NCBI RefSeq assembly: GCF_000430585.1
Contig: NZ_AUMH01000001.1
Location: 62,001-126,000 of the forward strand
Source of the DNA: Alicyclobacillus herbarius DSM 13609
GTDB taxonomy: Bacteria; Bacillota; Bacilli; Alicyclobacillales; Alicyclobacillaceae
Direction: 5' to 3'
Length of the DNA: 64,000 bases
Numbering within the stretch: the first letter of the stretch is position 1; every line of letters begins with the position of its first letter. The position numbers were made by a program, and so were the translations under genes. The notes beneath the pieces are model-generated. The model was not told the DNA's origin. It worked only from the letters and a program-made list of their open reading frames with translations, and searched no databases. Shown here in pieces: positions 1-64,000 of the stretch.

Positions 1-150
1 GTCCCCACTTTTCCAGTAGCCGATGAAGTTCATCACAATGGAAATCAGTAGAAACACCAGCATACCAGTATGGCCGCCGACCCACTCGCCAATCAGCACC
101 AGGATGACGGTCAAGAGTCCCATCAGGAACCATGTCTTGATGGTGTTCAT
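1..150 (-). CDS. htpX: Protease HtpX homolog, N-terminal part only
   Basis: Only the first 50 codons lie in the window; the gene runs off the left edge. The minus-strand reading starts MNTIKTWFLMGLLTVILVLI, continues with a Gly-rich turn (GEWVGGHTGM) and a second hydrophobic segment ending MNFIGYW. This is the standard N-terminal hairpin of HtpX membrane zinc metalloproteases, which degrade misfolded membrane proteins. The catalytic HExxH lies outside the window. A GAGG ribosome site sits just before the ATG at 150. The family call rests on this N-terminal pattern alone, but the match is characteristic. Confidence 0.85.
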   Translation of the reverse strand, partial: MNTIKTWFLMGLLTVILVLIGEWVGGHTGMLVFLLISIVMNFIGYWKSGD

Positions 151-359
151 TTCCTCAATCCTTCCCCATATGTGATTCAAATCAATTCTATAGATACATG
201 GTACCGGTAGCGGAAATTGGGCGTAAAGGGGGAAGGTCCACCCTTCCGTGACGAATTTGTCTCATTTCTTTGGCGGAACGCGTTACGTCAAACTCCCAGC
301 AGCTATTGCGACGTCACGGTTTCTGCGTGTGGCAACGCTTGCGGCTGCTGGCACTTAAA

Positions 360-388
360 TTGTTTGCCGGAGCGGGATTCGCTATACT
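360..388 (+). promoter_or_regulatory. SigA-type promoter for the 418-722 gene
   Basis: TTGTTT (360-365) and TATACT (383-388) are separated by 17 bases and lie about 30 bases before the ATG of the small hypothetical gene. Confidence 0.55.
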
Positions 389-417
389 CTTCAGCGAAGA
401 GGGTGAGAATTCAACCA

Positions 418-722
418 TGCGTTTAGGCTTAACGATTGAATACGATGGTAAGAACTACGACATATTAGAATTGCCGCCGGAGGCGTTCGTGCATTTGGTG
501 CCTGGCCTCAACCTGGACCAGTTTCGCCGCATTGACGAATACTTTCAATCAGTATGGCCAGAGCCCACACACCGCCGGCACCATGTGTTGGCGTTTGCGG
601 CGGAGCTGACGGGGGCTTCGATAGACCACTTGCTGCTGCATCGAGAGTGTATCCATTTTGATGAACACGACCTTTCGAGTTACGTCATGGAACATACCAA
701 ACAGGGGTATAGGCCCTCATGA
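418..722 (+). CDS. Conserved-looking hypothetical protein, about 101 aa
   Basis: I do not recognise the family. The reading begins MRLGLTIEYDGKNYDILELP at an ATG preceded by GAGGGTGAG at a normal distance and by a good promoter. An earlier in-frame start at 270 would lie upstream of the promoter and is unlikely. The protein is soluble and rich in His and acidic residues in its C-terminal half (for example HRRHH and HFDEHD), with no membrane segment or signal peptide. It lies immediately upstream of a glycosyltransferase whose possible starts fall inside or just after its 3' end, so the two are probably co-transcribed. Confidence 0.6.
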
Positions 723-744
723 GGCGAAGTCGGCCGGCGTAGTT

Positions 745-1869
745 GTGATTTTGGCTAAGGGGAACGAACAAGGTGGTGCGGCCAGCCACCTCGCCGCGTT
801 TGCCCAGGCATTGACGCGAGGGCATCCTCAGTTTACATACCACTTTGCGGTGGCCGGCGATGGTTATCTCTATGGACGCTTGCTCGACATCGGGGTACCC
901 ACGACCCTGCTTCCCCCTGGCCGCCTGACGGTCGTTCCCAGGTTCATTCGGTTTCTTTGCCACATCTCCGGTCACGCGTTTATCAATGCCCATGGGCCAC
1001 GCATGAATACGGTGGCCGCACTCGCTGCCCAGAGCCTTCGTTGTCGTTGGACCTCCACGATTCATTCGGATCCCCGCGATGACTTTCTCGGCCGTCCTGT
1101 GCGAGGTGCAGTCTGGACGCGCATAAATACGTTGTCGCTCCGGTTTGCGGACGGACTGTTTGCGGTCAATCCCGATTATATGTCGCTTTGCGGCAAGCGG
1201 CCGGCCTACCACGTCCCTAATGCGACCGTGTTCGAACAGCTTCCGAAACCGAACAGTCATTACCGCTGGCAACTTCGCCAAAAGCTGCAGTTGGCTCCCG
1301 ATACCCAGGTGGTGGGGGTAGCGGCGCGGCTTCATCCGAATAAGAACATCGATGTGTTGATTCGGGCACTGCCATACCTGAAACGCACGGATGTCCACTT
1401 GGCCATTGCAGGATGGGGGCCAATGGAGGAGGCGCTCAGGCGTTTGACGCACGAATTGGGACTGACTCATCGGGTCCACTTTCTCGGATATTGCGAAAAC
1501 GTGTCTGAGTTTTACGCTGGATTGGATGTCCATGTCCTCTGCTCGCGCAGCGAGGGAACCGGCCTGTCGATCTTAGAAGCCGGGTTCCACGGGATCCCGA
1601 ACGTGGGTACGGACATTACCGGGATTCGGCAGTTGATTGATCACGAAAAAACGGGACTCTTGGCGCCGGTGGGGGACGCGTACGCTTTGGCCGCATGCAT
1701 CGACCATCTCTTAGCCGATCCGGACGCGGCCCGCAGTTTGGCTGCTTGTTTTCAGGCGACCGTCATCCCCAAGCATACACCGGAGGAATTGTTGGCCGCG
1801 TATGAACGTGGATTTCAGGCCTTGCTCGGGTCCCAGGAAACCGTGAAGAGGAGGTCTTGGCCGCTATAA
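745..1869 (+). CDS. Glycosyltransferase family 4 (GT-B fold)
   Basis: The enzyme is expected to transfer a sugar from a nucleotide donor to an unknown acceptor at the cytoplasmic face. The N-terminal half has the acceptor-side pattern ILAKGNEQGGAASHL. The C-terminal half has VGVAARLHPNKNID, a GWGPMEEAL loop and the donor-site E-x7-E motif in EGTGLSILEAG near residue 270. The start is uncertain. I use the GTG at 745 because family members begin only a few residues before AKGxExGG. The ATG at 661 is in frame but overlaps the upstream gene and adds sequence unlike the family. The 3' end overlaps the convergent 1815-2345 gene by 55 bases. The acceptor cannot be told from context. Confidence 0.8.
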   Translation: MILAKGNEQGGAASHLAAFAQALTRGHPQFTYHFAVAGDGYLYGRLLDIGVPTTLLPPGRLTVVPRFIRFLCHISGHAFINAHGPRMNTVAALAAQSLRCRWTSTIHSDPRDDFLGRPVRGAVWTRINTLSLRFADGLFAVNPDYMSLCGKRPAYHVPNATVFEQLPKPNSHYRWQLRQKLQLAPDTQVVGVAARLHPNKNIDVLIRALPYLKRTDVHLAIAGWGPMEEALRRLTHELGLTHRVHFLGYCENVSEFYAGLDVHVLCSRSEGTGLSILEAGFHGIPNVGTDITGIRQLIDHEKTGLLAPVGDAYALAACIDHLLADPDAARSLAACFQATVIPKHTPEELLAAYERGFQALLGSQETVKRRSWPL

Positions 1870-2345
1870 ACCTGAATGCGAACCGGTCCCTCAATTTGTA
1901 CCGGTTCAATGATACCGGATTCATGAAAGATGAACGTCTGCGGGGCGTGTTTTCCGGTCACGTCCACGAGCTGGAGACGCGTGACTTTGTGGTTTTCACG
2001 GCTCACACATAGCCAATACGCATCCGAAAAACCGTAGCTGGTGTTGGGCAAGACGGCCAAGCGGATCGATCCAGCCGCTGGTGTTCGCAGCCACGCGCCC
2101 TTTCCTTCCACCACCCACCCTCCATCGCGCGAAAAACGGAGTAGGACGGCTTGTTTTTGCGACCCATGCTGAATATCTCCCATCGCCATGGTCGACGTCT
2201 GGTACAGGACGTGGCCCGATTTGGCAGCAAGCACCCGCTCTGGGGATTGGTTATGCCAGAGGACGAAGACGTAGATCCCGGTCACGACGATGACGCAAGC
2301 CGCTAAAAATGCGAGCACCTGGCCGAGGATGGGGCGTCTGGTCAT
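1815..2345 (-). CDS. Membrane-anchored hypothetical protein
   Basis: A 176-residue protein starting MTRRPILGQVLAFLAACVIV, with one N-terminal transmembrane segment (about residues 7-30) and a predicted outside domain rich in beta-type sequence. I see no catalytic motif and do not recognise the family. It is transcribed towards the glycosyltransferase and the two overlap tail to tail by 55 bases. No clear transcription terminator lies between them. The smooth codon pattern and single membrane anchor support a real gene, but the function is unknown. Confidence 0.6.
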   Translation of the reverse strand: MTRRPILGQVLAFLAACVIVVTGIYVFVLWHNQSPERVLAAKSGHVLYQTSTMAMGDIQHGSQKQAVLLRFSRDGGWVVEGKGAWLRTPAAGSIRLAVLPNTSYGFSDAYWLCVSRENHKVTRLQLVDVTGKHAPQTFIFHESGIIEPVQIEGPVRIQVYSGQDLLFTVSWDPSKA

Positions 2346-2491
2346 ATTTAGGGCCGCCTCCCGTCAAATATCAGGTTGCTGACAAGTGGACTCCCATTGT
2401 TGATAGAATATACTGAAATTGAAAACCGTGCAAGGTACAGCGAACCGTGGACCAAGCCGGTATCGTTTTCCGTGGTTCGTGAAAGTTCTGG

Positions 2492-2520
2492 TTGCAAAAT
2501 GACAGGCTGCATCGTATACT
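2492..2520 (+). promoter_or_regulatory. Strong SigA-type promoter for speD
   Basis: TTGCAA (2492-2497), 17-base spacer, TATACT (2515-2520). Transcription from here would give a leader of roughly 160 bases before the speD ATG at 2688. Confidence 0.65.
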
Positions 2521-2526
2521 GTCATT

Positions 2527-2687
2527 CGTAATCTTTGGCTTCGTCCACTGGCCACAACCGCAGATTTGGAACCCTCCTTCACTTAAAGGGTTAGGACCTC
2601 GAAGGACTAACTTTCCCCCGTGGTGAATGGTCAGGGCTCCACATGCCGTTACAGGCATGGCATTTGCGCTAAAAGGGGGATTTTTTT
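2527..2687 (+). promoter_or_regulatory. Long speD leader with hairpin
   Basis: The region between the promoter and speD contains a perfect hairpin, CATGCC (2642-2647) pairing with GGCATG (2654-2659) around a six-base loop. It ends in AAAGGGGGATTTTTTT directly before the ATG. I do not recognise a known SAM riboswitch. A regulatory role is inference from length and structure. Confidence 0.35.
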
Positions 2688-3077
2688 ATGGACACTTTTG
2701 GGCGTCATGTGATTGCGGAACTGTGGGGATGTAATCCCGAAAGTCTCAATGATCTGCAAAGCATTGAACGTATCATGGTCAATGCGGCGCTGGAAGCGGG
2801 CGCGGAAGTCCGGGAAGTGGCATTTCATAAGTTTGCGCCGCAGGGTGTCAGTGGGGTGGTTATTATTTCGGAATCCCACTTGACCATCCACAGTTTTCCT
2901 GAACATGGTTATGCAAGCATTGACGTGTACACGTGTGGGGACCGGATTGATCCGAACGTCGCTTGCGACTATATCACCGAGGCGTTGGGGGCCACCAAGT
3001 GCGACGCGATTGAGGTTCCACGCGGCATTGGGCCCATTGCGTTGGATGATGTGAAGGTGCGCGCGGTTTCCGTATAA
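2688..3077 (+). CDS. speD: S-adenosylmethionine decarboxylase proenzyme
   Basis: It makes decarboxylated SAM, the aminopropyl donor for spermidine. The 129-residue protein is of the short bacterial class. The processing site is the Glu62-Ser63 bond in SESHLTIH, where Ser63 becomes the pyruvoyl cofactor. His68 (same motif) and Cys83 (DVYTCGD) sit at the positions expected for the catalytic acid pair. An AAAGGGGG ribosome site precedes the ATG. It is monocistronic: a strong promoter and long leader precede it and a terminator follows at 3158. No spermidine synthase gene is adjacent. Confidence 0.95.
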
Positions 3078-3157
3078 CCGGCACCGGTTCATGGGACCCA
3101 CCCGTAATCCCATATACGAACGAATTGGTTCACCATCCATAAGACTGTGCCTCGAGA

Positions 3158-3182
3158 GTCGCGCCGGTGGCGCGACTTTTCC
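3158..3182 (+). terminator. Rho-independent terminator after speD
   Basis: Eight-base-pair stem GTCGCGCC/GGCGCGAC with a GGT loop, followed by TTTTCCTTTT. Confidence 0.85.
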
Positions 3183-3316
3183 TTTTGCTTACTGGCGCGT
3201 CCAGAGGCGCACGTTCCACCTAGCGTCCAGACGTGTAGGCCAATATCTCCTTACCGACGTCACTACGGAATCGAAGCCCCATCCGAACTTTCCGCACGAA
3301 TGGGGCAATCGGCCCT

Positions 3317-3808
3317 TCAATCGCCGGAAAACACCCGCTGATGGTGCGTCGGCAGCGGTTTATCCAACAGCAGTTTGCCGTTGCCCGCGTCGACAATGAC
3401 TAAGTACCGCTCTTCATCATCCTGAGCGATGCCCGTGTAGACCAAATCTGTCCGGATGTTGCGCAACTGGACATCCTCGACCTTCATGCCTGGGTGGGCT
3501 TGGGAGATCGCCTTCTCGGCCTGAGCGGCTGTAACCTTCGCGTATTTTTGCAGCTTTTGTGTGTACGCATTGCGACTGGCCATGTACGCTTCACGGAGCA
3601 CCTGCCGACTGACTCGGACACTGGACCGAAGCTGCCACGCGTGGGTCCCATCTGTCGGTTCGACAAATGGGTGACCGGTGACAGCGCGGACTGTTCCATG
3701 ATAATGGGTTGAAGGGACATGTCGCCAAAGGCCATCCCCTGCCCATGCTACAGGAATTACACTACCCATCATCAGGCATACACTCGTTGCAAGCAGCCAC
3801 TTTCTCAT
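3317..3808 (-). CDS. Secreted PepSY-domain protein
   Basis: A 163-residue protein with a clear signal peptide (MRKWLLATSVCLMMGSVIPV, likely cut after AWA). A PepSY-like module covers about residues 90-155: AEKAISQAHPGMKVEDVQL followed by a beta hairpin with YLVIVDAGNGKLL. PepSY modules are found in protease propeptides and stand-alone exported proteins, where they are thought to bind or inhibit peptidases. No protease is adjacent, so the partner is unknown. It is divergent from the tRNA-Ala promoter region. Confidence 0.7.
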   Translation of the reverse strand: MRKWLLATSVCLMMGSVIPVAWAGDGLWRHVPSTHYHGTVRAVTGHPFVEPTDGTHAWQLRSSVRVSRQVLREAYMASRNAYTQKLQKYAKVTAAQAEKAISQAHPGMKVEDVQLRNIRTDLVYTGIAQDDEERYLVIVDAGNGKLLLDKPLPTHHQRVFSGD

Positions 3809-3882
3809 CGTCCACTCCTCCTCGCTGGATACAGTGTCAGGGTGTCCTGATGTATTCCAAAATATGTATATCTACGATCCGC

Positions 3883-3911
3883 TTGACGCAGCCATGAAGG
3901 CACGCTATAAT
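3883..3911 (+). promoter_or_regulatory. Promoter for tRNA-Ala
   Basis: TTGACG (3883-3888), 17-base spacer, TATAAT (3906-3911), about 65 bases before the tRNA. Confidence 0.8.
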
Positions 3912-3977
3912 ATCAAATGTCCGGTTCACGAGGGAAGGAAAACCCCTGAATCTCGAGAAACGGAAACTGAAGAGTGA

Positions 3978-4052
3978 GGGACCGTAGCTCAATGGGAGAG
4001 CACTGCGCTGGCAGCGCAGGGGTTGTGGGTTCGAGTCCCATCGGTTCCACCA
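3978..4052 (+). tRNA. tRNA-Ala (GGC)
   Basis: The cloverleaf is complete. Acceptor GGGACCG pairs with CGGTTCC and includes the G3:U70 pair that identifies alanine tRNAs. The anticodon stem CTGCG/CGCAG holds loop CTGGCAG (anticodon GGC). The T loop is TTCGAGT and the CCA is encoded. Confidence 0.95.
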
Positions 4053-4055
4053 CAC

Positions 4056-4085
4056 AAGACCTGCAGAAGAGGCGGGTCTTTTTTC
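4056..4085 (+). terminator. Terminator after tRNA-Ala
   Basis: Stem AAGACCTGC with GCGGGTCTT (one G-U pair), followed by TTTTTTCG. Confidence 0.8.
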
Positions 4086-4216
4086 GTTTTCCCGGGAAGG
4101 TGTTTGACGATTTGTGGAGAACGGTATGAACGTGGTCGACCTGGATTGATTTGGTCACCCTATTCTTGTAGACTCTTTTGGGTCCGAAACATTCAATGAT
4201 TGAAGGAGGCCTTTCC

Positions 4217-5032
4217 ATGGGATTGACTACGCGATGGGTACGTTACGGCCAAGACAAGCGGTATTCGGGGTACTTGGCTGTCCCAGTCTATGCCCAGACA
4301 CCTCTGCCGGCGGTCATCGTCTTTCAAGAGGTCTGGGGTGTGGATGGGCATATTGAGGACGTGACCGAACGGTTTGCCCGAGCTGGTTATGTGGCCTTCG
4401 CTCCAGATTTATACGCGGTGAACGGTGAGCGGAGGGAAGCCGTGCGCCGTGAACGTGTGGAAGCCGTAAAGTCATTCCTGGAAAAGCTGCCGCCCACGGC
4501 CTGGGGAAACCCGGAGGAACGCGACGCTGAACTGGCGAAGCTACCCGAGGATGAGGGCAAGCGCGTGATGGAGACGATGACGACGCTGTTTGGCGGTTTG
4601 GATGTCGAAAACTATACGGAACAGCTGCTGGCTACCGCCTCTTTCCTGCGCAACGAATGCGAGTTGAGCAAAGGCCAAGGTGTAGTTGCCGTGGGTTATT
4701 GCATGGGCGGCGCCCTGGCTGCCCACCTGGCCAGTCTGGATGCTGAGCTCAAAGGGGCAGTCATGTACTACGGGCGGTCTCCGAAAGAGGAGCGCATCGC
4801 TTCCATACAATGCCCCGTGCGTGCTTTTTACGGGGAGTTGGACGTACAGCTGACGGCCACCGCGCCGGGCCTGGCCGAGGCCATGAAAAAGGCAGGCAAG
4901 GATTTTGATTACAAGGTCTATCCGGGTGCTCACCATGCGTTCTTCAACGATACACGCCGCTCCTATAACGTTGCCGCGAGCCGTGACGCGTTCGCTCGCA
5001 CCCTGAACTACTTCAATGAGTGGCTGAGTTAA
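4217..5032 (+). CDS. Dienelactone hydrolase family protein
   Basis: Alpha/beta hydrolase of the dienelactone hydrolase class, 271 residues. The expected catalytic set is visible: Glu38 (FQEVWG), nucleophile Cys162 in GYCMGG, Asp209 (YGELD) and His239/240 in GAHHAFFND. Such enzymes open lactones such as dienelactone in chloro-aromatic breakdown, but many family members have other, unknown ester or lactone substrates. No aromatic degradation genes flank it, so the substrate is open. Start chosen at the ATG at 4217 with AAGGAGG upstream. A strong hairpin terminator follows at 5078. Confidence 0.85.
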   Translation: MGLTTRWVRYGQDKRYSGYLAVPVYAQTPLPAVIVFQEVWGVDGHIEDVTERFARAGYVAFAPDLYAVNGERREAVRRERVEAVKSFLEKLPPTAWGNPEERDAELAKLPEDEGKRVMETMTTLFGGLDVENYTEQLLATASFLRNECELSKGQGVVAVGYCMGGALAAHLASLDAELKGAVMYYGRSPKEERIASIQCPVRAFYGELDVQLTATAPGLAEAMKKAGKDFDYKVYPGAHHAFFNDTRRSYNVAASRDAFARTLNYFNEWLS

Positions 5033-5077
5033 ACCGCTGAGTGATACGTGTGCTCTGTTCACCTGTTGTCTCTTACT

Positions 5078-5129
5078 CAAAGGGGCTGTCCCCATTACCG
5101 GTTACAGGGTGATGGGGGCAGCCCCTTTG
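5078..5129 (+). terminator. Long hairpin between the hydrolase and the cotS operon
   Basis: An 18-base-pair stem (5078-5095 with 5112-5129, one G-U pair) around a 16-base loop. The right arm runs CAGCCCCTTTG and is followed by ACTGTTTCC, not a clean U-tract. It probably terminates the hydrolase transcript, though it could be a repeat-type hairpin. Confidence 0.6.
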
Positions 5130-5254
5130 ACTGTTTCCCCCTCCCCAGCAGGTGCCTGGACGTTCGCCAATTCGCGCGCTTGCTGGTCCATTGTCTTGTA
5201 CCGACTCCCGTACCCGCCAATACACTAGGGCAGACCTCGAAAGGAGGGGTAGGG

Positions 5255-6352
5255 ATGGCAGACACCATTGGACCATGGATAGACCGAGGTTATCCAGATC
5301 CGGATATGACGGTTCCTCCAGAAGTGCTGAAGGCCGCCGAGAAGGTCATCGCTCGGTATGATATGCGGGTGAAAGACATGACGTTAATCACGGCCAAATC
5401 CGATAAAGGGGGGGCCATTTGGAAACTCCAAACGGATAAAGGGCCGCGCAGTCTAAAACTGTTGCACCGCAATCCTGAGCGGAGTCGGTTTGCAGTGGCC
5501 GCTCAGGACTATCTGGTGCATCGCAAGGCTCGCGTGCCCACCTTGATTAAGTCCCGTATGGGGCGGTTGTACAGTAAATCAGGCGGGAAATTGTGGATTG
5601 TAACGGAATGGATTGAACCCCTCCAACCGGTTTCCAAGGTGGATTTGGCGGGTGCTCAAGCACTCTGTTACGGACTGGGTGAGTTTCACCGTCGTTCCCA
5701 AGGATATGTTGCGCCCCGTCGGGCCGTGCATGCTTCCCGTTTATATCGGTGGGAGCAGACGTACCACAAAATGGCGGTGAAAATCGGCTGGTTTCGCGTT
5801 TTGGCTCAGGTGTACAAGGATGTGCCCGGGAGCGAGGCGCTGTTGTCGGCGGTTGATAAATATGAAGCCCAGGCCGTAGAAGCTTATAAGCGTTTGCAAG
5901 CCTCCCCATACCGCAAACTGATTCGGCGTGGAGAACCCGCCTGGGGACTGGCTCACCAGGACTATGGTTGGTCGAACGGCCAGATGGGGCCAGAGGGGCT
6001 GTGGATCATTGACCTGGATGGCGTCGCTTACGACTTGCCGATTCGCGACTTGCGCAAGCTGATCAGCTCAACTATGGAGGATGCTGGGAATTGGAACGTC
6101 GATTGGATTCAGGGCATGATCAAAGCCTATCGCGAGGCGAACCCGGTGGAACCCGACGTCCTCAAAGTGCTCTGGGTGGACTTTTCACTCCCGAATGAAT
6201 TCTACAAAAATGTGAAAGAGATGGTTTTTCGTCCCGCTGAATTTATGCAGACCGAATTGGCGCCTGTGCTGGCGCAGGTCGAAAAATCCGAGGCAAGCAA
6301 ATGGCAGGCCCTCAAAGAGCTGCAGAAGTGGCTGGGGGTGTCCGAGTCATGA
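5255..6352 (+). CDS. cotS: CotS-family spore coat protein
   Basis: A 365-residue protein of the CotS/YutH-type kinase-like fold. It shows an aminoglycoside-phosphotransferase pattern: an N-lobe with GGAIWKLQTDKGPRSLKLLH, and the catalytic-loop equivalent LAHQDYGWSNGQ followed by IIDLDGVAYDLP (the Asp pair seen in small-molecule kinases). CotS proteins are inner spore-coat components. The kept catalytic residues suggest possible phosphotransfer, but the substrate is unknown. The start is the ATG at 5255 with AAGGAGGGG upstream. It is the first gene of a five-gene operon and overlaps cotSA by four bases (ATGA). Confidence 0.85.
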   Translation: MADTIGPWIDRGYPDPDMTVPPEVLKAAEKVIARYDMRVKDMTLITAKSDKGGAIWKLQTDKGPRSLKLLHRNPERSRFAVAAQDYLVHRKARVPTLIKSRMGRLYSKSGGKLWIVTEWIEPLQPVSKVDLAGAQALCYGLGEFHRRSQGYVAPRRAVHASRLYRWEQTYHKMAVKIGWFRVLAQVYKDVPGSEALLSAVDKYEAQAVEAYKRLQASPYRKLIRRGEPAWGLAHQDYGWSNGQMGPEGLWIIDLDGVAYDLPIRDLRKLISSTMEDAGNWNVDWIQGMIKAYREANPVEPDVLKVLWVDFSLPNEFYKNVKEMVFRPAEFMQTELAPVLAQVEKSEASKWQALKELQKWLGVSES

Positions 6353-7500
6353 AGGTATTGCTTATTGTCACAGAAAAACTGCCGGTACCAGCGGTCCGCG
6401 GTGGCGCCATTCAAACGTACATTGATGGCGTGCTTCCGTATCTAGCCAATCGTCACGAAGTCACGGTGTTAGGGGTCGAAGACCCAGACTTACCCCCGAG
6501 CGAAACCATTGGGCCCGTTCGCTATGTGCGGGTTCCTGGGAAAATCTACGATGTCTATCAGAAACACGTATTGAATTTCTTGCGTGCATCGGGTCAACAG
6601 TACGACCTTATCCATATTTTTAACCGTCCGCGGCTCGTACCACGGGTGCGTCAGGAGGCGCCCAATGCGCGCATCGTCCTGAGTATGCACAACGACATGT
6701 TTCTGCCCGGCAAAATCACTAAGAAGGAAGCCTTAGCAGCCATCGAGGCGTGTGAACGGATTGTGACCATCAGTGATTATGTCGGTCGTCGGATTGCCGA
6801 GGACTATCCGCAGGCCGCTCATCAGTTGCGCACGATTTATTCTGGAGTCGACGTGAATCGCTACAACCCGCGCAAGAATCTAGAAGAAGTCGAACAGATA
6901 AGGCATGAACTGAAGTCCAAATTTCACATTGAGGACCGGAACGTGGTCTTGTTTGTGGGTCGCCTCTCACCCAAAAAGGGCGCAGACATCTTGGTGCGCT
7001 CGATGTGGTATCTGGCAAAGCACCACCCAAAGACGGCGCTCGTCCTCGTTGGCGGGAAATGGTACAGCGACAACGAGATCAGTGACTATATCGCCTATGT
7101 GCGAGCCCTCGCAGAGCGCTGTCCAATCCCGGTGGTCACCACCGGATTCGTGGCTCCCTCTGAGGTTCATCATTGGTTTTGGGTCGGAGACGTGTTTGTT
7201 TGCCCTTCCCAGTGGGAGGAACCGTTGGCCCGCGTGCACTACGAAGCGATGGCGGCGCGGCTGCCTATCGTCACAACCGCGCGCGGCGGCAACCCGGAAG
7301 TGATTGTACCTGGGGAGAACGGATACGTGGTCTCGCAGCCGGATGATCCACGGGAAATGGCCAAAACCGTCGGCAAGCTTCTGGGGGACAGTCAGTTACG
7401 CAGGGTCATGGGCAGACAGGGACGCCGCTTGGCCAAAGAGCGTTACCGCTGGCGTCGTGTGGCCGATGACCTTTTGGGCGTCTGGGAGGCCGGACGATGA
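6349..7500 (+). CDS. cotSA: Spore coat glycosyltransferase CotSA
   Basis: GT4-family glycosyltransferase, 383 residues. It matches the CotSA pattern from end to end: IVTEKLPVPAVRGGAIQ at the start, YDLIHIFNRPRLVP, YSGVDVNRYNP, VVLFVGRLSPKKGADIL, and the donor-binding E-x7-E in EEPLARVHYEAMA. In Bacillus, CotSA is built into the spore coat and lies next to cotS, as here. It probably glycosylates a coat polymer or protein. It is translationally coupled at both ends, with ATGA overlaps to cotS and to the epimerase. Confidence 0.9.
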   Translation: MKVLLIVTEKLPVPAVRGGAIQTYIDGVLPYLANRHEVTVLGVEDPDLPPSETIGPVRYVRVPGKIYDVYQKHVLNFLRASGQQYDLIHIFNRPRLVPRVRQEAPNARIVLSMHNDMFLPGKITKKEALAAIEACERIVTISDYVGRRIAEDYPQAAHQLRTIYSGVDVNRYNPRKNLEEVEQIRHELKSKFHIEDRNVVLFVGRLSPKKGADILVRSMWYLAKHHPKTALVLVGGKWYSDNEISDYIAYVRALAERCPIPVVTTGFVAPSEVHHWFWVGDVFVCPSQWEEPLARVHYEAMAARLPIVTTARGGNPEVIVPGENGYVVSQPDDPREMAKTVGKLLGDSQLRRVMGRQGRRLAKERYRWRRVADDLLGVWEAGR

Positions 7501-8450
7501 GCGTAGCGGTTGTCACTGGATGCGCTGGCTTTATCGGATCGCACTTGTGTGAACGATTACTTGACATGGGGTACGAAGTCGTCGGCATCGACGCGTTCAC
7601 CGGTAATTACGAGCGTTGGATTAAGCAAAGAAACCTGGCGCATGTCGCCGCGCATCCGGGTTTTACCTTGATTGAACAGAACCTCCGAACGCTCGACTGG
7701 GATCCATTCATCCGTCGGGCGGACGTTGTTTTTCATCAGGCGGCCTTGCCTGGCGTGCGCACCAGTTGGGGGCGGTCCTTCGCAGATTATGTAAAGGACA
7801 ACGTTCTGGTCACCCAGCTTTTGCTAGATGCCGTTAAGAACATCGCCCCTGCCTTGCGGCCTTCTATCGTCTACGCGTCTTCTTCATCGGTCTACGGCGA
7901 AATGTCCGGGCCACTCGGCGAAGGAGCGCCGACGCGTCCGCTTTCGCCCTATGGGGTGACGAAATTGGCTGCTGAGCACTTGTGCCGCGTGTATGCCTCT
8001 GCGTTCGCGGTACCGGTGGTTTCGCTTCGCTATTTCACGGTTTTTGGTCCCAGGCAGCGGCCCGATATGGCGATACACCGCTTTATTTTATCCGTTTTGT
8101 TGCAGAGGCCTTTAACCATCTACGGGGATGGACAACAGATGCGGGATTTTACGTTTGTTTCTGATGTCATTGACGCCAACTTGGCCGCCGTCGAGGCTGG
8201 CCAGCCGGGCGATGTCTTCAACATAGGCGGTGGAAACCGGGCCAGCGTGAATGATGTCATCGCATGCATCGAGGACTGTTGCTCGCTGACGGCTGCACGG
8301 ACCTATTTACCATCCCAACCAGGTGACCCTGCACACACCTTCGCAGACATTGGCACGGCCGGAAGGGTTTTGAAGTACCATCCCCGCGTCACGCTGGCTG
8401 AAGGGATTGCCCGCCAAGTTGCGGACCTGCGGCGATTATACGGGCTCTAG
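7497..8450 (+). CDS. ytcB: NAD-dependent nucleotide-sugar epimerase/dehydratase
   Basis: Short-chain dehydrogenase of the extended (GalE-like) class, 317 residues. The Rossmann motif GCAGFIGSHL uses Gly8, Gly11 and Gly14. The active site has the Ser run YASSSSVYGE and the Tyr-x3-Lys of SPYGVTK near residue 152. RYFTVFGPRQRPDMA is the usual substrate-loop motif of UDP-sugar 4-epimerases. It probably epimerises the UDP-sugar made by the next gene (for example UDP-glucuronate). It starts at the ATG overlapping the cotSA stop. The symbol follows the Bacillus ytcABC locus by order and family and is an inference. Confidence 0.8.
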   Translation: MSVAVVTGCAGFIGSHLCERLLDMGYEVVGIDAFTGNYERWIKQRNLAHVAAHPGFTLIEQNLRTLDWDPFIRRADVVFHQAALPGVRTSWGRSFADYVKDNVLVTQLLLDAVKNIAPALRPSIVYASSSSVYGEMSGPLGEGAPTRPLSPYGVTKLAAEHLCRVYASAFAVPVVSLRYFTVFGPRQRPDMAIHRFILSVLLQRPLTIYGDGQQMRDFTFVSDVIDANLAAVEAGQPGDVFNIGGGNRASVNDVIACIEDCCSLTAARTYLPSQPGDPAHTFADIGTAGRVLKYHPRVTLAEGIARQVADLRRLYGL

Positions 8451-8481
8451 GATTGCAATTTGGCAGCATACAGGGGTGTCG

Positions 8482-9816
8482 ATGGTGAACATTGTCGTTG
8501 TGGGAACAGGTTATGTGGGGCTATGTACGGGGGTCGCGTTGGCCGCAAATGGGCATCGGGTGGCCTGTGTCGATATCGATGAGGGAAAAATCCGTCAACT
8601 CCAGGCGGGCAAGGTACCGATTTATGAAGAGGGTTTGGCATCTCGCGTGCAGCAGTACCGGCAGACGGGTCACTTATGGTTTACGACGGATCTCCGGGCG
8701 GCCATGACGGATAATACAGTGGTGTTTGTTACCGTTGGGACCCCTTCTGCGGCGGACGGAGGGTGTGACCTGTCTGCCGTCCGCGCTGTTGCTGAGGGGC
8801 TCGGACGGGGCATGCACGGGTACACCGTGGTTGTCATCAAGAGCACCGTGCCGGTCGGTACCGCTGAACGGGTGGAACAATGGATTCGCGGGCAACTGAA
8901 ACAGCGCAAGGTGGGAATCCCGTTCGATGTCGTTTCCAACCCCGAGTTTCTGCGCGAAGGGCAGGCCCTTAGGGACGCACTGCAGCCTGAGCGCATCGTC
9001 GTTGGCTGCCGTTCGCCACGTGCCCTGGCATTCATGCGTCAGGTGTATCAGGGAATGTCCGCACCGTGGCTCGTGACCACCTCACGCAATGCCGAGATGA
9101 TTAAATATGCCAGCAATGCCTTTTTAGCCTGTAAGGTCTCCTTTATCAATGAACTTGCCCGTTTGTGTACGGAGTTGGGTGCCGATATAGCGGAGGTGGC
9201 GCATGGCATGGGACTCGATCCGCGCATTGGACCCCACTTTCTCAAGGCGGGCATCGGCTATGGCGGGTCGTGTTTTCCGAAGGATGTGCGAGCGTTGCTG
9301 CACACTGCGCGCGAGTACGGGGTAGAGCTCTCCATTATCGAACGCGTGCAGGCGGTCAATGACACGCAGGTCGATTGGTTTTATCACCTGGTCGAAACGC
9401 GTCTTGGCGGGTTATCCGGAAAGCAGATAGGAATCCTAGGCCTGACGTTTAAACCGCATACGGATGATTTACGTGAAGCCCCGTCCTTGCGCTTGATTCC
9501 CTTGCTGCTCTCAAAAGGGGTTACGGTGGTGGCGTACGACCCGATGGGGGCGGAACGTGTACAAAAAATCTATCCAGACATCAAGGTAGCCACATCGGTC
9601 GAGCAAGCTGCGGCCGGATCGAATGCCCTTATCCTGGTGACGGAATGGCCGCAACTTCTCCGTGCCGATTGGCAAAAAGTCAGACATCAGATGCGCGGGA
9701 ATTGGCTGTTTGATGCGCGTAACGCCTTGGACCGGACGCATGTGGAAAAGGTCGGGCTTCGATATGTTGGGATTAGTCACGGCGATGACCGAGGCCTTTG
9801 GGCTGCCGACGTCTGA
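8482..9816 (+). CDS. ytcA: UDP-glucose 6-dehydrogenase
   Basis: It oxidises UDP-glucose to UDP-glucuronate with two NAD+. The 444-residue protein has the NAD motif GTGYVG (Gly8-Gly13), the EGLA/GT-P loops (VTVGTPSAADGGCDL), SNPEFLREG, and the catalytic Cys264 in GYGGSCFPKD. The C-terminal UDP-binding part holds LGLTFKPHTDDLREAPS. The start is the ATG at 8482; in-frame codons before it have no ribosome site. With the epimerase it supplies an acidic UDP-sugar for the cotSA glycosyltransferase (inference from the operon). Confidence 0.92.
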   Translation: MVNIVVVGTGYVGLCTGVALAANGHRVACVDIDEGKIRQLQAGKVPIYEEGLASRVQQYRQTGHLWFTTDLRAAMTDNTVVFVTVGTPSAADGGCDLSAVRAVAEGLGRGMHGYTVVVIKSTVPVGTAERVEQWIRGQLKQRKVGIPFDVVSNPEFLREGQALRDALQPERIVVGCRSPRALAFMRQVYQGMSAPWLVTTSRNAEMIKYASNAFLACKVSFINELARLCTELGADIAEVAHGMGLDPRIGPHFLKAGIGYGGSCFPKDVRALLHTAREYGVELSIIERVQAVNDTQVDWFYHLVETRLGGLSGKQIGILGLTFKPHTDDLREAPSLRLIPLLLSKGVTVVAYDPMGAERVQKIYPDIKVATSVEQAAAGSNALILVTEWPQLLRADWQKVRHQMRGNWLFDARNALDRTHVEKVGLRYVGISHGDDRGLWAADV

Positions 9817-9840
9817 GCCGCCAAGAGGAGGTGGGGATGG

Positions 9841-11112
9841 GTGAAGACGTTGATTTTTATTGGCTGCAACAAGCATGGGTCCAGTCGGGATGCCATCGCG
9901 GCGGCGAAACAGCTTGGACTGCATACAGTGTTGCTGACGGATCGCCCCAGCTTCCTCCGAAACCGTGAGTCTTTTTCGTACGTAGATGACATGGTATGGG
10001 CGAATTTACAAGACACGGAACACGTAGAACATGAAATTCGGGAACGGATGCAGCGTCGCGACGTATGTGCTATTATCAGCTTCACCGATGCGCATGTGTT
10101 GACGGCGGCGCGGCTCGCGCAAAAGTTCAATCTGCCACATCAGACGGTGAATGCGATTGCACGGATGCAAGATAAGCTGACCTTGCGTGAATGTCTCCGG
10201 GAGTCCCCCTATTCCATCCCGTTTCAACGGGTTTCGGCCGACTCGAAACGCATCGAACTTTGGCTTGAGCTACCAGTGGTAGTGAAGTCGCCACGCTCGA
10301 CCGGATCGAAAGACGTATTTTTTGCATCCAGTTCCGCGGAATTTGAGCACTACGCGACCCGCTTGCGGAACCGCTATCCAGGTTACGACCTGTTGGTGGA
10401 AAGTTACGTCTCTGGGCCGCAATTCTTGGCAGAGGTTTTGGTGCATGAGGGTCAGGCGCGCGTCGTCGCGATTGTCGAACAAGTCATCACGTTCGGCGAA
10501 CGCTTTATTGTTACCGGATACTGTATCCGACCGTACGTCGATTCGGAATTGAGGCAGGCGGTGGAGGACATGGTTGCCGATATTCGGGAGCGGACAGGGA
10601 TGGAAACGGGGGCTTTTCACGTCGAGTTTCGCTGGAGCCATCATAAGTGCCGTATCATTGAAGTGAATCCGCGCATCTCGGGAGCCGCCATGAACCGTCT
10701 GATTGAGTATACTACGGGAATCAACTTGGCCAAGGAGACGATCCGTTCGCTCTGCGGGGAAGAACCCGACTTGACGCCACAAAGTCGATATGTCGGCTAC
10801 GCCCGCTACCTTACGGTTGATGAACCGGGGTACTTGGAAAAAGTCACGGGCCGTCATCGTGCCCGAAAAATACGGGGCATTCGGGAGGTGTTTGTACAAC
10901 CCCATAAAAACGCGTATCTGATGCCTCCTTTGTCGATGGGTAAGCGGTACGCGTACGTCATTGCTGTAGCGAAGGATGAGGAAGAGGCAAAGTCTGCGGC
11001 GGAAAAGGCCGCATCTTGCATTCGCTTCCACCTTCGTTCAACACAGTCTGAGCTCAAAAATCGGGAATCGAAACGAGGCAAGTATAAGGTAAGGGGGAAG
11101 GCCAAGGGATAA
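9841..11112 (+). CDS. ATP-grasp enzyme, last gene of the cotS operon
   Basis: A 423-residue protein with the carbamoyl-phosphate-synthase-like ATP-grasp fold. The N-terminal pre-ATP domain begins MKTLIFIGCNKHGSSRDAI. A glycine-containing ATP loop LPVVVKSPRSTGSKDV lies near residue 145, and the metal-binding end is GAFHVEFRW...IIEVNPRISGAAMN. Such enzymes join a carboxylate to an amine or thiol through an acyl-phosphate. Here the carboxylate might be the uronate or an amino acid attached to the coat glycan, which is inference only. The start is GTG at 9841 after GAGGAGGTGG. The Lys-rich C-terminus is an oddity. Confidence 0.8.
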   Translation: MKTLIFIGCNKHGSSRDAIAAAKQLGLHTVLLTDRPSFLRNRESFSYVDDMVWANLQDTEHVEHEIRERMQRRDVCAIISFTDAHVLTAARLAQKFNLPHQTVNAIARMQDKLTLRECLRESPYSIPFQRVSADSKRIELWLELPVVVKSPRSTGSKDVFFASSSAEFEHYATRLRNRYPGYDLLVESYVSGPQFLAEVLVHEGQARVVAIVEQVITFGERFIVTGYCIRPYVDSELRQAVEDMVADIRERTGMETGAFHVEFRWSHHKCRIIEVNPRISGAAMNRLIEYTTGINLAKETIRSLCGEEPDLTPQSRYVGYARYLTVDEPGYLEKVTGRHRARKIRGIREVFVQPHKNAYLMPPLSMGKRYAYVIAVAKDEEEAKSAAEKAASCIRFHLRSTQSELKNRESKRGKYKVRGKAKG

Positions 11113-11157
11113 CCGCAATTCGCGGGAATTTTGCGGACCGACCTAGGAATATTGACA

Positions 11158-11196
11158 AAGAAAGAGAAACACCCTCAAAACCTCGGGTGTTTCTCT
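11158..11196 (-). terminator. Terminator of the Phe-Gly-Cys tRNA cluster
   Basis: Twelve-base-pair stem AGAGAAACACCC with GGGTGTTTCTCT, followed on the minus strand by TTGTC. It can also form on the plus strand at the end of the cotS operon, so it may work in both directions. Confidence 0.7.
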
Positions 11197-11206
11197 CACG
11201 GACAAG

Positions 11207-11280
<74 letters not shown>

Positions 11281-11284
11281 ATTT

Positions 11285-11359
11285 TGGAGCGGAAGACGGG
11301 ATTCGAACCCGCGACCCTCGCCTTGGCAAGGCGATGCTCTACCCCTGAGCCACTTCCGC
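11285..11359 (-). tRNA. tRNA-Gly (GCC)
   Basis: Acceptor GCGGAAG pairs with CTTCCGC, the anticodon loop TTGCCAA gives GCC, the CCA is encoded. Middle gene of the cluster. Confidence 0.95.
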
Positions 11360-11375
11360 ATGTCGAATAAATCTA

Positions 11376-11451
<76 letters not shown>

Positions 11452-11471
11452 AATGAAGTCGAACACCGATA

Positions 11472-11500
11472 ACTATAGCGGATGTCATCGTACCTGTCAA
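11472..11500 (-). promoter_or_regulatory. Promoter of the Phe-Gly-Cys tRNA cluster
   Basis: Read on the minus strand: TTGACA (11500-11495), 17-base spacer, TATAGT (11477-11472), about 20 bases before tRNA-Phe. Confidence 0.8.
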
Positions 11501-11521
11501 GCCATTACGGCAACGGACCAT

Positions 11522-11570
11522 ACAAAAGGCCGTCCATGACCCGAACCGGGCTCGGGTTTTGGACAGCCTT
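11522..11570 (-). terminator. Terminator after the 66-aa hypothetical gene
   Basis: Minus-strand stem built from AAGGCTGTCC and GGACGGCCTT, with further inner pairing of CCCGA with TCGGG, followed by TTGTA. It lies about 75 bases past the stop of the 11647-11847 gene. Confidence 0.55.
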
Positions 11571-11646
11571 AGGGAAGACGTAGGAAGCCCTGGCATATAC
11601 AAAATCTTCCATGCGCGGCTCTCGTGACCATGGGTTCATCATTCCA

Positions 11647-11847
11647 TCATTCAATGTCCATTTCGGTCACGGTACGCCCAGAGGTAAACTCGTCACTCGT
11701 CCCGGACGTATAGGCGTCACGCAACTGTTGCTGAATCACAGCGAGCCCGTCGTCCAGATGTAGCAGGCCGTTGTACTCAGGAACCGTGTCGCGAACATCG
11801 AACGGAGTGCGGTTTGTCTCTGGCAACGGGCGGTCGTTGCATGCCAT
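11647..11847 (-). CDS. Small acidic hypothetical protein, 66 aa
   Basis: Starts MACNDRPLPETNRTPFDVRD and ends GRTVTEMDIE; polar and acidic with no membrane segment. An AGGCAGGG ribosome site lies nine bases before the ATG and a terminator-like hairpin follows the stop. I do not recognise it. Its place beside other small probable spore proteins and the compact acidic make-up are compatible with a spore-associated role, but nothing in the sequence proves this. Confidence 0.5.
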   Translation of the reverse strand: MACNDRPLPETNRTPFDVRDTVPEYNGLLHLDDGLAVIQQQLRDAYTSGTSDEFTSGRTVTEMDIE

Positions 11848-11933
11848 TTCATATCCCTGCCTTTCATGGGACGTTCGGTCGACTTCGTTAGTATCCCCAT
11901 GGCCCTTCTCTTCATGCACAGGCCATTGCTGTT

Positions 11934-11961
11934 AAAGAAAAAAGCCCACGGAAAACCCGCG
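11934..11961 (-). terminator. Minus-strand-specific terminator
   Basis: Minus-strand RNA forms CCCGCGG-GTTTT-CCGTGGG (one G-U pair) followed by CTTTTTTC. The plus-strand version has an A-C mismatch, so it marks the end of a minus-strand transcript just upstream. Confidence 0.7.
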
Positions 11962-11982
11962 GGTATCAGGGAAAAGGGTAGT

Positions 11983-12069
11983 TTAGGGGATAGGGCAAGG
12001 GGGGTATCCCCGCCCGCAACAAGGATCATAACCCGCAATGCTTGAAAGAACGTCGAACGGGTCTGCCAT
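11983..12069 (-). CDS. Possible Cys-rich micro-protein, 28 aa
   Basis: Reads MADPFDVLSSIAGYDPCCGR, then GYPPCPIP, ending 22 bases before a minus-strand-specific terminator. Three cysteines and the Gly/Pro/Tyr-rich tail resemble small coat-type proteins. The weak point is initiation: a good GAGGA site precedes an ATG at 12081 that lies in another frame, while this ATG has the site about 18 bases away. A frameshift near the start, or a chance reading frame, is possible. Confidence 0.3.
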   Translation of the reverse strand: MADPFDVLSSIAGYDPCCGRGYPPCPIP

Positions 12070-12177
12070 CGGTTTGTCATGGATGTTTCCTCAAGTGGGC
12101 GCGATGCTACATAGGTAGTTGGTCCAATCTCATGCTCGGTGCATGGCATAGGATGGACGAGAAGGGGGTGAAACTCC

Positions 12178-12300
12178 ATGCACAGGCATTCTCATCGGCA
12201 TCGGAGACGGATTGTTATTCACCTGGATCCTGGGCAGAGGGCTCTGATTATCGCTAGGCGGCGTAGAAGACACCATCGCCATCGTCGTCACTGTCGGTAA
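12178..12300 (+). CDS. Arg/His-rich micro-protein, 40 aa
   Basis: Reads MHRHSHRHRRRIVIHLDPGQ followed by RALIIARRRRRHHRHRRHCR. A GAAGGGGGTG ribosome site sits at the right distance before the ATG and a terminator follows 30 bases after the stop. More than half of the residues are Arg or His, around a short hydrophobic core that could form a beta hairpin. Such highly basic short proteins are typical of spore coats or of nucleic-acid or polyanion binding. The function is not known. The combination of ribosome site, ORF and terminator argues for a real gene. Confidence 0.5.
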   Translation: MHRHSHRHRRRIVIHLDPGQRALIIARRRRRHHRHRRHCR

Positions 12301-12329
12301 ATGTATCACAAACGCACTGCTTCCTGATT

Positions 12330-12353
12330 CGCCCGCCTAAGCGGGCGGTCTCT
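12330..12353 (+). terminator. Terminator after the Arg/His-rich gene
   Basis: Stem CGCCCGC/GCGGGCG with a CTAA loop, followed by GTCTCTT. Confidence 0.65.
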
Positions 12354-12471
12354 TGACGAGGCATCGGACAAGCCGTTGGAACCGATCGATCACGCTAATC
12401 ACTTTGTCAATCTTTGCGGCTTATGCGATGATAACATCGGTGTATGCTATCATAGCCCGCGACGAGGAGAG

Positions 12472-12978
12472 ATGGCGTTGATTCGGGTCCTTTTTGTTTG
12501 TCTAGGGAATATTTGCAGGTCACCGATGGCAGAGGCGGTATTTCGACAGATGCTAAAGGAGGCAGGATGGGCAGATAAGGTGATGGTCGACTCGGCCGGA
12601 ATTGGCGGTTGGCATGTCGGTGAACGGCCTCATCATGGAACCCTCGCTGTGTTGGAACGGGAGCGGATTCCCTCGGAAGGGTTGAGAGCGCGTCAGATTC
12701 ACCGCACCGATTTGGAGACGTTTGATTACATTGTGGCCATGGACGATGAGAACCTGGCCGGGATACGGCGCATCAGTCGACAGCCAAGGGCGCGCGTGCT
12801 GCGTTTGCTGGACTTGGTTGAAGACGTATCCGACAAAAATGTTCCCGATCCGTATTACACGGGGAATTTTGACGAGGTGTACGCATTAGTGCAGAAAGGC
12901 TGTGCACGACTGCTGGAGCTATTGGCCCAAGAACATGGGTGGATCCAGTCCAATCGGAAAGCGCATGGACAAGGTTGA
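12472..12978 (+). CDS. Low-molecular-weight protein-tyrosine phosphatase
   Basis: A 168-residue enzyme removing phosphate from protein tyrosine (or arginine). The P-loop C-x5-R is Cys10 to Arg16 in VCLGNICRSPMAE, and the general-acid loop is VPDPYYTG near residue 126. The start is the ATG at 12472 with GAGGAGA five bases upstream. A thioredoxin-fold gene follows by 12 bases, so both are probably co-transcribed. A redox partner is plausible because the P-loop contains a second Cys (Cys15) of the type that forms a protective disulfide in this family. Confidence 0.92.
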   Translation: MALIRVLFVCLGNICRSPMAEAVFRQMLKEAGWADKVMVDSAGIGGWHVGERPHHGTLAVLERERIPSEGLRARQIHRTDLETFDYIVAMDDENLAGIRRISRQPRARVLRLLDLVEDVSDKNVPDPYYTGNFDEVYALVQKGCARLLELLAQEHGWIQSNRKAHGQG

Positions 12979-12990
12979 GGAGGACGACCT

Positions 12991-13344
12991 GTGATCCGGG
13001 ATGTGGACGAAGCAACGTTGAATTTCCTGCTTGGCAGTGCCGGGGAAGGGGTGGTTCTGTTTTTACATACCCCATTGTGCGGAACCTGCCAGTTGGAGCG
13101 GAAAATGGTGAATATCGCTTGCGAGGCTCTGCCAAACAAACCGACGGTTTACGGCTGCAACCTGAATTTGATCCCCCATCTGGCGCAAGCTTGGCAGGTT
13201 ACAAGTGTTCCCTGTCTGCTCTTTTGGTCACATGGAAAGCCTGAGGATAGGGTATACGCCTTTCATTCGGTGATGTGGGTTGTAGAGAATCTCCACCGGT
13301 GGTTGCTCGGGTCAGAACTCACATTTTCCACGACGGAAAAATAA
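12991..13344 (+). CDS. Thioredoxin-fold protein with CGTC motif
   Basis: A 117-residue protein with active-site Cys30-Gly-Thr-Cys33 in HTPLCGTCQLE and the cis-Pro loop TSVPCLLFW, where an extra Cys follows the Pro. No signal peptide, so it is cytoplasmic. It starts at GTG 12991 after GAGGAGGA. It follows the phosphatase with a 12-base gap; a role in keeping that enzyme reduced is inference. This is a non-classical member: CGTC rather than the CGPC of thioredoxins. Confidence 0.8.
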   Translation: MIRDVDEATLNFLLGSAGEGVVLFLHTPLCGTCQLERKMVNIACEALPNKPTVYGCNLNLIPHLAQAWQVTSVPCLLFWSHGKPEDRVYAFHSVMWVVENLHRWLLGSELTFSTTEK

Positions 13345-13957
13345 CAGTCTCCCCCGAATACTTGAATATTGGCCATGACCGCTATCCATGTAATCATTTG
13401 GGTAACTGTTTAGGAAATATGAAACTGGGGGAGAAACGTGCGATCCGATTTCCTAATGTTATCTCCTCATGCCATTTCAAAACGATATTCCTTAAGTTCC
13501 CTGCATACGGTCGTCCGTTAATAAACATTTCTTTGCCGTTAACGATTAGGGACAAATGCGCGTGAATATGGAACTTGTTCATCTTGGTGCTATGTCAATA
13601 GACTGGACACAATAAATCGTAAATAATTCGGACGCCTGATATAGATTCTTTTTGCTGATAAACTCGCTTGTTTTTCTTTTAATTGGTAATATCTGTGTTC
13701 CGATCACGCAGTACGCCGATTAGTGTGTAGCTCGTTTTAGATTTGCCGACCAACGCGGTGATCGTTTATGCAGTGCTGTTGCATTATCATACAATTCCCG
13801 TACATGACGTGCCATTCGGTGCGTCATTTACTGTGTCAGCTCACCGTCATTTCAGGGTTTTCAACTTCAAATTCGACGACACAGGGACAAATGTCGGTTA
13901 CTGTATGTCTGTCTTGGACGTATCTAATAAAAGGTCACAAAAAGGGAGGGACGGTCT
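13345..13957. other. Gene-poor, relatively AT-rich stretch
   Basis: No convincing intact gene. A 62-codon minus-strand frame (13394-13582) starts MNKFHIHAHLSLIVNGKEMF, resembling the HxHxHL-NGK motif of some small exported metal-binding proteins, but it ends without the rest of such a domain and is probably a remnant or chance. Base composition is lower in GC than the flanks. A ribosome site for the following micro-protein lies at 13941-13950. Confidence 0.5.
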
Positions 13958-14080
13958 GTGTACGATGGATACGGAGTGTTCGGTGGGTATACTCGTTGGG
14001 CTGTTGTATTCCTAATTATCTTCGTATTGTTCATTCTGCTGGTTCCATATGCAATGACAACCTGTACTACGGCCTATTGA
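13958..14080 (+). CDS. YjcZ-like small hydrophobic spore protein (copy 1)
   Basis: Forty residues: MYDGYGVFGGYTRWAVVFLI, then IFVLFILLVPYAMTTCTTAY. The Gly/Tyr-rich head, a single hydrophobic helix and a short polar tail are the layout of the YjcZ family of small sporulation proteins. GTG start with AAAGGGAGGG seven bases upstream. Two close paralogs lie on the minus strand at 17967 and 18149, sharing the core TRWAVVFLIIFVLF. It is followed after 22 bases by the 14103 gene. Confidence 0.75.
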   Translation: MYDGYGVFGGYTRWAVVFLIIFVLFILLVPYAMTTCTTAY

Positions 14081-14102
14081 TTATAAGAGGGAGGCGTCAA
14101 TC

Positions 14103-14402
14103 ATGCACCCGCTATATCCGGTTGCACGCCAGTTAGTGGGACGCCCCGTGATTGCCCATCACGTAAGTGGGCGTAAGTACCCAGGTATTTTACAGTCCGT
14201 TACACCGAATGGAGTTTATCTGCTTTCGGCGCCCGTGGTAGCCAGCGGGACCGCAGAGACACGGAAGTCGTTAGCGGAACTTGCCATTGCGGTCCAACAG
14301 CCAGTCGACACGACTCCTATTTATTCCCCGGCAGGCTATTTTGGCTTCGGTGCACTCACTGGGTTCACGCTAGGGGCACTTGCGGGACGCTACTGGTGGT
14401 AA
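14103..14402 (+). CDS. Small hypothetical protein, likely spore-associated
   Basis: A 99-residue protein starting MHPLYPVARQLVGRPVIAHH. The N-terminal half looks like a small beta-barrel (GRPVIAHHVSGRKYPGILQS, then NGVYLLSAP, reminiscent of an Sm-like fold). The C-terminus is a Gly/Phe-rich hydrophobic segment (GFGALTGFTLGALAGRYWW) that may insert in a membrane. AGAGGGAGGCG ribosome site. It directly follows the YjcZ-like gene, so co-expression during sporulation is likely but inferred. I do not recognise a named family. Confidence 0.6.
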   Translation: MHPLYPVARQLVGRPVIAHHVSGRKYPGILQSVTPNGVYLLSAPVVASGTAETRKSLAELAIAVQQPVDTTPIYSPAGYFGFGALTGFTLGALAGRYWW

Positions 14403-14558
14403 TGCCATAAGCCACAGACGGACAAGGATTTTCGACTTTTCGGATCTACACTTTATCTTATTCGGAATTGTTAGGTAAACGCGGTATATCAGAACGCCAC
14501 GTTTTTTGTATTTCTAAGTTGCGGAAAACAAGTAGTGTTTTTACTGAACTTTGGGTGC

Positions 14559-14830
14559 GCGCTATCCCTGCGAAAATACCGGGAAAACCGGCGCTATACC
14601 GGGGGCAAGCCAGGCTACACCCTCAGGAGGCCGAACATGCCCAAACGAGCGCCGTTCTACAGCGTCAGCGGGGTACTCGCGTAGGACGGCGCAAGACCCT
14701 GCGTCCATCGTTACGAAAGGGACAAGAGGAAGCCGAGCCGCGTGTGTACCGGCGAAGGCCATGGAACGTGTGAAGAATCTGGAAGGGCAGCACGGAAGAA
14801 TCCTCCGGTGTAGAGGGAGAGGCATGCAGT
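14559..14830 (+). mobile_element. Possible group II intron RNA remnant
   Basis: Non-coding GC-rich sequence that starts GTGCGCGC, close to the 5' consensus of bacterial group II introns. It carries several helix-loop segments (CCGGGAAAACCGG, GGGCAAGCC, GAAAGGGAC, GGAAGCCGAGCC). No reverse transcriptase is encoded nearby and I cannot build a complete domain V. It lies directly before a thioredoxin frame that has lost its N-terminus. Low-confidence call from primary-sequence resemblance only. Confidence 0.2.
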
Positions 14831-15329
14831 GACAGTTATGCTTGAAACCAGGAAGACCCTACCCCGCACGGCGGGAGCCGTAAACGGTGACCCTATAAAC
14901 CTCGGCTTCGACAGTTACACCTCTATCATAGGCTCATGCCAAGAACCCGGATTGCGCAATGGCGCGGATTTCGGGTCCTTTTATATGGACATACAATCGA
15001 AAAGTTGTAGGCATGCGACGCCGTGGTGCGGACCCTGCAAGATGATGTCTCCGGTGCTGGAAGCCTTCGAGCCTAAGTATGGGAACACGCTGAAGGTGGC
15101 GAAGATCAACGTGGATGAGAATCCACAAACCACCGAAAGCTTTGCCGTGATGGCCATCCCGACCCTCGTCCTGTTCCGCGATGGAGTGGTCGTGGACCAA
15201 GTCACCGGCTACCGCTCCAAAGACCAGCTGAAGGCCTGGGTCAGGGCCGTACAAACCTGTGAGGCCAGCCTGGACTCACAGCCGTCTCATATATCCATGG
15301 TCGAAGCCGGCGTATACGCCCCAACCTGA
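14829..15329 (+). pseudogene. Thioredoxin with a replaced N-terminus
   Basis: From about 15015 onward the frame is a normal thioredoxin: ATPWCGPCKMMSPVLEAF, then KVAKINVDENP, the cis-Pro loop MAIPTLVLFRDG and a C-terminal helix. The first 60-odd codons before ATPWCGPC are unrelated to thioredoxin and lack the first beta strand and helix, including the usual DFWA strand. An extra tail of about 30 residues follows. The fold could not form normally, so I call a truncated pseudogene, possibly cut by insertion of the upstream intron-like sequence. Confidence 0.6.
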
Positions 15330-15374
15330 GGCTGCCCCAAAACCCATCATAAGATGGGGAAGGGGACAGCCTCT
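15328..15374. terminator. Long hairpin after the truncated thioredoxin
   Basis: Arms GAGGCTG-CCCC...CCCATC and GATGGGG...GGGGACAGCCTC pair with small bulges. A TTTG follows on the plus strand. It is placed to end the thioredoxin transcript and possibly the minus-strand cyclase unit. Confidence 0.55.
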
Positions 15375-15398
15375 TTGCTGGTCATCTGTCGAGTCGGT

Positions 15399-15674
15399 TC
15401 ATACTCCACTGACAACGCTCCACATGCGCATTTGGTGCCACGGATGTTGCGGATCGATTCGTTGTGACACAATCCAATTTACAGCATGCGTTCTCTGCGC
15501 CGGAGTTAGTCGCACGTTCAACGCACTGCACAAGTGATCCACCAGTGCTCCGGCACCATCCGGTGTCGCTAAGTGATGGCGGCTGTAGGAACGAAGAATT
15601 CGATGTGTACGCCGCCAATACACTGGATTTGCGATTCTACTACGGAACGTATTCAGAAGCCTCGGATCTAGCAT
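15399..15674 (-). CDS. Small hypothetical protein downstream of the cyclase, 91 aa
   Basis: Starts MLDPRLLNTFRSRIANPVYW and ends with a helical segment LTPAQRTHAVNWIVSQRIDP followed by QHPWHQMRMW. The ATG at 15674 lies inside the 3' end of the cyclase gene (35-base overlap, other frame) and has a fine AAAGGGGGTG site, so it is translationally linked. It is basic and soluble. I do not recognise it, but the order after a sporulenol-type cyclase suggests a sporulation role. Confidence 0.55.
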   Translation of the reverse strand: MLDPRLLNTFRSRIANPVYWRRTHRILRSYSRHHLATPDGAGALVDHLCSALNVRLTPAQRTHAVNWIVSQRIDPQHPWHQMRMWSVVSGV

Positions 15675-17575
15675 CTGTTTCACCCCCTTTCAGAGCAAAA
15701 AGAGAAGATGCTGACCGATAATGGTTCAGAGCAATGAGCGGCCACACTCTTGGATAAATGTGATAACGGATGTGAAGCGCCCCCGGAAATGCGGAACCTG
15801 TCGGCATTTCTTCATACCAGATTCCGTTATCGGCACTCCGCAGCAACCAGTTTGCAGCCCGGTCACAAGCACTTTGTAAGCGTTGTCGCTCTGTTCGACT
15901 CTCCTCAATCTCGAATAGATACAAAAGTGTATCCAGGCCCCATGCGGTTTGGGTTGGCAACCCTTCCGGCAGCGGTACAAACCGCCCCTGGAGATCGCTC
16001 TGGCAGGATTCACCGAAACTCCCGTCTGTATGCTGGATGCCGAGCAGCCATTCCTTCGCCTTTTGCATCGTTCGATCTCGGCTTGAAATCTCCGCGGCTA
16101 CCAGTGCCTTCACGGCGCACCAGGTACCATAAATGTAGGTCGTGCCCCATCGACCAAACCACGAACCATCCGTCTCTTGATGCCTGCGTAGCCATTGAAT
16201 GGCCCTCTCTATCTTTTCGCAGTTCAAAGACAAGACCCGGTAGCGAATCAGAAATTCTACCACCCTTCCGGTGATATCCGGCGTCGACGGATCGTACATG
16301 GTCCTTTTCATATCATTGGCGGGAATCCATTCAAGCCAGCGTTTATTACAGTCTTTCTCAAACGCCGACCATCCCCCATCCCGGTTCTGCATGCCGAGCA
16401 ACCAATCAACGCCCTTCCACCAAGACTGTTCATATTCCGCTCGAAATGGGAACAGCGCTTCAAGGCAAGCCACTGTGTCATCGATATCGGGATGTGTGGT
16501 GTTATTACTTGAGAATGCCCAGCCGCCTGGTTGGCTCGGGTTCTTAATGACCCATTCACCAACTGTGTGATGTTGTTTTGAAATCAAGTATTTGGCAGCC
16601 TTCCGAATCGTCGAAGACTGCGGCGATCTCCCGCATATCTGTAATGACTTGACGGCCAAAGCCGTATTCCATACATGGGCATCACAGGTTTGTTGGTGAC
16701 AATATCTCGTTTGCGGATCCGAATACAACGATTGCGCATGGCCTGTAGCATAGACTGAATTTCTGAGTGACTTATCTCATACCCAAGGCACACAAAGCAA
16801 AAATGACGAGAAAAGTGGATGAGTGATATCCTGCGGCCGTGCCGTCCTCTTCCCGTTTATCCATCATCCAATGTATACACCGAGAAAGCCGCCGAAGCAT
16901 CGTCGACGATGGTTGCCGCCCGCCGTCGGCTTGGTTTCGAGACAGTGCAAATCGCCTTTGCCGGGGCGTCAGTAAGCCGTCAAGAACACGTGTAGTCGCA
17001 CCTTTTGCCACATATCTGAAAGACGATAGTATAAGCATGGGCACAATATGCAGACGTGTGAACGTCACAACATCCCAGATGGAAATGGGAAACCAATCGG
17101 AGAATAAAAGCAGATACAGTCGTGGCGATGGTAGCCAGGACCAAGGAATTTCTCCACCTATGGCGAGAATCGTTTTGGTTAAGTTTCGACACCGTTTCAT
17201 ACCGCCACGTCGAAGGATAAACTCTTGTGCGAGACGTTGCTCTTCCGTGTGATTTCTCCACCATCCATACAATTGCAGCGCATAGTAGCACTCCACGCTG
17301 GTGGACAAATCCCCTCCATCCTCAGGATAGACACCCCACGATCCGTCTTGCCTCTGGGTGGATAGAATACGTGATAGGAGTGAAGAGGTCCACTCTGGAT
17401 CGTCTACGCCCAATAGGTATAGACAAATTGCTGTTTGTGCATCTGGCATGGCCCCAGTGTCAAAGCAATCCGACCAAAAGCCGCCCGCATTTTGGCTCTC
17501 CATCAACCTTTTTGCAGCCAGATGAATTGTGAAATCGAGAGTACCTCTTTGTGTACCGATTACTGTCGAATTCAT
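15640..17575 (-). pseudogene. sqhC: Sporulenol/squalene-hopene cyclase, frameshifted
   Basis: Triterpene cyclase of the class that makes polycyclic terpenoids (sporulenol in Bacillus spores). The N-terminal part (17575-16772) has QW repeats (ESQNAGGFWSD, RQDGSWGVYPEDGGDLS) and IPWSWLPSP. The C-terminal part (to 15640) has the catalytic DxDD as PDIDD, further QW repeats (QNRDGGWSAFEKD, ETDGSWFGRWGTTYIYGTW) and IRYHIYPRVWP. They lie in different frames. Near 16780 the frame leaves LCALG and continues as YEISHSEIQSMLQAM in a second frame, and near 16740 it moves to AQSLYSDP in a third. That equals two single-base losses. Either the gene is dead or the assembly has errors; the rest is free of stops. 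Confidence 0.8.
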
Positions 17576-17966
17576 CTGCATGCCCTCATCCCTTACACGC
17601 GACCGTAGATTCACCGATACGTTCAAGTGTATTCTGGGACAAGGAGGCAGCTTGTCGGCGTTTAACCCAAAACCCAGCTTTCGGCAACCCACAGCATTCT
17701 GATGAAAGTCATCGGGCTAAAATTAGCAAAATTGAACCCGAATCAGGACCGCACGATTGTTGACATCGGTAACAATGCCCCGATGCGTTCCCCATTGGGT
17801 TTGGAAGTGTACCCATTTTCCCATGTTGTTGACGCAATCCAGTCGATTGCACACGGTCGCTCCCTCTCCTCCGAAAGAGAAACTTTCTGTTTGACTTTAT
17901 CAAATCAAAACGGGACTGCACCTCCCATATCGATTAACGAAACGGGATGTGCAGTCGGTTGCGAAC
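17576..17966. other. Intergenic stretch before the cyclase
   Basis: No convincing gene. A plus-strand frame at 17702-17995 lacks a ribosome site and overlaps a hairpin. The useful content is the cyclase ribosome site (GATGAGG, 17584-17590) and a terminator near 17911-17955. Confidence 0.5.
17911..17955 (-). terminator. Terminator after the second YjcZ-like pair
   Basis: Minus-strand stem GACTGCACATCCC with GGGAGGTGCAGTC and inner pairs CG/TCG, followed by CCGTTTTG. Confidence 0.65.
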
Positions 17967-18095
17967 TTAATAGACAGGAGTTGTGGTGCAAGTAGTGGCC
18001 GTTCCATAAGGCACAAGCAAGATAAACAACACGAAAATGATCAAGAATACGACCGCCCAGCGGGTGAATCCTCCAAAAGCGCCACCGTCGTACAT
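17967..18095 (-). CDS. YjcZ-like small hydrophobic spore protein (copy 2)
   Basis: Forty-two residues: MYDGGAFGGFTRWAVVFLII, then FVLFILLVPYGTATTCTTTP and VY. Near-identical in its core to the copy at 13958, including the TTCTT tail. ATG at 18095 with AAGGA about 13 bases upstream. It forms a tandem pair with the 18149 copy (53-base gap) and a terminator follows. It likely sits in the forespore or coat membrane as a single helix; the role in this family is poorly known. Confidence 0.75.
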   Translation of the reverse strand: MYDGGAFGGFTRWAVVFLIIFVLFILLVPYGTATTCTTTPVY

Positions 18096-18148
18096 AGTTG
18101 GTTCACGTCCTTCCATCATTGAAAAGTGTTTACAGACCAGCAGATGGG

Positions 18149-18256
18149 TTAGTATCCAGCTGCGCCGCCGTAACCCGGAACGAGCAAAAAGAACAATACG
18201 AAGATAATCAGGAACACCACGGCCCAACGGGTGTAGCCACCAAAGACCCCGTACAT
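18149..18256 (-). CDS. YjcZ-like small hydrophobic spore protein (copy 3)
   Basis: Thirty-five residues: MYGVFGGYTRWAVVFLIIFV, then LFFLLVPGYGGAAGY. Same FGGxTRWAVVFLIIFVLF core as the other two copies but with a Gly-rich tail instead of TTCTT. ATG at 18256 after GGAGGGGGGGAAG. First gene of the minus-strand pair. Confidence 0.75.
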   Translation of the reverse strand: MYGVFGGYTRWAVVFLIIFVLFFLLVPGYGGAAGY

Positions 18257-18566
18257 TAAACTTCCCCCCCCTCCGTCGGTATTGACTTTCCGATGCCATT
18301 TAATGTTTTAGGGATTGTCCTGTTACAGGGTACATGTCCTAGAAAATTCGCCCCTTTTTCTCGACAAGTCACGGCGTTAGCGAATGAAAATACGGCTCAA
18401 GAGTCTATCCGAAGGAACCAAAAACGCCCGTTTTTGATACTACCCCTACTCACAGTTTTTTCCTACAAGAAACCCCGTCCTAACCAGTACCAGAACCCGT
18501 CCCTTTATCAACGTTTTTTTATCGACCATATTCACCTTTTTGGTACGATATTGACGGGGTGATGTT
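18257..18566. other. AT-rich intergenic stretch before the recombinase
   Basis: Promoter region for divergent units (micro-proteins to the left, recombinase to the right). It contains a short AAAACGCCCGTTTT hairpin near 18420. I see no gene in it. Confidence 0.4.
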
Positions 18567-19124
18567 GTGATCTTTGGCTATGCACGCGTGTCCACCGAAG
18601 ATCAGAACCTGGATCTGCAGATTGATGCATTTCAGCAATATGGAGCTGAGCGGATCTTTCAAGAGAAAATAAGCGGAGAACGACGTGATCGCCCACAACT
18701 GGATGAAATGCTCAAATACCTGCGTCCTGGAGATACGGTTGTCGTGTGGAAGCTCGACCGCATAGGGCGCAGTACGAAGCATCTGATTGATTTGATATCT
18801 GGGTTCGGGGAGAAAGACATCCACTTTGTGTCTCTGAAGGAGAGTATTGATACCTCGACGGCAACCGGAAAACTCGTGTTCACGATTTTCGCTGCCCTGG
18901 CCGAATTCGAGCGTGACATGATTCGAGAACGGACCAAGGCGGGATTAGCGAGCGCAAGAGCCCGGGGACGCAAGGGTGGCAGACCGCGAAAAGCTGAGGA
19001 CAAAGTGAAATTGGCACTCAAAATGTACGACAGCAAACAGTACAGCATCACCGAGATCACGAAGGCCACAGGAGTGAGCAAGACCACGTTATACAGATAT
19101 ATCAAGAAACGCAGCAATGTTTAA
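18567..19124 (+). CDS. Serine recombinase (resolvase/invertase)
   Basis: A 185-residue site-specific recombinase of the Tn3 resolvase/DNA invertase class. The catalytic serine is Ser9 in YARVSTEDQNL, with the arginine motif KLDRIGRSTKHL, the long E-helix FAALAEFERDMIRERT and a C-terminal helix-turn-helix ending SITEITKATGVSKTTLYRYI. It starts at GTG 18567. No transposase, second recombinase or obvious invertible segment flanks it, so it is either an orphan of a lost transposon or acts on nearby DNA. Its place next to tRNA-Leu marks the edge of an accessory region. Confidence 0.9.
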   Translation: MIFGYARVSTEDQNLDLQIDAFQQYGAERIFQEKISGERRDRPQLDEMLKYLRPGDTVVVWKLDRIGRSTKHLIDLISGFGEKDIHFVSLKESIDTSTATGKLVFTIFAALAEFERDMIRERTKAGLASARARGRKGGRPRKAEDKVKLALKMYDSKQYSITEITKATGVSKTTLYRYIKKRSNV

Positions 19125-19446
19125 TAACCCTGCATACTTCGATACACTCTGCGCTAACACCGTGCCATACTCCAACCTGCGTAAGTCATCAGTACTGTCG
19201 CGATGGCTCTTAGGCTCTTAGGTGTGTATGGTTCTGCCTGTGGATCCTGCGATAACCTTGTTCTTGTGTTGTCCTATCATCTGAACCGAATGAAGATGAG
19301 TAAAGTTTTCGCATGCCCATAGTGTAGCTTAAATGGCCCCCTTTTGCTTGTTCAGTTTCCTGGGACCACTATAGTGAAAGCAGACTGATCCCGGATTGAA
19401 TGATCAGCCTGCTCCAGACGGTGAAAAACGCTGTAATGATGCGGTT
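19125..19446. other. Non-coding stretch between recombinase and tRNA-Leu
   Basis: No gene seen. It contains a tandem GGCTCTTA repeat near 19206-19222 and an imperfect inverted repeat (AGCAGACTGATC...GATCAGCCTGCT, 19379-19413) that may be a terminator for tRNA-Leu or a recombination remnant. Confidence 0.4.
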
Positions 19447-19534
19447 TGGTGCCGAGAGCGGGACTCGAACCCGCACGGGCTTTTGGCCCGGCAGATTTTA
19501 AGTCTGCTGCGTCTGCCGATTCCGCCATCCCGGC
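19447..19534 (-). tRNA. tRNA-Leu (TAA)
   Basis: Long variable arm typical of leucine tRNAs. Acceptor GCCGGGA pairs with TCTCGGC, the anticodon loop ACTTAAAAT gives TAA, the T loop is TTCGAGT and the CCA is encoded. Confidence 0.95.
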
Positions 19535-19552
19535 TCACAAATATTCCTGCTT

Positions 19553-19582
19553 AGTGTACCAGTCCCTGCACGAAAAAGTCAA
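19553..19582 (-). promoter_or_regulatory. Promoter of tRNA-Leu
   Basis: Minus strand: TTGACT (19582-19577), 18-base spacer, TACACT (19558-19553). Confidence 0.65.
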
Positions 19583-19664
19583 TCCGGTGATACGGCGAAA
19601 GCCGGTGACATTCTGGTTACGTAGGGAAAGTGGGTGATATTCCGGGGCTTCATGAAAGCCGCCG

Positions 19665-20054
19665 TCAAAGCGATTCCACGGTCTGCCCAGCGCGTTCTGT
19701 CAACGCTTTTACAGGACGGTTTTGGTCATCGACCAAGATGACCGTGGGTTGATGCTCCTTGACCTCTTGTTCGCTGTATACGCCATAGGAGATGATGATG
19801 ACCAAATCGCCTTTTTGACCCAGCCGCGCTGCGGCTCCGTTTAACTCAATGCAGCCACTGCCTGCAGGACCGTAAATAACATAAGTTTCTAATCGGCTGC
19901 CGTTGTTGATATTGACCACTTGGACTCTTTCGTTTTCTAGTAGATCCGCCTGTTCGGCGAGTTGACGATCAATCGTAATGCTGCCTACATAGTTCAAGTT
20001 TGCTTCGGTAATGGTCGCGCGATGGATTTTGGACTTCATCAGCGTCCGAAACAT
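19665..20054 (-). CDS. panD: Aspartate 1-decarboxylase
   Basis: It makes beta-alanine for pantothenate. The 129-residue proenzyme self-cleaves at Gly24-Ser25 (NYVGSITID) to form its pyruvoyl group. The active-site Lys9 ([11 protein letters not shown]) and Tyr58-type motif ([19 protein letters not shown]) are present. ATG start after a GGGGGC site; promoter just upstream. It stands alone here, away from panB/panC. Confidence 0.95.
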
Positions 20055-20080
20055 GTTTTTGCCCCCTTCACCCAGTTGCG

Positions 20081-20109
20081 ATTATACGAGACGCTGCGTC
20101 CAATGAAAA
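20081..20109 (-). promoter_or_regulatory. Promoter of panD
   Basis: Minus strand: TTTTCA (20109-20104), 17-base spacer, TATAAT (20086-20081). Confidence 0.5.
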
Positions 20110-20330
20110 GAGAAAACGTATAGGAAAATCGGAACGGATTGCCGTGGATCTTGTAGTTGAATTCGGAAATGTGCCGGAAGCTCCCATTATCCACGTTCCC
20201 TCGCTCATATTCCGACGCTATTTTGCATGCTTCCTAGGGGGCGCCGATAACCAAACGGTGTGCGAGCCGTTGCGGTATACTTAAAGCTTGGGTACGAAGC
20301 TTACAACATACATAAAAGGGGGAACGGACG

Positions 20331-20756
20331 ATGGGGAGTACGGTCAGCACAGAATTGGAAGTCCGTTGGGGGGAATGCGATCCGGCCGGGATCGTCTACC
20401 ACCCGGCTTACATCGACTGGTTTTCCGTGGCTCGGATGCATTGGTTACGGGCGCACGGGGTGGGTTATATGGAGGCGTTTCATGATCAGGGGATTGTAGT
20501 GGTCGTGCTCGGGGTGCAATGCCAGTATCGGAAAACCTTGCGGGCTGAGGATAATGTACGAGTCGATGCGCAGTTGGTGTCCCTCACACGTACGCGTATG
20601 AAATTTGCGTACCAGGTTTGGAATGCCAAAGGTGAATTGTGTGCGGAAGGCTCCACCGAGCACGCCTACGTCGATGAACGCGGTCATGCGGTGAACATTG
20701 CCAAGCGGGCTCCTGAATTGTGGAAGCGGTTGGTCCGGTTGTACGAAGGAGATTGA
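20331..20756 (+). CDS. Acyl-CoA thioesterase, 4-hydroxybenzoyl-CoA thioesterase (YbgC) type
   Basis: A 141-residue hot-dog-fold thioesterase. The signature VRWGECDPAGIVYHPAYIDW holds the catalytic Asp in the ECDPAG turn. The rest of the fold follows, with paired strands (VVLGVQCQYRKTL, RTRMKFAYQVW). It hydrolyses acyl-CoA thioesters; short-chain or aromatic acyl groups are usual, and the true substrate is unknown. ATG with an AAAGGGGGAACGG site. Confidence 0.88.
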   Translation: MGSTVSTELEVRWGECDPAGIVYHPAYIDWFSVARMHWLRAHGVGYMEAFHDQGIVVVVLGVQCQYRKTLRAEDNVRVDAQLVSLTRTRMKFAYQVWNAKGELCAEGSTEHAYVDERGHAVNIAKRAPELWKRLVRLYEGD

Positions 20757-20781
20757 CACGCCCAAGTTATCATGGTATCAT
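20753..20781 (+). promoter_or_regulatory. Promoter of tRNA-Val
   Basis: TTGACA (20753-20758), 17-base spacer, TATCAT (20776-20781); it overlaps the thioesterase stop codon. Confidence 0.75.
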
Positions 20782-20799
20782 TCCATACGTGTCTGATAC

Positions 20800-20874
20800 G
20801 CGGCTGTAGCTCAGAGGGAGAGCACCACCTTGACACGGTGGGGGCCACAGGTTCGATTCCTGTCAGCCGCACCA
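20800..20874 (+). tRNA. tRNA-Val (GAC)
   Basis: Acceptor GCGGCTG pairs with CAGCCGC, anticodon stem CCACC/GGTGG with loop TTGACAC (GAC), T loop TTCGATT, encoded CCA. Confidence 0.95.
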
Positions 20875-20887
20875 CATATGGAATGAG

Positions 20888-20921
20888 AAAGGTGTCTGCC
20901 AGTTTGGTAGGCACCTTTTTG
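20888..20921 (+). terminator. Terminator after tRNA-Val
   Basis: Stem AAGGTGTCTGCC with GGTAGGCACCTT, followed by TTTG. Confidence 0.8.
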
Positions 20922-21181
20922 TCGCAGGAAAAACCGGGGGATGGATATCGAAAACACAGGTCGCCGGATGCCGTGTCTGTGACCTTCTCCCCCGCATAGG
21001 GTGTAAAACGGGCGGGGTTGTGCCGTTGTTCCCGCGTTTTTCGATCCCGACGGTTCAAGTCGACGCGGATTGTCGTCACGCAAACCCAGCAGGTATGCGT
21101 ACACCGCAAACCAGGTATACATGCTGGCCGGTTTCTTCATACTGGTCAAATAGGATGCGAACCAGAAAGGCGGATGTCCGC

Positions 21182-22048
21182 ATGCGCAGTGTACGCATTG
21201 AAGTCGAACTGGCGAAGCAAGCACTGTATCGGCGACTTGGGGATGCAGGGTGCGACATCCGGTGCGCGGAGGACGGCTCTTGTGTCTGGACGTTTGGCGC
21301 GGATGAGAATCTCTTGTCTGTGCTTTTGGCCTTCATTCTTTCGGACTGGCAATACGAGTATATTCAACAGCGATTGTCTATGACACACCCAGAACTGACT
21401 TCAGATCAGCGGGAGTATATTGGGTTGTTGACCATGCATTGCGCGCGTGGGCCGCGCCACTTTGAGGCGTTGGACACGCAGGCGACCATGACATCACCCG
21501 CCGAGCATCCGTACGCAGAGTTCGTGGCGCGCATACGGGGAGCACTGGAAGAGTTGGTTCCCGAGGAGATGCTCAACATCGAGGGATTGGTCCGATTTCG
21601 TGGCCGGTCTTATTTGATGTGGCTGCATGGGGTACTCGAGGAGCTCGTGGAGCAGGTCTTGACGGATCAGGAGTACGAAGAATTTGTGGCGATGCTCCGC
21701 TATGTACTCGATGTGCAACCCCTGTCCGAACAGCGTTTGCACGTGTTCTGTACGGATGAGAGGGTGTGGATTTGCGATGACAGCGGTGAGCTCGTGCGCG
21801 ATCGCGAAGTGTCGTTGGCGGCGGAACTGGCTTGCCCTGGGGAAGACGTCAACGCCGAGGATTTGGCGATGAGCATCCTTATTACCCGTTCCCCACAGGA
21901 AATCGTCATCCATGACCTGAGCGTGAACGCACCTTGGCCGAGTTTTGCGGAAACCGTGGAACGGGTGTTTGTGGAGCGAGCGGTACGCTGCGGCGGCTGT
22001 CCCACCTGCCGGCGCCTGCGCGAATCCGGTGGTGTTGCGCCGCTGTAA
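21182..22048 (+). CDS. ytxC: YtxC-family sporulation protein
   Basis: A 288-residue protein with the pattern of the YtxC family: an N-terminal alpha/beta part, VLLAFILSDWQYEYIQQRL, and the central helices EMLNIEGLVRFRGRSYLMWLHGVLEELVEQ. It lies directly before thrS, which is its place in Bacillus. The molecular function is unknown; the family is linked to sporulation by distribution. The C-terminal CGGCPTC hints at metal binding. Start at the ATG at 21182 (AAAGGCGG upstream). The in-frame ATG at 21158 or earlier is possible. Confidence 0.75.
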   Translation: MRSVRIEVELAKQALYRRLGDAGCDIRCAEDGSCVWTFGADENLLSVLLAFILSDWQYEYIQQRLSMTHPELTSDQREYIGLLTMHCARGPRHFEALDTQATMTSPAEHPYAEFVARIRGALEELVPEEMLNIEGLVRFRGRSYLMWLHGVLEELVEQVLTDQEYEEFVAMLRYVLDVQPLSEQRLHVFCTDERVWICDDSGELVRDREVSLAAELACPGEDVNAEDLAMSILITRSPQEIVIHDLSVNAPWPSFAETVERVFVERAVRCGGCPTCRRLRESGGVAPL

Positions 22049-22124
22049 GGGTACAAGCCTGAATCTGTGACAAAAAAACGACGGTATTCGACACGGTGAC
22101 GTTCGCAGGGTTGACTTGTTCCGA

Positions 22125-22444
22125 CAGCGGATTATAATGGACAACAAATTTACTTTCGGAAATGCGATGACGAAGGACACGCCGGCGGATGGAGCGTGTA
22201 TCAGAGAGGATCGCGCCATAGGCTGCGAGCGCACCCACGAAAGTCCGCACGGATACCACCTTCCAGCAGGTGCCGGGGAGGCCAAAGGAATCTTCGGCTA
22301 AAACGGCACCCGGGGCGTACGTTATCCGCAAATGAGGGCCAGGGGACGCGTTTAAGGCGACATGCCCAAGGCTGAAATTAGGTGGAACCACGGGAACAAC
22401 GTTCTCGTCCTGATGCGAAGACATCAAGGCGGGGGCGTTTTTTA
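22125..22444 (+). promoter_or_regulatory. T-box riboswitch leader of thrS
   Basis: It holds the T-box sequence AGGTGGAACCACGG (22380-22393), which pairs with the uncharged tRNA acceptor end. A terminator stem follows (22401-22444, with G-U pairs), ending in GCGTTTTTTA. Upstream are stem I elements including AGAGAGGATCGCG and a GCGAGCGC segment. The specifier is probably the Thr codon ACC in GGATACCACC near 22253, but I cannot fold stem I with certainty. Uncharged tRNA-Thr would favour readthrough into thrS. Confidence 0.85.
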
Positions 22445-22543
22445 TTGCTTTGTAAGGTGTCCGGGATCTCCCTTTTTGGACACGCATTAATGCGGCACGG
22501 GGCGGAGTTCCCGTCGTGCTGCCGAGCAATGGAGGCGATACCC

Positions 22544-24493
22544 ATGGAGCCGCAGTATTCGGTTCGACTGAAGGACGGCTCAGTCCGCCGGTATCCAGCG
22601 CATACGACGTTTGCCGAGATTGCTTCGGATATCGGACCTCGCCTTGGTCGGGAGGCGGTCGCGGCCAAGGTCAACGGGAAGATCGTCGACCTCAGCCGTG
22701 AACTGGAAGACGACGTCGACTTAGAAATCCTCACGCTCGACAGTCCGGAGGGTGTCGACGTGATGCGCCACACCTGTGCCCACGTCATGGCGCAGGCGGT
22801 CTCAAGGTTGTATCCAGGCGTCAAGTTTGCCATCGGTCCGGTGATTGAAAACGGATTTTATTACGATTTTGCCGATCACGTCTTTACACCGGAACAGTTT
22901 CCGGAGATTGAGGCGGAGATGCAACGTATCATTAAGGCGGACTATCCGGTTGAGCGGGAAGTCATCAGCCGTGAAGAGGCGCTGCGGATGTTCCGGGAGC
23001 GGGGAGACCGCTTCAAGGTCGAAATCATCGAAGACCTGCCGGAGACAGAAACGTTGACCATCTACCGACAAGGCGAATTTGTGGATCTCTGTCGCGGTCC
23101 ACACCTGCCCTCGACGGGCCGCATCAAGGCCTTTCGGCTCATGTCGATTGCCGGCGCCTACTGGCGGGGGGATTCCAGCCGGGAACAGTTGACGCGCTTG
23201 TACGCGGCGGCATTTGCCAAAAAATCCGAGCTGGATGCCTATTTGCAGCAGTTGGAGGAGGCCAAGCAGCGGGATCACCGCAAACTCGGCAAGGACCTGG
23301 GCATCTTCATGCTTTCCAAGGAAGTGGGACAGGGCTTGCCGCTCTGGCTGCCGAACGGGGCGACGGTGCGGCGCATCATCGAACGCTACATTGTCGACCT
23401 GGAGGAGAGTCTGGGTTATCAGCACGTGTATACCCCGCACCTGGCCAGTGTAGAGCTCTATAAGATTTCGGGGCATTGGCAGCACTATCATGACGACATG
23501 TATCCGCCGATGCAGATGGACAACGAGGAACTGGTGCTGAGGCCGATGAACTGTCCCCATCATATGATGATCTACAAGTCGCAGATGCACAGCTACCGAG
23601 ACCTGCCGCTGCGCATCGCGGAGCTCGGGACGATGCACCGCTACGAGATGTCTGGCGCGTTAGCCGGACTACAGCGGGTGCGGGCGATGACCTTGAACGA
23701 CGCCCACATCTTTTTGCGGCCAGACCAATTAAAGCAGGAATTCTCGCGCGTCGTCCGGCTAATTGAGCGCGTGTATCGGGACTTTGGCATCACCGAGTAT
23801 TACCACCGCCTGTCGTATCGCGATCCGTCCGATACGGAGAAGTATGTCCAGAACGATGAAATGTGGGAACTGGCGGAGCGGATGCTGCGCGAAGCGATGG
23901 ATGACATGGGCCTGGAGTACGTGGAGGCTCCGGGAGAGGCGGCGTTCTACGGACCGAAGCTGGATGTGCAGGTGCGCACGGCGCTCGGCAAGGACGAGAC
24001 CCTGTCCACCGTACAGCTGGACTTCCATTTGCCCAACCGGTTTGACTTAGAGTACATCGGCGAGGATGGGAAGCCGCACCGGCCGGTCGTGATTCACCGT
24101 GGCATCGTCGGTACGATGGAGCGCTTCGTTGCGTTCTTGCTGGAGCAGTACAAAGGGGCGTTCCCGGCTTGGCTGGCGCCGGTGCAGGTACGTGTTGCGA
24201 CTGTGGCGGAAGATTTTACGGATTACGCAAATGCGGTCGCCGAGGCGTTGCGCGGGAAAGGGTTCCGTGTTCAGGTCGATGCCCGCCCGGAAAAGATTGG
24301 CTACAAAATCCGCGAGGCTCAGGTGCAAAAGACGCCGTATACGCTGGTCATCGGCGAGAAAGAACGGGCTTCGGAAACGGTGAGTGTACGCCGCTACGGT
24401 CAAGGTGACTTGGGAGTCATGTCTTTGGCTGAGTTTTCCGCTCGCCTTGGCGAAGAAGTGGCGGAAAAACGGCTATTGGTGCAGACCGGTTGA
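22544..24493 (+). CDS. thrS: Threonine--tRNA ligase
   Basis: A 649-residue class II synthetase. It has an N-terminal TGS domain (about 1-65), an editing domain with [11 protein letters not shown], and a catalytic core with the zinc ligands in [17 protein letters not shown], motif 2 ([19 protein letters not shown]) and motif 3 ([16 protein letters not shown]). The C-terminal anticodon domain ends at residue 649. The start is ATG 22544 with GGAGGCG seven bases before it; an in-frame earlier reading has no ribosome site and lies in the T-box. Expression is set by the T-box upstream. Confidence 0.97.
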
Positions 24494-24518
24494 CGATGGC
24501 ACGCAAGTCCGCTACAAT
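24490..24518 (+). promoter_or_regulatory. Promoter of the infC operon
   Basis: TTGACG (24490-24495), 17-base spacer, TACAAT (24513-24518), overlapping the thrS stop codon. Confidence 0.75.
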
Positions 24519-24524
24519 GAATCT

Positions 24525-24796
24525 GCTCAACTAACAAGTGAAGATGACGGAAAGAAGGAGCTTCCCGCTTCTCACCTTGTGGGCAAATGCCGACGGGTTA
24601 CCGAAATGACCGACGAAGGACGGTATGCATCAAGGATGCTTGCGTGGACGATGCAACGCGTCCAAAGACGGCCCATGTATGAACGAGGCGCGGGACAAAA
24701 GTCCCGCGCCTTTTCGATGATGAGGGAACGCCGGTAGGCAGCCATTCTCGCCGGCAGGCGGAGCCGCAGGGCAGCGAATTTTGGAGGTGAAATCTT
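24525..24796 (+). promoter_or_regulatory. L20-type autoregulatory leader of infC-rpmI-rplT
   Basis: A leader of about 270 bases with a strong internal terminator: a perfect 10-base-pair stem GGCGCGGGAC/GTCCCGCGCC (24687-24710) plus TTTT. This is 80 bases before infC. In Bacillus, ribosomal protein L20 binds such a leader to force termination. Position, length and terminator match; the L20-binding mimic was not verified by folding. Confidence 0.65.
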
Positions 24797-25318
24797 ATTA
24801 GCAAAGACGGATATCTGGTCAACGACGGAATTCGGGCACGGGAAGTCCGTGTCATCGACGTTGATGGGACCCAGCTTGGCATTATGGGAATTCGGGATGC
24901 CCGGCGCATTGCGGAGGAGAAGGAACTGGATTTGGTCGCCGTGGCGCCGACGGCCAAGCCTCCAGTGTGCCGGATTATGGACTATGGCAAGTTCAAGTAT
25001 GAACAGAGCAAGAAGGAAAAAGAGGCGCGCCGCAACCAGAAGATCGTGACGTTGAAGGAAGTCCGGATGACGCCTAACATTGAGGAACACGACTTCCACG
25101 TCAAGCTGAAAAATGTTGTGAAGTTCCTCAAGGAAGGGGATAAGGTTAAGGTCTCCGTGCGCTTTCGCGGTCGCCAGATCACGCATTCGCAGCTGGGGCA
25201 ACAGCTGTTGATGAAGTTGGCGACTAGTGTTTCGGAGGACGCCATCGTCGAACGGATGCCTAAGCTGGAAGGTCGCCAGATGATTATGATTCTGGCTCCC
25301 AAACAGCCGTCTTCGTGA
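24797..25318 (+). CDS. infC: Translation initiation factor IF-3 (ATT start)
   Basis: Binds the 30S subunit and checks the start codon. The 173-residue protein reads from an ATT codon at 24797 (SKDGYLVNDGIRAREVRVID), preceded by GGAGGTGA. The first ATG in frame, at 24884, would remove the conserved N-terminal strand, so ATT is right. Rare ATT/ATA starts are typical of infC and give autoregulation. It has the N-domain, a Lys-rich linker (YGKFKYEQSKKEKEARRNQK) and the C-domain (GDKVKVSVRFRGRQ). A palindromic repeat separates it from rpmI. Confidence 0.95.
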   Translation: MSKDGYLVNDGIRAREVRVIDVDGTQLGIMGIRDARRIAEEKELDLVAVAPTAKPPVCRIMDYGKFKYEQSKKEKEARRNQKIVTLKEVRMTPNIEEHDFHVKLKNVVKFLKEGDKVKVSVRFRGRQITHSQLGQQLLMKLATSVSEDAIVERMPKLEGRQMIMILAPKQPSS

Positions 25319-25355
25319 CCAGCCTGCCGTTGGACGACAACGGCTTCGATTGAGT

Positions 25356-25547
25356 GTCCGGAAAGGGGTCAGGTAAGACCCAAGCAGCGCGAGGAAGTTA
25401 GCCCAAAATGCGATCCGAGCGTACGTTTCTGGGTACGTGAGGGGGGCCTGGTCCCCAGTGGGGACCGTTTAGGCCGGGCGATAGCCCCGGAGCCTTTTGG
25501 ACGCTGACGAAGCAATGTGCCGGGGGAGTTCTGACCCCTTTCCGGAC
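25356..25547. repeat. Palindromic repeat, long form
   Basis: A 192-base element between infC and rpmI with perfect 17-base inverted ends: GTCCGGAAAGGGGTCAG (25356-25372) and its exact reverse complement (25531-25547). The inside is strongly self-complementary (GGTCCCCAGTGGGGACC; GGCCGGGCGATAGCCCCGG). It begins, after the arm, with GTAAGACCCAAGC, which is shared with the copy at 26202. There is no coding capacity. It resembles REP/MITE-type elements. Confidence 0.85.
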
Positions 25548-25588
25548 CACCTCTTAGAACGTGAATCATGGAAATGGAGGACGTATAT

Positions 25589-25783
25589 ATGCCAAAGATG
25601 AAAACGCACAGTGGGACAGCGAAACGCATCAAGAGGACGGCTTCTGGCAAGCTGAAGCGGCCGCATGCGTTCGCCTATCACAAGGCGGTCAAAAAGTCGC
25701 CTGCACGCAAGCGGCGGCTGCGTGGAACGACCCTGGTGTCGAACAGCGATTTGCGCCGCATCAAACAGATGATTGCCCACTAA
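25589..25783 (+). CDS. rpmI: Ribosomal protein L35
   Basis: A 64-residue basic protein starting MPKMKTHSGTAKRIKRTASG, the usual L35 N-terminus, with a Lys/Arg-rich body. ATG at 25589 after ATGGAGG. Part of the infC-rpmI-rplT operon. Confidence 0.97.
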   Translation: MPKMKTHSGTAKRIKRTASGKLKRPHAFAYHKAVKKSPARKRRLRGTTLVSNSDLRRIKQMIAH

Positions 25784-25831
25784 CCCAGATCATCCCGGAA
25801 CTGAACCAGCATGTGAGGAGGAACAGGACTC

Positions 25832-26191
25832 ATGGCACGCGTAAAAGGTGGCATGGTGACACACCGTAAACATAAAAAGATCCTGAAAATGGCCCGCGGG
25901 TATCGCGGATCCAAGCACCGTCTGTTTCGTACCGCGAAGCAGCAGGTGTGGAAGTCTCTACAATACGCCTATCGGGATCGCCGCAATCGCAAACGCGACT
26001 TTCGCCGTTTGTGGATTCAGCGCATCAATGCCGCGGCCCGCATGAACGGTCTGTCGTACAACAAGTTTGTCCACGGCCTGAAGTTGGCGGGCGTTCAGGT
26101 GAACCGCAAGATGCTCGCGGACCTAGCGGTCACAGACAAGCAGGCGTTTACCGAACTGGCCAACGTCGCCAAGTCGAAACTGGAGGCGTAA
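25832..26191 (+). CDS. rplT: Ribosomal protein L20
   Basis: A 119-residue protein starting [20 protein letters not shown], with the long basic N-terminal helix and [20 protein letters not shown] in the globular domain. It is essential for early 50S assembly and is the likely repressor acting on the leader upstream of infC. Confidence 0.97.
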
Positions 26192-26201
26192 TGAATTGCG
26201 T

Positions 26202-26263
26202 GTCCGGAAAGGGGTTGGGTAAGACCCAAGCCGTTCGATGGGAGTTTTGACCCCTTTCCGGGC
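26202..26263. repeat. Palindromic repeat, internally deleted form
   Basis: A 62-base copy starting GTCCGGAAAGGGGT and ending ACCCCTTTCCGG, located 10 bases after the rplT stop. It keeps the internal GTAAGACCCAAGC and GGGAGTT of the 25356 element but lacks about 130 bases between them, so it is a shortened derivative. Confidence 0.8.
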
Positions 26264-26290
26264 AGCCGCTATAAATTGGATACGTCCATT

Positions 26291-26317
26291 CCCGGCGGAA
26301 GTCCGCCGGGTTTTTCG
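26291..26317 (+). terminator. Terminator of the infC operon
   Basis: Perfect eight-base-pair stem CCCGGCGG/CCGCCGGG with AAGT loop, then TTTTTCG. Confidence 0.9.
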
Positions 26318-26363
26318 TAACTGGCGACAGCAGCCGGCGCTCCAGTCTCGGGAGGGAAAAGAC

Positions 26364-27140
26364 ATGTACATTGAGTCGGCCGCCAACGACAGAGTCCGTG
26401 CTTGGGCGCGTCTCAAAACGCGGCGCGGGAGGACCCAGCAGCGGGCCTTTTTGGCGGAAGGGCCGCGCCAGCTGCAAGAGGCGCTGGCCGCCAGGGTTGA
26501 AATTCTGGCCGTGTTGTGGGATGTGAGCCGGGATGAGCTGGATACGGAAGTGCAGCGCGAATTGGCTCGTCGGAGCATTCCGTTTGTGGAGCTTTCTCCA
26601 CAGGCGTTTGCGGCAGTGTCGGATACCGTGACCCCGCAAGGGGTGATCTCGGTAATCCGTTTGCCCGAGCCCGGAGCCGTGAAACTTCCGGCCCGCTGCG
26701 TCATGTTGGACGGTATTCAGGACCCAGGCAACGTCGGCACGCTGCTGCGCACCGCGGAGGCGTTCGGGCTGACGCACGTCTGCTGCGCGAAAGGCACGGC
26801 CGATCCGTTTTCCCCGAAGGTGGTTCGGGCGGCAATGGGTGGGTTGTTTCGGCTTACCGTCATAGAGCAATCGGCCCTCGATTTTGTTCGTGACTGGCGC
26901 GCGGAGTGGCCGGACGGACAGGTGCTGGCAGCGGGTGCGGACGGATCGGCCGAATGCCATAGACTGGACTATCGACGGCCGACGCTGATGGTGATTGGCA
27001 GCGAGGCGCATGGGGTCTCGCAACTGGTTCAGCAAGCGGCAGACCACGAGGTGCGCATTCCCATGCCTGGCGGTGCAGAAAGCTTGAACGCTGCCGTGGC
27101 GGGAGCCATCCTGTTGTATGAGATGACGCGTCCAACTTGA
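26364..27140 (+). CDS. TrmH/SpoU-family RNA 2'-O-methyltransferase
   Basis: A 258-residue SPOUT methyltransferase. An N-terminal substrate-binding domain (RTQQRAFLAEGPRQLQEAL) is followed by the knotted catalytic domain: motif 1 DGIQDPGNVGTLLRTAEAFG, motif 2 LMVIGSEAHGVS and motif 3 IPMPGGAESLNAAVAGAILL. It methylates a ribose in rRNA or tRNA. Its place after rplT matches Bacillus ysgA, but the exact nucleotide target is not known. ATG after GGGAGGG. Confidence 0.9.
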   Translation: MYIESAANDRVRAWARLKTRRGRTQQRAFLAEGPRQLQEALAARVEILAVLWDVSRDELDTEVQRELARRSIPFVELSPQAFAAVSDTVTPQGVISVIRLPEPGAVKLPARCVMLDGIQDPGNVGTLLRTAEAFGLTHVCCAKGTADPFSPKVVRAAMGGLFRLTVIEQSALDFVRDWRAEWPDGQVLAAGADGSAECHRLDYRRPTLMVIGSEAHGVSQLVQQAADHEVRIPMPGGAESLNAAVAGAILLYEMTRPT

Positions 27141-27141
27141 A

Positions 27142-27804
27142 TCAGCTCTGTCCGCCGACGGACGGTGGTTCTTCTCTGGACACCCCGGTCGCTTTTGTGA
27201 CGGAATCCATCTTCCGCTTGAGCCAGCGGTGGAACCACCAGTACGCCGCGGCTAAGGCGGCCACGATGAGGATGGCGGGCAAAAGATACTTCTGCCAATC
27301 GGCAAGCACCGCATGAATCATTTGTTCAATCAAAGAACCGGCCAGGATGAACGGCGCTGTCCAGAGCAAGGATGCTACCAGCATCACCGGGGCATAGATG
27401 ACCAGGCGAATGCGGTTGATGCCCGCAATATACGGCACAAAGATCCGCACAAACGCAATGTAGCGTGAAATCAACAAAGTGGGTACAGTATACTTGGCAA
27501 AGATGGCGTCGGCCTGCGCCAGTTTATCTGGGGTAAGGCGGACATAGCGGCCGTAGCGAAGCAGAAACGGGCGACCGAGCACTCGGCCCAGCAGATATGC
27601 CACCATCGATCCGGCATACGTGCCAAACGTGGCCGCGACGATGAGCCAAAAGAGGCTGATTTGCCCGTCTGCGCGCTGGGCGAGCACGCCCGCAGCGGTT
27701 AACGTAGTTTCGCCAGGAACCGGTACGAACAGATATTCCAGTGCGAGGGCGCCACAGATGCCCCAATACCCATAGACCTGCATCAGGTGTTCAATAAAGT
27801 GCAC
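27142..27804 (-). CDS. DedA-family membrane protein
   Basis: A 220-residue polytopic protein with the DedA/VTT-domain signatures: YLFVPVPGETTLTAAGVLAQ with the acidic Glu in a re-entrant loop, GSMVAYLLGRVLGRP, and ISRYIAFVRIFVPYIAGINR with conserved arginines. Family members are thought to translocate undecaprenyl phosphate or phosphatidylethanolamine across the membrane. The C-terminus is a Lys/Arg-rich cytoplasmic tail. It is convergent with the methyltransferase gene, with one base between stops. Confidence 0.88.
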   Translation of the reverse strand: MHFIEHLMQVYGYWGICGALALEYLFVPVPGETTLTAAGVLAQRADGQISLFWLIVAATFGTYAGSMVAYLLGRVLGRPFLLRYGRYVRLTPDKLAQADAIFAKYTVPTLLISRYIAFVRIFVPYIAGINRIRLVIYAPVMLVASLLWTAPFILAGSLIEQMIHAVLADWQKYLLPAILIVAALAAAYWWFHRWLKRKMDSVTKATGVSREEPPSVGGQS

Positions 27805-27928
27805 GGGCCTCTTCCTTTACCGCGAATTTGAGCACACAAACTGTCTACAGGTATCTTATCAGTGACCATGACAGCCGTGCTAGGGTGTTTCTGGCACGGA
27901 ATACGGCAATTTTTCGAGGGACTGAGCC

Positions 27929-28453
27929 ATGATGGGGAACGCATACAATATGTGGGTGGTGCCGCTATTGGCGATGCTGGTGGCACAGGTCTTGAAGCCC
28001 ATCCTGCTGATGGTGCGCCTGCGCCGCTGGGACTGGAAAATGATGAAACAGTCTGGCGGTATGCCGAGTTCACATACCGCCCTTGTCGTCGCGCTTGTCA
28101 CGGAACTGTGGTTGCGCGAGGGGGGAAGTAACCCTGTCTTGGCCATTGCCATGTTTGTTGCCCTGATTGTCATGTACGATGCGGCGGGCGTGCGCTGGCA
28201 GACGGGCAGGCACGCGGCTGTCCTCAATCAACTGCTGCGCGACCTACAGGGGCGAAAAGACCTGTTTCAATCGTCCGAAGAGTACGCTCCCCAGTCGGAT
28301 TCCTCCGCGCCCATCACGCGTTTGAACATCGTCAAGACGCCCTGGTGGTTGATTGACTGGCCGATTTTGAACGAACACGTCGGCCATAAGCCGACCGAAG
28401 TCCTGGGCGGCTGCGTGGTCGGGGTGCTGGTGGCATTGTGGGTGCACTTCTGA
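27929..28453 (+). CDS. yuiD: Divergent PAP2-family membrane protein
   Basis: A 174-residue membrane protein of the DUF212 (YuiD) family, distantly related to PAP2 phosphatases. The hallmarks are SGGMPSSHTALVVAL (the SxxxH phosphatase motif), VMYDAAGVRWQTGRHAAVLN, and LNEHVGHKPTEVLGGCVVGV with the second catalytic His. It probably dephosphorylates a lipid phosphate. ATG at 27929. Confidence 0.9.
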   Translation: MMGNAYNMWVVPLLAMLVAQVLKPILLMVRLRRWDWKMMKQSGGMPSSHTALVVALVTELWLREGGSNPVLAIAMFVALIVMYDAAGVRWQTGRHAAVLNQLLRDLQGRKDLFQSSEEYAPQSDSSAPITRLNIVKTPWWLIDWPILNEHVGHKPTEVLGGCVVGVLVALWVHF

Positions 28454-28632
28454 CCTCGCCCGCTCCCCCAGGGTTCCGCCGCACCCCATGCTACGGCCCT
28501 TCGTTTGTCTTTCCCCAGCCCTGCCTCTCCAGACCTTGGGCTTTTGCCCATCTCTCCATGGACTAGTTCCGCATTCGCCCTGCTCGCATATAGTGGGCTC
28601 TGACCACCCTACAAGTGCGAGGAGGAGGGTGC

Positions 28633-28854
28633 ATGGATAAACAATGGCGCTTCTACCGTCCTTATCGGAGTCCGTTTGACCCGTGTGCGCCCAAACGTGT
28701 CAAGGCATACATCGTTCCGCCCAATCAATTCATCTCGTTTCAACCGTCAGGGCTTAAGCAGTTTTCTCCGCACGAGGCGCTGCGCAAAGGGACATTATGG
28801 CCGGACCTGTACAGTCCGTATGAGCCGCCCGTACGGGAGGAGGTCGACCCATGA
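28633..28854 (+). CDS. cotJA: Spore coat protein CotJA
   Basis: A 73-residue protein, MDKQWRFYRPYRSPFDPCAP, with the IVPPNQFISFQPSGLKQFSPHEAL body of CotJA. GGAGGAGGG before the ATG. First gene of the cotJABC operon, which encodes polypeptides of the inner spore coat made in the mother cell. It overlaps cotJB by four bases. Confidence 0.93.
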   Translation: MDKQWRFYRPYRSPFDPCAPKRVKAYIVPPNQFISFQPSGLKQFSPHEALRKGTLWPDLYSPYEPPVREEVDP

Positions 28855-29114
28855 CGCGCCCGGTGCCGAAAGAGTACTACCGATATTTGTACGAGCTGCA
28901 GGCCGTGGACTTCGTCTTGGTCGAATTGACGCTTTACCTCGATACGCACCCGGACGACCAGCCGGCCGTAAGCCAGTTTCATCAGTACCAACGCCGCAAG
29001 CAGGCGTTGATGCAGCAGTTTGAACAGGCTTTCGGTCCCTTGCTTGAGTTCGGGAACAGCCCGGTGGGGGCACATTGGTCCTGGAATGACAGCCCGTGGC
29101 CGTGGCAGGTCTGA
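28851..29114 (+). CDS. cotJB: Spore coat protein CotJB
   Basis: An 87-residue protein with the family core YRYLYELQAVDFVLVELTLY and a C-terminal W-rich segment HWSWNDSPWPWQV, typical of CotJB. It is coupled to cotJA by an ATGA overlap and followed by cotJC after 67 bases. Confidence 0.93.
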   Translation: MTRPVPKEYYRYLYELQAVDFVLVELTLYLDTHPDDQPAVSQFHQYQRRKQALMQQFEQAFGPLLEFGNSPVGAHWSWNDSPWPWQV

Positions 29115-29181
29115 CAGGCGCCCTGATACATCGAGCGTGCCAACCACTTGTCGACGGGCATCGGGAGGGTGATGATGCGGT

Positions 29182-29749
29182 GTGGATTTATGAGAAGAAG
29201 CTTCAATACCCAGTCAAGGTTTCAAAGTGCGATCCCCGTTTGGCGAAGTACCTGATTGAGCAGTACGGCGGGGCCGACGGCGAACTCGCGGCGGCCCTGC
29301 GTTATCTGAACCAGCGATATACCATACCAGACAAGGTGATAGGTCTGTTAACAGATATCGGAACGGAAGAGTTCGCCCACCTTGAGATGATTGCCACGAT
29401 GGTCTATAAGCTGACCAAAGATGCCACCCCAGAACAGTTGAAAGAGGCGGGGTTGGGTGACCACTACGCAGACCACAGCTTCGCGCTGCACTACCACAAC
29501 GCGGCCGGCAACCCGTTTACGGTCACGTATATCCAAGCCAAGGGCGATCCGATTGCCGATTTGTACGAAGACATTGCGGCCGAAGAGAAGGCGCGCGCGA
29601 CCTATCAGTGGCTCATCGATTTGACCGACGACGTGGATATCCAGGATAGCCTCAAGTTTCTGCGTGAGCGCGAGGTTATCCACTCGCTACGCTTCCGCGA
29701 GGCGGTGGAAATCCTAAAAGAGTACCAGAGCGAGAAAAAAGTGTTTTAA
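29182..29749 (+). CDS. cotJC: Spore coat protein CotJC (manganese-catalase fold)
   Basis: A 189-residue protein, MWIYEKKLQYPVKVSKCDPR, with the ferritin-like four-helix fold of manganese catalases. Metal ligands are seen in IGTEEFAHLEMIATMV and ADLYEDIAAEEKARATYQWL and the final HSLRFREA. It may destroy peroxide in the spore coat. GTG start at 29182 after GGAGGGTGATG. Its stop overlaps the convergent pabB stop by four bases. Confidence 0.93.
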
Positions 29750-31581
29750 GACGGCGCCTTCCCGGGCCGTAGCTTAACCGGCACGAAACCGCGCACGCTG
29801 TTCACCAGCCACAACCGCTCGGCTCGTTCCACATCCACCTTGGACAACGAGCGCTCCAGTATCCGTCCCTGGCGGATGAGCCAACGGCGCAGGGTGCCAT
29901 CGAGGAGCCCGCATGAACAAGGCGGTGTGTAAAGATGGCCCCTAATCTCGGCCACTAAGTTACCAATGGTAAACTCGGTGGCCTCTTCGCGCTCATTCCA
30001 GAGCAGCACGTCAAACACGTCCCCGGCCTCCCGACGATGGTGATCGTAGACCGTGCGGAGCGTAGTCTTATGGAACAGGAACGGATTGTGGCTGTCCACT
30101 GGCGACTTCGCCCAACGAACGGGTTGCGCCTCACCCTCGGGGATGAGAGACAGGGGCGTTGCCTCCGTGGTGAGGCGGCCTTCCCGGTCTGCGAGCAGTC
30201 GCACCCGCCAACTGCCCGTTGGGTGCGTCGCGGCGACCTCTTGCAGTCGCTCTTGCACCCGACGGGCGTCGAGGCGAAAGCGAAAGTAATGGGCCGAGTC
30301 CAGCAACCGCTCCATGTGTTCTGCCAACAAGTGAAACCGTCCGTCCACGAGGCGGAGCGTCTCCAGCAGCTGGAAGGGAGGACGTGGACGTAAAACAGCC
30401 TCCGTCTTGAGCAGAGCCTCTTGATACTCCTCCTCTGCCCCGGAGTCCCAGGTGATGCCACCCCCGGTTCCGTATACCGCAACATCGTGTTCGTAATCCA
30501 CCACAAGCGTGCGAATCGCGACGTTGAATATAGCCTGCCCTCCAGGGGTGATGTAGCCCATGGTGCCGCAATAAACTCCCCGGGGCTCCGTCTCCAACTG
30601 GGTAATGTGAGCCATCGTCTGTGCCTTCGGCGCCCCGGTTACCGATCCGCATGGAAACAGTGCGGCTAGGATGTCGAACCACGAAACTCCAGGCCGAACC
30701 TGAGCGGACACGGTGGAAGTCATCTGCAAGGCGGTTGGGTAGACCTCGACATCGAACAGTGAGTCAACCTGCACCGTCCCCGCCTTCGCGATTCGCCCTA
30801 AATCATTGCGCAGCAGGTCGACAATCATGACGTTTTCCGCGCGGTTTTTCTCCGACTTTCGCAGGGCTTGAATGTGGGCTTCATCCTCCGCGTTCGTGCG
30901 TCCGCGCGGATAGGTTCCTTTCATCGGACGCGTTTCCACCCGGTTTCCGTCGAAGCGAAAAAATAGCTCGGGCGACAGCGAAGCGATACCGAAGTGGCCA
31001 AGTTCCAGACACGCGGCATACGGCGGGGCCGGGGAATCGAGACAGGTTCGAAACCAGTCCCAGGCGGAATTCAGACTCTTCGCTTTCATGCGAAAGGTAT
31101 AATTGACTTGATAGGTCTCCCCGTCGGCGATGGCGTCTCGAATGGTGCGAATGGCGGCATTGTAGTCGGCTTGAGATAAATTCGGTTCCCACCTGAGTTC
31201 AGGCGCCATGCCTGGCTCATTGGCGTCCTGGGACGCTGTGCCCGAACGGGAATCTGGCAAGGGGCCCGAGGCCGAGAGTACAGGATGGCGAAAGAGGCCA
31301 AACCAGACCAACGGCAAACTACCTTGTGCTGGACGGGTAACCAACACAGGGTCAAACGCCGGTGCCGCTTCGTAAGCCACGAATCCGGCTGCGTATTGAC
31401 CTTCCCGGCAAGCTCGCTGTACGTGTCTGAGCGCCGGTAGAACTTCATCCACGCGGTATGCGGTGACCACCTCGTCCGGTTGAGTGAAGACCAGCGGATG
31501 TGTTCCGAGAGATGCGTCCGCGGTTTGTGCAAAGGCGAAATAGGCAAACGGGGGTGTGTGCGGCTGGTAGCGAATGCGTAT
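29746..31581 (-). CDS. pabB: Aminodeoxychorismate synthase component I fused to aminodeoxychorismate lyase (PabB-PabC)
   Basis: Makes 4-aminobenzoate for folate. The chorismate-binding half has GETYQVNYTFRM, the MKGTYPRGR loop, RAENVMIVDLLRNDLGRI and FPCGSVTGAPKAQTM. From about residue 410 a branched-chain-aminotransferase-like lyase half follows, with ETLRLVDGRFHLLAEHMERL and the PLP lysine in FLFHKTTLRTVYDHHR. The first standard start in frame is GTG 31470. However, homologous sequence (FAYFAFAQTADASLG, HPLVFTQPDEV) continues 37 codons upstream to ATA-CGC-ATT-CGC after GGAAAGGCGTG. I therefore extend to 31581 and infer a rare ATA/ATT start or a mutated ATG. The PabA partner is elsewhere. 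Confidence 0.85.
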   Translation of the reverse strand: MRIRYQPHTPPFAYFAFAQTADASLGTHPLVFTQPDEVVTAYRVDEVLPALRHVQRACREGQYAAGFVAYEAAPAFDPVLVTRPAQGSLPLVWFGLFRHPVLSASGPLPDSRSGTASQDANEPGMAPELRWEPNLSQADYNAAIRTIRDAIADGETYQVNYTFRMKAKSLNSAWDWFRTCLDSPAPPYAACLELGHFGIASLSPELFFRFDGNRVETRPMKGTYPRGRTNAEDEAHIQALRKSEKNRAENVMIVDLLRNDLGRIAKAGTVQVDSLFDVEVYPTALQMTSTVSAQVRPGVSWFDILAALFPCGSVTGAPKAQTMAHITQLETEPRGVYCGTMGYITPGGQAIFNVAIRTLVVDYEHDVAVYGTGGGITWDSGAEEEYQEALLKTEAVLRPRPPFQLLETLRLVDGRFHLLAEHMERLLDSAHYFRFRLDARRVQERLQEVAATHPTGSWRVRLLADREGRLTTEATPLSLIPEGEAQPVRWAKSPVDSHNPFLFHKTTLRTVYDHHRREAGDVFDVLLWNEREEATEFTIGNLVAEIRGHLYTPPCSCGLLDGTLRRWLIRQGRILERSLSKVDVERAERLWLVNSVRGFVPVKLRPGKAPS

Positions 31582-31698
31582 CTCGGATCACGCCTTTCCA
31601 GACAGGGAATTCTAGTGGGTTCCTTACGAGCCTATTATAAAAGACGGCGAAACTTGAGAGGACAGTGAGATTTAAGAGGAAAAGGAGAGCATAAGAGG

Positions 31699-32904
31699 AT
31701 GTCGTCTTCACGCCAGCGCTCAAACCGCCCGTCCCACGTTCTGTTTTATCTGGTGACCATGCTGTACTGGTTCGCGATGTATACGTACGTTCCGATTTTG
31801 TCCCCGTATATCCGAGCCATCGGCGGCAGTTACTTCTTTGTCGGTGTGGTCATTGGCAGTTACGGGTTTACCCAGATGCTGCTGCGGGTTCCGCTCGGGA
31901 TTTGGTCGGACCGGTTGGGACGCCGGAAATTGTTTATTGTCTCGGGGGTGGCCTGCGCGGCTCTCTCCAGCCTGGGCTTTGCCCTGACCAGCGACAGTTG
32001 GTCCGCTTTGGGCTGGCGAGCTCTGGCCGGGGTGGCGGCTGCCAGTTGGGTCGCGTTCACCGTCTTTTTTTCCAGTTCCTTTCCGCCCGAGGAAGCGCCG
32101 CGGGCCATGGGCCTCATCAGTCTCTACACCAGTCTCGGACAGATGGCCGCCACCACGTTGGGGGGATTTTTGGCTGAGGATTACGGGTGGCACGCGCCGT
32201 TTTGGGTCGGAGCCGGCGGTGGTTTGCTGGGACTCGTCTTGGCCTTCTTCATCCGCGAATCGGTGACGGTGGCGCGGACCCCGGCGCGGGTTGGTGAACT
32301 GCTGCGGATGGGGAGGAGTTGGCCGCTCCTGTCCGTGTCGCTGTTGGCCATTTTCGGGCAGAGCGTGACCTTTACCACCATGTACGGGTTTACCAGTCTG
32401 GCCGCTGTGCACATCGGCGCGTCGAAGGCCGCACTGTCCGTTTTGACACTGGCAACGACCCTGCCCAATGCAGTGGCCGGTTACGTCGGCGGGACCTATT
32501 TCGTGCGCTGGTTTGGGGAACGAGTGACCGTGTCTGCCGGATTTATTTGCGCCGCCTTGGCGACAGCCGTGGTTCCCGTTGTGCATACCCTGTTGGTGCT
32601 GATGCTGACCCAGGCGGTCAACGGTTTCGCCCAAGGCGTGTTGATCCCGATTTTGATGGGGTTGTCCATCCGTGCGGTCCCAGAAAATCGGCGCGCCACC
32701 GCCATGGGCTTCTTTCAGGCCATTTATTCCATCGGCATGTGCGCAGGACCGTTTGTGTCTGGTTGGTTGGGCCAGTGGCTCGGGCTGTCGGGGGTATTCT
32801 GGTTCACCGCCTGTGTCAGCGTCATCGGCGGACTCTTATGCCTGATATGGATTCCCAGGGTCCGGCTGTTAAAGCCGACCTCCACGACGGCTCGTGTTGG
32901 GTAA
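31699..32904 (+). CDS. MFS transporter
   Basis: A 401-residue protein with about 12 transmembrane segments. Motif A lies after TM2 as GIWSDRLGRRKLFIVSG. TM1 starts with SHVLFYLVTMLYWFAMYTYV. It looks like a drug-efflux or metabolite-export member, and nothing fixes the substrate. ATG at 31699 with AAAAGGAGAG upstream. Divergent from pabB; their shared promoter region is about 115 bases. Confidence 0.88.
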   Translation: MSSSRQRSNRPSHVLFYLVTMLYWFAMYTYVPILSPYIRAIGGSYFFVGVVIGSYGFTQMLLRVPLGIWSDRLGRRKLFIVSGVACAALSSLGFALTSDSWSALGWRALAGVAAASWVAFTVFFSSSFPPEEAPRAMGLISLYTSLGQMAATTLGGFLAEDYGWHAPFWVGAGGGLLGLVLAFFIRESVTVARTPARVGELLRMGRSWPLLSVSLLAIFGQSVTFTTMYGFTSLAAVHIGASKAALSVLTLATTLPNAVAGYVGGTYFVRWFGERVTVSAGFICAALATAVVPVVHTLLVLMLTQAVNGFAQGVLIPILMGLSIRAVPENRRATAMGFFQAIYSIGMCAGPFVSGWLGQWLGLSGVFWFTACVSVIGGLLCLIWIPRVRLLKPTSTTARVG

Positions 32905-33136
32905 CCAATGGTGTAGGCTGGCCCTGGCCCGCGTCAGGTGCGCAGGTCTCGTGTGGAGCGAACACCGCTCGACTCAGGTACCGCGCATGACCAGAAGGCC
33001 AGGGGCATATCGTTGGAAGCAGGGTTTTCTGGCATCAATGTGGAATAAGAAAAGTGATTGAGTGCGAATTGGTGGATTCGTAGGGTAAATATGCTTTGGT
33101 GGCATTCGTGAAAATTCTCTGAAAAGGAGAATCGCC

Positions 33137-33586
33137 ATGAAGATTTCTGGGAGTAAGGCGTTTCCTACAGACCCGATGCACACCTATGAACTACTGATTG
33201 ATCCGGACGTCATCGCGCGGGCGATGCCTGGGATGAAATCGTTGGAGAAGAAGAGCGATTCTCTGTATGAAGCGACGATGGAGGTCGGCGTGGCAGGCAT
33301 CAAAGGGTCCTACCAAGGGACGTTGGAGCTGTTGGACGTGGAACCTGGAAGTCATTACCGACTCGTGGTACACGGAGAGGGCCCCATGGGGTTTATGGAT
33401 GCCGATGTCGCCGTGTCCCTGGCCGCCGCGGATGGGGGCGGATCGCAGGTCGTCTATGAGGGCGAAGCGAAAGTGGGCGGGACCGTAGCCGGGGTCGGTC
33501 AACGCGTGCTGTCCGGCGTCGCCAAATTCCTGATTGGCCAATTTTTCAACGGGGTTGTCAAGGAAGCGCGGCGTTCTGTGACCTAA
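33137..33586 (+). CDS. coxG: CoxG-type SRPBCC protein
   Basis: A 149-residue protein of the carbon-monoxide-dehydrogenase subunit G family, with the START/SRPBCC fold (AFPTDPMHTYELLIDPDVIA, MPGMKSLEKK, VVYEGEAKVGGTVAGVGQRV). CoxG proteins are linked to membrane recruitment or assembly of Mo-hydroxylases and may bind a lipid or quinone. This copy lacks the C-terminal anchor found in longer homologs. First gene of the hydroxylase cluster, ATG after AAAAGGAGA. Confidence 0.85.
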   Translation: MKISGSKAFPTDPMHTYELLIDPDVIARAMPGMKSLEKKSDSLYEATMEVGVAGIKGSYQGTLELLDVEPGSHYRLVVHGEGPMGFMDADVAVSLAAADGGGSQVVYEGEAKVGGTVAGVGQRVLSGVAKFLIGQFFNGVVKEARRSVT

Positions 33587-33632
33587 GCAAAGCCGAATGA
33601 GGAGTTGAGCCTGCAAAGAGTAGGGAGGATGG

Positions 33633-34466
33633 GTGTTGCCTGGAATTGCACCGCGCTTGCACGAAAACGGGTACATTGCCGATGAGGACCTCGCCGCGAT
33701 GGTGGATCTGGCGCTATCCCTGAAGCGTCCGCTGTTGCTGGAGGGACCCGCAGGCGTCGGCAAGACCTCGCTGGCTGTGGCGTTGTCTCTCGCGCTGGGT
33801 CGTGAATTGGTCCGCCTGCAGTGCTACGAAGGCCTGGATGCGGCTGCGGCTGTGTACGACTGGAACTACCACAAGCAGCTGGCCGACCTCTCGCGACACG
33901 CGGATGCAGACGTCTTCACCGAGCGGTACTTCTTGCCGCGGCCACTGACACGGGCCCTCCTTTCCGACGGCGGGGCCGTGTTGTTGATTGATGAGGTTGA
34001 TAGGGCGGACGCCGGTTTTGAAGCCTTGCTGCTGGAGTTTCTTGCCGAATTTCAGGTGAGCGTGCCCGAATGGCAGTCGATTACGGCCCGTGTCGAGCCC
34101 GTGGTCGTAATTACGTCCAATCGCACGCGCATGCTCAGTGACGCCTTGCGTCGGCGTTGCTTGTATCACAGCCTCACCTGGCCCAGCCCACAGGAGGAGC
34201 GTGAGGTATTGCGTCTGCATGTTCCGGGTCTGCCCCTGAGTGCAGCGGAGAATTTGGTGCAAGCGGTTCAGCAAATGCGTTCCTGGGATCTGCAGAAACC
34301 GCCTGGACTCGCGGAGACCATCGACTGGGGGCAAGCCTACCTGGTCTCGCACGGTACGTGGACGTACGAATGGGTGTCACGCACCTTGGGCTGCGTCATC
34401 AAGGACAGCCTGGACCTCGAGACGGTACGTGCCCGTCTGGCGCAGTTGGTGGAACCGGATACCTGA
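33633..34466 (+). CDS. MoxR-type AAA ATPase (CoxD-like)
   Basis: A 277-residue AAA+ ATPase. Walker A is GPAGVGKTSLAVAL near residue 37, Walker B is VLLIDEVDRAD, sensor 1 is VVITSNRTRMLSDALRRRC. CoxD-type ATPases pair with a VWA protein to insert the sulfurated Mo or copper centre in Mo-hydroxylases. Start GTG 33633 after AGGGAGG. It is followed by the VWA gene in the same frame 39 bases after the stop. Confidence 0.88.
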   Translation: MLPGIAPRLHENGYIADEDLAAMVDLALSLKRPLLLEGPAGVGKTSLAVALSLALGRELVRLQCYEGLDAAAAVYDWNYHKQLADLSRHADADVFTERYFLPRPLTRALLSDGGAVLLIDEVDRADAGFEALLLEFLAEFQVSVPEWQSITARVEPVVVITSNRTRMLSDALRRRCLYHSLTWPSPQEEREVLRLHVPGLPLSAAENLVQAVQQMRSWDLQKPPGLAETIDWGQAYLVSHGTWTYEWVSRTLGCVIKDSLDLETVRARLAQLVEPDT

Positions 34467-34505
34467 AAGAAACCGGTTTCCTCCCTCTTTCAGGCGCAAC
34501 GGGCG

Positions 34506-35318
34506 ATGGACCGGGCGGTACAAGCGCAGTCGCTGGCACCTCGTACGTCGCCTTTGCTTCCGGTAGGAAGGCTGGGGATGGGGCGTGCCAGCCGCGGTGC
34601 AGGGGGAGACATCGACGGTTTACCTCCGCACTTGCCAACCTGGGCGGCGCGGCCGATTCAGGCGGTTGGGCTGCCGCTGATGCGCAGTCGTCGCTCTTGG
34701 GGTAAGCGCGGCGCCAGCGGCGTCGACTGGCGTCGTTCCCTCCGGGAATGGACGAAGACGGGGCAACTAGGACCTGACTTTGTCGCGCGGCGTTCCCGCT
34801 TCCAGTCAGGGCGCTTGGTCGTCCTCTGGGATGTGTCGGCGTCGATGGCCGAGTTTATTCCGCTGTACATGCCTTGGGTGTACGCGCTCGTCCGCGACTT
34901 GCCACAAGTGGGCGTGTTTTTGTTTGCCCACCGTCTCGTCGAGGCAACGGCGTTGTTTCACCGGCCGTACCCGGGTACATGCCAGGCGCTGCAGAGCCTG
35001 CGCCAGCTTTGGCGCGGTGGGACCCGCTTGGGCGACACCGCCGCAGAGTGGGTTCAGCGCCAGGGATCGAATTGGCTTTCGGAAACTACGACCGTCCTCG
35101 TCGTCAGCGACGGATGGGACGCGGGCGATCCGGCTGTGCTGGCGGACGCGCTGCGCGCGATGCGAAAGGCGGGCAGCCGCATCTTATGGGTTCATCCCTG
35201 GCTGGGGACGCCTGGGTTTGAACTGAAAACTCGCGCCCTCCTCGCGGCTAGACCGTACGTGACCCGGATGTACCCAGGTCATTCGGTCCCCGATTTATTG
35301 CGTGTGGCCTGGGAATGA
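34506..35318 (+). CDS. VWA-domain protein (CoxE-like), short N-terminus
   Basis: A 270-residue protein. The C-terminal VWA domain carries the MIDAS motif as WDVSASMAEF (D-x-S-x-S), followed by RGGTRLGDTAAEWV and VVSDGWDAGDP. It is the usual partner of the MoxR ATPase upstream. CoxE proteins are generally longer; this one lacks the first 100 or so helical residues. No ribosome site is evident before the ATG at 34506. It lies in the same frame as the ATPase, right after its stop, so a lost or moved N-terminus or coupled reinitiation is possible. Confidence 0.8.
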   Translation: MDRAVQAQSLAPRTSPLLPVGRLGMGRASRGAGGDIDGLPPHLPTWAARPIQAVGLPLMRSRRSWGKRGASGVDWRRSLREWTKTGQLGPDFVARRSRFQSGRLVVLWDVSASMAEFIPLYMPWVYALVRDLPQVGVFLFAHRLVEATALFHRPYPGTCQALQSLRQLWRGGTRLGDTAAEWVQRQGSNWLSETTTVLVVSDGWDAGDPAVLADALRAMRKAGSRILWVHPWLGTPGFELKTRALLAARPYVTRMYPGHSVPDLLRVAWE

Positions 35319-35496
35319 GAGGCGGTCGTCCGGGTTCGTGGTTGCTACGCAAGGCAGGTAAGTGCCATGCCTTCGCGTCAAGTTGACCCCGGACGGACCC
35401 TTCATCGCCTAGTGGATACGAATTCGGAACTCGAAGGGAGGGTCGCGGCGCTCCTCCCCATGCCGGACCGTGGGGGGCCAAGCGCCGCACACTTCG

Positions 35497-36327
35497 ATGA
35501 AACCAGTCTCGTTTTCCTATGTCCGACCGCATTCCCTGGCGGAAGCCCTCGACATTCTGGCCCATGAGCCGGATGCCAAGGTGATTGCGGGCGGGCAAAG
35601 CCTGATTCCACTGATGAATTTCCGCCTCAGTCGACCGAGTGTGCTGGTAGACATCAATGGACTGACAGAACTGACAACGATTGAAGTGGTGCACGGCCGC
35701 CTGCGTATCGGGGCGGTGGTGCGGCATCAGCAGCTGCATACCGATTCAACCGTGCGGGCATGCTTCCCGGCTTTGGCGGAAGCGGCTGGCGAAATCGGGC
35801 ACTGGGCCATTCGCACCCGCGGCACCATCGGCGGATCCTTGGTGCATGCGGATCCCGCGGCGGAGCTGCCTGCAGCCATGGTTGCGGCGGGCGCGGAATT
35901 GGTGCTGCAAAGCGCCGATGGCGTCCGGCGCGTGCCTGCGGACGAGTTTTTCTATGGCTATCTCATGACCGGAATTGGGACGGATGAAATTTTGACGGCA
36001 GTGGAGCTACCGGTGCCGACCGAGACTCGTTTTGGGTTTGCGGAGCACGCGCGGCGTCCCGGAGATTTCGCCCTTGCTGGGGCGTTTGTCGAGGTGTACG
36101 CCGGAGGCGGCGCGGGGGCCGTGACCTGGTTTGGCGTGGGCGGCCGACCGGAACGCCGCGAGCTGGAACTGCCTAGCGAGGGCTTGCGGCGGCAACAAGT
36201 TTTCGCGGAGGCGCTGGTCGACGTGGACGCTCCCGAAGACGAAGACGAGGCTTGGTACCGTCGACGGATTGCCCAATCGGCCGCCGAACAGGCGTACCAA
36301 CGAGCCGTGGCTGGGAGGGGGATGTGA
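35497..36327 (+). CDS. Molybdenum hydroxylase FAD-binding (medium) subunit
   Basis: A 276-residue subunit of the xanthine dehydrogenase/CO dehydrogenase family. The FAD motifs are VIAGGQSLIPLMNFRLS (AGGQSL) and IRTRGTIGGSLVHADPAAEL (TIGG). It passes electrons from the iron-sulfur subunit to an acceptor. ATG at 35497 (MKPVSFSYVRP); a GTG at 35470 is in frame. It overlaps the next start. Order medium-small-large is the cox order. Confidence 0.9.
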   Translation: MKPVSFSYVRPHSLAEALDILAHEPDAKVIAGGQSLIPLMNFRLSRPSVLVDINGLTELTTIEVVHGRLRIGAVVRHQQLHTDSTVRACFPALAEAAGEIGHWAIRTRGTIGGSLVHADPAAELPAAMVAAGAELVLQSADGVRRVPADEFFYGYLMTGIGTDEILTAVELPVPTETRFGFAEHARRPGDFALAGAFVEVYAGGGAGAVTWFGVGGRPERRELELPSEGLRRQQVFAEALVDVDAPEDEDEAWYRRRIAQSAAEQAYQRAVAGRGM

Positions 36328-36329
36328 AG

Positions 36330-36899
36330 ATGTCTGTGCGTGAGTATTCGACGGCCAATCGGCCCACAACCCGAGTGACGCTGGTGGTCAACGGCCATCG
36401 GCATACGCTGGACGTGGAACCACGGTGGCTGTTATCGGATGTCCTGCGCCATCAGTTGGGTCTCACCGGGACTCACGTCGGGTGTGAGCAGGGGGTCTGC
36501 GGCAGCTGCACCGTTCTCGTCGACGGGCAGCCTCAGCGCAGTTGTCTCTTGTTTGCTGTACAGGCGGAAGGGCATGAAATCACGACCATCGAGGGATTGA
36601 CCCCGGAACAGGGCTTGAGTCCATTGCAGGCAGCGTTTGAGGAACATCACGCCCTGCAGTGCGGATTTTGTACGCCGGGCATGATTGTCACGGCCGAAGC
36701 GCTACTCAGGACCTGCCCGAACCCGGACGAGGCGAGGATTCGTGACGTGATATCGGGGAATGTTTGCCGCTGCACCGGTTACCAGTCGATTGTGGAGGCG
36801 GTGCTAAGCGCGGCCCGCGCCCGCCATGAACCCACGGCGGGGCAGACCGAAGCGGCGGTCGATGGACGGGAAGCGGCGACAGGAGGGAATGGGGCATGA
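36330..36899 (+). CDS. Molybdenum hydroxylase 2Fe-2S (small) subunit
   Basis: A 189-residue protein with a plant-type 2Fe-2S domain, CEQGVCGSC from Cys52, and the second cluster domain CGFCTPGMIVTAEALL and VCRCTGYQSIVEAV. A C-terminal extension of about 30 acidic/Gly-rich residues follows. The start is ATG 36330 with GGGAGGGG nine bases upstream; GTG at 36324 is an alternative. It overlaps the large subunit by four bases. Confidence 0.92.
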   Translation: MSVREYSTANRPTTRVTLVVNGHRHTLDVEPRWLLSDVLRHQLGLTGTHVGCEQGVCGSCTVLVDGQPQRSCLLFAVQAEGHEITTIEGLTPEQGLSPLQAAFEEHHALQCGFCTPGMIVTAEALLRTCPNPDEARIRDVISGNVCRCTGYQSIVEAVLSAARARHEPTAGQTEAAVDGREAATGGNGA

Positions 36900-39229
36900 C
36901 ACTCACTCCAGGGCCACTCAAACCACGCCTCACCGGCGCGCGGGTGACGCGGCTGGAAGATGCGCGTCTGTTGCGCGGCCGAGGACGTTACCTGGATGAC
37001 ATCGATCTCCCCGGAACGCTGCATGTAGCGTTTGTCCGCTCCAATCGCGCGGCGGCGCGGATTCGCGCGATTGACGTGGCGGAAGCGGCGGCGCTGCCTG
37101 GTGTGCACGCGGTATGGACGGCGGACGATTGTGACATTTCCTTATATACCAAGCACTACGAAGTCGGCCAGCCCGTGCTCGCCAAGGACGAGGTTCGTTA
37201 CGTCGGCGAACCCGTCGTGGCGGTGTTCGCACAAGACAGATACATTGCTGAAGACGCGGCGGAGTTGGTGCGTATCAGCTACGACCCGCTGCCGCCGGTT
37301 CTCGACGCGGCTGCGGCGCTGTCGCCGCAAGGACGGCGCGTGCATGCGCACCGGGACAACGTTTTTCATCATACTGAACATGAAACGGAAGGCTTCGCCG
37401 AGGTGTTCGCCAGCGCGCCCCATAAGGCGCAGGCCACGTTTGTGACACACCGGCAGACCGGCGTCTCCATGGAGCCGCGAGGCTGCATGGCGCAGTTGGA
37501 CCCCGCCACCGGACGCTTGACGGTATACGTTTCCCACCAATCGCCGCACCAGTTTCGTTCTCAGCTCACGGAATTGTTGCGGATGCCGGAAAACCAGATT
37601 CGCGTGGTAGTGCCTGAGGTCGGCGGGGCGTTTGGCATCAAGGCGATGCTCTATCCGGAATACCTGCTTGTCGCCGACGCCGCCAGGCGGCTCGCGCGCC
37701 CGGTAAAATGGGTCAGCGACCGGACGGAGAGCCTGTTGGCGGACGCGCACGCGCGCGACAATCGCCACGAGGTAGAGGTCGCGTTTGACGATGAAGGACG
37801 GATTTTGGCGGTTCGGGACCATGTCTTTGGGGATACCGGCGCCTACCCGTTTTTAGGTTTTCCAGGCGCCGTCGGGGAAGCCGGCTGGGCCACGAGCATG
37901 TTGACCGGTCCGTATAAGATTCCGCACGTGTCCATCACGGTGGATTGCTTCTTTAGCAACAAAGCGCCGGTGGGTGCCTACCGCGGCGTCGGAGGCCCGG
38001 TCGGGGCGCAGGTGCAGGAGGGAATTGTCGAGTTGGTGGCCCGCCAACTCGGAAAAGACCCTGCTGACGTGCGCCGCGTCAATTTCATTCGCGATGAGGA
38101 CTTTCCGTACCACACGGCCACCGGCAATGTGTACGATCCCGGTTCCTACGCGGAGTCGATGGAGCAGGCGCTGGCGCTGATTGATTACGAACGCTTTCGG
38201 CGTGACCAGGAGACGTGGCGCCGGCAGGGAAGGTACCTGGGGATTGGCATCTGCACGTTCGTCGAACCGTCAGCAGGCGCCGAGTCGGAGGCCGGATCGA
38301 CCCCGTACGAGGCGGCATCGATTCGTATTGAGCCGACCGGAACTGTGACGGCCGCGCTGGGGCTAGGACCGTCTGGGCAGGGCCACGAGACGACCATGGC
38401 GCAGTTGATTGCGGACGAACTCGGCGTGGACATCGGCGATGTGGTGGTCATCCACGGGGATACGGACAGCGCTCCCTTCGGCGGGGGCACCGGTGGCAGC
38501 CGATCGGGGACCATCGGCGGCGGTGCGGCCATTGTGGCCAGCCAGAAGCTGCGGCAGCGGCTGGTCAAGCTGGCTGCGCACCTGTTGGAGGCGGCGGAGG
38601 AAGATGTCGAGCTGGTCTCGGGCCATGCCCAGGTCCGAGGGGTGCCGGCACGCTCGTATTCGATTCAGGATCTAGCCCGCATTGCCTACACGGACGTCGC
38701 TCGACTGCCGGAGGACATGCAGCCGGGGCTGGAAGTCGTTGTGCGCTACAAGCCCCCCATGGCGACGACGTATTCCAACGGCACGCACGTGGCTCTGGTC
38801 GAGGTGGACACCCGCACGGGCTTCGTCAAGGTCCTCGATTATGCGGTGGTCAACGACTGCGGTCGCCTGATTAACCCGATGATTGTCGAAGGACAGATTC
38901 ATGGCGGCGTGGCTCAGGGCATTGGCAGCGCCTTTTTGGAGGAGCTGCGCTACGACGACAATGGGCAGCTGGTGACCACGTCGCTAATGGACTATCTGCT
39001 CCCGGCCGCGACCGATGTGCCGCGGATGCGGGTGGAACACATCGAAACACCCTCAGACAACGTCGGCGGTTTCAAGGGGATGGGAGAAGGGTCGCTGATT
39101 GCGGCACCCCCGGCGTTGGCCAACGCGGTTTCCGACGCGTTGGCGCCATTTGGTGTGCTGGTTACGGAAATCCCGATTCGTCCGCAGCAAATCGTCAGAT
39201 GGGTGGAACAGGGTAGTCATACTGCCTGA
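36896..39229 (+). CDS. Molybdenum hydroxylase large (Mo-pterin) subunit
   Basis: A 777-residue catalytic subunit of the xanthine oxidase family. It has GRGRYLDDIDLPGTLHVAFV at the start, the Mo-cofactor contacts EVGGAFGIKAM and FGGGTGGSRSGTIGGGA, and the general-base Glu731 in KGMGEGSLIAAP. The active-site loop reads AYRGVGG (Ala361-Gly367). True CO dehydrogenases have AYxCSFR with a Cys that binds copper; form II enzymes have AYRGAGR. So this is not an aerobic CO dehydrogenase by loop sequence, and an aldehyde or N-heterocycle hydroxylase is more likely. Substrate unknown. Confidence 0.9.
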   Translation: MTLTPGPLKPRLTGARVTRLEDARLLRGRGRYLDDIDLPGTLHVAFVRSNRAAARIRAIDVAEAAALPGVHAVWTADDCDISLYTKHYEVGQPVLAKDEVRYVGEPVVAVFAQDRYIAEDAAELVRISYDPLPPVLDAAAALSPQGRRVHAHRDNVFHHTEHETEGFAEVFASAPHKAQATFVTHRQTGVSMEPRGCMAQLDPATGRLTVYVSHQSPHQFRSQLTELLRMPENQIRVVVPEVGGAFGIKAMLYPEYLLVADAARRLARPVKWVSDRTESLLADAHARDNRHEVEVAFDDEGRILAVRDHVFGDTGAYPFLGFPGAVGEAGWATSMLTGPYKIPHVSITVDCFFSNKAPVGAYRGVGGPVGAQVQEGIVELVARQLGKDPADVRRVNFIRDEDFPYHTATGNVYDPGSYAESMEQALALIDYERFRRDQETWRRQGRYLGIGICTFVEPSAGAESEAGSTPYEAASIRIEPTGTVTAALGLGPSGQGHETTMAQLIADELGVDIGDVVVIHGDTDSAPFGGGTGGSRSGTIGGGAAIVASQKLRQRLVKLAAHLLEAAEEDVELVSGHAQVRGVPARSYSIQDLARIAYTDVARLPEDMQPGLEVVVRYKPPMATTYSNGTHVALVEVDTRTGFVKVLDYAVVNDCGRLINPMIVEGQIHGGVAQGIGSAFLEELRYDDNGQLVTTSLMDYLLPAATDVPRMRVEHIETPSDNVGGFKGMGEGSLIAAPPALANAVSDALAPFGVLVTEIPIRPQQIVRWVEQGSHTA

Positions 39230-39243
39230 TGGCTCGCTCTCCA

Positions 39244-39300
39244 TGAAGCAAGGGCCTGTCCGGCCTCGGGTCGGGCGCGCTCTTGCTTCTCTTTCTCTTT
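39244..39300 (+). terminator. Probable terminator of the hydroxylase cluster
   Basis: Imperfect stem AAGCAAGGGC...GCGCTCTTGCTT followed by CTCTTTCTCTTTC. Confidence 0.5.
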
Positions 39301-39359
39301 CGGCCTGGAAAAGAGTAGACTGAGAATAAACACCTGTGTCACGGGGGGAGCGGGCCGAA

Positions 39360-41930
39360 GTGGGTAAAGAGAGTGGTCAAAGCCTGTTGTTCACCGTCAA
39401 CATCTATGCGTTTGCCCTCAACTTTCAGTCCTCCGCGCTGTTGACCATTGCGGTGCCGGCCCTGTTGATTCGATTGTCCCCGGCCCAACACACCGCCGCC
39501 TTGGCGCAGTTGGCCACCTTGAGCGCCTTGGTCGCCATGATTATCCCGCCTGTGGTGGGGTTTTCGGCTGATCGGGGGATGCTGGGCGGCCGCCACGGTA
39601 GCATCCGCATTGGCGGCGCGCTGAACGCGCTGGGGCTTGTCGGCATGTACCTGGCGCAAGACTACACCTGGTTTGTCGTCTGTTGTCTGGTGACGATGCT
39701 CGGTCACAGCATGGCCACGGTGGCCTACCAGGCGCTTTGGTCGGAGGTGGTGCCGCCATCTCTGCGCGGCGTCGCGTCCGGCTATAACGGGGCTGCGATT
39801 TTGCTGGGCACGATTTTCGGGCTGGTGACGGCCGCTTGGTCACCCAAGGTTTCGCTCTTACCGATGGCTGGCGTAATTTGTGCCGGATTTCTTATCACCA
39901 CCGTCTGTCTGCCGCGTTCTAAGTCCACACCTCGCTCCTCGGTTGCCCAACGGCTCGGACGGCGAGGAAATTTTGTCCGCGTTTTCTTGGCTCAGACGCT
40001 GATTTCGTTTGGTATGACCTTGTTGATGACGTTTGTCCTGTACTTTTTTCACGACGTGCTGCGGATTTCCAATCCGTCTCAGGACACAGCCTTCGTCGCT
40101 GGGCTGTCGCTTATCGGTTCGGTGGGGGCCAGCATTTTCCTTGGACGTTTCGCGCATGCAGGGAGACGTCGTCGCCTGACCGCTGTCTCCATTCTGCCGA
40201 TGGCGGTAGCTGCGGGCGGCTTCGCCTTTTTACAGTCCGAACAGTGGATCTTGGGCTTTGCGCTGTTGTTTGGTCTCGGCTATGGGGGGTTCTTGGCCAC
40301 CAGTTGGGCGCTGACGGTCGATGTTCTACCCGACATGGAGCACGCCGGCCGAGACCTCGGGATTTGGGGGGTGGCCTCGGCCATTCCCACAGTGCTCGCG
40401 CCGATGGTGGGCGGGGTGATTCTCACGACGGCCGCCACGCCAGCGTCCGGTTACCGGAACTTGTTTCTCTTGGCGGCTGCCTCCTTTCTAGCTGGTGCCT
40501 GGGTGGTCTGGTCCATTCGCGCGCAGGCGGTTTCGCGAGCCGAGACGAATGCCGTGTCCCAACGTTTACCATCCCCTTGGTGGGGGGCGCCGCTGCGCGT
40601 ATTCGTTTCCGCCTTGGTTGCTGGCTACGTACGTCTCGCCTATCGGGTTCGCTTTTTCGACCGCATCCCGAAGATGAGTGGCCCCACGCTGGTGATTTCG
40701 AATCATCAACACGATTTAGAAGGCATGGTCATCCCGGCTTGGCTCACGCTCCGTACGGGGTGGCGCCATCCGATTCACTATGTGGCCAGTCAGCGTTTGT
40801 TTGAACCAGGGTTTCTCGCGTTTCGCGGTCCAAACTGGCTGCGCCCTTTATTGTACCGGCTGAACCTGCATCGTCTATTTCCAATACTTGGTTTGGTGCC
40901 GATTGAAAACCAGCCGTTGGCGCGGCCCATCCACAGCTACGCGTACGAAGCCCGTACCCTGCTGGGTGACGTTCCGCTATCGCAGGTGTTTACCGACGCG
41001 TGGCTTGCGCGCCTCAACCTGCCCGGGCATGTACGGTTGTCCGCTTTGTGGGGGCGGCGATGGGCTGAGCGTGGCCAAATACGGGCGCCCATGACCTGTT
41101 TGGTCCCGGAGGTACGCAAACAACTGCGTGTAGGGCAGCGCGCCCGCATCGAACGGCAGCTGGCCGAGATCCGCATGGTGTTCGAGTCTGGACGGACCCT
41201 TTACCTGACGCCCGAAGGGCGGTATTCTCAGGACGGAAAAATGACGCGTTTTCGTCAGTCGTACAATGAACTGGCCCCGTGGGCGAGGGCGCTCTACGCC
41301 TTTGCTCTGAGTTACGATCCGTACCTAAACCGGAGACTGACGCTCTATATTCGCATCGTTTCCATCCCAGCCCACCTGCGGACGGATGTGGACGCCGTCA
41401 ACGCCCTCTTGGCGGCAGCGCGCCCGGTCACCGTCAGTCAACTGATTTGTACGTGGTTGTCGAAGTTGCCGAGCGGGACGGTGTTTGCGCTGGAAGAGGC
41501 TTGCGCGGGTTTCCGCCAGGTCCTCTGTGCCTTGCCGCCCGGCGCGCAGTTGGTGCCGGAGGTGGCGGATGAGGGGCAGCTAGGCCCACATCTCGTGCCG
41601 GAAGCGGTCGAGAAGACGCATCTGACGGAGGCGACCGCGCGCGTGTTGAGGGGGATGATCCGCCAAGGAAGCCTGGAACGGTTTGGGGCAGGCGGATTCC
41701 GTTTGCAGACGTGCCACCGGCACGAGAAGTTTCCGGACGTCGAAGACATGATTCACTTTCAGGCGACCGTCTTATCGGAAACGTGTGAGGCGTTGGTGTA
41801 CATACAGGAGGAGCACCTCGGTTCGCATTCGGTGGCGGCTACCGACGGGGGTGTACGGGTGGGCACCGGGGCTCGTGGTACGCCAGCCAATCCAGAGGGG
41901 ACTGCGGCGCCGGGAGCGGACTCGTTATAA
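39360..41930 (+). CDS. MFS transporter fused to a PlsC-like acyltransferase
   Basis: An 856-residue fusion. Residues 1-400 form a 12-helix MFS domain (SLLFTVNIYAFALNFQSSAL; SEVVPPSLRGVASGYNGAA). From about 420 a lysophospholipid-acyltransferase-like domain follows, with GPTLVISNHQHDLEGMVIPA and LYLTPEGRYSQDGKMTRFRQ (motif III, near residue 617). The first motif is HQHDLE, not the standard H-x4-D, so activity may be altered. The layout recalls the LplT flippase plus Aas acyltransferase, which import and re-acylate lysolipids. Start GTG 39360 after GGGGGGAG; an in-frame GTG at 39336 lacks a site. The last 70 residues are low-complexity. Confidence 0.8.
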   Translation: MGKESGQSLLFTVNIYAFALNFQSSALLTIAVPALLIRLSPAQHTAALAQLATLSALVAMIIPPVVGFSADRGMLGGRHGSIRIGGALNALGLVGMYLAQDYTWFVVCCLVTMLGHSMATVAYQALWSEVVPPSLRGVASGYNGAAILLGTIFGLVTAAWSPKVSLLPMAGVICAGFLITTVCLPRSKSTPRSSVAQRLGRRGNFVRVFLAQTLISFGMTLLMTFVLYFFHDVLRISNPSQDTAFVAGLSLIGSVGASIFLGRFAHAGRRRRLTAVSILPMAVAAGGFAFLQSEQWILGFALLFGLGYGGFLATSWALTVDVLPDMEHAGRDLGIWGVASAIPTVLAPMVGGVILTTAATPASGYRNLFLLAAASFLAGAWVVWSIRAQAVSRAETNAVSQRLPSPWWGAPLRVFVSALVAGYVRLAYRVRFFDRIPKMSGPTLVISNHQHDLEGMVIPAWLTLRTGWRHPIHYVASQRLFEPGFLAFRGPNWLRPLLYRLNLHRLFPILGLVPIENQPLARPIHSYAYEARTLLGDVPLSQVFTDAWLARLNLPGHVRLSALWGRRWAERGQIRAPMTCLVPEVRKQLRVGQRARIERQLAEIRMVFESGRTLYLTPEGRYSQDGKMTRFRQSYNELAPWARALYAFALSYDPYLNRRLTLYIRIVSIPAHLRTDVDAVNALLAAARPVTVSQLICTWLSKLPSGTVFALEEACAGFRQVLCALPPGAQLVPEVADEGQLGPHLVPEAVEKTHLTEATARVLRGMIRQGSLERFGAGGFRLQTCHRHEKFPDVEDMIHFQATVLSETCEALVYIQEEHLGSHSVAATDGGVRVGTGARGTPANPEGTAAPGADSL

Positions 41931-41935
41931 GAACA

Positions 41936-41961
41936 GTCCGGAAAGGGGCCCCTTTCCGGAC
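41936..41961. repeat. Palindromic repeat, minimal form
   Basis: A 26-base perfect palindrome: GTCCGGAAAGGGG followed directly by its reverse complement. It is the arm of the 25356 and 26202 elements with nothing between. It lies five bases after the stop of the MFS-acyltransferase gene and could act as a terminator-like hairpin, though no U-tract follows. Confidence 0.85.
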
Positions 41962-41990
41962 ACGCACTATCCATTGGAGGAGAGACCACG

Positions 41991-43115
41991 TTGACCGATT
42001 TACAAAATCAGTTTACCCAGCTTATCCAGCAGCTGCCCAAGTCCGTTCCATTCGTTGCCCCGGAGGCGTTGGAACGTCAGACCGGGGTGTCAGTTCGCCT
42101 ACGACTGGGTGCCAACGAGAGCTCGTTTGGCCCGTCACCCAAAGCGTTGGCGGCCATGGAGGCGCATCTGGCAGAGCAGGCCTGGTATGGCGATCCGGAA
42201 AATTACGACTTGCGCCAGGCGCTGGCGGACCGGCACCAGGTGCCGTTTGAATCCATCGCCGTGGGCTGCGGGATTGACGACCTGCTCGGTCTGGTCGTGC
42301 GCCTGTTCGTTGAACCGGGCGACGTTATTGTCACGTCAGCCGGGGCGTATCCGACCTTTAACTATCACGTCACGGGCCATGGCGGTCGTCTTCACTTTGT
42401 TCCGTACACGGCCGACTTCAAAAACGATTTGCCCGCGCTCGCCCAGGCGGCGCGGGAGGTCATGGCAAAACTCGTGTACCTCGCCAATCCCGACAACCCG
42501 ACCGGATCGTACTACGAGGGCAGCGAGGTGGCGGCGTTTCTCGCGCAACTGCCCGAGTCTTGCCTCGTGATTCTCGATGAGGCGTACATCGAATTTGCGC
42601 CGTCGGACTCGGCTTTGCCGTTGTCCCTGGATGACCCGCGGGTGATTCGGATGCGGACGTTCTCCAAGGCGTATGGAATGGCGGGGGCGCGCATTGGCTA
42701 TCTCATCGCCGCACCCGACGTCGTGGCCGCGATGGATAAGGTCAGGCTGCACTTTGGTGTCGCCCGCCTGGCCCAGGTGGGGGCGCTGGCGGCCCTTGGC
42801 GACGGTGAATTTCTCTCTTACGTAATTGCCGAGACCGACCGCGGTCGTCGCGAGTATGCGGAATTAGCCGCCCGCTTGGGATATCGAGCACTCCCATCAC
42901 GCACGAATTTTGTCGCCATTGATGTGGGCAGTGAAGCGATGGCCCGGCAGTTGGTCGACCGTCTGTTCGCCCAGGGCGTGTTTATCCGCATGCCAGGGGT
43001 AGCACCGCTCAGTCGCTGCATCCGGGTGACGGTTGGGACGCCCGCGCAGCGAGATGAATTCGCTCGGGTTTTCCCAGAGGTTGTCGAGGAAATCCTCCAG
43101 AGAGGAGGGGTATGA
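41991..43115 (+). CDS. hisC: Histidinol-phosphate aminotransferase-like enzyme
   Basis: A 374-residue PLP-dependent class I/II aminotransferase with the HisC pattern. It starts PKSVPFVAPEALER and has LGANESSFGPSPKALAAM, NPDNPTGS, ILDEAYIEF and the PLP lysine in RTFSKAYGMAGARIGYLIA. It could serve histidine synthesis, but it is paired with an amidase (four-base overlap) and not with other his genes. A 2-oxo-acid transamination using glutamine is therefore an alternative. TTG start at 41991 with GGAGGAGA. Confidence 0.75.
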   Translation: MTDLQNQFTQLIQQLPKSVPFVAPEALERQTGVSVRLRLGANESSFGPSPKALAAMEAHLAEQAWYGDPENYDLRQALADRHQVPFESIAVGCGIDDLLGLVVRLFVEPGDVIVTSAGAYPTFNYHVTGHGGRLHFVPYTADFKNDLPALAQAAREVMAKLVYLANPDNPTGSYYEGSEVAAFLAQLPESCLVILDEAYIEFAPSDSALPLSLDDPRVIRMRTFSKAYGMAGARIGYLIAAPDVVAAMDKVRLHFGVARLAQVGALAALGDGEFLSYVIAETDRGRREYAELAARLGYRALPSRTNFVAIDVGSEAMARQLVDRLFAQGVFIRMPGVAPLSRCIRVTVGTPAQRDEFARVFPEVVEEILQRGGV

Positions 43116-43912
43116 TGCGGATTGCCCTGTGTCAGATGCAGGTGTGGCAAGGGGAGCGAGAACGGAATTGGCAAACCGCCGAAGAGATGCTGGCCAAAGC
43201 TCGCGAGGGCGGCGCGGATGTGGCTGTGCTGCCCGAGATGTGGACCAGTGGCTACGACTTTGGGCGCCTTGAGGAACACGCGGAGACGCTCACCGGTCCT
43301 ACCCGGGCGCGTATGGCCGAGGCGGCGCGACGGCTGGGTTTGTGGGTGGTGGCCGGATCATGGCCTGTGCGTGGTCCGGAGGGGGTGGCCAACACCTCCT
43401 GCACGTTTGCGCCGAACGGCCAGTTGGTGCATGTGTACCGCAAAGTCCACTTGATTGGCTTGATGGCCGAAGACCGGTACCTGGTTCCCGGCCAAGCGGC
43501 CAATACCTTTACGCTGGCCGGCAACGAGGCCGCGGTGATGATTTGTTACGACCTGCGTTTTCCGGAATTGGCTCGCCGGTTCGCCCTGTCCGGGGCGAAG
43601 GTGATCTTCATCCCAGCGGAGTGGCCTGTACAGCGGGCCGCGCATTGGCGTGCGCTGTGCACGGCCCGGGCGATTGAAGACCAGGCTTACGTCGTGGCGG
43701 TCAACATGTCCGGGTGGAATGACCAGGACCGATTTGCGGGCGGATCGCTTGTCGTAGACCCGTGGGGAGAAATGGTGGTCGAAGGCGGAGAAGAGCCGGG
43801 TATTCTCTATGCGGACATTGACCTCACCAAGGTGGAGGAGGTGCGCAGCGCGATGTCGGTGCTGCGCGACGCGCGGCCAGACGTCTACCAAGCGAAAGTG
43901 AATCGTACGTGA
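43112..43912 (+). CDS. Carbon-nitrogen hydrolase (nitrilase family, omega-amidase-like)
   Basis: A 266-residue nitrilase-superfamily amidase. The triad is visible: Glu in VAVLPEMWTSGYDFG, Lys in VYRKVHLIGLM and the nucleophile Cys in AVMICYDLRFPELARRF. It resembles MtnU/YafV-type enzymes that hydrolyse 2-oxo-acid omega-amides such as 2-oxoglutaramate made when a transaminase uses glutamine. Coupling to the upstream aminotransferase (ATG inside its stop region) supports this pairing, as inference. GAGAGGAGGGG precedes the start. Confidence 0.85.
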   Translation: MMRIALCQMQVWQGERERNWQTAEEMLAKAREGGADVAVLPEMWTSGYDFGRLEEHAETLTGPTRARMAEAARRLGLWVVAGSWPVRGPEGVANTSCTFAPNGQLVHVYRKVHLIGLMAEDRYLVPGQAANTFTLAGNEAAVMICYDLRFPELARRFALSGAKVIFIPAEWPVQRAAHWRALCTARAIEDQAYVVAVNMSGWNDQDRFAGGSLVVDPWGEMVVEGGEEPGILYADIDLTKVEEVRSAMSVLRDARPDVYQAKVNRT

Positions 43913-43956
43913 ATTACGACTTCATGTCAGTTTCCGGTTTTTAGGCTATCCCGTAC

Positions 43957-43985
43957 TTGTCACCACCATACCTGAGTGGTAGGAT
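43957..43985 (+). promoter_or_regulatory. Promoter of odhAB
   Basis: TTGTCA (43957-43962), 17-base spacer, TAGGAT (43980-43985), giving a leader of about 155 bases with a GCGCGG...GCGCGC hairpin near 44016-44037. Confidence 0.5.
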
Positions 43986-44149
43986 CAGTTGCGGCAGCAG
44001 GTAGCTACCATACATCGCGCGGCTGAGATGGCGCGCTTTGCTGTGTTTGAGAGGTCGTCCGGACACGCATTTTAGCATGTATGGCCAGTTGAATTATTCC
44101 TCACGCTACGTAAAGCGATTGAGCGATTCCGAGATGAGGAGATGGACGT

Positions 44150-47002
44150 ATGGCGAATGGGACATCAGCCGACACGCACAATCCGTGGCGGGAGTTTCTA
44201 GGTCCCAATCTCGGGTACATCAACGAATTGTACGAACGCTACCGGGAAGACCCGCAATCGGTAGACGAGTCTGTGCGTCGCTTGTTCGATGAGTTTGGCG
44301 CGCCGCCGAGCGACGAGGCAGGGACCGTCACTGGGATGGTCAGCGGAGCGACGGCAACGGCTGGCCATGACCTGGAGAAGGTGTTGGCTGCCGCCGAACT
44401 GGTCTGCAACATCCGTACATATGGACACTTGGCAGCCCGCATTGACCCGATTGACGATTCCAATCGGGATACACATTATTTGGAACCGTCCACCTACGGT
44501 TTGACGGACGCAGACCTGGAAAAGATTCCGGCGCGTCTGATTTGGCCGCAGGCACCATCCGATGTCCGCGACGGACGCGCGGCCATTGCCCGTCTGCGGG
44601 AAATCTATACACGGTCGCTCGCGTATGAGTTTGAGCACGTGCACGTGGCTGAGGAGCGCATCTGGTTGAACCAGATAGTCGAATCGGGGGCGCTGAAGCG
44701 GCCGCTCACAGCCGAACAGAAACGAGCCTTGCTGGAGCGCCTGTCGGAAGTGGAAGGCTTCGAACGCTTTTTGCACCGTACGTTTATCGGCCAAAAGCGT
44801 TTCTCCATTGAAGGCGTCGACATTCTGGTGCCGATGCTCGATCACCTCATCCGTTGCGCGGTGGAAGCGGGAGCCCGCGACGTGATGATTGGAATGGCGC
44901 ACCGCGGCCGCTTGAACGTGTTGGCCCACGTCTTGGGCAAACCCTACGGAGTCATTTTCACCGAATTTCACGCTGCACCGAACAAGGAACTGGTGCCCTC
45001 CGAAGGTTCGATGGGCATTAACTACGGTTGGACGGGGGACGTCAAGTACCACCTGGGTATGGCCCGTTCGCTCACCGAGGGCAAGGAGGTCCAGGTCCGC
45101 CTGACCCTGGCGAACAACCCCAGCCACCTGGAAGTGGTCAACCCCGTCGTGGAAGGCTTTACAAGGGCCGCACAGGAGGACCGTACGGGTGGCGGAGCAC
45201 CGAAACAGGACCCGAAGCGGGCGTTTGCCGTCTTGGTTCACGGCGATGCGGCGTTTCCGGGCGAAGGCGTGGTCGCCGAGACGTTGAACCTCTCGCGTTT
45301 GGCCGGGTATCAGACCGGTGGCACGATTCACATCATCACGAACAACAAGGTTGGGTTCACCACCGAGAGTTTCGACGACCGCTCAACCCGCTACGCCAGC
45401 GATTTGGCGAAGGGCTATGAAATCCCCATTGTCCATGTAAACGCGGATGATCCGGAAGCCTGTCTGGCCGCGATTTCCTTGGCGTGTCAGTACCGTTCTC
45501 GCTTCCACCGCGACTTTTTGATTGACCTGATTGGGTATCGTCGTTGGGGCCACAACGAAATGGACGATCCGGCCGTAACACAGCCGTTGATGTACGCCAA
45601 GATTAACGCACACAAAACGGTCCGGGCCCTGTATGCGGATGCACTCATCGCTGAGGGAGTCGTCCGGCCGGAAGACGTTCAAAATATGGAGAAATCCGTG
45701 GGGCAGCGCCTCCAGGAGGAATATCAGCGCGTGACGGCCGGCGAGGTCGATCCGCCGAAATCCCCGCTGTCGGATGCAGGGCGACCGGATCGGGTTCAGA
45801 CGGCGGTGGCGGTCGAGCGACTCCGTGCCATTAACCAAGCCCTGTTGACGTGGCCGGAAGGATTTACCGTCTACCCGAAGCTGGCGCGCATTCTCAAGCG
45901 GCGTGAAGGGAGCCTGGAGGGAGATGGACGCGTCGACTGGCCGTTGGCGGAGGCGCTGGCGTTTGCGACCATTCTGGAAGACGGAACGCCTGTGCGTATC
46001 ACGGGCCAGGATACGGAACGCGGTACGTTTGCCCAGCGTCACCTAGTCCTGCACGATCCGAATACGGGGCGCACCTGGTCGCCACTGCAGGCGCTTCCGC
46101 AGGCGAAGGCGACGTTCGCGATTCATAACAGCCCGCTCACGGAGACGGCGGTGCTCGGATTCGAGTACGGGTACAACGTGTTTGCGCCGGAGACGCTGGT
46201 CCTCTGGGAAGCCCAGTACGGTGATTTCGCCAACGTGGCGCAGCCGATGTTTGACCAATTCATCGCCGCCGGTCGGGCGAAATGGGGGCAGAACTCAGGC
46301 CTTGTGATGCTGCTCCCGCATGGATATGAAGGTCAAGGGCCGGAACACTCCAGCGCGCGTCTGGAGCGTTACCTGCAACTGGCCGCCGAAGACAACTGGG
46401 TGGTCGCATATCTGACGAGCGCAGCGCAGTATTTCCACTTGCTGCGGCGGCAAGCGGCACGCCTGGGCACGCCGCACATGCGGCCATTGGTCCTGATGGC
46501 GCCCAAGAGTCTCTTGCGCAACCCGCGTACGGCGTCGCCGTGGCAGGAGTTTTGCGAAGGTGAGTTTCGGCCGATTGTGGAACAGTCGGGTCTCGGTCAG
46601 AATCCGGACAAGGTCAAACGGCTCATTCTGTGTACTGGGAAAATGGCGATTGACCTTGAGACGGCGCTCGAATCCGCTTCGGAGCCGCTGGAACACATCC
46701 ACATTGTGCGCGTGGAGCAGCTGTACCCGTACCCGCAGGAGGCAATCGAGGCGGTGGTCAGCCGTTTCAGCAACTTGGAAGAAGTGGTCTGGGTGCAGGA
46801 AGAACCGAAGAACATGGGCGCGTGGAATTACATGGAGCCGCGCATTCACGCATCGGTGGCGGATCATATCGCGGTTCGGTATATCGGTCGGCGCAGGCGT
46901 TCGAGCCCGGCGGAAGGCGAGCCGGATGTGCACAACCTGGAGCAGGCGCGCATTGTCTCGGAGGCGTTGCAGCTCAATGAATCCAAGACAGCCGTGAAGT
47001 AG
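44150..47002 (+). CDS. odhA: 2-Oxoglutarate dehydrogenase E1 component
   Basis: Decarboxylates 2-oxoglutarate with thiamine diphosphate in the TCA cycle. The 950-residue protein has the E1o N-terminal segment (PNLGYINELYERYREDPQSV), IGMAHRGRLNVLAHVLGKPY, the ThDP motif region GDAAFPGEGVVAETLNLSRL, NNKVGFTT and the C-terminal domain (GYEGQGPEHSSARLERYLQL). ATG after GAGGAGA. It is followed by odhB after 12 bases. No lipoamide dehydrogenase gene is next; a shared E3 is expected. Confidence 0.96.
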   Translation: MANGTSADTHNPWREFLGPNLGYINELYERYREDPQSVDESVRRLFDEFGAPPSDEAGTVTGMVSGATATAGHDLEKVLAAAELVCNIRTYGHLAARIDPIDDSNRDTHYLEPSTYGLTDADLEKIPARLIWPQAPSDVRDGRAAIARLREIYTRSLAYEFEHVHVAEERIWLNQIVESGALKRPLTAEQKRALLERLSEVEGFERFLHRTFIGQKRFSIEGVDILVPMLDHLIRCAVEAGARDVMIGMAHRGRLNVLAHVLGKPYGVIFTEFHAAPNKELVPSEGSMGINYGWTGDVKYHLGMARSLTEGKEVQVRLTLANNPSHLEVVNPVVEGFTRAAQEDRTGGGAPKQDPKRAFAVLVHGDAAFPGEGVVAETLNLSRLAGYQTGGTIHIITNNKVGFTTESFDDRSTRYASDLAKGYEIPIVHVNADDPEACLAAISLACQYRSRFHRDFLIDLIGYRRWGHNEMDDPAVTQPLMYAKINAHKTVRALYADALIAEGVVRPEDVQNMEKSVGQRLQEEYQRVTAGEVDPPKSPLSDAGRPDRVQTAVAVERLRAINQALLTWPEGFTVYPKLARILKRREGSLEGDGRVDWPLAEALAFATILEDGTPVRITGQDTERGTFAQRHLVLHDPNTGRTWSPLQALPQAKATFAIHNSPLTETAVLGFEYGYNVFAPETLVLWEAQYGDFANVAQPMFDQFIAAGRAKWGQNSGLVMLLPHGYEGQGPEHSSARLERYLQLAAEDNWVVAYLTSAAQYFHLLRRQAARLGTPHMRPLVLMAPKSLLRNPRTASPWQEFCEGEFRPIVEQSGLGQNPDKVKRLILCTGKMAIDLETALESASEPLEHIHIVRVEQLYPYPQEAIEAVVSRFSNLEEVVWVQEEPKNMGAWNYMEPRIHASVADHIAVRYIGRRRRSSPAEGEPDVHNLEQARIVSEALQLNESKTAVK

Positions 47003-47014
47003 GAGGGCAAACCC

Positions 47015-48337
47015 GTGAGCGAGATCAAAGTCCCGGAGTTGGCGGAATCGATTGTTGAAGGAACCATAGCCTCGTGGTTGAAACAGGTCGGCGATACGGT
47101 CAGCGCCGGCGAAGCGGTGGCTGAGCTGGAGACGGACAAGGTGAACGTCGAGATCATCTCGAATGAAGCTGGGGTCTTACAGCAGATCTTAAAGCAGGAA
47201 GGGGAGACGGTGCAGGTCGGCGAAACCATCGCGATTGTCGGCGAGGGCGCGGCCACGGGATCGGCGACCACGGCTGCGGCGCCGAGCGAGGCGGCTCCCG
47301 CTGCTCCTCAACCGGCCCCACAGACTGCCGCAGCCAACGCGGAGCAAAATCCCGGACAAGAGGGACCGCGTTACCAGCCCCCGCTAGGTCCGTCTGCGCC
47401 CGTGGCGGCTGATGCGGGACAAGCCTTGGCGACGCCGGCTGCCCGTCGTCTCGCAAAGGAACGCGGCATCGATCTGACAGCCGTTCCTAGCCGCGATCCA
47501 GCTGGTCGTATCACGGCAGGCGACGTGGCGGCTGCGGGTCAAGAGGGCCCGGCGCCCGCTCCGGCAGGACGCCCGAGCGCGCCTGCGGCAGCTCCTGCGC
47601 CTGCAGCAGCGTCCGCGTCCACGACAGCGGCTGAGGATAAGCGCGTCGAGCGAGTCCCGATGTCGCGCCGGCGGCAAACGATTGCCAAGCGCTTGGTCGA
47701 GGTGCAGCACACAGCCGCGATGCTGACCACGTTCAACGAGGTCGATATGACGGCCGTCATGGACGTGCGCAAGCGTCGTAAGGAGACCTTCAAGGAACAG
47801 CATGGTGTTGGCCTTGGCTTCATGTCGTTCTTTACCAAGGCGGTGGTTGGGGCGCTCAAGGCGTTCCCGCTCCTCAACGCGGAGATCCAGGGTACGGACC
47901 TGCTGGTGAAGCACTACTACGATATCGGTGTGGCCGTATCGACCGAGGGAGGCTTGGTTGTCCCGGTCGTGCGGGATGCCGATAGGCTCACGTTTGCGGA
48001 GATTGAACGGGAGATTGCCCGCCTGGCCAAAAAGGCCCGCGAGAACAAGTTGAGCCTGCAGGACCTGCAGGGGGGGACGTTCACCATTACCAACGGTGGG
48101 GTGTTTGGCTCCTTGTTCTCCACACCGATTTTGAACGGACCCCAGGTAGGTATCCTTGGAATGCATGGCATCAAGGAACGGCCGGTGGCCGTCAACGGCC
48201 AAGTCGAAATCCGTCCGATGATGTATCTGGCGCTGTCCTATGACCACCGGATTGTCGATGGTGCCGAGGCGGTCCAGTTCCTCGGTCTCATCAAACAGAT
48301 GATTGAGGACCCAGAAACACTGCTTCTGGAAGGTTGA
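47015..48337 (+). CDS. odhB: Dihydrolipoyllysine succinyltransferase (E2 of 2-oxoglutarate dehydrogenase)
   Basis: A 440-residue E2. The lipoyl domain carries the lysine near residue 43 in [10 protein letters not shown]. An Ala/Pro-rich linker follows, then the peripheral-subunit-binding domain ([18 protein letters not shown]), a second Ala/Pro linker, and the catalytic core ending with [16 protein letters not shown] (His and Asp of the active site). GTG start at 47015 after GGAGGGC. A terminator follows. Confidence 0.96.
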
Positions 48338-48356
48338 ACGGAAAATTGCGCATAAA

Positions 48357-48388
48357 CCCCGGTAGGCGAGTGTCCTGCCGGGGTTCTT
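48357..48388 (+). terminator. Terminator of odhAB
   Basis: Stem AACCCCGGTAGG with CCTGCCGGGGTT (one G-U pair) around a seven-base loop, then CTTAG. It has a weak U-tract. Confidence 0.7.
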
Positions 48389-48448
48389 AGTATAGGACGC
48401 CTTTTGCGAACGTATTTTGTAGACGAACGCCTTGTGTAAAGGTGAGTG

Positions 48449-49231
48449 ATGCTGAGTATGAGGCCGGTGGTCCTCCTGCACGGACTCCTCAACTGGCATC
48501 CTTATGGCCTGCACTTCGTACGGACACTCGCGCAAGCGCTGCCTGAACGGTGTATTTTGCTCGTCTACACGGACGAATGCACGCGGACTTGGCGCTGGAG
48601 GGCGGCAGGTCGAAATGTCCTCGGCTGTGGGCGGAATTGGCCGTATTTCCCCGGACGCCATTCGGCCTTTGTGCAGGCTGCACGCGTCCGGCAGAAATTG
48701 AACCTTATCCAGCAGCAGCTGGGGTTGGAGAACCCCATCGACATCATTGGCCACAGCATGGGGGGACTCATCGGGCGCCTCGTCGCCGGCTCCGAACCGG
48801 GCCGGGTCCGCCACCTCGTAACCATCGCCACGCCGCATCACGGGACGCCGTTGGCGGACGAGTACCTCGTCTTGGCGCGTGGGCTTGGCTTTGGCGCGGC
48901 GGTCGCTGAGCTTACACCGGATGCGATGGCCCAGTTCAACCGCGAACATCCGTTGGATGGATTGGATTTGGCGCACCAAGGCCAGGTGTTCACGCTGCGC
49001 GGCTCGTGCGACGGAGGCCTTCAGAACTGGGGCACCCTGGGTGAGGTATGGGCGGGATTTCACGTGCTTCGACGGCGGCACAAAATTCCAAGCGACGGCT
49101 TAGTGCCGCATACATCTGCCGTGATACTCGGCGCCCGGCACCTGGGCGACTTTCCGTACGACCACCGTCAATTGGTTCGCAATTCCCGGGTTGCCTCATG
49201 TATCGCCCAGATTCTCCGCTCCGATTCGTAG
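48449..49231 (+). CDS. Lipase/esterase-like alpha/beta hydrolase
   Basis: A 260-residue alpha/beta hydrolase. It begins with the oxyanion HG motif (RPVVLLHGLLNWHPYG). The nucleophile elbow is GHSMGG near residue 110, IATPHHGTPLADEY follows the fold, and the late Asp/His lie in KIPSDGLVPHTS and DFPYDHRQLV. It resembles cytoplasmic triacylglycerol-lipase or PGAP1-like esterases; no signal peptide is seen. The substrate is unknown. Start ATG 48449 with AAAGGTGAG; GTG 48446 also possible. Convergent with the regulator at 49245. Confidence 0.82.
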   Translation: MLSMRPVVLLHGLLNWHPYGLHFVRTLAQALPERCILLVYTDECTRTWRWRAAGRNVLGCGRNWPYFPGRHSAFVQAARVRQKLNLIQQQLGLENPIDIIGHSMGGLIGRLVAGSEPGRVRHLVTIATPHHGTPLADEYLVLARGLGFGAAVAELTPDAMAQFNREHPLDGLDLAHQGQVFTLRGSCDGGLQNWGTLGEVWAGFHVLRRRHKIPSDGLVPHTSAVILGARHLGDFPYDHRQLVRNSRVASCIAQILRSDS

Positions 49232-49244
49232 TGATGCCAACACG

Positions 49245-50276
49245 TCAAACGTTATCGGGTAACCCAAGCGATGGTCGGTGTGGCGGAGCTGTCGATGAAC
49301 GCAATACCATTTCCGAATGCAAGATAATTTTCGTCGGGTGTTTGCGTACCCCTTCGATTCGTTCCAGCAGGAGTTGCAAACCGAGAGATCCGAAGTTATA
49401 CGTGGGTTGTATCGCTGCCGTGAGTTTTGAATCGACGGATGCCAGTTCGTCGGTATTGCCGAAGCTAACCATGCTCATGTCTTCCGGTACGCGAATCCCA
49501 AGCCGGGACAATGCATGGGTAATCCGGGCATACTGGAAGAGATTTGCGACAAACAAGGCGGTGGGCGAGTTCGGCATGGAAACGAGCGCTTCGATGAAGT
49601 TTGTGTTCATGTCCCGCGTCATGGGCGCTTCGTGTACCAATGCATCGTCAAACGGGATTCCGTGGTCTGCTAATGCCTCCTGATAGCCCATCAAGCGTTC
49701 TCGGCTGGCACTGTTGTGGAGAGGTCCAACCACGGCGGCAATGCGTCGGTGACCGAGTTGGATAAGGTGCTCGACGAGTCGCTTGGAACCCTGTTGGATA
49801 TCACCCTTAACGATGTCCATTTCAATTCCGTCCACATCTCGATCGATGAGTACAAAGGGAACCCGATACTCGATGAGGTATTCCAGATTTGTCAGCGACT
49901 GATCGCCCACTGGAACGATTAATACCCCAGCTACCTGGTAATCCAAACACATCTGGATGTACTCCCGCTCCTTATCGAAGCTTTCGTCTGTGTTTGCGAG
50001 CAAAATCCGGTATCCTCGCTTATGGGCGACATCCTCCGCACCACGAGCCACAAACGTAAAGAACGGGTTGGTAATGTCCGGTACGATGAGCATGACGGTT
50101 TTGGTCGCAACCGGGCTCGGGTTGTGTTGATTGCGGTGTACATAGTTGAGTCTTTGCGCGGCTTCCATCACGCGTTGGCGTGTGGATTGTTTCACATATC
50201 CGCTGCGGTTCATGACCCTCGACACAGTCATCACGGATACACCCGCGAGTCGCGCCACGTCCGTCATGGTAGCCAT
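49245..50276 (-). CDS. LacI-family transcriptional regulator
   Basis: A 343-residue repressor. The N-terminal helix-turn-helix (MTDVARLAGVSVMTVSRVMN) and hinge (AAQRLNYVHRNQHN) are followed by a periplasmic-binding-protein-like domain (IVPDITNPFFTFVARGAEDV, then LIDRDVDGIEMDIVKGD, and HLIQLGHRRIAAVVGP). It is divergent from the sugar porter at 50540 and most likely controls it and itself through the two TGTTAATTA-type palindromes between them. The inducer is unknown. ATG 50276 with GGAGTG. Confidence 0.9.
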   Translation of the reverse strand: MATMTDVARLAGVSVMTVSRVMNRSGYVKQSTRQRVMEAAQRLNYVHRNQHNPSPVATKTVMLIVPDITNPFFTFVARGAEDVAHKRGYRILLANTDESFDKEREYIQMCLDYQVAGVLIVPVGDQSLTNLEYLIEYRVPFVLIDRDVDGIEMDIVKGDIQQGSKRLVEHLIQLGHRRIAAVVGPLHNSASRERLMGYQEALADHGIPFDDALVHEAPMTRDMNTNFIEALVSMPNSPTALFVANLFQYARITHALSRLGIRVPEDMSMVSFGNTDELASVDSKLTAAIQPTYNFGSLGLQLLLERIEGVRKHPTKIILHSEMVLRSSTAPPHRPSLGLPDNV

Positions 50277-50305
50277 GAGATTCACTCCATATCTCAAATT
50301 TAATG

Positions 50306-50319
50306 TGTTAATTATAACA
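50306..50319. promoter_or_regulatory. Candidate LacI-family operator 1
   Basis: TGTTAATTATAACA: inverted TGTTA/TAACA arms, 30 bases upstream of the regulator start. Confidence 0.4.
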
Positions 50320-50459
50320 TGTTGACGAGTTCACTGCAGAATAACTAAAATGGGAAACGATAAAACTTTTCATGATGCGCCGACAAAACGACGCTTGTTT
50401 TTCTGAGAGGGGATGATTGATAGGACAACAGGAGTGTTGCGATGAACGTTTGTCTCATA

Positions 50460-50471
50460 TGTTAATTAACA
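50460..50471. promoter_or_regulatory. Candidate LacI-family operator 2
   Basis: TGTTAATTAACA, a perfect 12-base palindrome about 70 bases before the sugar porter start, matching operator 1 in nine of its first bases. Confidence 0.45.
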
Positions 50472-50539
50472 GTTAAATTGCACCGTGTGACCTTCATGCA
50501 TAGGTAGGTATCATACCAAATCTGGGCAGGTGAAATGAA

Positions 50540-51964
50540 GTGCACGTAAGCGCGGGGTATTCTATGAAACAACAGGGTGAGACAAAGGCGAGTCTGGGCT
50601 ATGTAATTGTCATCGTTGCGATTGCTTCATTAGGTGGACTTTTGTTTGGCTATGATACGGGTGTGATCGCCGGGGCTAACGGATTCTTACAGTCGGAATT
50701 TCACATGACGGCCGCCATGACAGGACTAGTGTCCAGCAGTATTGACCTAGGTGCCATGCTCGGCGTGCTCATTGCCGGCTACCTTGGCGACAAACTGGGT
50801 CGAAAGAAAGCGCTTGTCATTGCGGGTGTAACCTTCCTCATTTCCAGTGTCGTGACGGCGTTGGCACAAGGTGTTTCGATGCTTGTAGTCGGAAGATTCA
50901 TCGGGGGCATTGGCATTGGTCTCGCGTCTTTGTTGTCACCGCTTTATATCGCTGAGATGGCGCCAGCAAAAATTCGCGGTCGGCTAGTCGGTTCCAATCA
51001 GTTGGCGATTGTCACCGGGATTTTCATTGTGTACTTTGTAAACGCTGCCATTGTGAGTTCACATGCTACTGCGTGGAATCAGTCGGTAGGCTGGCGGTGG
51101 ATGTTTGGCATGGGTGTGATACCTGCGCTTCTGCTGCTCATCCTGTTGTTTCTCGTGCCGGAAAGCCCCCGTTACTTGATCGCCCACGGTGCCGAGCCCA
51201 AGGCGGTGGAAATCATGCGACGGATCCATGACTCTCAGGATGTGGAGCGCGAACTTCGGGAAATTCATGAATCCATCCGCGCAGTACCGGATTCATTTTG
51301 GAAGGAAATCTTTAGCCCGGGGATTCGCAAGGCCATCCTCATCGGTATCGTGCTCGCCATTTTTCAACAGTTTACCGGGACCAATGCGGTGGGCTACTAT
51401 GCCCCAATGATCTTTAAGGCCGCCGGCGCCGGGCAAAATGCTTCGTTTTACGACACCGTGTGGATTGGTGCCATCAAAGTGGCCTTTGTCATTGTCTTGA
51501 TGATGATTGTCGATCGCGTTGGCCGTAAGCGGTTGCTCGTGTGGAACGGATGGGCGATGGCGGTCTTCCTCGCGGTGTTGGGCATCGTGTTCGCGCTGCC
51601 GCATATGGTCACGTGGCTGGTACTAGGTATGGTGTTTTTACACACCATCGCTTATGAGTTGTCGTGGGGTGGTGGGGTTTGGATTGTGTTATCCGAAATC
51701 TATCCGACCACCATCCGCGGGCGCGCTATGTCGGTCGCTTCGTTTGCGCTCTGGTTTGCCACGTACCTAGTGGCCCAATTCTTCCCCATCCTGCTGCAGG
51801 CCATTGGCGCCACCTGGACCTTCTTCATCTTTGCCTTCTGCTGTATCGTCATGGCGGCCTTCATGAAGGTAGTCGTACCGGAAACGAGTGGGAAGACCAT
51901 GGAACGAATTCAGTCGGAATGGTTGCAAGATGGGCAGGATGCGTTACCTTCGCACAATGTTTGA
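50540..51964 (+). CDS. MFS sugar porter (sugar/H+ symporter)
   Basis: A 474-residue member of the sugar porter family. Hallmarks are GGLLFGYDTGVIAGA in TM1, DKLGRKKALVIAG (motif A), VPESPRYLIA (the PESPRxL signature), QQFTGTNAVGYYAPMIF and the late VPETSGKTMERI. It takes up a monosaccharide such as xylose, arabinose, galactose or inositol. The start is GTG 50540 (GGTGAAAT before it), with ATG 50564 as the alternative. Divergent LacI regulator; terminator follows. Confidence 0.93.
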   Translation: MHVSAGYSMKQQGETKASLGYVIVIVAIASLGGLLFGYDTGVIAGANGFLQSEFHMTAAMTGLVSSSIDLGAMLGVLIAGYLGDKLGRKKALVIAGVTFLISSVVTALAQGVSMLVVGRFIGGIGIGLASLLSPLYIAEMAPAKIRGRLVGSNQLAIVTGIFIVYFVNAAIVSSHATAWNQSVGWRWMFGMGVIPALLLLILLFLVPESPRYLIAHGAEPKAVEIMRRIHDSQDVERELREIHESIRAVPDSFWKEIFSPGIRKAILIGIVLAIFQQFTGTNAVGYYAPMIFKAAGAGQNASFYDTVWIGAIKVAFVIVLMMIVDRVGRKRLLVWNGWAMAVFLAVLGIVFALPHMVTWLVLGMVFLHTIAYELSWGGGVWIVLSEIYPTTIRGRAMSVASFALWFATYLVAQFFPILLQAIGATWTFFIFAFCCIVMAAFMKVVVPETSGKTMERIQSEWLQDGQDALPSHNV

Positions 51965-52009
51965 TTGGATACGGGTCGACACAGACAGAGAACCAAACGA
52001 AATAACGAA

Positions 52010-52046
52010 AGAACGCCCTAGGCTCGTCCCTTGGGCGTTTATTTAT
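52010..52046 (+). terminator. Terminator after the sugar porter
   Basis: Stem AACGCCC/GGGCGTT with a 14-base loop, then TATTTATT. Confidence 0.75.
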
Positions 52047-52224
52047 TCTACTCGCAGGATAAACGCCTTGTGTTATATAATAGTAAAATATAGAAACCAA
52101 AACCAATATACAACTGTTCGTCGCAGGCAACTGGGACTGTCTTGTACCGTTTGTCCATCATGCGGCCGCCAATACGGATCTCGTTCGCGAGGAGGATGCC
52201 CCCCCTACCATCGACTGTACGAGG

Positions 52225-52624
52225 ATGAAAGATCAGGGGTTTGGCCGTATCATCAACATCGCCTCTGTGAACGGCCTCACTGGTTTTGCCGGGAGGAAGC
52301 CTACAACTCGGGCGAAGCACGGGGTGATTGGCTTGACCCGAGTGGCTGTGCTCGAAGGCGCGACGCACGGGATCACGGTCAACGCCCTGTGCCCCAGGAT
52401 ACGTCGATACGCCGTTGGTTCGCAACCAGCTGGCAGATTTGGCACGGACACGTAATGTGCCGGTTGAACGCGTGCTGTAGACAGTGATCTACCCGCTTGT
52501 TCCGTAGCGGTGCTTGCTCACTCCGCAGGAGGTTGCCGATTACCCCGTCTTCCTCGCGTCCGACAAGGCCCGCAGCGTGACCGGCCAGGCCGTCGTGATC
52601 GACGGAGGGTACCGCGCGCAATGA
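52225..52624 (+). pseudogene. 3-Hydroxybutyrate dehydrogenase-like SDR, decayed
   Basis: The C-terminal two thirds of a short-chain dehydrogenase in broken frames. MKDQGFGRIINIASVNGLTG and KHGVIGLTRVAVLEG with HGITVNALCP read in one frame. GYVDTPLVRNQLADLARTR reads in the next, followed by stops. TPQEVADYPVFLASDKARSV and TGQAVVIDGGYRAQ finish the protein at 52624. The catalytic Tyr of the YxxxK motif is gone (TRAKHG). The N-terminal Rossmann part is absent. It is clearly non-functional. Confidence 0.8.
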
Positions 52625-52736
52625 CCCATAGCGCCGCCAGAGCACAACCATAGGAATTCCCGTCCTTTTTCGAATCGGGGCCACTCCCCCTCTTGTCACG
52701 CGCCCCCGTTTTCGTTATAGTGTCTACGTGATACGA

Positions 52737-52774
52737 TTGAAACCGTTTTATGAAACTGTTTTATGAAAGCGCTT
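52737..52774 (+). promoter_or_regulatory. Tandem operator-like repeats before the second LacI gene
   Basis: TTGAAACCGTTTTA (52737-52750) and ATGAAACTGTTTTA (52750-52763) repeat with a 13-base period, followed by TGAAAGCGCTTC (52764-52775). All resemble the TGAAANCGNTTNCA pattern of LacI/CcpA sites. Confidence 0.5.
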
Positions 52775-52797
52775 CTGGAGGGGATTGGGCTTCGTCG

Positions 52798-53865
52798 ATG
52801 AAGGTCACGATTCGCACTGTAGCAAAGCACGCTGGAGTATCCCCAGCCACGGTCTCACGTGTGTTGAATGACCCAGACAAAGTCGGAGTGGAAACGCGCC
52901 GGAAGGTGCAGCGGGCCATGGAGGAGCTCGATTTTCGGCCAAACGCGATTGCCCGCGGTTTGAGTGTTCAGCACATGAACACGATTGGGCTGTTGGTACC
53001 GGGCATCCATGGCCTGTTTTTCAATGAACTCTATCAGGGTATTGAAGAGGCGGCGTGGGCGCACGGGATGAAGGTGCTGCTGTTCGATGCTCAATTGGAC
53101 GAACACCGGGCGCTGGACGGGTTTACGTTTCTGAAACAGCATCAGGTGGCCGGAATTATCTTTACGAGCGGATCGATCACGGACGATTACCAGGCCATGA
53201 TTGACCGTTTGGGGATTCCGGTGGTGCTGGCCTTGACCCACTCACGCATTCGTCCGCTGGCCGCGTTTCGTACGGACGATGTAAAAGCCGCGTTTGATGC
53301 GACCGCCTACCTCATCACTCGGGGACATCGGCGCATCGCGATGGTCGCCGGGCCACCGGACAACGATGTGGCAGGCGCCACTCGCATTGAAGGCTATCGC
53401 CAGGCGCTCGCGCACTACGGTCTGGAGTATCATCCTGAACTCCTAGACTACGGGGATTTTCACTTTCACGAAGGCTATCGCGCGATGAACCGTATCGTGG
53501 CCCGAGTGGGGCGGGACGCGTTTTCCGCTGTGTTTGCCGCGAGCGACGAAATGGCCCTGGGGGCGATCCGCTGTCTCGCGGAACACGGGTTGCGGGTTCC
53601 GGACGAGGTTTCGGTGATGGGCTTTGACAACCTACACGTGGCCGAAATGATGACCCCGGGGCTGACCACGGTGGCTCAGCCGTTTCACGAGATTGGCCGC
53701 CAGGCGGTCGAGTGCCTGTTGCATGCGATTGCGACCGGATCGAAGGAGGCTTATGGGGGCATTCACTTGCTTCCCCATCAAATTATCGAGCGCGGCACGG
53801 TAAGAGTGATTGCGCACGAATCAAGCTTGTTTTCATCGTCGGATGCACGAGCCATTTCACGATAG
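52798..53865 (+). CDS. LacI-family regulator of the ABC sugar importer
   Basis: A 355-residue repressor. The helix-turn-helix is TIRTVAKHAGVSPATVSRVL, the hinge MEELDFRPNAIARGLS, and a ligand domain follows (IGLLVPGIHGLFFNELYQGI; VFAASDEMALGAIRCLAEHG; VMGFDNLHVAEMMTPGLTTV). It precedes the sugar-binding protein by 49 bases in the same direction and probably represses this operon. Start ATG 52798; the ribosome site GGAGGGG is 14 bases away, so ATG 52750 is an alternative but would lie in the operator repeats. Confidence 0.9.
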   Translation: MKVTIRTVAKHAGVSPATVSRVLNDPDKVGVETRRKVQRAMEELDFRPNAIARGLSVQHMNTIGLLVPGIHGLFFNELYQGIEEAAWAHGMKVLLFDAQLDEHRALDGFTFLKQHQVAGIIFTSGSITDDYQAMIDRLGIPVVLALTHSRIRPLAAFRTDDVKAAFDATAYLITRGHRRIAMVAGPPDNDVAGATRIEGYRQALAHYGLEYHPELLDYGDFHFHEGYRAMNRIVARVGRDAFSAVFAASDEMALGAIRCLAEHGLRVPDEVSVMGFDNLHVAEMMTPGLTTVAQPFHEIGRQAVECLLHAIATGSKEAYGGIHLLPHQIIERGTVRVIAHESSLFSSSDARAISR

Positions 53866-53914
53866 ATGATGCAGCGGTTGTGCATCAAGATCTCAATCAC
53901 GGAGGGGTCCTGTG

Positions 53915-55270
53915 ATGAAAGGTAAGAACAAAGCTATGGCGGCCGGAGTTTCTGCGCTCCTTGCGTGCAGCGTTGTAGCCGGGTGTGGAACAAGCAGCAG
54001 TCCATCGAACACGGCGAATGCCACAAACACCGCAAACGCGGGAGCCAAGGGGGGCAGTAAGCCCATCGACTTTTCCCATGCCAAGGGGACCATCGTCTGG
54101 GCGGCGCCGCCTATCACGCACACGGGTTTGCGCAAGACGTTGATTCAGAAGTTTGAACAGGAATATCCGAACATCAAAGTGAAGCTGCAAAACCAGGACA
54201 GCAACACAGACACTGACCGTGCCAGCCTGACGACCGCGATTGGGGGCGGATCGAACACCCCGGACGTATATTTGGGTGACGTCGTATGGCCGGCTCAGTT
54301 TGCGGCAAACCAGCTGGCGGAGCCGTTGAGCGGTCTCGTTCCGAATTCTTTCTGGAATCGGTTTGCGGACGGGTTGGTCCAAGGGGCGACCTATAAAGGC
54401 AAGGTGTACGCGGCTCCATTCTTTGTCGATACGGCTTTCCTCTATTATCGCAAGGATTTGCTGAAGAAGGCGGGCCTTCCGGTGCCGAAGACATGGGCGG
54501 ACGTACAGAAGGACTCCGAGATTTTGCAGAAAAAGGGCCTCGTCAAGTACGGGTTTGTCTGGCAGGGGGCGTCCTATGAAGGCCTGTTATGCGATTTCGA
54601 CGAGTACCTGGCGGACGCTGGTGGACAGGTGTTGGGCAGTGACGGGAAGCCGGCTCTCGACTCCGCAGCTGGAAAGAAAGCGCTGAACTTTATGCGCGGC
54701 CTTATCACCAGCGGGGTATCTCCAACTTCAGAAGTGCAGTTCCAAGAGAACGAGTCCCTCAACGTCTTCACGGAAGGGAATGCGGCCTTCTTGCGCAATT
54801 GGTCGTACGCCTGGCCAAGCTCGCAGGATCCGAAAGCCTCGAAGGTGGTGGGGAAAGTCGGTGTGACGGCGCTCCCGTCGTTTTCTGGCGGCCCCGGTTA
54901 TAGCACTATTGGTGGTTGGGACCTATATATCAACCCGCATACCAAGAATCTCCCGGCTGCCTTGGCGTTCATCGACTGGATGACCGGCAAAGAGGCACAG
55001 ACCATTCTGGCTAAAGACTTTAGTGAGATTCCCACCAACAAACAGGTGCAGAACGATCCGACCGTCAAGCAAAAGAGCCCCATCTTTGCGATTGTGCCAA
55101 AGGTCAAGTATGTATCTCGGCCCTCTCAGAATCCGAATTACCCGGCCATCGCGAAAGCCGTGTATTCCAATGTCAATGCGGCTTTGGCGGGAAGCGTGAG
55201 CACGAATCAGGCACTGAGCAATGCTTCGAAGCAGATTGAGTCTGCGCTGGGCGGTAACGGCGGGCTCTAA
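53915..55270 (+). CDS. ABC sugar transporter, substrate-binding lipoprotein
   Basis: A 451-residue family 1 solute-binding protein. It has a lipoprotein signal peptide (ALLACSVVAGC, lipobox Cys at about residue 24), a Ser/Asn/Thr linker and the two-lobed binding fold (FEQEYPNIKVKLQNQD; YAAPFFVDTAFLYYRKDLLK; FTEGNAAFLRNWSYAW). It resembles trehalose/maltose or other oligosaccharide binders. ATG 53915 with GGAGGGG seven bases upstream. A strong hairpin separates it from the permeases, as is common when the binding protein is made in excess. Confidence 0.93.
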   Translation: MKGKNKAMAAGVSALLACSVVAGCGTSSSPSNTANATNTANAGAKGGSKPIDFSHAKGTIVWAAPPITHTGLRKTLIQKFEQEYPNIKVKLQNQDSNTDTDRASLTTAIGGGSNTPDVYLGDVVWPAQFAANQLAEPLSGLVPNSFWNRFADGLVQGATYKGKVYAAPFFVDTAFLYYRKDLLKKAGLPVPKTWADVQKDSEILQKKGLVKYGFVWQGASYEGLLCDFDEYLADAGGQVLGSDGKPALDSAAGKKALNFMRGLITSGVSPTSEVQFQENESLNVFTEGNAAFLRNWSYAWPSSQDPKASKVVGKVGVTALPSFSGGPGYSTIGGWDLYINPHTKNLPAALAFIDWMTGKEAQTILAKDFSEIPTNKQVQNDPTVKQKSPIFAIVPKVKYVSRPSQNPNYPAIAKAVYSNVNAALAGSVSTNQALSNASKQIESALGGNGGL

Positions 55271-55316
55271 GAGGTGGTGCGCTAGAGGTGGTCTATAAAT
55301 AAATCGGAAATGTGTT

Positions 55317-55346
55317 CCAAGAAGCGGGGACGGTCCCGCTTCTTGG
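55317..55346 (+). promoter_or_regulatory. Intra-operon hairpin between binding protein and permease
   Basis: Perfect 12-base-pair stem CCAAGAAGCGGG/CCCGCTTCTTGG with a six-base loop and no U-tract, six bases before the permease ribosome site. It is likely an mRNA 3'-end stabiliser or partial terminator. Confidence 0.7.
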
Positions 55347-55365
55347 CGGTACGGAGGGAAGGGAG

Positions 55366-56316
55366 ATGGCGATGAGTCGAACAGAGACTTGGTCCGTTAC
55401 GGAACCGTCCCCGCGGGACAAGTCGCTTCTAGACAGCCAGCGCCGCACTGGGTACGGCATGTTGTTGCCGATGGGAATCGTGATTGCGGCCGTGACGTTA
55501 TTTCCGATTTTGTACTCCGTTTGGATGAGTCTCAACGATGTGCAGTTGACAAGCAGTGGATTCTCGTTATCGTTTACCGGCCTGTCGAACTATCATGCCA
55601 TTGTGTCCAGCGGTTTGTTCTGGCACAGTGTTTGGTTCACCGTTTACTACGCGGTTGTCACTGTGGTCCTTGAACTGTTCTTCGGGATGTTGATTGCTCT
55701 TGCCATCAATGGCGTACGTCGACTGAAGGATGTCTCGCTTGTCATCATGCTCATTCCCTGGTCGCTTATCACGGTGATCTCCGCGCAAATGTGGGCCTAC
55801 ATTTATAACGGAGTGTACGGAGTTCTCAATGCGATTTTGCAAGCCCTGCATCTAATCGGGGCGCCTGTCACGTGGCTGGGAACACCGAGCCTAGCGATTA
55901 TCGCCATGATGGTTGCAGATATCTGGAAGACAACCCCGTTTGTGGTCATTATCTTGTTGGCTGGGTTGCAGATGATTCCCGATGAGTATTATGAAGCCGC
56001 TTATATGGATGGAGCCAACCGCTGGCACGCGTTTTGGCACGTGACCTTCCCTCTGCTTCGCGGCAGCATCGCCCTCGCCGGCTTGTTCCGCATCTTGCAG
56101 GCGTTTGGCGTTTTCGACCTGCCGTTTGTCTTAACGAATGGCGGGCCCGGAACGGCAACCGAGTCGCTGGCCATTCTCGGGTATGAGACGTTGTTCCAAA
56201 ACTTGCATTTTGGCACCGGTACCGCGATTGCAGTTGCCACAGTGCTGATGGTGCTGGTGGTTTGTCTCGTGTTTCTGTCTGCGTTCCGATCCCTGGTTGA
56301 ATCGGAGGGAGCCTGA
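55366..56316 (+). CDS. ABC sugar transporter permease (MalF-type)
   Basis: A 316-residue membrane protein with six transmembrane segments. The EAA motif that contacts the ATPase is EYYEAAYMDGANRWHAFWHVTFPLLR-like, starting near residue 207. It has an N-terminal cytoplasmic stretch of about 30 residues. Start ATG 55366 after CGGAGGGA; ATG 55372 is an alternative. It ends one base into the start of the second permease. Confidence 0.92.
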   Translation: MAMSRTETWSVTEPSPRDKSLLDSQRRTGYGMLLPMGIVIAAVTLFPILYSVWMSLNDVQLTSSGFSLSFTGLSNYHAIVSSGLFWHSVWFTVYYAVVTVVLELFFGMLIALAINGVRRLKDVSLVIMLIPWSLITVISAQMWAYIYNGVYGVLNAILQALHLIGAPVTWLGTPSLAIIAMMVADIWKTTPFVVIILLAGLQMIPDEYYEAAYMDGANRWHAFWHVTFPLLRGSIALAGLFRILQAFGVFDLPFVLTNGGPGTATESLAILGYETLFQNLHFGTGTAIAVATVLMVLVVCLVFLSAFRSLVESEGA

Positions 56317-57146
56317 TGGTTCAATCGAAGTCCCGCACTGTGTTTGGCTATATCGTGTTGATTGCGTTCTTGGTGCTCATTTTACTTCCGTTCATTTGGA
56401 TGTTACTGACTTCCTTCAAGCCGGGCTTGGAAATCAGTCAGTATCCGCCGACCTTTTTACCAAGACACTTTACCTTCGGTAACTATTCTGACGCGTTTCA
56501 TCGCTACGGATTTGCCCATTACATTGAAAACAGCGTCTTGGTGTCGGTGGTGAGCACGTTTTTGGTCTTGGTTTTGGCGAGTATGGCCGGTTTTGCCGTG
56601 GCGCGTTTGCCCATCCGAAGCAAGGGAGCCCTGATGATTGCGTTGTTGGTCATCTCGATGTTTCCGCCAATCGCCATTGTCACGCCGTTATACATGTTGC
56701 TGCGCACCGCCGGATGGTTGAACTCATACCAAGCCTTAATCATTCCGTATACAGCGTTCAACTTACCGTTTGCCGTCTGGATCCTCCGCAATTATTTCCT
56801 GCAGGTGCCGGGGGCACTGCTTGAAGCGGCGACCGTCGATGGGGCGACCGTCTTTCAGTCGTTTTGGCGCATCTTCCTACCGCTGACCAAACCGGGTCTG
56901 TTCACGGCCGCGGTCTTCACGTTTGTTGCCGCGTGGACGGAATTCTTTATGGCCTTGGTTTTCAACTCTGCGGACAACATGCGCACCATTCCGGTTGGCA
57001 TTGCACTCTTTAGCGGCCAGTACAACGTGCCGTACGGCACCATTTTCGCCGGTTCTGTGGTGTCGATTGTGCCGATTGTGGTGTTGGTGATTGTATTTCG
57101 GAAGTGGATTGTCAGCGGCTTGACGAATGGAGCCGTCAAAGGCTGA
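56316..57146 (+). CDS. ABC sugar transporter permease (MalG-type)
   Basis: A 276-residue, six-helix permease. MalG-type features are LLPFIWMLLTSFKPGLEIS, the APxxP-like loop PPTFLPRHFTFGNY, and the EAA motif LLEAATVDGATVFQSFWRIF. The start overlaps the upstream stop (TGATG) with GGAGGGA before it. No ATPase gene follows, so the importer must use a shared MsmX/UgpC-type ATPase from elsewhere (inference). Confidence 0.93.
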   Translation: MVQSKSRTVFGYIVLIAFLVLILLPFIWMLLTSFKPGLEISQYPPTFLPRHFTFGNYSDAFHRYGFAHYIENSVLVSVVSTFLVLVLASMAGFAVARLPIRSKGALMIALLVISMFPPIAIVTPLYMLLRTAGWLNSYQALIIPYTAFNLPFAVWILRNYFLQVPGALLEAATVDGATVFQSFWRIFLPLTKPGLFTAAVFTFVAAWTEFFMALVFNSADNMRTIPVGIALFSGQYNVPYGTIFAGSVVSIVPIVVLVIVFRKWIVSGLTNGAVKG

Positions 57147-57284
57147 CAGTCAAAGGCTGACCTTGGATGCCCTGGCGTTTCGACAGCCTTCACCGCGCTG
57201 CGGCTTAACTTGGTCTACCGATTTTTTCGCGGTTCATGCGTGGTAGAATAGGATTGAGAAGCTACCGGAAAGGACGGGACGCGA

Positions 57285-57962
57285 ATGCCCGGTACGGTGA
57301 CCGAGACGCTTTATGACGCGGCGCGGCCAGTCTGGGAGGCTGCGATGGATCACCCGTTTTTGCGCGAACTGGCAGCGGATAGCCTGCCCCTAGCGAAGTT
57401 TCGGCAGTACATGTGTCAAGACTACGTGTACCTTATCGATTACAGCAAGCTGTTTGCCTGGGCTGTGATGAAAGCACCAAAACTTCAGTGGGCCGCCCGC
57501 TTTGCCGACCTGCTCCAATCGACCTTGAATCACGAAATGAACTTGCATCGCGCCTACGCTGCGCAGTTTGGTATCTCAGTAGAAGAACTCGAGACGACCG
57601 AGCCGCTGCCGGTCACCCTCGCGTATACGAAGTACCTGCTGGATGCGGCGGCGCACGGAGATTTGGCAGAACTCCTTGCTGCGCTCTTGCCTTGCGCCTG
57701 GCTGTATTGGGAGGTGGGGTGTAAGCTCGCTGCGGACAACCAGCTGACACCAGATTCTCCCTATCGTGCCTGGGTGGAACAGTACTCGGACCCACGCTTT
57801 GGTGAGTTGACCGCCTGGCTACGGTCATGTCTGGATGAACTAGCGGCCGGTCTGCCCGACTGGCGAATTGACCGCCTACGCGAACGGTTTGTCACCGCCA
57901 GTCGGTTTGAGTACATGTTTTGGGACGCTGCGTATCAGGGGGCGGGTTGGCCGATTTCTTGA
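57285..57962 (+). CDS. tenA: TenA-family thiaminase II / aminopyrimidine aminohydrolase
   Basis: A 225-residue all-helical protein. The catalytic Cys137 is in ALLPCAWLYWEVG; active-site aromatic and acidic residues are in FRQYMCQDYVYLIDYSKLFA and the final SRFEYMFWDAAY. TenA salvages the pyrimidine of broken thiamine by hydrolysing aminomethylpyrimidines. It stands alone here with no thi genes and no recognisable TPP riboswitch upstream. Confidence 0.92.
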   Translation: MPGTVTETLYDAARPVWEAAMDHPFLRELAADSLPLAKFRQYMCQDYVYLIDYSKLFAWAVMKAPKLQWAARFADLLQSTLNHEMNLHRAYAAQFGISVEELETTEPLPVTLAYTKYLLDAAAHGDLAELLAALLPCAWLYWEVGCKLAADNQLTPDSPYRAWVEQYSDPRFGELTAWLRSCLDELAAGLPDWRIDRLRERFVTASRFEYMFWDAAYQGAGWPIS

Positions 57963-58048
57963 TCCGCTCCAAGATTGTTCGTTTTAAGACGGGCCTTCAT
58001 GGGGAGGTAGTACAGGGCTGCGGCGACCACGGCCAAGACAAATCCCAA
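57935..58048 (-). CDS. Possible membrane micro-protein, 37 aa
   Basis: Reads MGFVLAVVAAALYYLPMKAR followed by LKTNNLGADQEIGQPAP from a TTG at 58048. One hydrophobic segment with a basic end; it overlaps the tenA 3' end by 28 bases. No good ribosome site. It may be the second gene of a pair with the 58091 frame, or a decayed remnant. Confidence 0.25.
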   Translation of the reverse strand: MGFVLAVVAAALYYLPMKARLKTNNLGADQEIGQPAP

Positions 58049-58090
58049 TCGCTATCGCGCCGCTCTGGTGCCTCGCCAAACCACAATGCG

Positions 58091-58222
58091 CTAACCGTCG
58101 TCGCCACCGACATTCCCTTCGTACAGGTTCACCATGGTGATGGCCAGTACCTCCAGAACAATCAGCAAGTAGACGAGGATGCCTACGCCCGTTCCAGCCA
58201 AGTATCCGAAGTAAGCGACCAT
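58091..58222 (-). CDS. Possible membrane micro-protein, 43 aa
   Basis: Reads MVAYFGYLAGTGVGILVYLL, then IVLEVLAITMVNLYEGNVGG and DDG from the ATG at 58222. One long hydrophobic helix with an acidic tail, like many small bacterial membrane proteins. The nearest purine-rich site (AAAGGAGA) is 20 bases away; CGGAGCG is adjacent. Unknown family. Confidence 0.35.
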   Translation of the reverse strand: MVAYFGYLAGTGVGILVYLLIVLEVLAITMVNLYEGNVGGDDG

Positions 58223-58412
58223 CGCTCCGGGACGGGCAAATCTCCTTTCGCAACTGCCATGCCGAGCTTGATTTGGGTTTAAGAGTCTGAATAGTTTCAC
58301 TTGTACGTATTCTGGGATGGATAACCGAAGAACCTCTCTGATTTTACGCGTTGGCAATTCGTGCTTCTGTCAGAGCTTGACGTACGTTGAGAGCATGGGA
58401 GGTGGCCGAACG

Positions 58413-60062
58413 ATGGTGCGAGAAATCCGCGCTCCGCGCGGAAGTCAGAGACAATGTAAAGGTTGGGAACAGGAAGCGGCGCTCAGGATGCTGATGAACA
58501 ACCTGGACAAAGAGGTGGCAGAGCGGCCCGAGGACCTGGTGGTCTATGGGGGCATCGGCAAGGCGGCGCGCAATTGGGCGTGCTTGGAAGCGATTGTGGC
58601 CAGCCTCAAAGAGCTGGAGAACGACGAGACCTTGTTGATTCAATCCGGGAAACCGGTCGGCAAGTTTCGCACCCATGAGGATGCCCCACGGGTGCTCCTG
58701 TCCAACTCCATGCTGGTGCCGGCCTGGGCCACCTGGGACCACTTTCGCGAGTTGGAGCAGAAAGGCCTGATGATGTACGGCCAGATGACGGCCGGATCGT
58801 GGATATACATCGGGTCGCAGGGGATTTTGCAGGGCACGTACGAAACGTTTGCAGCGGCGGCGAAACAAAAGGGCTTATCGAGCCTGCGCGGAACCCTGAC
58901 TGTCACGGCCGGACTTGGCGGCATGGGCGGCGCGCAGCCACTGGCGGTGACGATGAACGAAGGCGTGGTCATCGTGGTCGAAGTTGATGCCCAGCGTATC
59001 CAGCGGCGCATCGAGACCGGCTACCTGGACGAGATGGCCACGTCGCTCGACGACGCGCTTGTCCGGGCGCATGCGGCCCAGGATACCGGCCGTCCGCTCT
59101 CCATCGGCCTCTTGGGCAACGCGGCGGAGGTGCTGCCGGAGTTGGTCCGACGCGGGGTGGTACCGGATTTCGTGACGGATCAAACCTCTGCGCACGATCC
59201 GCTTCACGGCTATGTCCCGCTGGGTCTGACGCTGGCCGAGGCGTTGGCGCTGCGCCAGTCGGCTCCTGATGAATATATACGCCGCGCGAAGGCGAGCATG
59301 GCTGTGCACGTGCAGGCGATGCTCGACCTGAAAGCGCGGGGCAGTACGGTGTTTGACTATGGCAACAATATCCGGCAGGTGGCGTACGACGAAGGGGTCA
59401 AGGATGCCTTTGCCTTTCCCGGGTTTGTGCCGGCGTACATCCGCGACCTGTTTTGCGAGGGCAAGGGGCCGTTTCGTTGGGCGGCGCTGTCGGGCGATCC
59501 GGCCGACATCTATAAAACGGATGAATTGGTGCTGAACCTATTCCCGGAAGATGACCACCTGCGGCGCTGGATCTCGTTGGCCCGGGAAAAGGTTCACTTT
59601 CAGGGCTTGCCGGCGCGCATCTGCTGGTTGGGGTACGGAGAGCGCGCCCGGTTTGGTCTCGCCATCAACGATATGGTGCGGCGGGGCGAGATTTCGGCGC
59701 CGATTGTGATTGGCCGCGACCACCTCGATTGTGGATCGGTCGCCAGTCCGAACCGCGAGACGGAGGCCATGCAGGACGGCAGCGACGCGGTGGCCGACTG
59801 GCCGATTCTGAACGCGCTCATCAACACAGCGGCTGGCGGGAGCTGGATTTCGGTCCATCACGGCGGCGGTGTGGGCATGGGGTATTCCATCCACGCCGGG
59901 ATGGTTGTGGTGGCGGACGGATCGGACCGGGCGGAGCGAAAGTTGGCTCGGGTCTTGACCACCGACCCAGGCATGGGCATCGTCCGTCACGCAGACGCGG
60001 GCTACGAGAAGGCCAAACAGGTAGCGAAAGCGCGGGGGGTCCACATCCCGATGGGCACGTAA
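58413..60062 (+). CDS. hutU: Urocanate hydratase
   Basis: Second step of histidine breakdown: urocanate to imidazolonepropionate using tightly bound NAD+. The 549-residue protein has the NAD site [20 protein letters not shown] near residue 167, [20 protein letters not shown], and the conserved active-site region [20 protein letters not shown] with [22 protein letters not shown] 58413 with GGGAGGTGG upstream. First gene of hutUIG. Confidence 0.97.
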
Positions 60063-60109
60063 CTGGCAGCGTGTGAGTGTGAGGTGACGTGTGTGAGGAG
60101 GGGTGCCGT

Positions 60110-61402
60110 GTGCAGGTGGATCTGCTGATTGAAAACGGCCGCCTGGCCACACTGGCCGGGGGCAGTGGAGCACGGTGCGGTCAGGCGATGCGGGATGTGG
60201 GATGGATGGAGCGGGGGGTGCTCGGGATTCGCGGCGGAAACATCGTGTTCGTCGGCGACGCCCATGCTGCGGCCAAAGCCGGCCTGACCCCGGCAGAGAC
60301 GTGGGATGCCGGCGGCCGTTTGATCACGCCCGGTCTGGTCGATCCGCACACCCACCTGGTGCATGCGGGATCGCGCGCGAACGAGTTGCGCCTCAAGCTG
60401 GAAGGGGTGCCCTACCTAGACATCCTGCGCCAGGGTGGGGGTATTCTGGCGACGGTGCGGGAAACCCGGCAAGCGACGGAAGCGGAGCTGGTTAAGCAGG
60501 CCTGTCTGTCGCTCACACGCATGCTGGAGCAGGGTGTGACGACCGTGGAGGCGAAGAGCGGGTATGGCCTGGACCGGGAGACGGAGTTGAAACAGCTGCG
60601 GGTAGCCCGGTGGCTTGAGAACGAACAGCCGGTGGAGTTGGTGTCCACGTTCCTGGGGGCGCACGCGCTGCCGCCGGAATATCGGGGAAACGCGGATGGG
60701 TTTCTGGCTCACATGCGGACGGTGGCGGCCGAGGTACGGCGTGATGGTCTGGCTGAGTTTTGCGACATTTTCTGTGAGGACGGGGTGTTCTCCGTTCCGC
60801 AGAGTCGCCAATACCTATCTGCCTGCCGTGAGTTGGGGTTCGCTCTCAAATTGCACGCGGATGAAATCGAGCCTTTGGGCGGTGCCGAACTGGCGGCTGA
60901 ACTGGGCGCCGTTAGCGTGGATCACGTCATTCACGCCTCTTCGCAGGGGCTCACAGCCTGCGCCAAGGCGGGGGTCATCCTGGTGCTGTTGCCCGGTACG
61001 TCGTGGAACCTGGGGGCGAAACCGGCTGACGCGCGGTTTATCATCGACCAGGCGGAGGGGGCGGTGGCGCTGGCGACCGATTATAACCCGGGCAGCTGCC
61101 CCAGTGAATCCTTACAGCTGATGATGGCTCTGGCCGCGAATCTGTACCGGATGACGCCGGAGGAAATCCTGACGGCCGTCACGCGCAACGCCGCATACGC
61201 CATCGGCCGCGGGCGCCGCATTGGCAGCCTTGAGGTCGGCAAGCAGGCGGATATTTGTGTCTGGGAGACCGATGACTTGGCATACATCCCGTATCATTTT
61301 GGCATCAATCACATTCGCGCCGTGTTTAAGCGTGGCGTGCAGGTGGTGGATAACGGGCGCGTCGTGGCGGCGGATGTGAGGACGACTGGGGGTGAAGCGT
61401 GA
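60110..61402 (+). CDS. hutI: Imidazolonepropionase
   Basis: Opens the imidazolone ring to give N-formimino-glutamate. The 430-residue amidohydrolase has the metal motif PGLVDPHTHLVHAGSRANEL near residue 80, EAKSGYGLDRETELKQL, the metal His in LKLHADEIEPLGGAELA and the Asp of ALATDYNPGSCPSESLQLMM. The start is GTG 60110 with GAGGAGGGG upstream. Tightly linked to hutG, whose ATG overlaps the stop. Confidence 0.96.
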   Translation: MQVDLLIENGRLATLAGGSGARCGQAMRDVGWMERGVLGIRGGNIVFVGDAHAAAKAGLTPAETWDAGGRLITPGLVDPHTHLVHAGSRANELRLKLEGVPYLDILRQGGGILATVRETRQATEAELVKQACLSLTRMLEQGVTTVEAKSGYGLDRETELKQLRVARWLENEQPVELVSTFLGAHALPPEYRGNADGFLAHMRTVAAEVRRDGLAEFCDIFCEDGVFSVPQSRQYLSACRELGFALKLHADEIEPLGGAELAAELGAVSVDHVIHASSQGLTACAKAGVILVLLPGTSWNLGAKPADARFIIDQAEGAVALATDYNPGSCPSESLQLMMALAANLYRMTPEEILTAVTRNAAYAIGRGRRIGSLEVGKQADICVWETDDLAYIPYHFGINHIRAVFKRGVQVVDNGRVVAADVRTTGGEA

Positions 61403-62394
61403 TGATAGCTCACGTGCAGCGTCCCGGCTGGTGTTTTCGCGACCACCTCGATCCGAAGGTCAGCGATTGGATTCAGCCGTACCCGGACGACGCTGGGGTT
61501 AGGCCGTGCTTCGACCTCGCTCTGCTTGGCGCGCCGCTTAGCAAAACGTCCATCAGCCACTCGGCGGCATTTCGGCTGCCGGATGCCATCCGGACCGCGT
61601 TTCAGGCGCTCACGCCCTATAGCCTCGAACACCAGTTGGACCTCCGTGAGTCGCTGAAGGTGGTCGACCTCGGCGACGTGCGCATGCACTTGACTGACCT
61701 TGCCCGCTGTCATGAAGCCATCGAGGCGGCGGTGGCGTCATACTGGGAGACGTACCTGGCGCCGTTGGTCATGTTGGGGGGAGACCACTCGACGACCGGT
61801 TGCGCCGTGTTAGGGATGGCGCGCGCCCGTGAAGAGAATATCGGCATTGTTCACTTTGACGCCCATCACGATGTTCGCAACCTGGAGGATGGGGGGCGTC
61901 ACAACGGCACGCCGTTTCGTACGATTCTGGAATCCGGGCGGGTCGAAGGGCGGCACATGGTCCAGATTGGTTTGCGCGATTACGTGAACGCCAAAGCGTA
62001 CCACGAATACGTCAAGCAGCATGGCGTCACGGTGGTGACCGCGCGGCAGGTGCGTCGACAGGGGCTGGCGGCACTCGTTCAGGAGGCCTGGCACACCGCG
62101 AGCAGTGGCACCGACTGCGTCTATGTCAGCTTCGATATGGACGTGCTCGACCAAAGCCTCGTTCCAGGGGTACCCGCGCCGAGCCCTGGCGGCCTCTCCT
62201 TTACAGAGACCGTGGATGCGCTGGAGTGGTTGGGGATGCAGCCGAATGTGGCCATGATGGACATCGTTTGTGCCGATCCGTCCCAAGATGTCCGCGACCT
62301 GACGACGCGGGTGGCCGCTCACCTGACGCTGGCTTTCATCACCGGGGTCGCGTTGCGGATGAGGGCGTCCCAAGCGACTGAAGGAGCGGAGTGA
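61402..62394 (+). CDS. hutG: Formimidoylglutamase
   Basis: Arginase-family manganese hydrolase, 330 residues, that splits formimino-glutamate to glutamate and formamide. Metal ligands are in MLGGDHSTTG, HFDAHHDVRN and SFDMDVLDQSLVPG. The C-terminal GITGVALR-type end is present as LAFITGVALRMR. ATG 61402 overlaps the hutI stop by one base; GGGGTGAAG upstream. The histidase gene hutH is not in this window. Confidence 0.93.
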   Translation: MIAHVQRPGWCFRDHLDPKVSDWIQPYPDDAGVRPCFDLALLGAPLSKTSISHSAAFRLPDAIRTAFQALTPYSLEHQLDLRESLKVVDLGDVRMHLTDLARCHEAIEAAVASYWETYLAPLVMLGGDHSTTGCAVLGMARAREENIGIVHFDAHHDVRNLEDGGRHNGTPFRTILESGRVEGRHMVQIGLRDYVNAKAYHEYVKQHGVTVVTARQVRRQGLAALVQEAWHTASSGTDCVYVSFDMDVLDQSLVPGVPAPSPGGLSFTETVDALEWLGMQPNVAMMDIVCADPSQDVRDLTTRVAAHLTLAFITGVALRMRASQATEGAE

Positions 62395-62443
62395 CCGATG
62401 CAGAGCGTGCCGGCCAAAGCCGACCAACCTTCACGCTACGGAA

Positions 62444-62475
62444 ACAAACCTTTGTCTGCTGTCGACAAACCTTTG
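62444..62475. repeat. Direct repeat before the pheS promoter
   Basis: ACAAACCTTTG occurs twice (62444-62454 and 62465-62475), exactly 21 bases apart, i.e. two helical turns. The second copy overlaps the -35 region of the pheS promoter. Confidence 0.6.
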
Positions 62476-62501
62476 CCTTGTCATGCGACTTTACGTATAC
62501 T
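62473..62501 (+). promoter_or_regulatory. Promoter of pheS
   Basis: TTGCCT (62473-62478), 17-base spacer, TATACT (62496-62501). An overlapping TTGTCA-17-TATAAG pair shifted by six bases is also present. Confidence 0.65.
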
Positions 62502-62534
62502 ATAAGGCAACGGATTTTTCGATGAAGTGAAAAA

Positions 62535-62853
62535 CCCCAACAGCTGTGAAGGGGAGAGTAGCGCGGACGGTCTCTGCCAGGGAGGCTGCGCCATAGACTG
62601 CGAGCGCGCTAGAAGATGGTCTGCGTGAAGTTCACCCTGGAGCTGCCTGCCTGAACCACGCAGTGGTCCCTTGCGTCACGAGACAGTCGCGAGAAAAAAG
62701 GAGCGGGGTTGTGCAGTAGGGCGGGCCGGGAGAGAATCCCGTTATCTCATCGTGAGTGGACCGGCGCGCAGTGTGGTTGGACACGGATATGCGCGACGCG
62801 TCAAGAAGGGTGGTACCGCGAGCAATTCGTCCCTTGGGGCGAGTTGCTTTTTT
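62535..62853 (+). promoter_or_regulatory. T-box riboswitch leader of pheS
   Basis: The T-box AGGGTGGTACCGCG is at 62807-62820. The terminator AGCAATTCGTCCC...GGGGCGAGTTGCTTTTTT (62821-62853) follows. A Phe codon TTC in GTGAAGTTCACCC (near 62628) is a good specifier candidate, and stem I contains the GCGCCATAGACTGCGAGCGCGC segment also seen in the thrS leader. Confidence 0.9.
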
Positions 62854-62963
62854 CATGGGTACGCGTTTATCGCGTGGCCCATGTGGATAGGGGCATCAAC
62901 CCACGTATATTGGGTGTGAACTCAGAGAAAGCCATGGTTTTGCGGGAAAGGTTGGTGGCAGAT

Positions 62964-64000
62964 ATGACGACCCATCCGCTGCAGGCGGAAATTAGCAGCC
63001 TTCGCGATGAGGCGTTGGCAGCATTGGACGACGTGGCCCGCGGGGCGGAGTTGGACGCCGCTCATGCCGGGAAGCAGCTGGAGGCTTGGCGCGTCCAGTA
63101 CTTGGGCAAGAAGGGCCCCTTGGCTCAGCTGTCGCGGCAAATGGCCAATCTGTCGAAAGAGGAGCGGCCTCGTGTCGGACAGGCGGTCAACCAGGCGCAA
63201 CGAGCGCTTCAGGATGCCTTCGTCCGGACAAGACAGAAGATTGAGGAGCAAGCCTTGGCCGAACGCCTGCGTTCCGAGCGCATCGATGTCACCCTGCCTG
63301 GGCGAGCCCCGGCGCGCGGGTCTCTGCATCCGCTGACACGTGTCATCCAGGAGATTGAGGACGTGTTCCTGGGTATGGGGTTTTCCATCGCCGAAGGTCC
63401 CGAGGTGGAAACGGATCGCTATAACTTCGAGATGTTAAATATTCCTAAAGACCACCCGGCGCGCGATATGCAGGATACGTTCTATCTTACTGAGGAACTC
63501 CTGCTGCGCACGCAGACGTCGCCCATGCAGGTGCGAACGATGGAAAAAATGCGGCCGTTCGCCCCGATTAAGGTGATTTGCCCCGGCCGAGTCTACCGAC
63601 GCGACGAAGACGATGCCACCCATTCGCACGCGTTCAATCAAATTGAAGGGTTGGTGGTCGATCGAGGCATCCGCATGAGCGACCTGAAAGGGGTGCTTTT
63701 GCAGTTCGCGAAAGCGGTGTTCGGCCCCGAGCAGGAGGTCCGTCTGCGGCCAAGCTTCTTCCCGTTTACGGAACCCAGCGCTGAAGTCGATGTCCGCTGT
63801 ACCAACTGTGGAGGCCGTGGCTGCCGCGTCTGTAAGCATAGCGGTTGGCTGGAGATTCTCGGCGCTGGCATGGTTCATCCACATGTGCTGGACGGCGCCG
63901 GGTATGACAGTCGCGAGTTCAGTGGCTTTGCGTTCGGTATGGGTCCGGAGCGGATTGCTATGCTGAAGTATGGCATTGATGATATTCGCCTGTTGTATCA
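62964..64000 (+). CDS. pheS: Phenylalanine--tRNA ligase alpha subunit, 3' end missing
   Basis: Catalytic subunit of the class II synthetase; the first 345 codons or so are in the window and the frame is open at the edge. Features: an N-terminal coiled-coil arm with [20 protein letters not shown], motif 1 region [19 protein letters not shown], motif 2 ([20 protein letters not shown]) and motif 3 start ([20 protein letters not shown]). An insert with [12 protein letters not shown] (four Cys) looks like a zinc site. Start taken at ATG 62964; in-frame GTG 62955 and ATG 62934 are alternatives. pheT is expected downstream. Confidence 0.96.

Follow-up and report, generated by a model that had tools for sequence, protein, structure and literature searches.

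A family of MITE-like palindromic elements in Alicyclobacillus herbarius and an IS1182-like candidate for its movement

Judged from sequence, three palindromic elements in a 64,000-nucleotide stretch of the genome of Alicyclobacillus herbarius DSM 13609 (the window; genome G000) are very probably copies of a MITE, placed there through the trans action of a DDE transposase belonging to an IS1182-like insertion sequence (IS) of the same bacterial family. Matching ends and matching target duplications point to this mechanism. Same-genus species (G001 and G002) and genomes of a related genus (G003 and G018) were among the genomes compared.

The palindromes and their dispersal

All three palindromes, reported in an earlier note on the window, were recovered at their positions with exact 13-base arms (25356-25368 with 25535-25547; 26202-26214; 41936-41948 with 41949-41961), the partner arm of copy 2 at 26251-26263 having one mismatch; the internal GTAAGACCCAAGC is common to copies 1 and 2, as had been observed. 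At two mismatches or fewer the 13-base arm matched the window 11 times, six of these matches being arms of copies 1-3, relative to a mean of 2.3 and a maximum of 7 in 100 shuffled windows. The arms had been delimited correctly, but the elements themselves reach about 6 bases beyond the palindrome on each side (Table 1), because young copies in relatives have their target duplications beyond these tips. Among the three window copies, a near-matching target duplication accompanies copy 1 only; the flanks of copy 2 agree at two of five bases, giving no clear duplication, and the duplication of copy 3 is degenerate (TATAA/TATCC, given a 5-base left tip). The boundary of copy 2 is putative, since relatives already carry TTTGCGT or AATTGCAT beside the site. 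Two copies do lie as close to gene ends as the note proposed: copy 2 is 4 bases past the rplT stop, and copy 3 directly adjoins the stop codon of an ORF that ends at 41930. Copy 1 is farther away, 31 bases past the infC stop and 35 ahead of rpmI.

Table 1. Positions of the palindromic elements, their parts and a neighbouring hairpin in the window
Feature	Position	Strand	Remarks
Copy 1, long form	25350..25553	+	192 bases from one arm end to the other; tips of 6 bases each, TTGAGT and CACCTC
Left 17-base arm, copy 1	25356..25372	+	
Right 17-base arm, copy 1	25531..25547	-	
Left target duplication of copy 1, probable	25345..25349	.	TTCGA; 4 of 5 bases equal to the right one
Right target duplication of copy 1, probable	25554..25558	.	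TTAGA
Inner hairpin module, copy 1	25442..25489	+	Other copies carry the module at other places
Copy 2, deleted form	26196..26269	+	62 bases from one arm end to the other; tips TTGCGT and AGCCGC
Copy 3, bare palindrome of 26 bases with tips GAACA and ACGCAC	about 41931..41967	-	
Native terminator-like hairpin 3' of rplT	26291..26310	+	Outside the palindrome family; kept in both relatives without copy 2

The whole-genome arm search that the note had proposed returned 42 exact 13-base arms in G000 (17 + 25) and none for the reversed control, revealing a family larger than three copies. In the related genus, the tip-plus-arm pattern was counted 78 versus 2 in G003, and 136 exact arms were present in G018. 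Family elements have inverted ends and span about 40-285 bp including the tips, which read GTGYGT at one end and GAGGTT at the other; GTCCGGAAAGGGG follows each of them. Arms were paired into elements when they had at most four mismatches together, at most one in the better arm, and lay 24-290 bases apart; within the examined stretches, and with single and more decayed arms excluded, this rule gave 36 elements in G000, 39 in G003, 29 in G018 (taken from part of the 100 listed of the 136 exact arms) and one in G029. Elements lying wholly inside an ORF of at least 150 aa, scored on raw ORFs rather than gene calls, numbered 12 of 36 in G000, 1 of 38 in G003 and 1 of 29 in G018, compared with 76%, 63% and 65% of random stretches, respectively. 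No match to the MITE was found in a plasmid collection; two 16-base matches were observed in viral contigs. Literature searches gave no match for the arm sequence, nor for Alicyclobacillus with 'miniature inverted-repeat', and the family was absent among the matches listed for IS1182 with MITE and for mixed terms; the MITE family appears to be new and its kind is already familiar.

Empty sites, target duplications and relative age

The comparison of infC-rpmI gaps among relatives, likewise suggested in the note, found the copy 1 site empty in all eight other genomes examined. The copy 2 site was empty in four of four genomes and the copy 3 site in two of two, with all three sites empty in both G001 and G002, where the infC-rpmI gap measures 57 bases versus 270 in G000. 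The window copies are thus insertions, in keeping with the suggested dispersed family of long, deleted and minimal forms.

Empty sites in all relatives compared argue against a structured RNA or terminator family retained for function, for instance in the ribosomal operon, a reading that we consider very unlikely. Consistent with such a function, copy 1 folds strongly (z of -6.0 and -5.8 on either strand), and an alignment of 18 chosen inner modules of 31 showed paired changes in 23 cells versus 9.8 in shuffles (0 of 500); however, the shuffles reached the double-change pairs in 63 of 500 cases and the pair types in 388 of 500. For the core, aligned from 26 chosen copies of 63 large ones, the covariation term was 0.03 with a double change in 6 of 34 pairs, that is, no net covariation. 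Furthermore, the Rfam search gave no match except tRNAs, and no element holds a terminator-like site.

Identical 5-bp TWWWA duplications flank 30 of 39 elements in G003, 17 of 29 in G018 and 5 of 36 in G000 (shuffle means 3.15, 1.83 and 0.32, respectively), with no identical duplications at seven other offsets. From these sequences many copies in the related genus look young, and the family is assigned to the MITEs because such young copies have tips outside the palindrome together with 5-bp TWWWA duplications. None of the 13 shortest elements of G000 keeps identical duplications; the family looks old in this genome, and its movement has probably ended there.

Terminal sequences and the candidate partner

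The insertion sequence of G063 is 1,636 bp long with 16-base ends, and its tips are near-identical to those of the MITE. Twelve of the 13 copies read are flanked by perfect 5-bp duplications resembling those of the MITE, and stem-loop replacement in the style of IS1272 was not seen among them. The transposase contains DUF772 and DDE_Tnp_1 domains and is best matched by the IS1182 model, at 111 bits versus a curated cut-off of 270. At the sequence level, the IS end in G003 is the same as the GAGGTT end of the MITE over 16 bases, and the G063 IS end agrees with the MITE end at 15 of 16 bases. A relative of the IS in G038 has the same ends on both sides and a TAATA duplication; the 5-base flanks of the relatives in G015 (L335) and G047 (L339) are unequal.

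Another transposase could have moved the MITE, the 16 common bases then reflecting convergence or an older common origin. Common sequence between MITE and IS is indeed limited to the 16-base end, the GTGYGT end equals the G003 IS end at only 13 of 16 bases, and searches of G000 and G018 for relatives of the G063 transposase found none; we nevertheless regard this explanation as improbable, given that the IS matches the MITE in tips, duplication length and TWWWA target.

For the multi-copy IS of G003 with GAGGTTGTCCGGAAAG ends, the interior was not found. Several other candidates were rejected. The genes in the 2.5 kb between arms at C22:43711-46191 are ordinary-looking, as are those at L108 2083-5057, a stretch whose outer 5-base flanks match; no transposase was recognised by eye in L152 or L126; the tip match in C284 of G007 falls within a long ORF; and the open IS1182-like ORF of G000 (C2:154845-156104) has no resembling tip pair within 1.5 kb on either side.

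The earlier note had labelled the palindromes REP/MITE and named an IS200-like (RAYT) transposase as their possible mover. The MITE half of this label fits; the RAYT half found no support. A REP/REPIN family mobilised by a RAYT (Y1, IS200-like) transposase would agree with short palindromes that are numerous in one genome and lie mostly outside genes. Movement by RAYT, however, makes no target duplication, whereas the copies in relatives have 5-bp duplications and tips in common with a DDE-type insertion sequence, and we judge such a mover highly implausible. The tips read GTGYGT and GAGGTT, and neither of the REP tags GTAG and CGTC (PMC3733652) stands at the foot of the palindrome. REP/REPIN elements with RAYT transposases (PMC2817692, PMC3733652) are likewise small, extragenic, many-copy palindromes; the window family is unlike them in its target duplications and IS-like ends.

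The preferred IS1182-like partnership resembles, in part, known systems. The MITEs of Methanosarcina acetivorans, partnered by ISMac2 (IS1182), are described in PMC3852290 as 160-169 bp long, with 7-14 copies and 25-26 bp inverted repeats; they too are non-autonomous elements linked to an IS1182-type partner. That source tabulates a 4-bp or no duplication for them, in contrast to 5-bp TWWWA here, and the present family differs further in its much shorter palindromic forms and in a partner that is merely IS1182-like. ISPse1 of the IS1182 family (1,653 bp, 16-bp ends and 4-bp duplications, as given in PMC3281130) is similar to the G063 IS in size and end length but not in duplication length. IS1272, according to PMC5678879, replaces stem-loops without duplication, unlike the G063 IS. 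Nothing on IS1182 emerged from a term search of a MITE review (PMC10969869).

The shortest forms and the infC-rpmI-rplT operon

Sequence comparison shows that removing the stretch between two GACCC repeats from the 143-base form (155 bp with tips) yields the 36-base form (48 bp with tips). In G003, nine of 11 copies of the 36-base form have duplications of their own; after a single deletion the form may have moved as such, the alternative being repeated shortening in place. An unusually small form seems to have moved in the related genus. More tentatively, it is possible that a DDE transposase moves elements down to 48 bp that are perfect palindromes except for the tips, and that the long form is a platform on which a second hairpin module relocates, swapping complementary arms as a unit. 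If so, the smallest elements would be near-minimal DDE substrates in which two 16-base ends nearly abut, and the hairpin arms would stay complementary through selection or template-switch repair. To our knowledge, 48-bp forms would, if confirmed to be movable, be among the smallest elements moved by a DDE transposase.

Transcribed into mRNA, the arms would form a strong hairpin lacking a T tract, so that copy 1 would constitute a structured infC-rpmI spacer and not a terminator; we infer that it may affect infC-rpmI-rplT and the L20-controlled operon. In this way, three odd palindromes become a mobile family whose boundaries, target rule and relative ages are defined and that has a candidate enzyme, and movement in trans therefore becomes directly testable. 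Copy 1 itself would offer a natural test of the effect of a 200-nt hairpin between infC and rpmI.

Family size and the window copies

The three window palindromes described in the earlier note were all present as claimed, and the family extended beyond these sites: the exact arm GTCCGGAAAGGGG occurred 42 times in the A. herbarius genome (3.31 Mb, 57 contigs) relative to zero for the reversed control. Allowing up to three mismatches to a 16-base arm gave 121 matches against 38 in the control, indicating that remnants are more numerous than exact copies; a BLAST query with copy 1 returned three near-complete relatives (93, 90 and 70% identity on contigs C13, C22 and C1:241747, respectively) plus many partial ones. 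Among 61 genomes (own, family, order and class), 11 contained the exact arm, with high counts limited to A. herbarius and two species from a different genus within the same family, G003 (63) and G018 (136; genome 82% complete). This family is probably Alicyclobacillaceae, since the closest ThrS with a species label comes from Alicyclobacillus sp. ALC3 (79% identity). Two other species of the window genus carried 2 exact arms each, and a 14-base arm matched in 7 of 41 family genomes, four of them with just one or two matches.

In the young copies of G003 and G018, the palindrome was bounded by asymmetric 6-base tips (GTGYGT at one end, GAGGTT at the other), with direct repeats beyond. Among the paired elements in the stretches examined, the 5 bases beyond the tips were identical in 30 of 39 (G003), 17 of 29 (G018) and 5 of 36 (A. 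herbarius), compared with means of 3.15, 1.83 and 0.32 in shuffled pairings, and seven other offsets gave no identical pair in these three genomes. The identical duplications began with T (48 of 52) and ended with A (49 of 52). We read these sequence patterns as insertions that duplicated a 5-bp TWWWA target, recently for G003 and G018 and long ago for A. herbarius. Elements were under-represented within ORFs (raw ORFs of at least 150 aa, element wholly inside), which held 1 of 38 (G003), 1 of 29 (G018) and 12 of 36 (A. herbarius) elements, versus 63%, 65% and 76% of random stretches.

Comparison of orthologous sites, which the earlier note suggested for the infC-rpmI gap, gave the same result at all three window copies. 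The infC-rpmI gap spans 270 bases in the window versus 57 in both same-genus species, with no element in any of the eight other genomes compared; the spots after rplT and before the aminotransferase were empty in 4 of 4 and 2 of 2 genomes. The site of copy 2 reads TTTGCGTA or AATTGCAT in relatives, similar to the element's left tip TTGCGT, so its left boundary is uncertain.

Features of the palindrome family and its surroundings (window positions unless a stretch, L, or contig, C, is named)
Feature	Location	Observation
Copy 1	25350-25553	infC-rpmI gap; flanks TTCGA/TTAGA, 4/5 match
Copy 2	26196-26269	After rplT; flanks 2/5 match
Copy 3	41931-41967	Directly 3' of the stop codon of an ORF ending at 41930; flanks 1/5 match by the 6-base tip rule, 3/5 (TATAA/TATCC) with a 5-base left tip
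Native terminator	26291-26310	Present in both relatives without copy 2
Hairpin module	25442-25489	
Hairpin module	L016 1621-1668	
Hairpin module	L007 1410-1452	
Hairpin module	L120 2105-2149	
Adjoining remnant	A. herbarius C9:51095-51325 (L016)	Very short palindromic remnant directly adjoins a 190-base copy
20-base remnant	G003, L284 2032-2051	Flanks TGTTA/TCTTA
20-base remnant	G003, L288 ~2037-2056	Flanks TATAA/TATAA
Stem-loop	G018, L243 4250-4403	Central stem-loop seems inverted relative to other copies
Different contig-start end	G003 C220 start, L297 1-126	GAGCGTGTCCGGAAAGCTTCAG, preceded by TATAA; possible terminus of another, related insertion sequence
Open IS1182-like transposase ORF	A. 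herbarius C2, L320 1414-2772	No tips of the MITE kind within 1.5 kb on each side

Shortened forms and the inner hairpin module

Spacing between arm ends in G003 was 143 bases in 20 of 39 elements and 36 in 11. Removing the interval between two GACCC repeats from a 143-base copy yields a sequence identical at every base to the 36-base palindrome (comparison with L096). Identical 5-bp duplications flanked 9 of the 11 36-base elements, and 11 of 14 elements of at most 40 bases in G003 versus 0 of 13 in A. herbarius; near-identical short forms sit in different duplications, which suggests that the short form itself moved; repeated in-place shortening at the GACCC repeats may also account for them. 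Copy 2 is another deletion, distinct from this GACCC-repeat form, and copy 3 is a bare palindrome. Two 20-base remnants, just tips around GTCCGGAC, are probably the end point of deletion. A G018 subfamily (L149, L151, L152, L236, L237 and L243, with L152 and L237 as fragments) has an extra segment, a GCCGCTGTTAGCGGC-like hairpin and the bases following it, near the GTGCGT end.

A roughly 45-base hairpin module (GGCCTGGTCNCCAGTGGNGACCGTTTAGGCCGGGCGAYAGCCCC) was located at 31 distinct places in the stretches examined, and at 30 of these an arm lay no more than 250 bases away; its position within the long form varies between copies and its arms change together. Across 18 chosen copies, two-sided change was observed in 23 cells versus 9.8 in shuffles (0 of 500 reached 23), with part of this covariation tracking the split between A. 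herbarius and G018 copies. Two-sided change affected 5 of 15 pairs (reached in 63 of 500 shuffles), and the number of pair types was reached in 388 of 500. Palindromes can be corrected by template switching; this process and selection are possible causes of the paired changes, which we regard as a lead.

The probable partner insertion sequence

The tip plus arm-start pattern marked 78 ends in G003 versus 2 in the control. Such an end opens four G003 contigs at a constant position, and three of these contigs have an identical 126 bases leading into GGAGGTGCGTTTT-ATG; we read this as the end of a multi-copy insertion sequence (IS) whose interior failed to assemble along with it, and the interior was not found. 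This end is identical to the GAGGTT terminus of the MITE over its first 16 bases. A diverged relative on G003 contig C148 has a decayed transposase, the second fragment of which matches the IS1182 model (4.8e-07).

An order-wide search of 59 genomes detected relatives in 10. One of these, G063, holds 16 copies and is probably A. fastidiosus, given that a plasmid of that species showed the same match at almost identical coordinates. The G063 element measures 1636 bp in the 13 copies examined, ends in GAGCGTGTCCGAAAAG and GAGGTTGTCCGAAAAG, and lies in identical 5-bp duplications (for example TATAA, TTATA and TTTAA) in 12 of these. Its protein contains DUF772 and DDE_Tnp_1 domains and best matches the IS1182 model at a sub-threshold 111.3 bits (cut-off 270). 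Elsewhere, GAGCGTGTCCGGAAAG occurs at both ends with TAATA on either side (G038), similar ends have unequal flanks (G015, L335; G047, L339), or a single weak end was seen (G023, L338). The same search yielded no relative of the transposase in A. herbarius or G018; movement of the MITE in trans is thus an inference, and in A. herbarius it has probably ended. Apart from the 16-base end, MITE and IS have no sequence in common, so the MITE did not arise from these IS copies by simple internal deletion.

Effect on the operon and relation to known elements

Both strands of copy 1 fold strongly (z=-6.0 and -5.8), and so does copy 2 (z=-4.2), as is inevitable for inverted repeats. Core covariation in 26 chosen copies showed no net signal (term 0.03; two-sided change in 6 of 34 pairs), Rfam matches in the window comprised tRNA only, and no terminator-like site was found within copies 1 or 2. 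The ribosome-binding site of rpmI is retained. We expect copy 1 to act as a neutral to mildly regulatory spacer.

The family is filed as an already known kind, the MITE. Its proposed pairing with an IS1182-like element has a precedent in Methanosarcina, for which IS1182-linked MITEs are tabulated in PMC3852290. Target behaviour differs among IS1182 elements, as seen in passages on the 4-bp duplication of ISPse1 (PMC3281130) and on stem-loop replacement, with no duplication, by IS1272 (PMC5678879). Its very small palindromic form, together with the hairpin module inside the long form, raises it slightly above this known kind.
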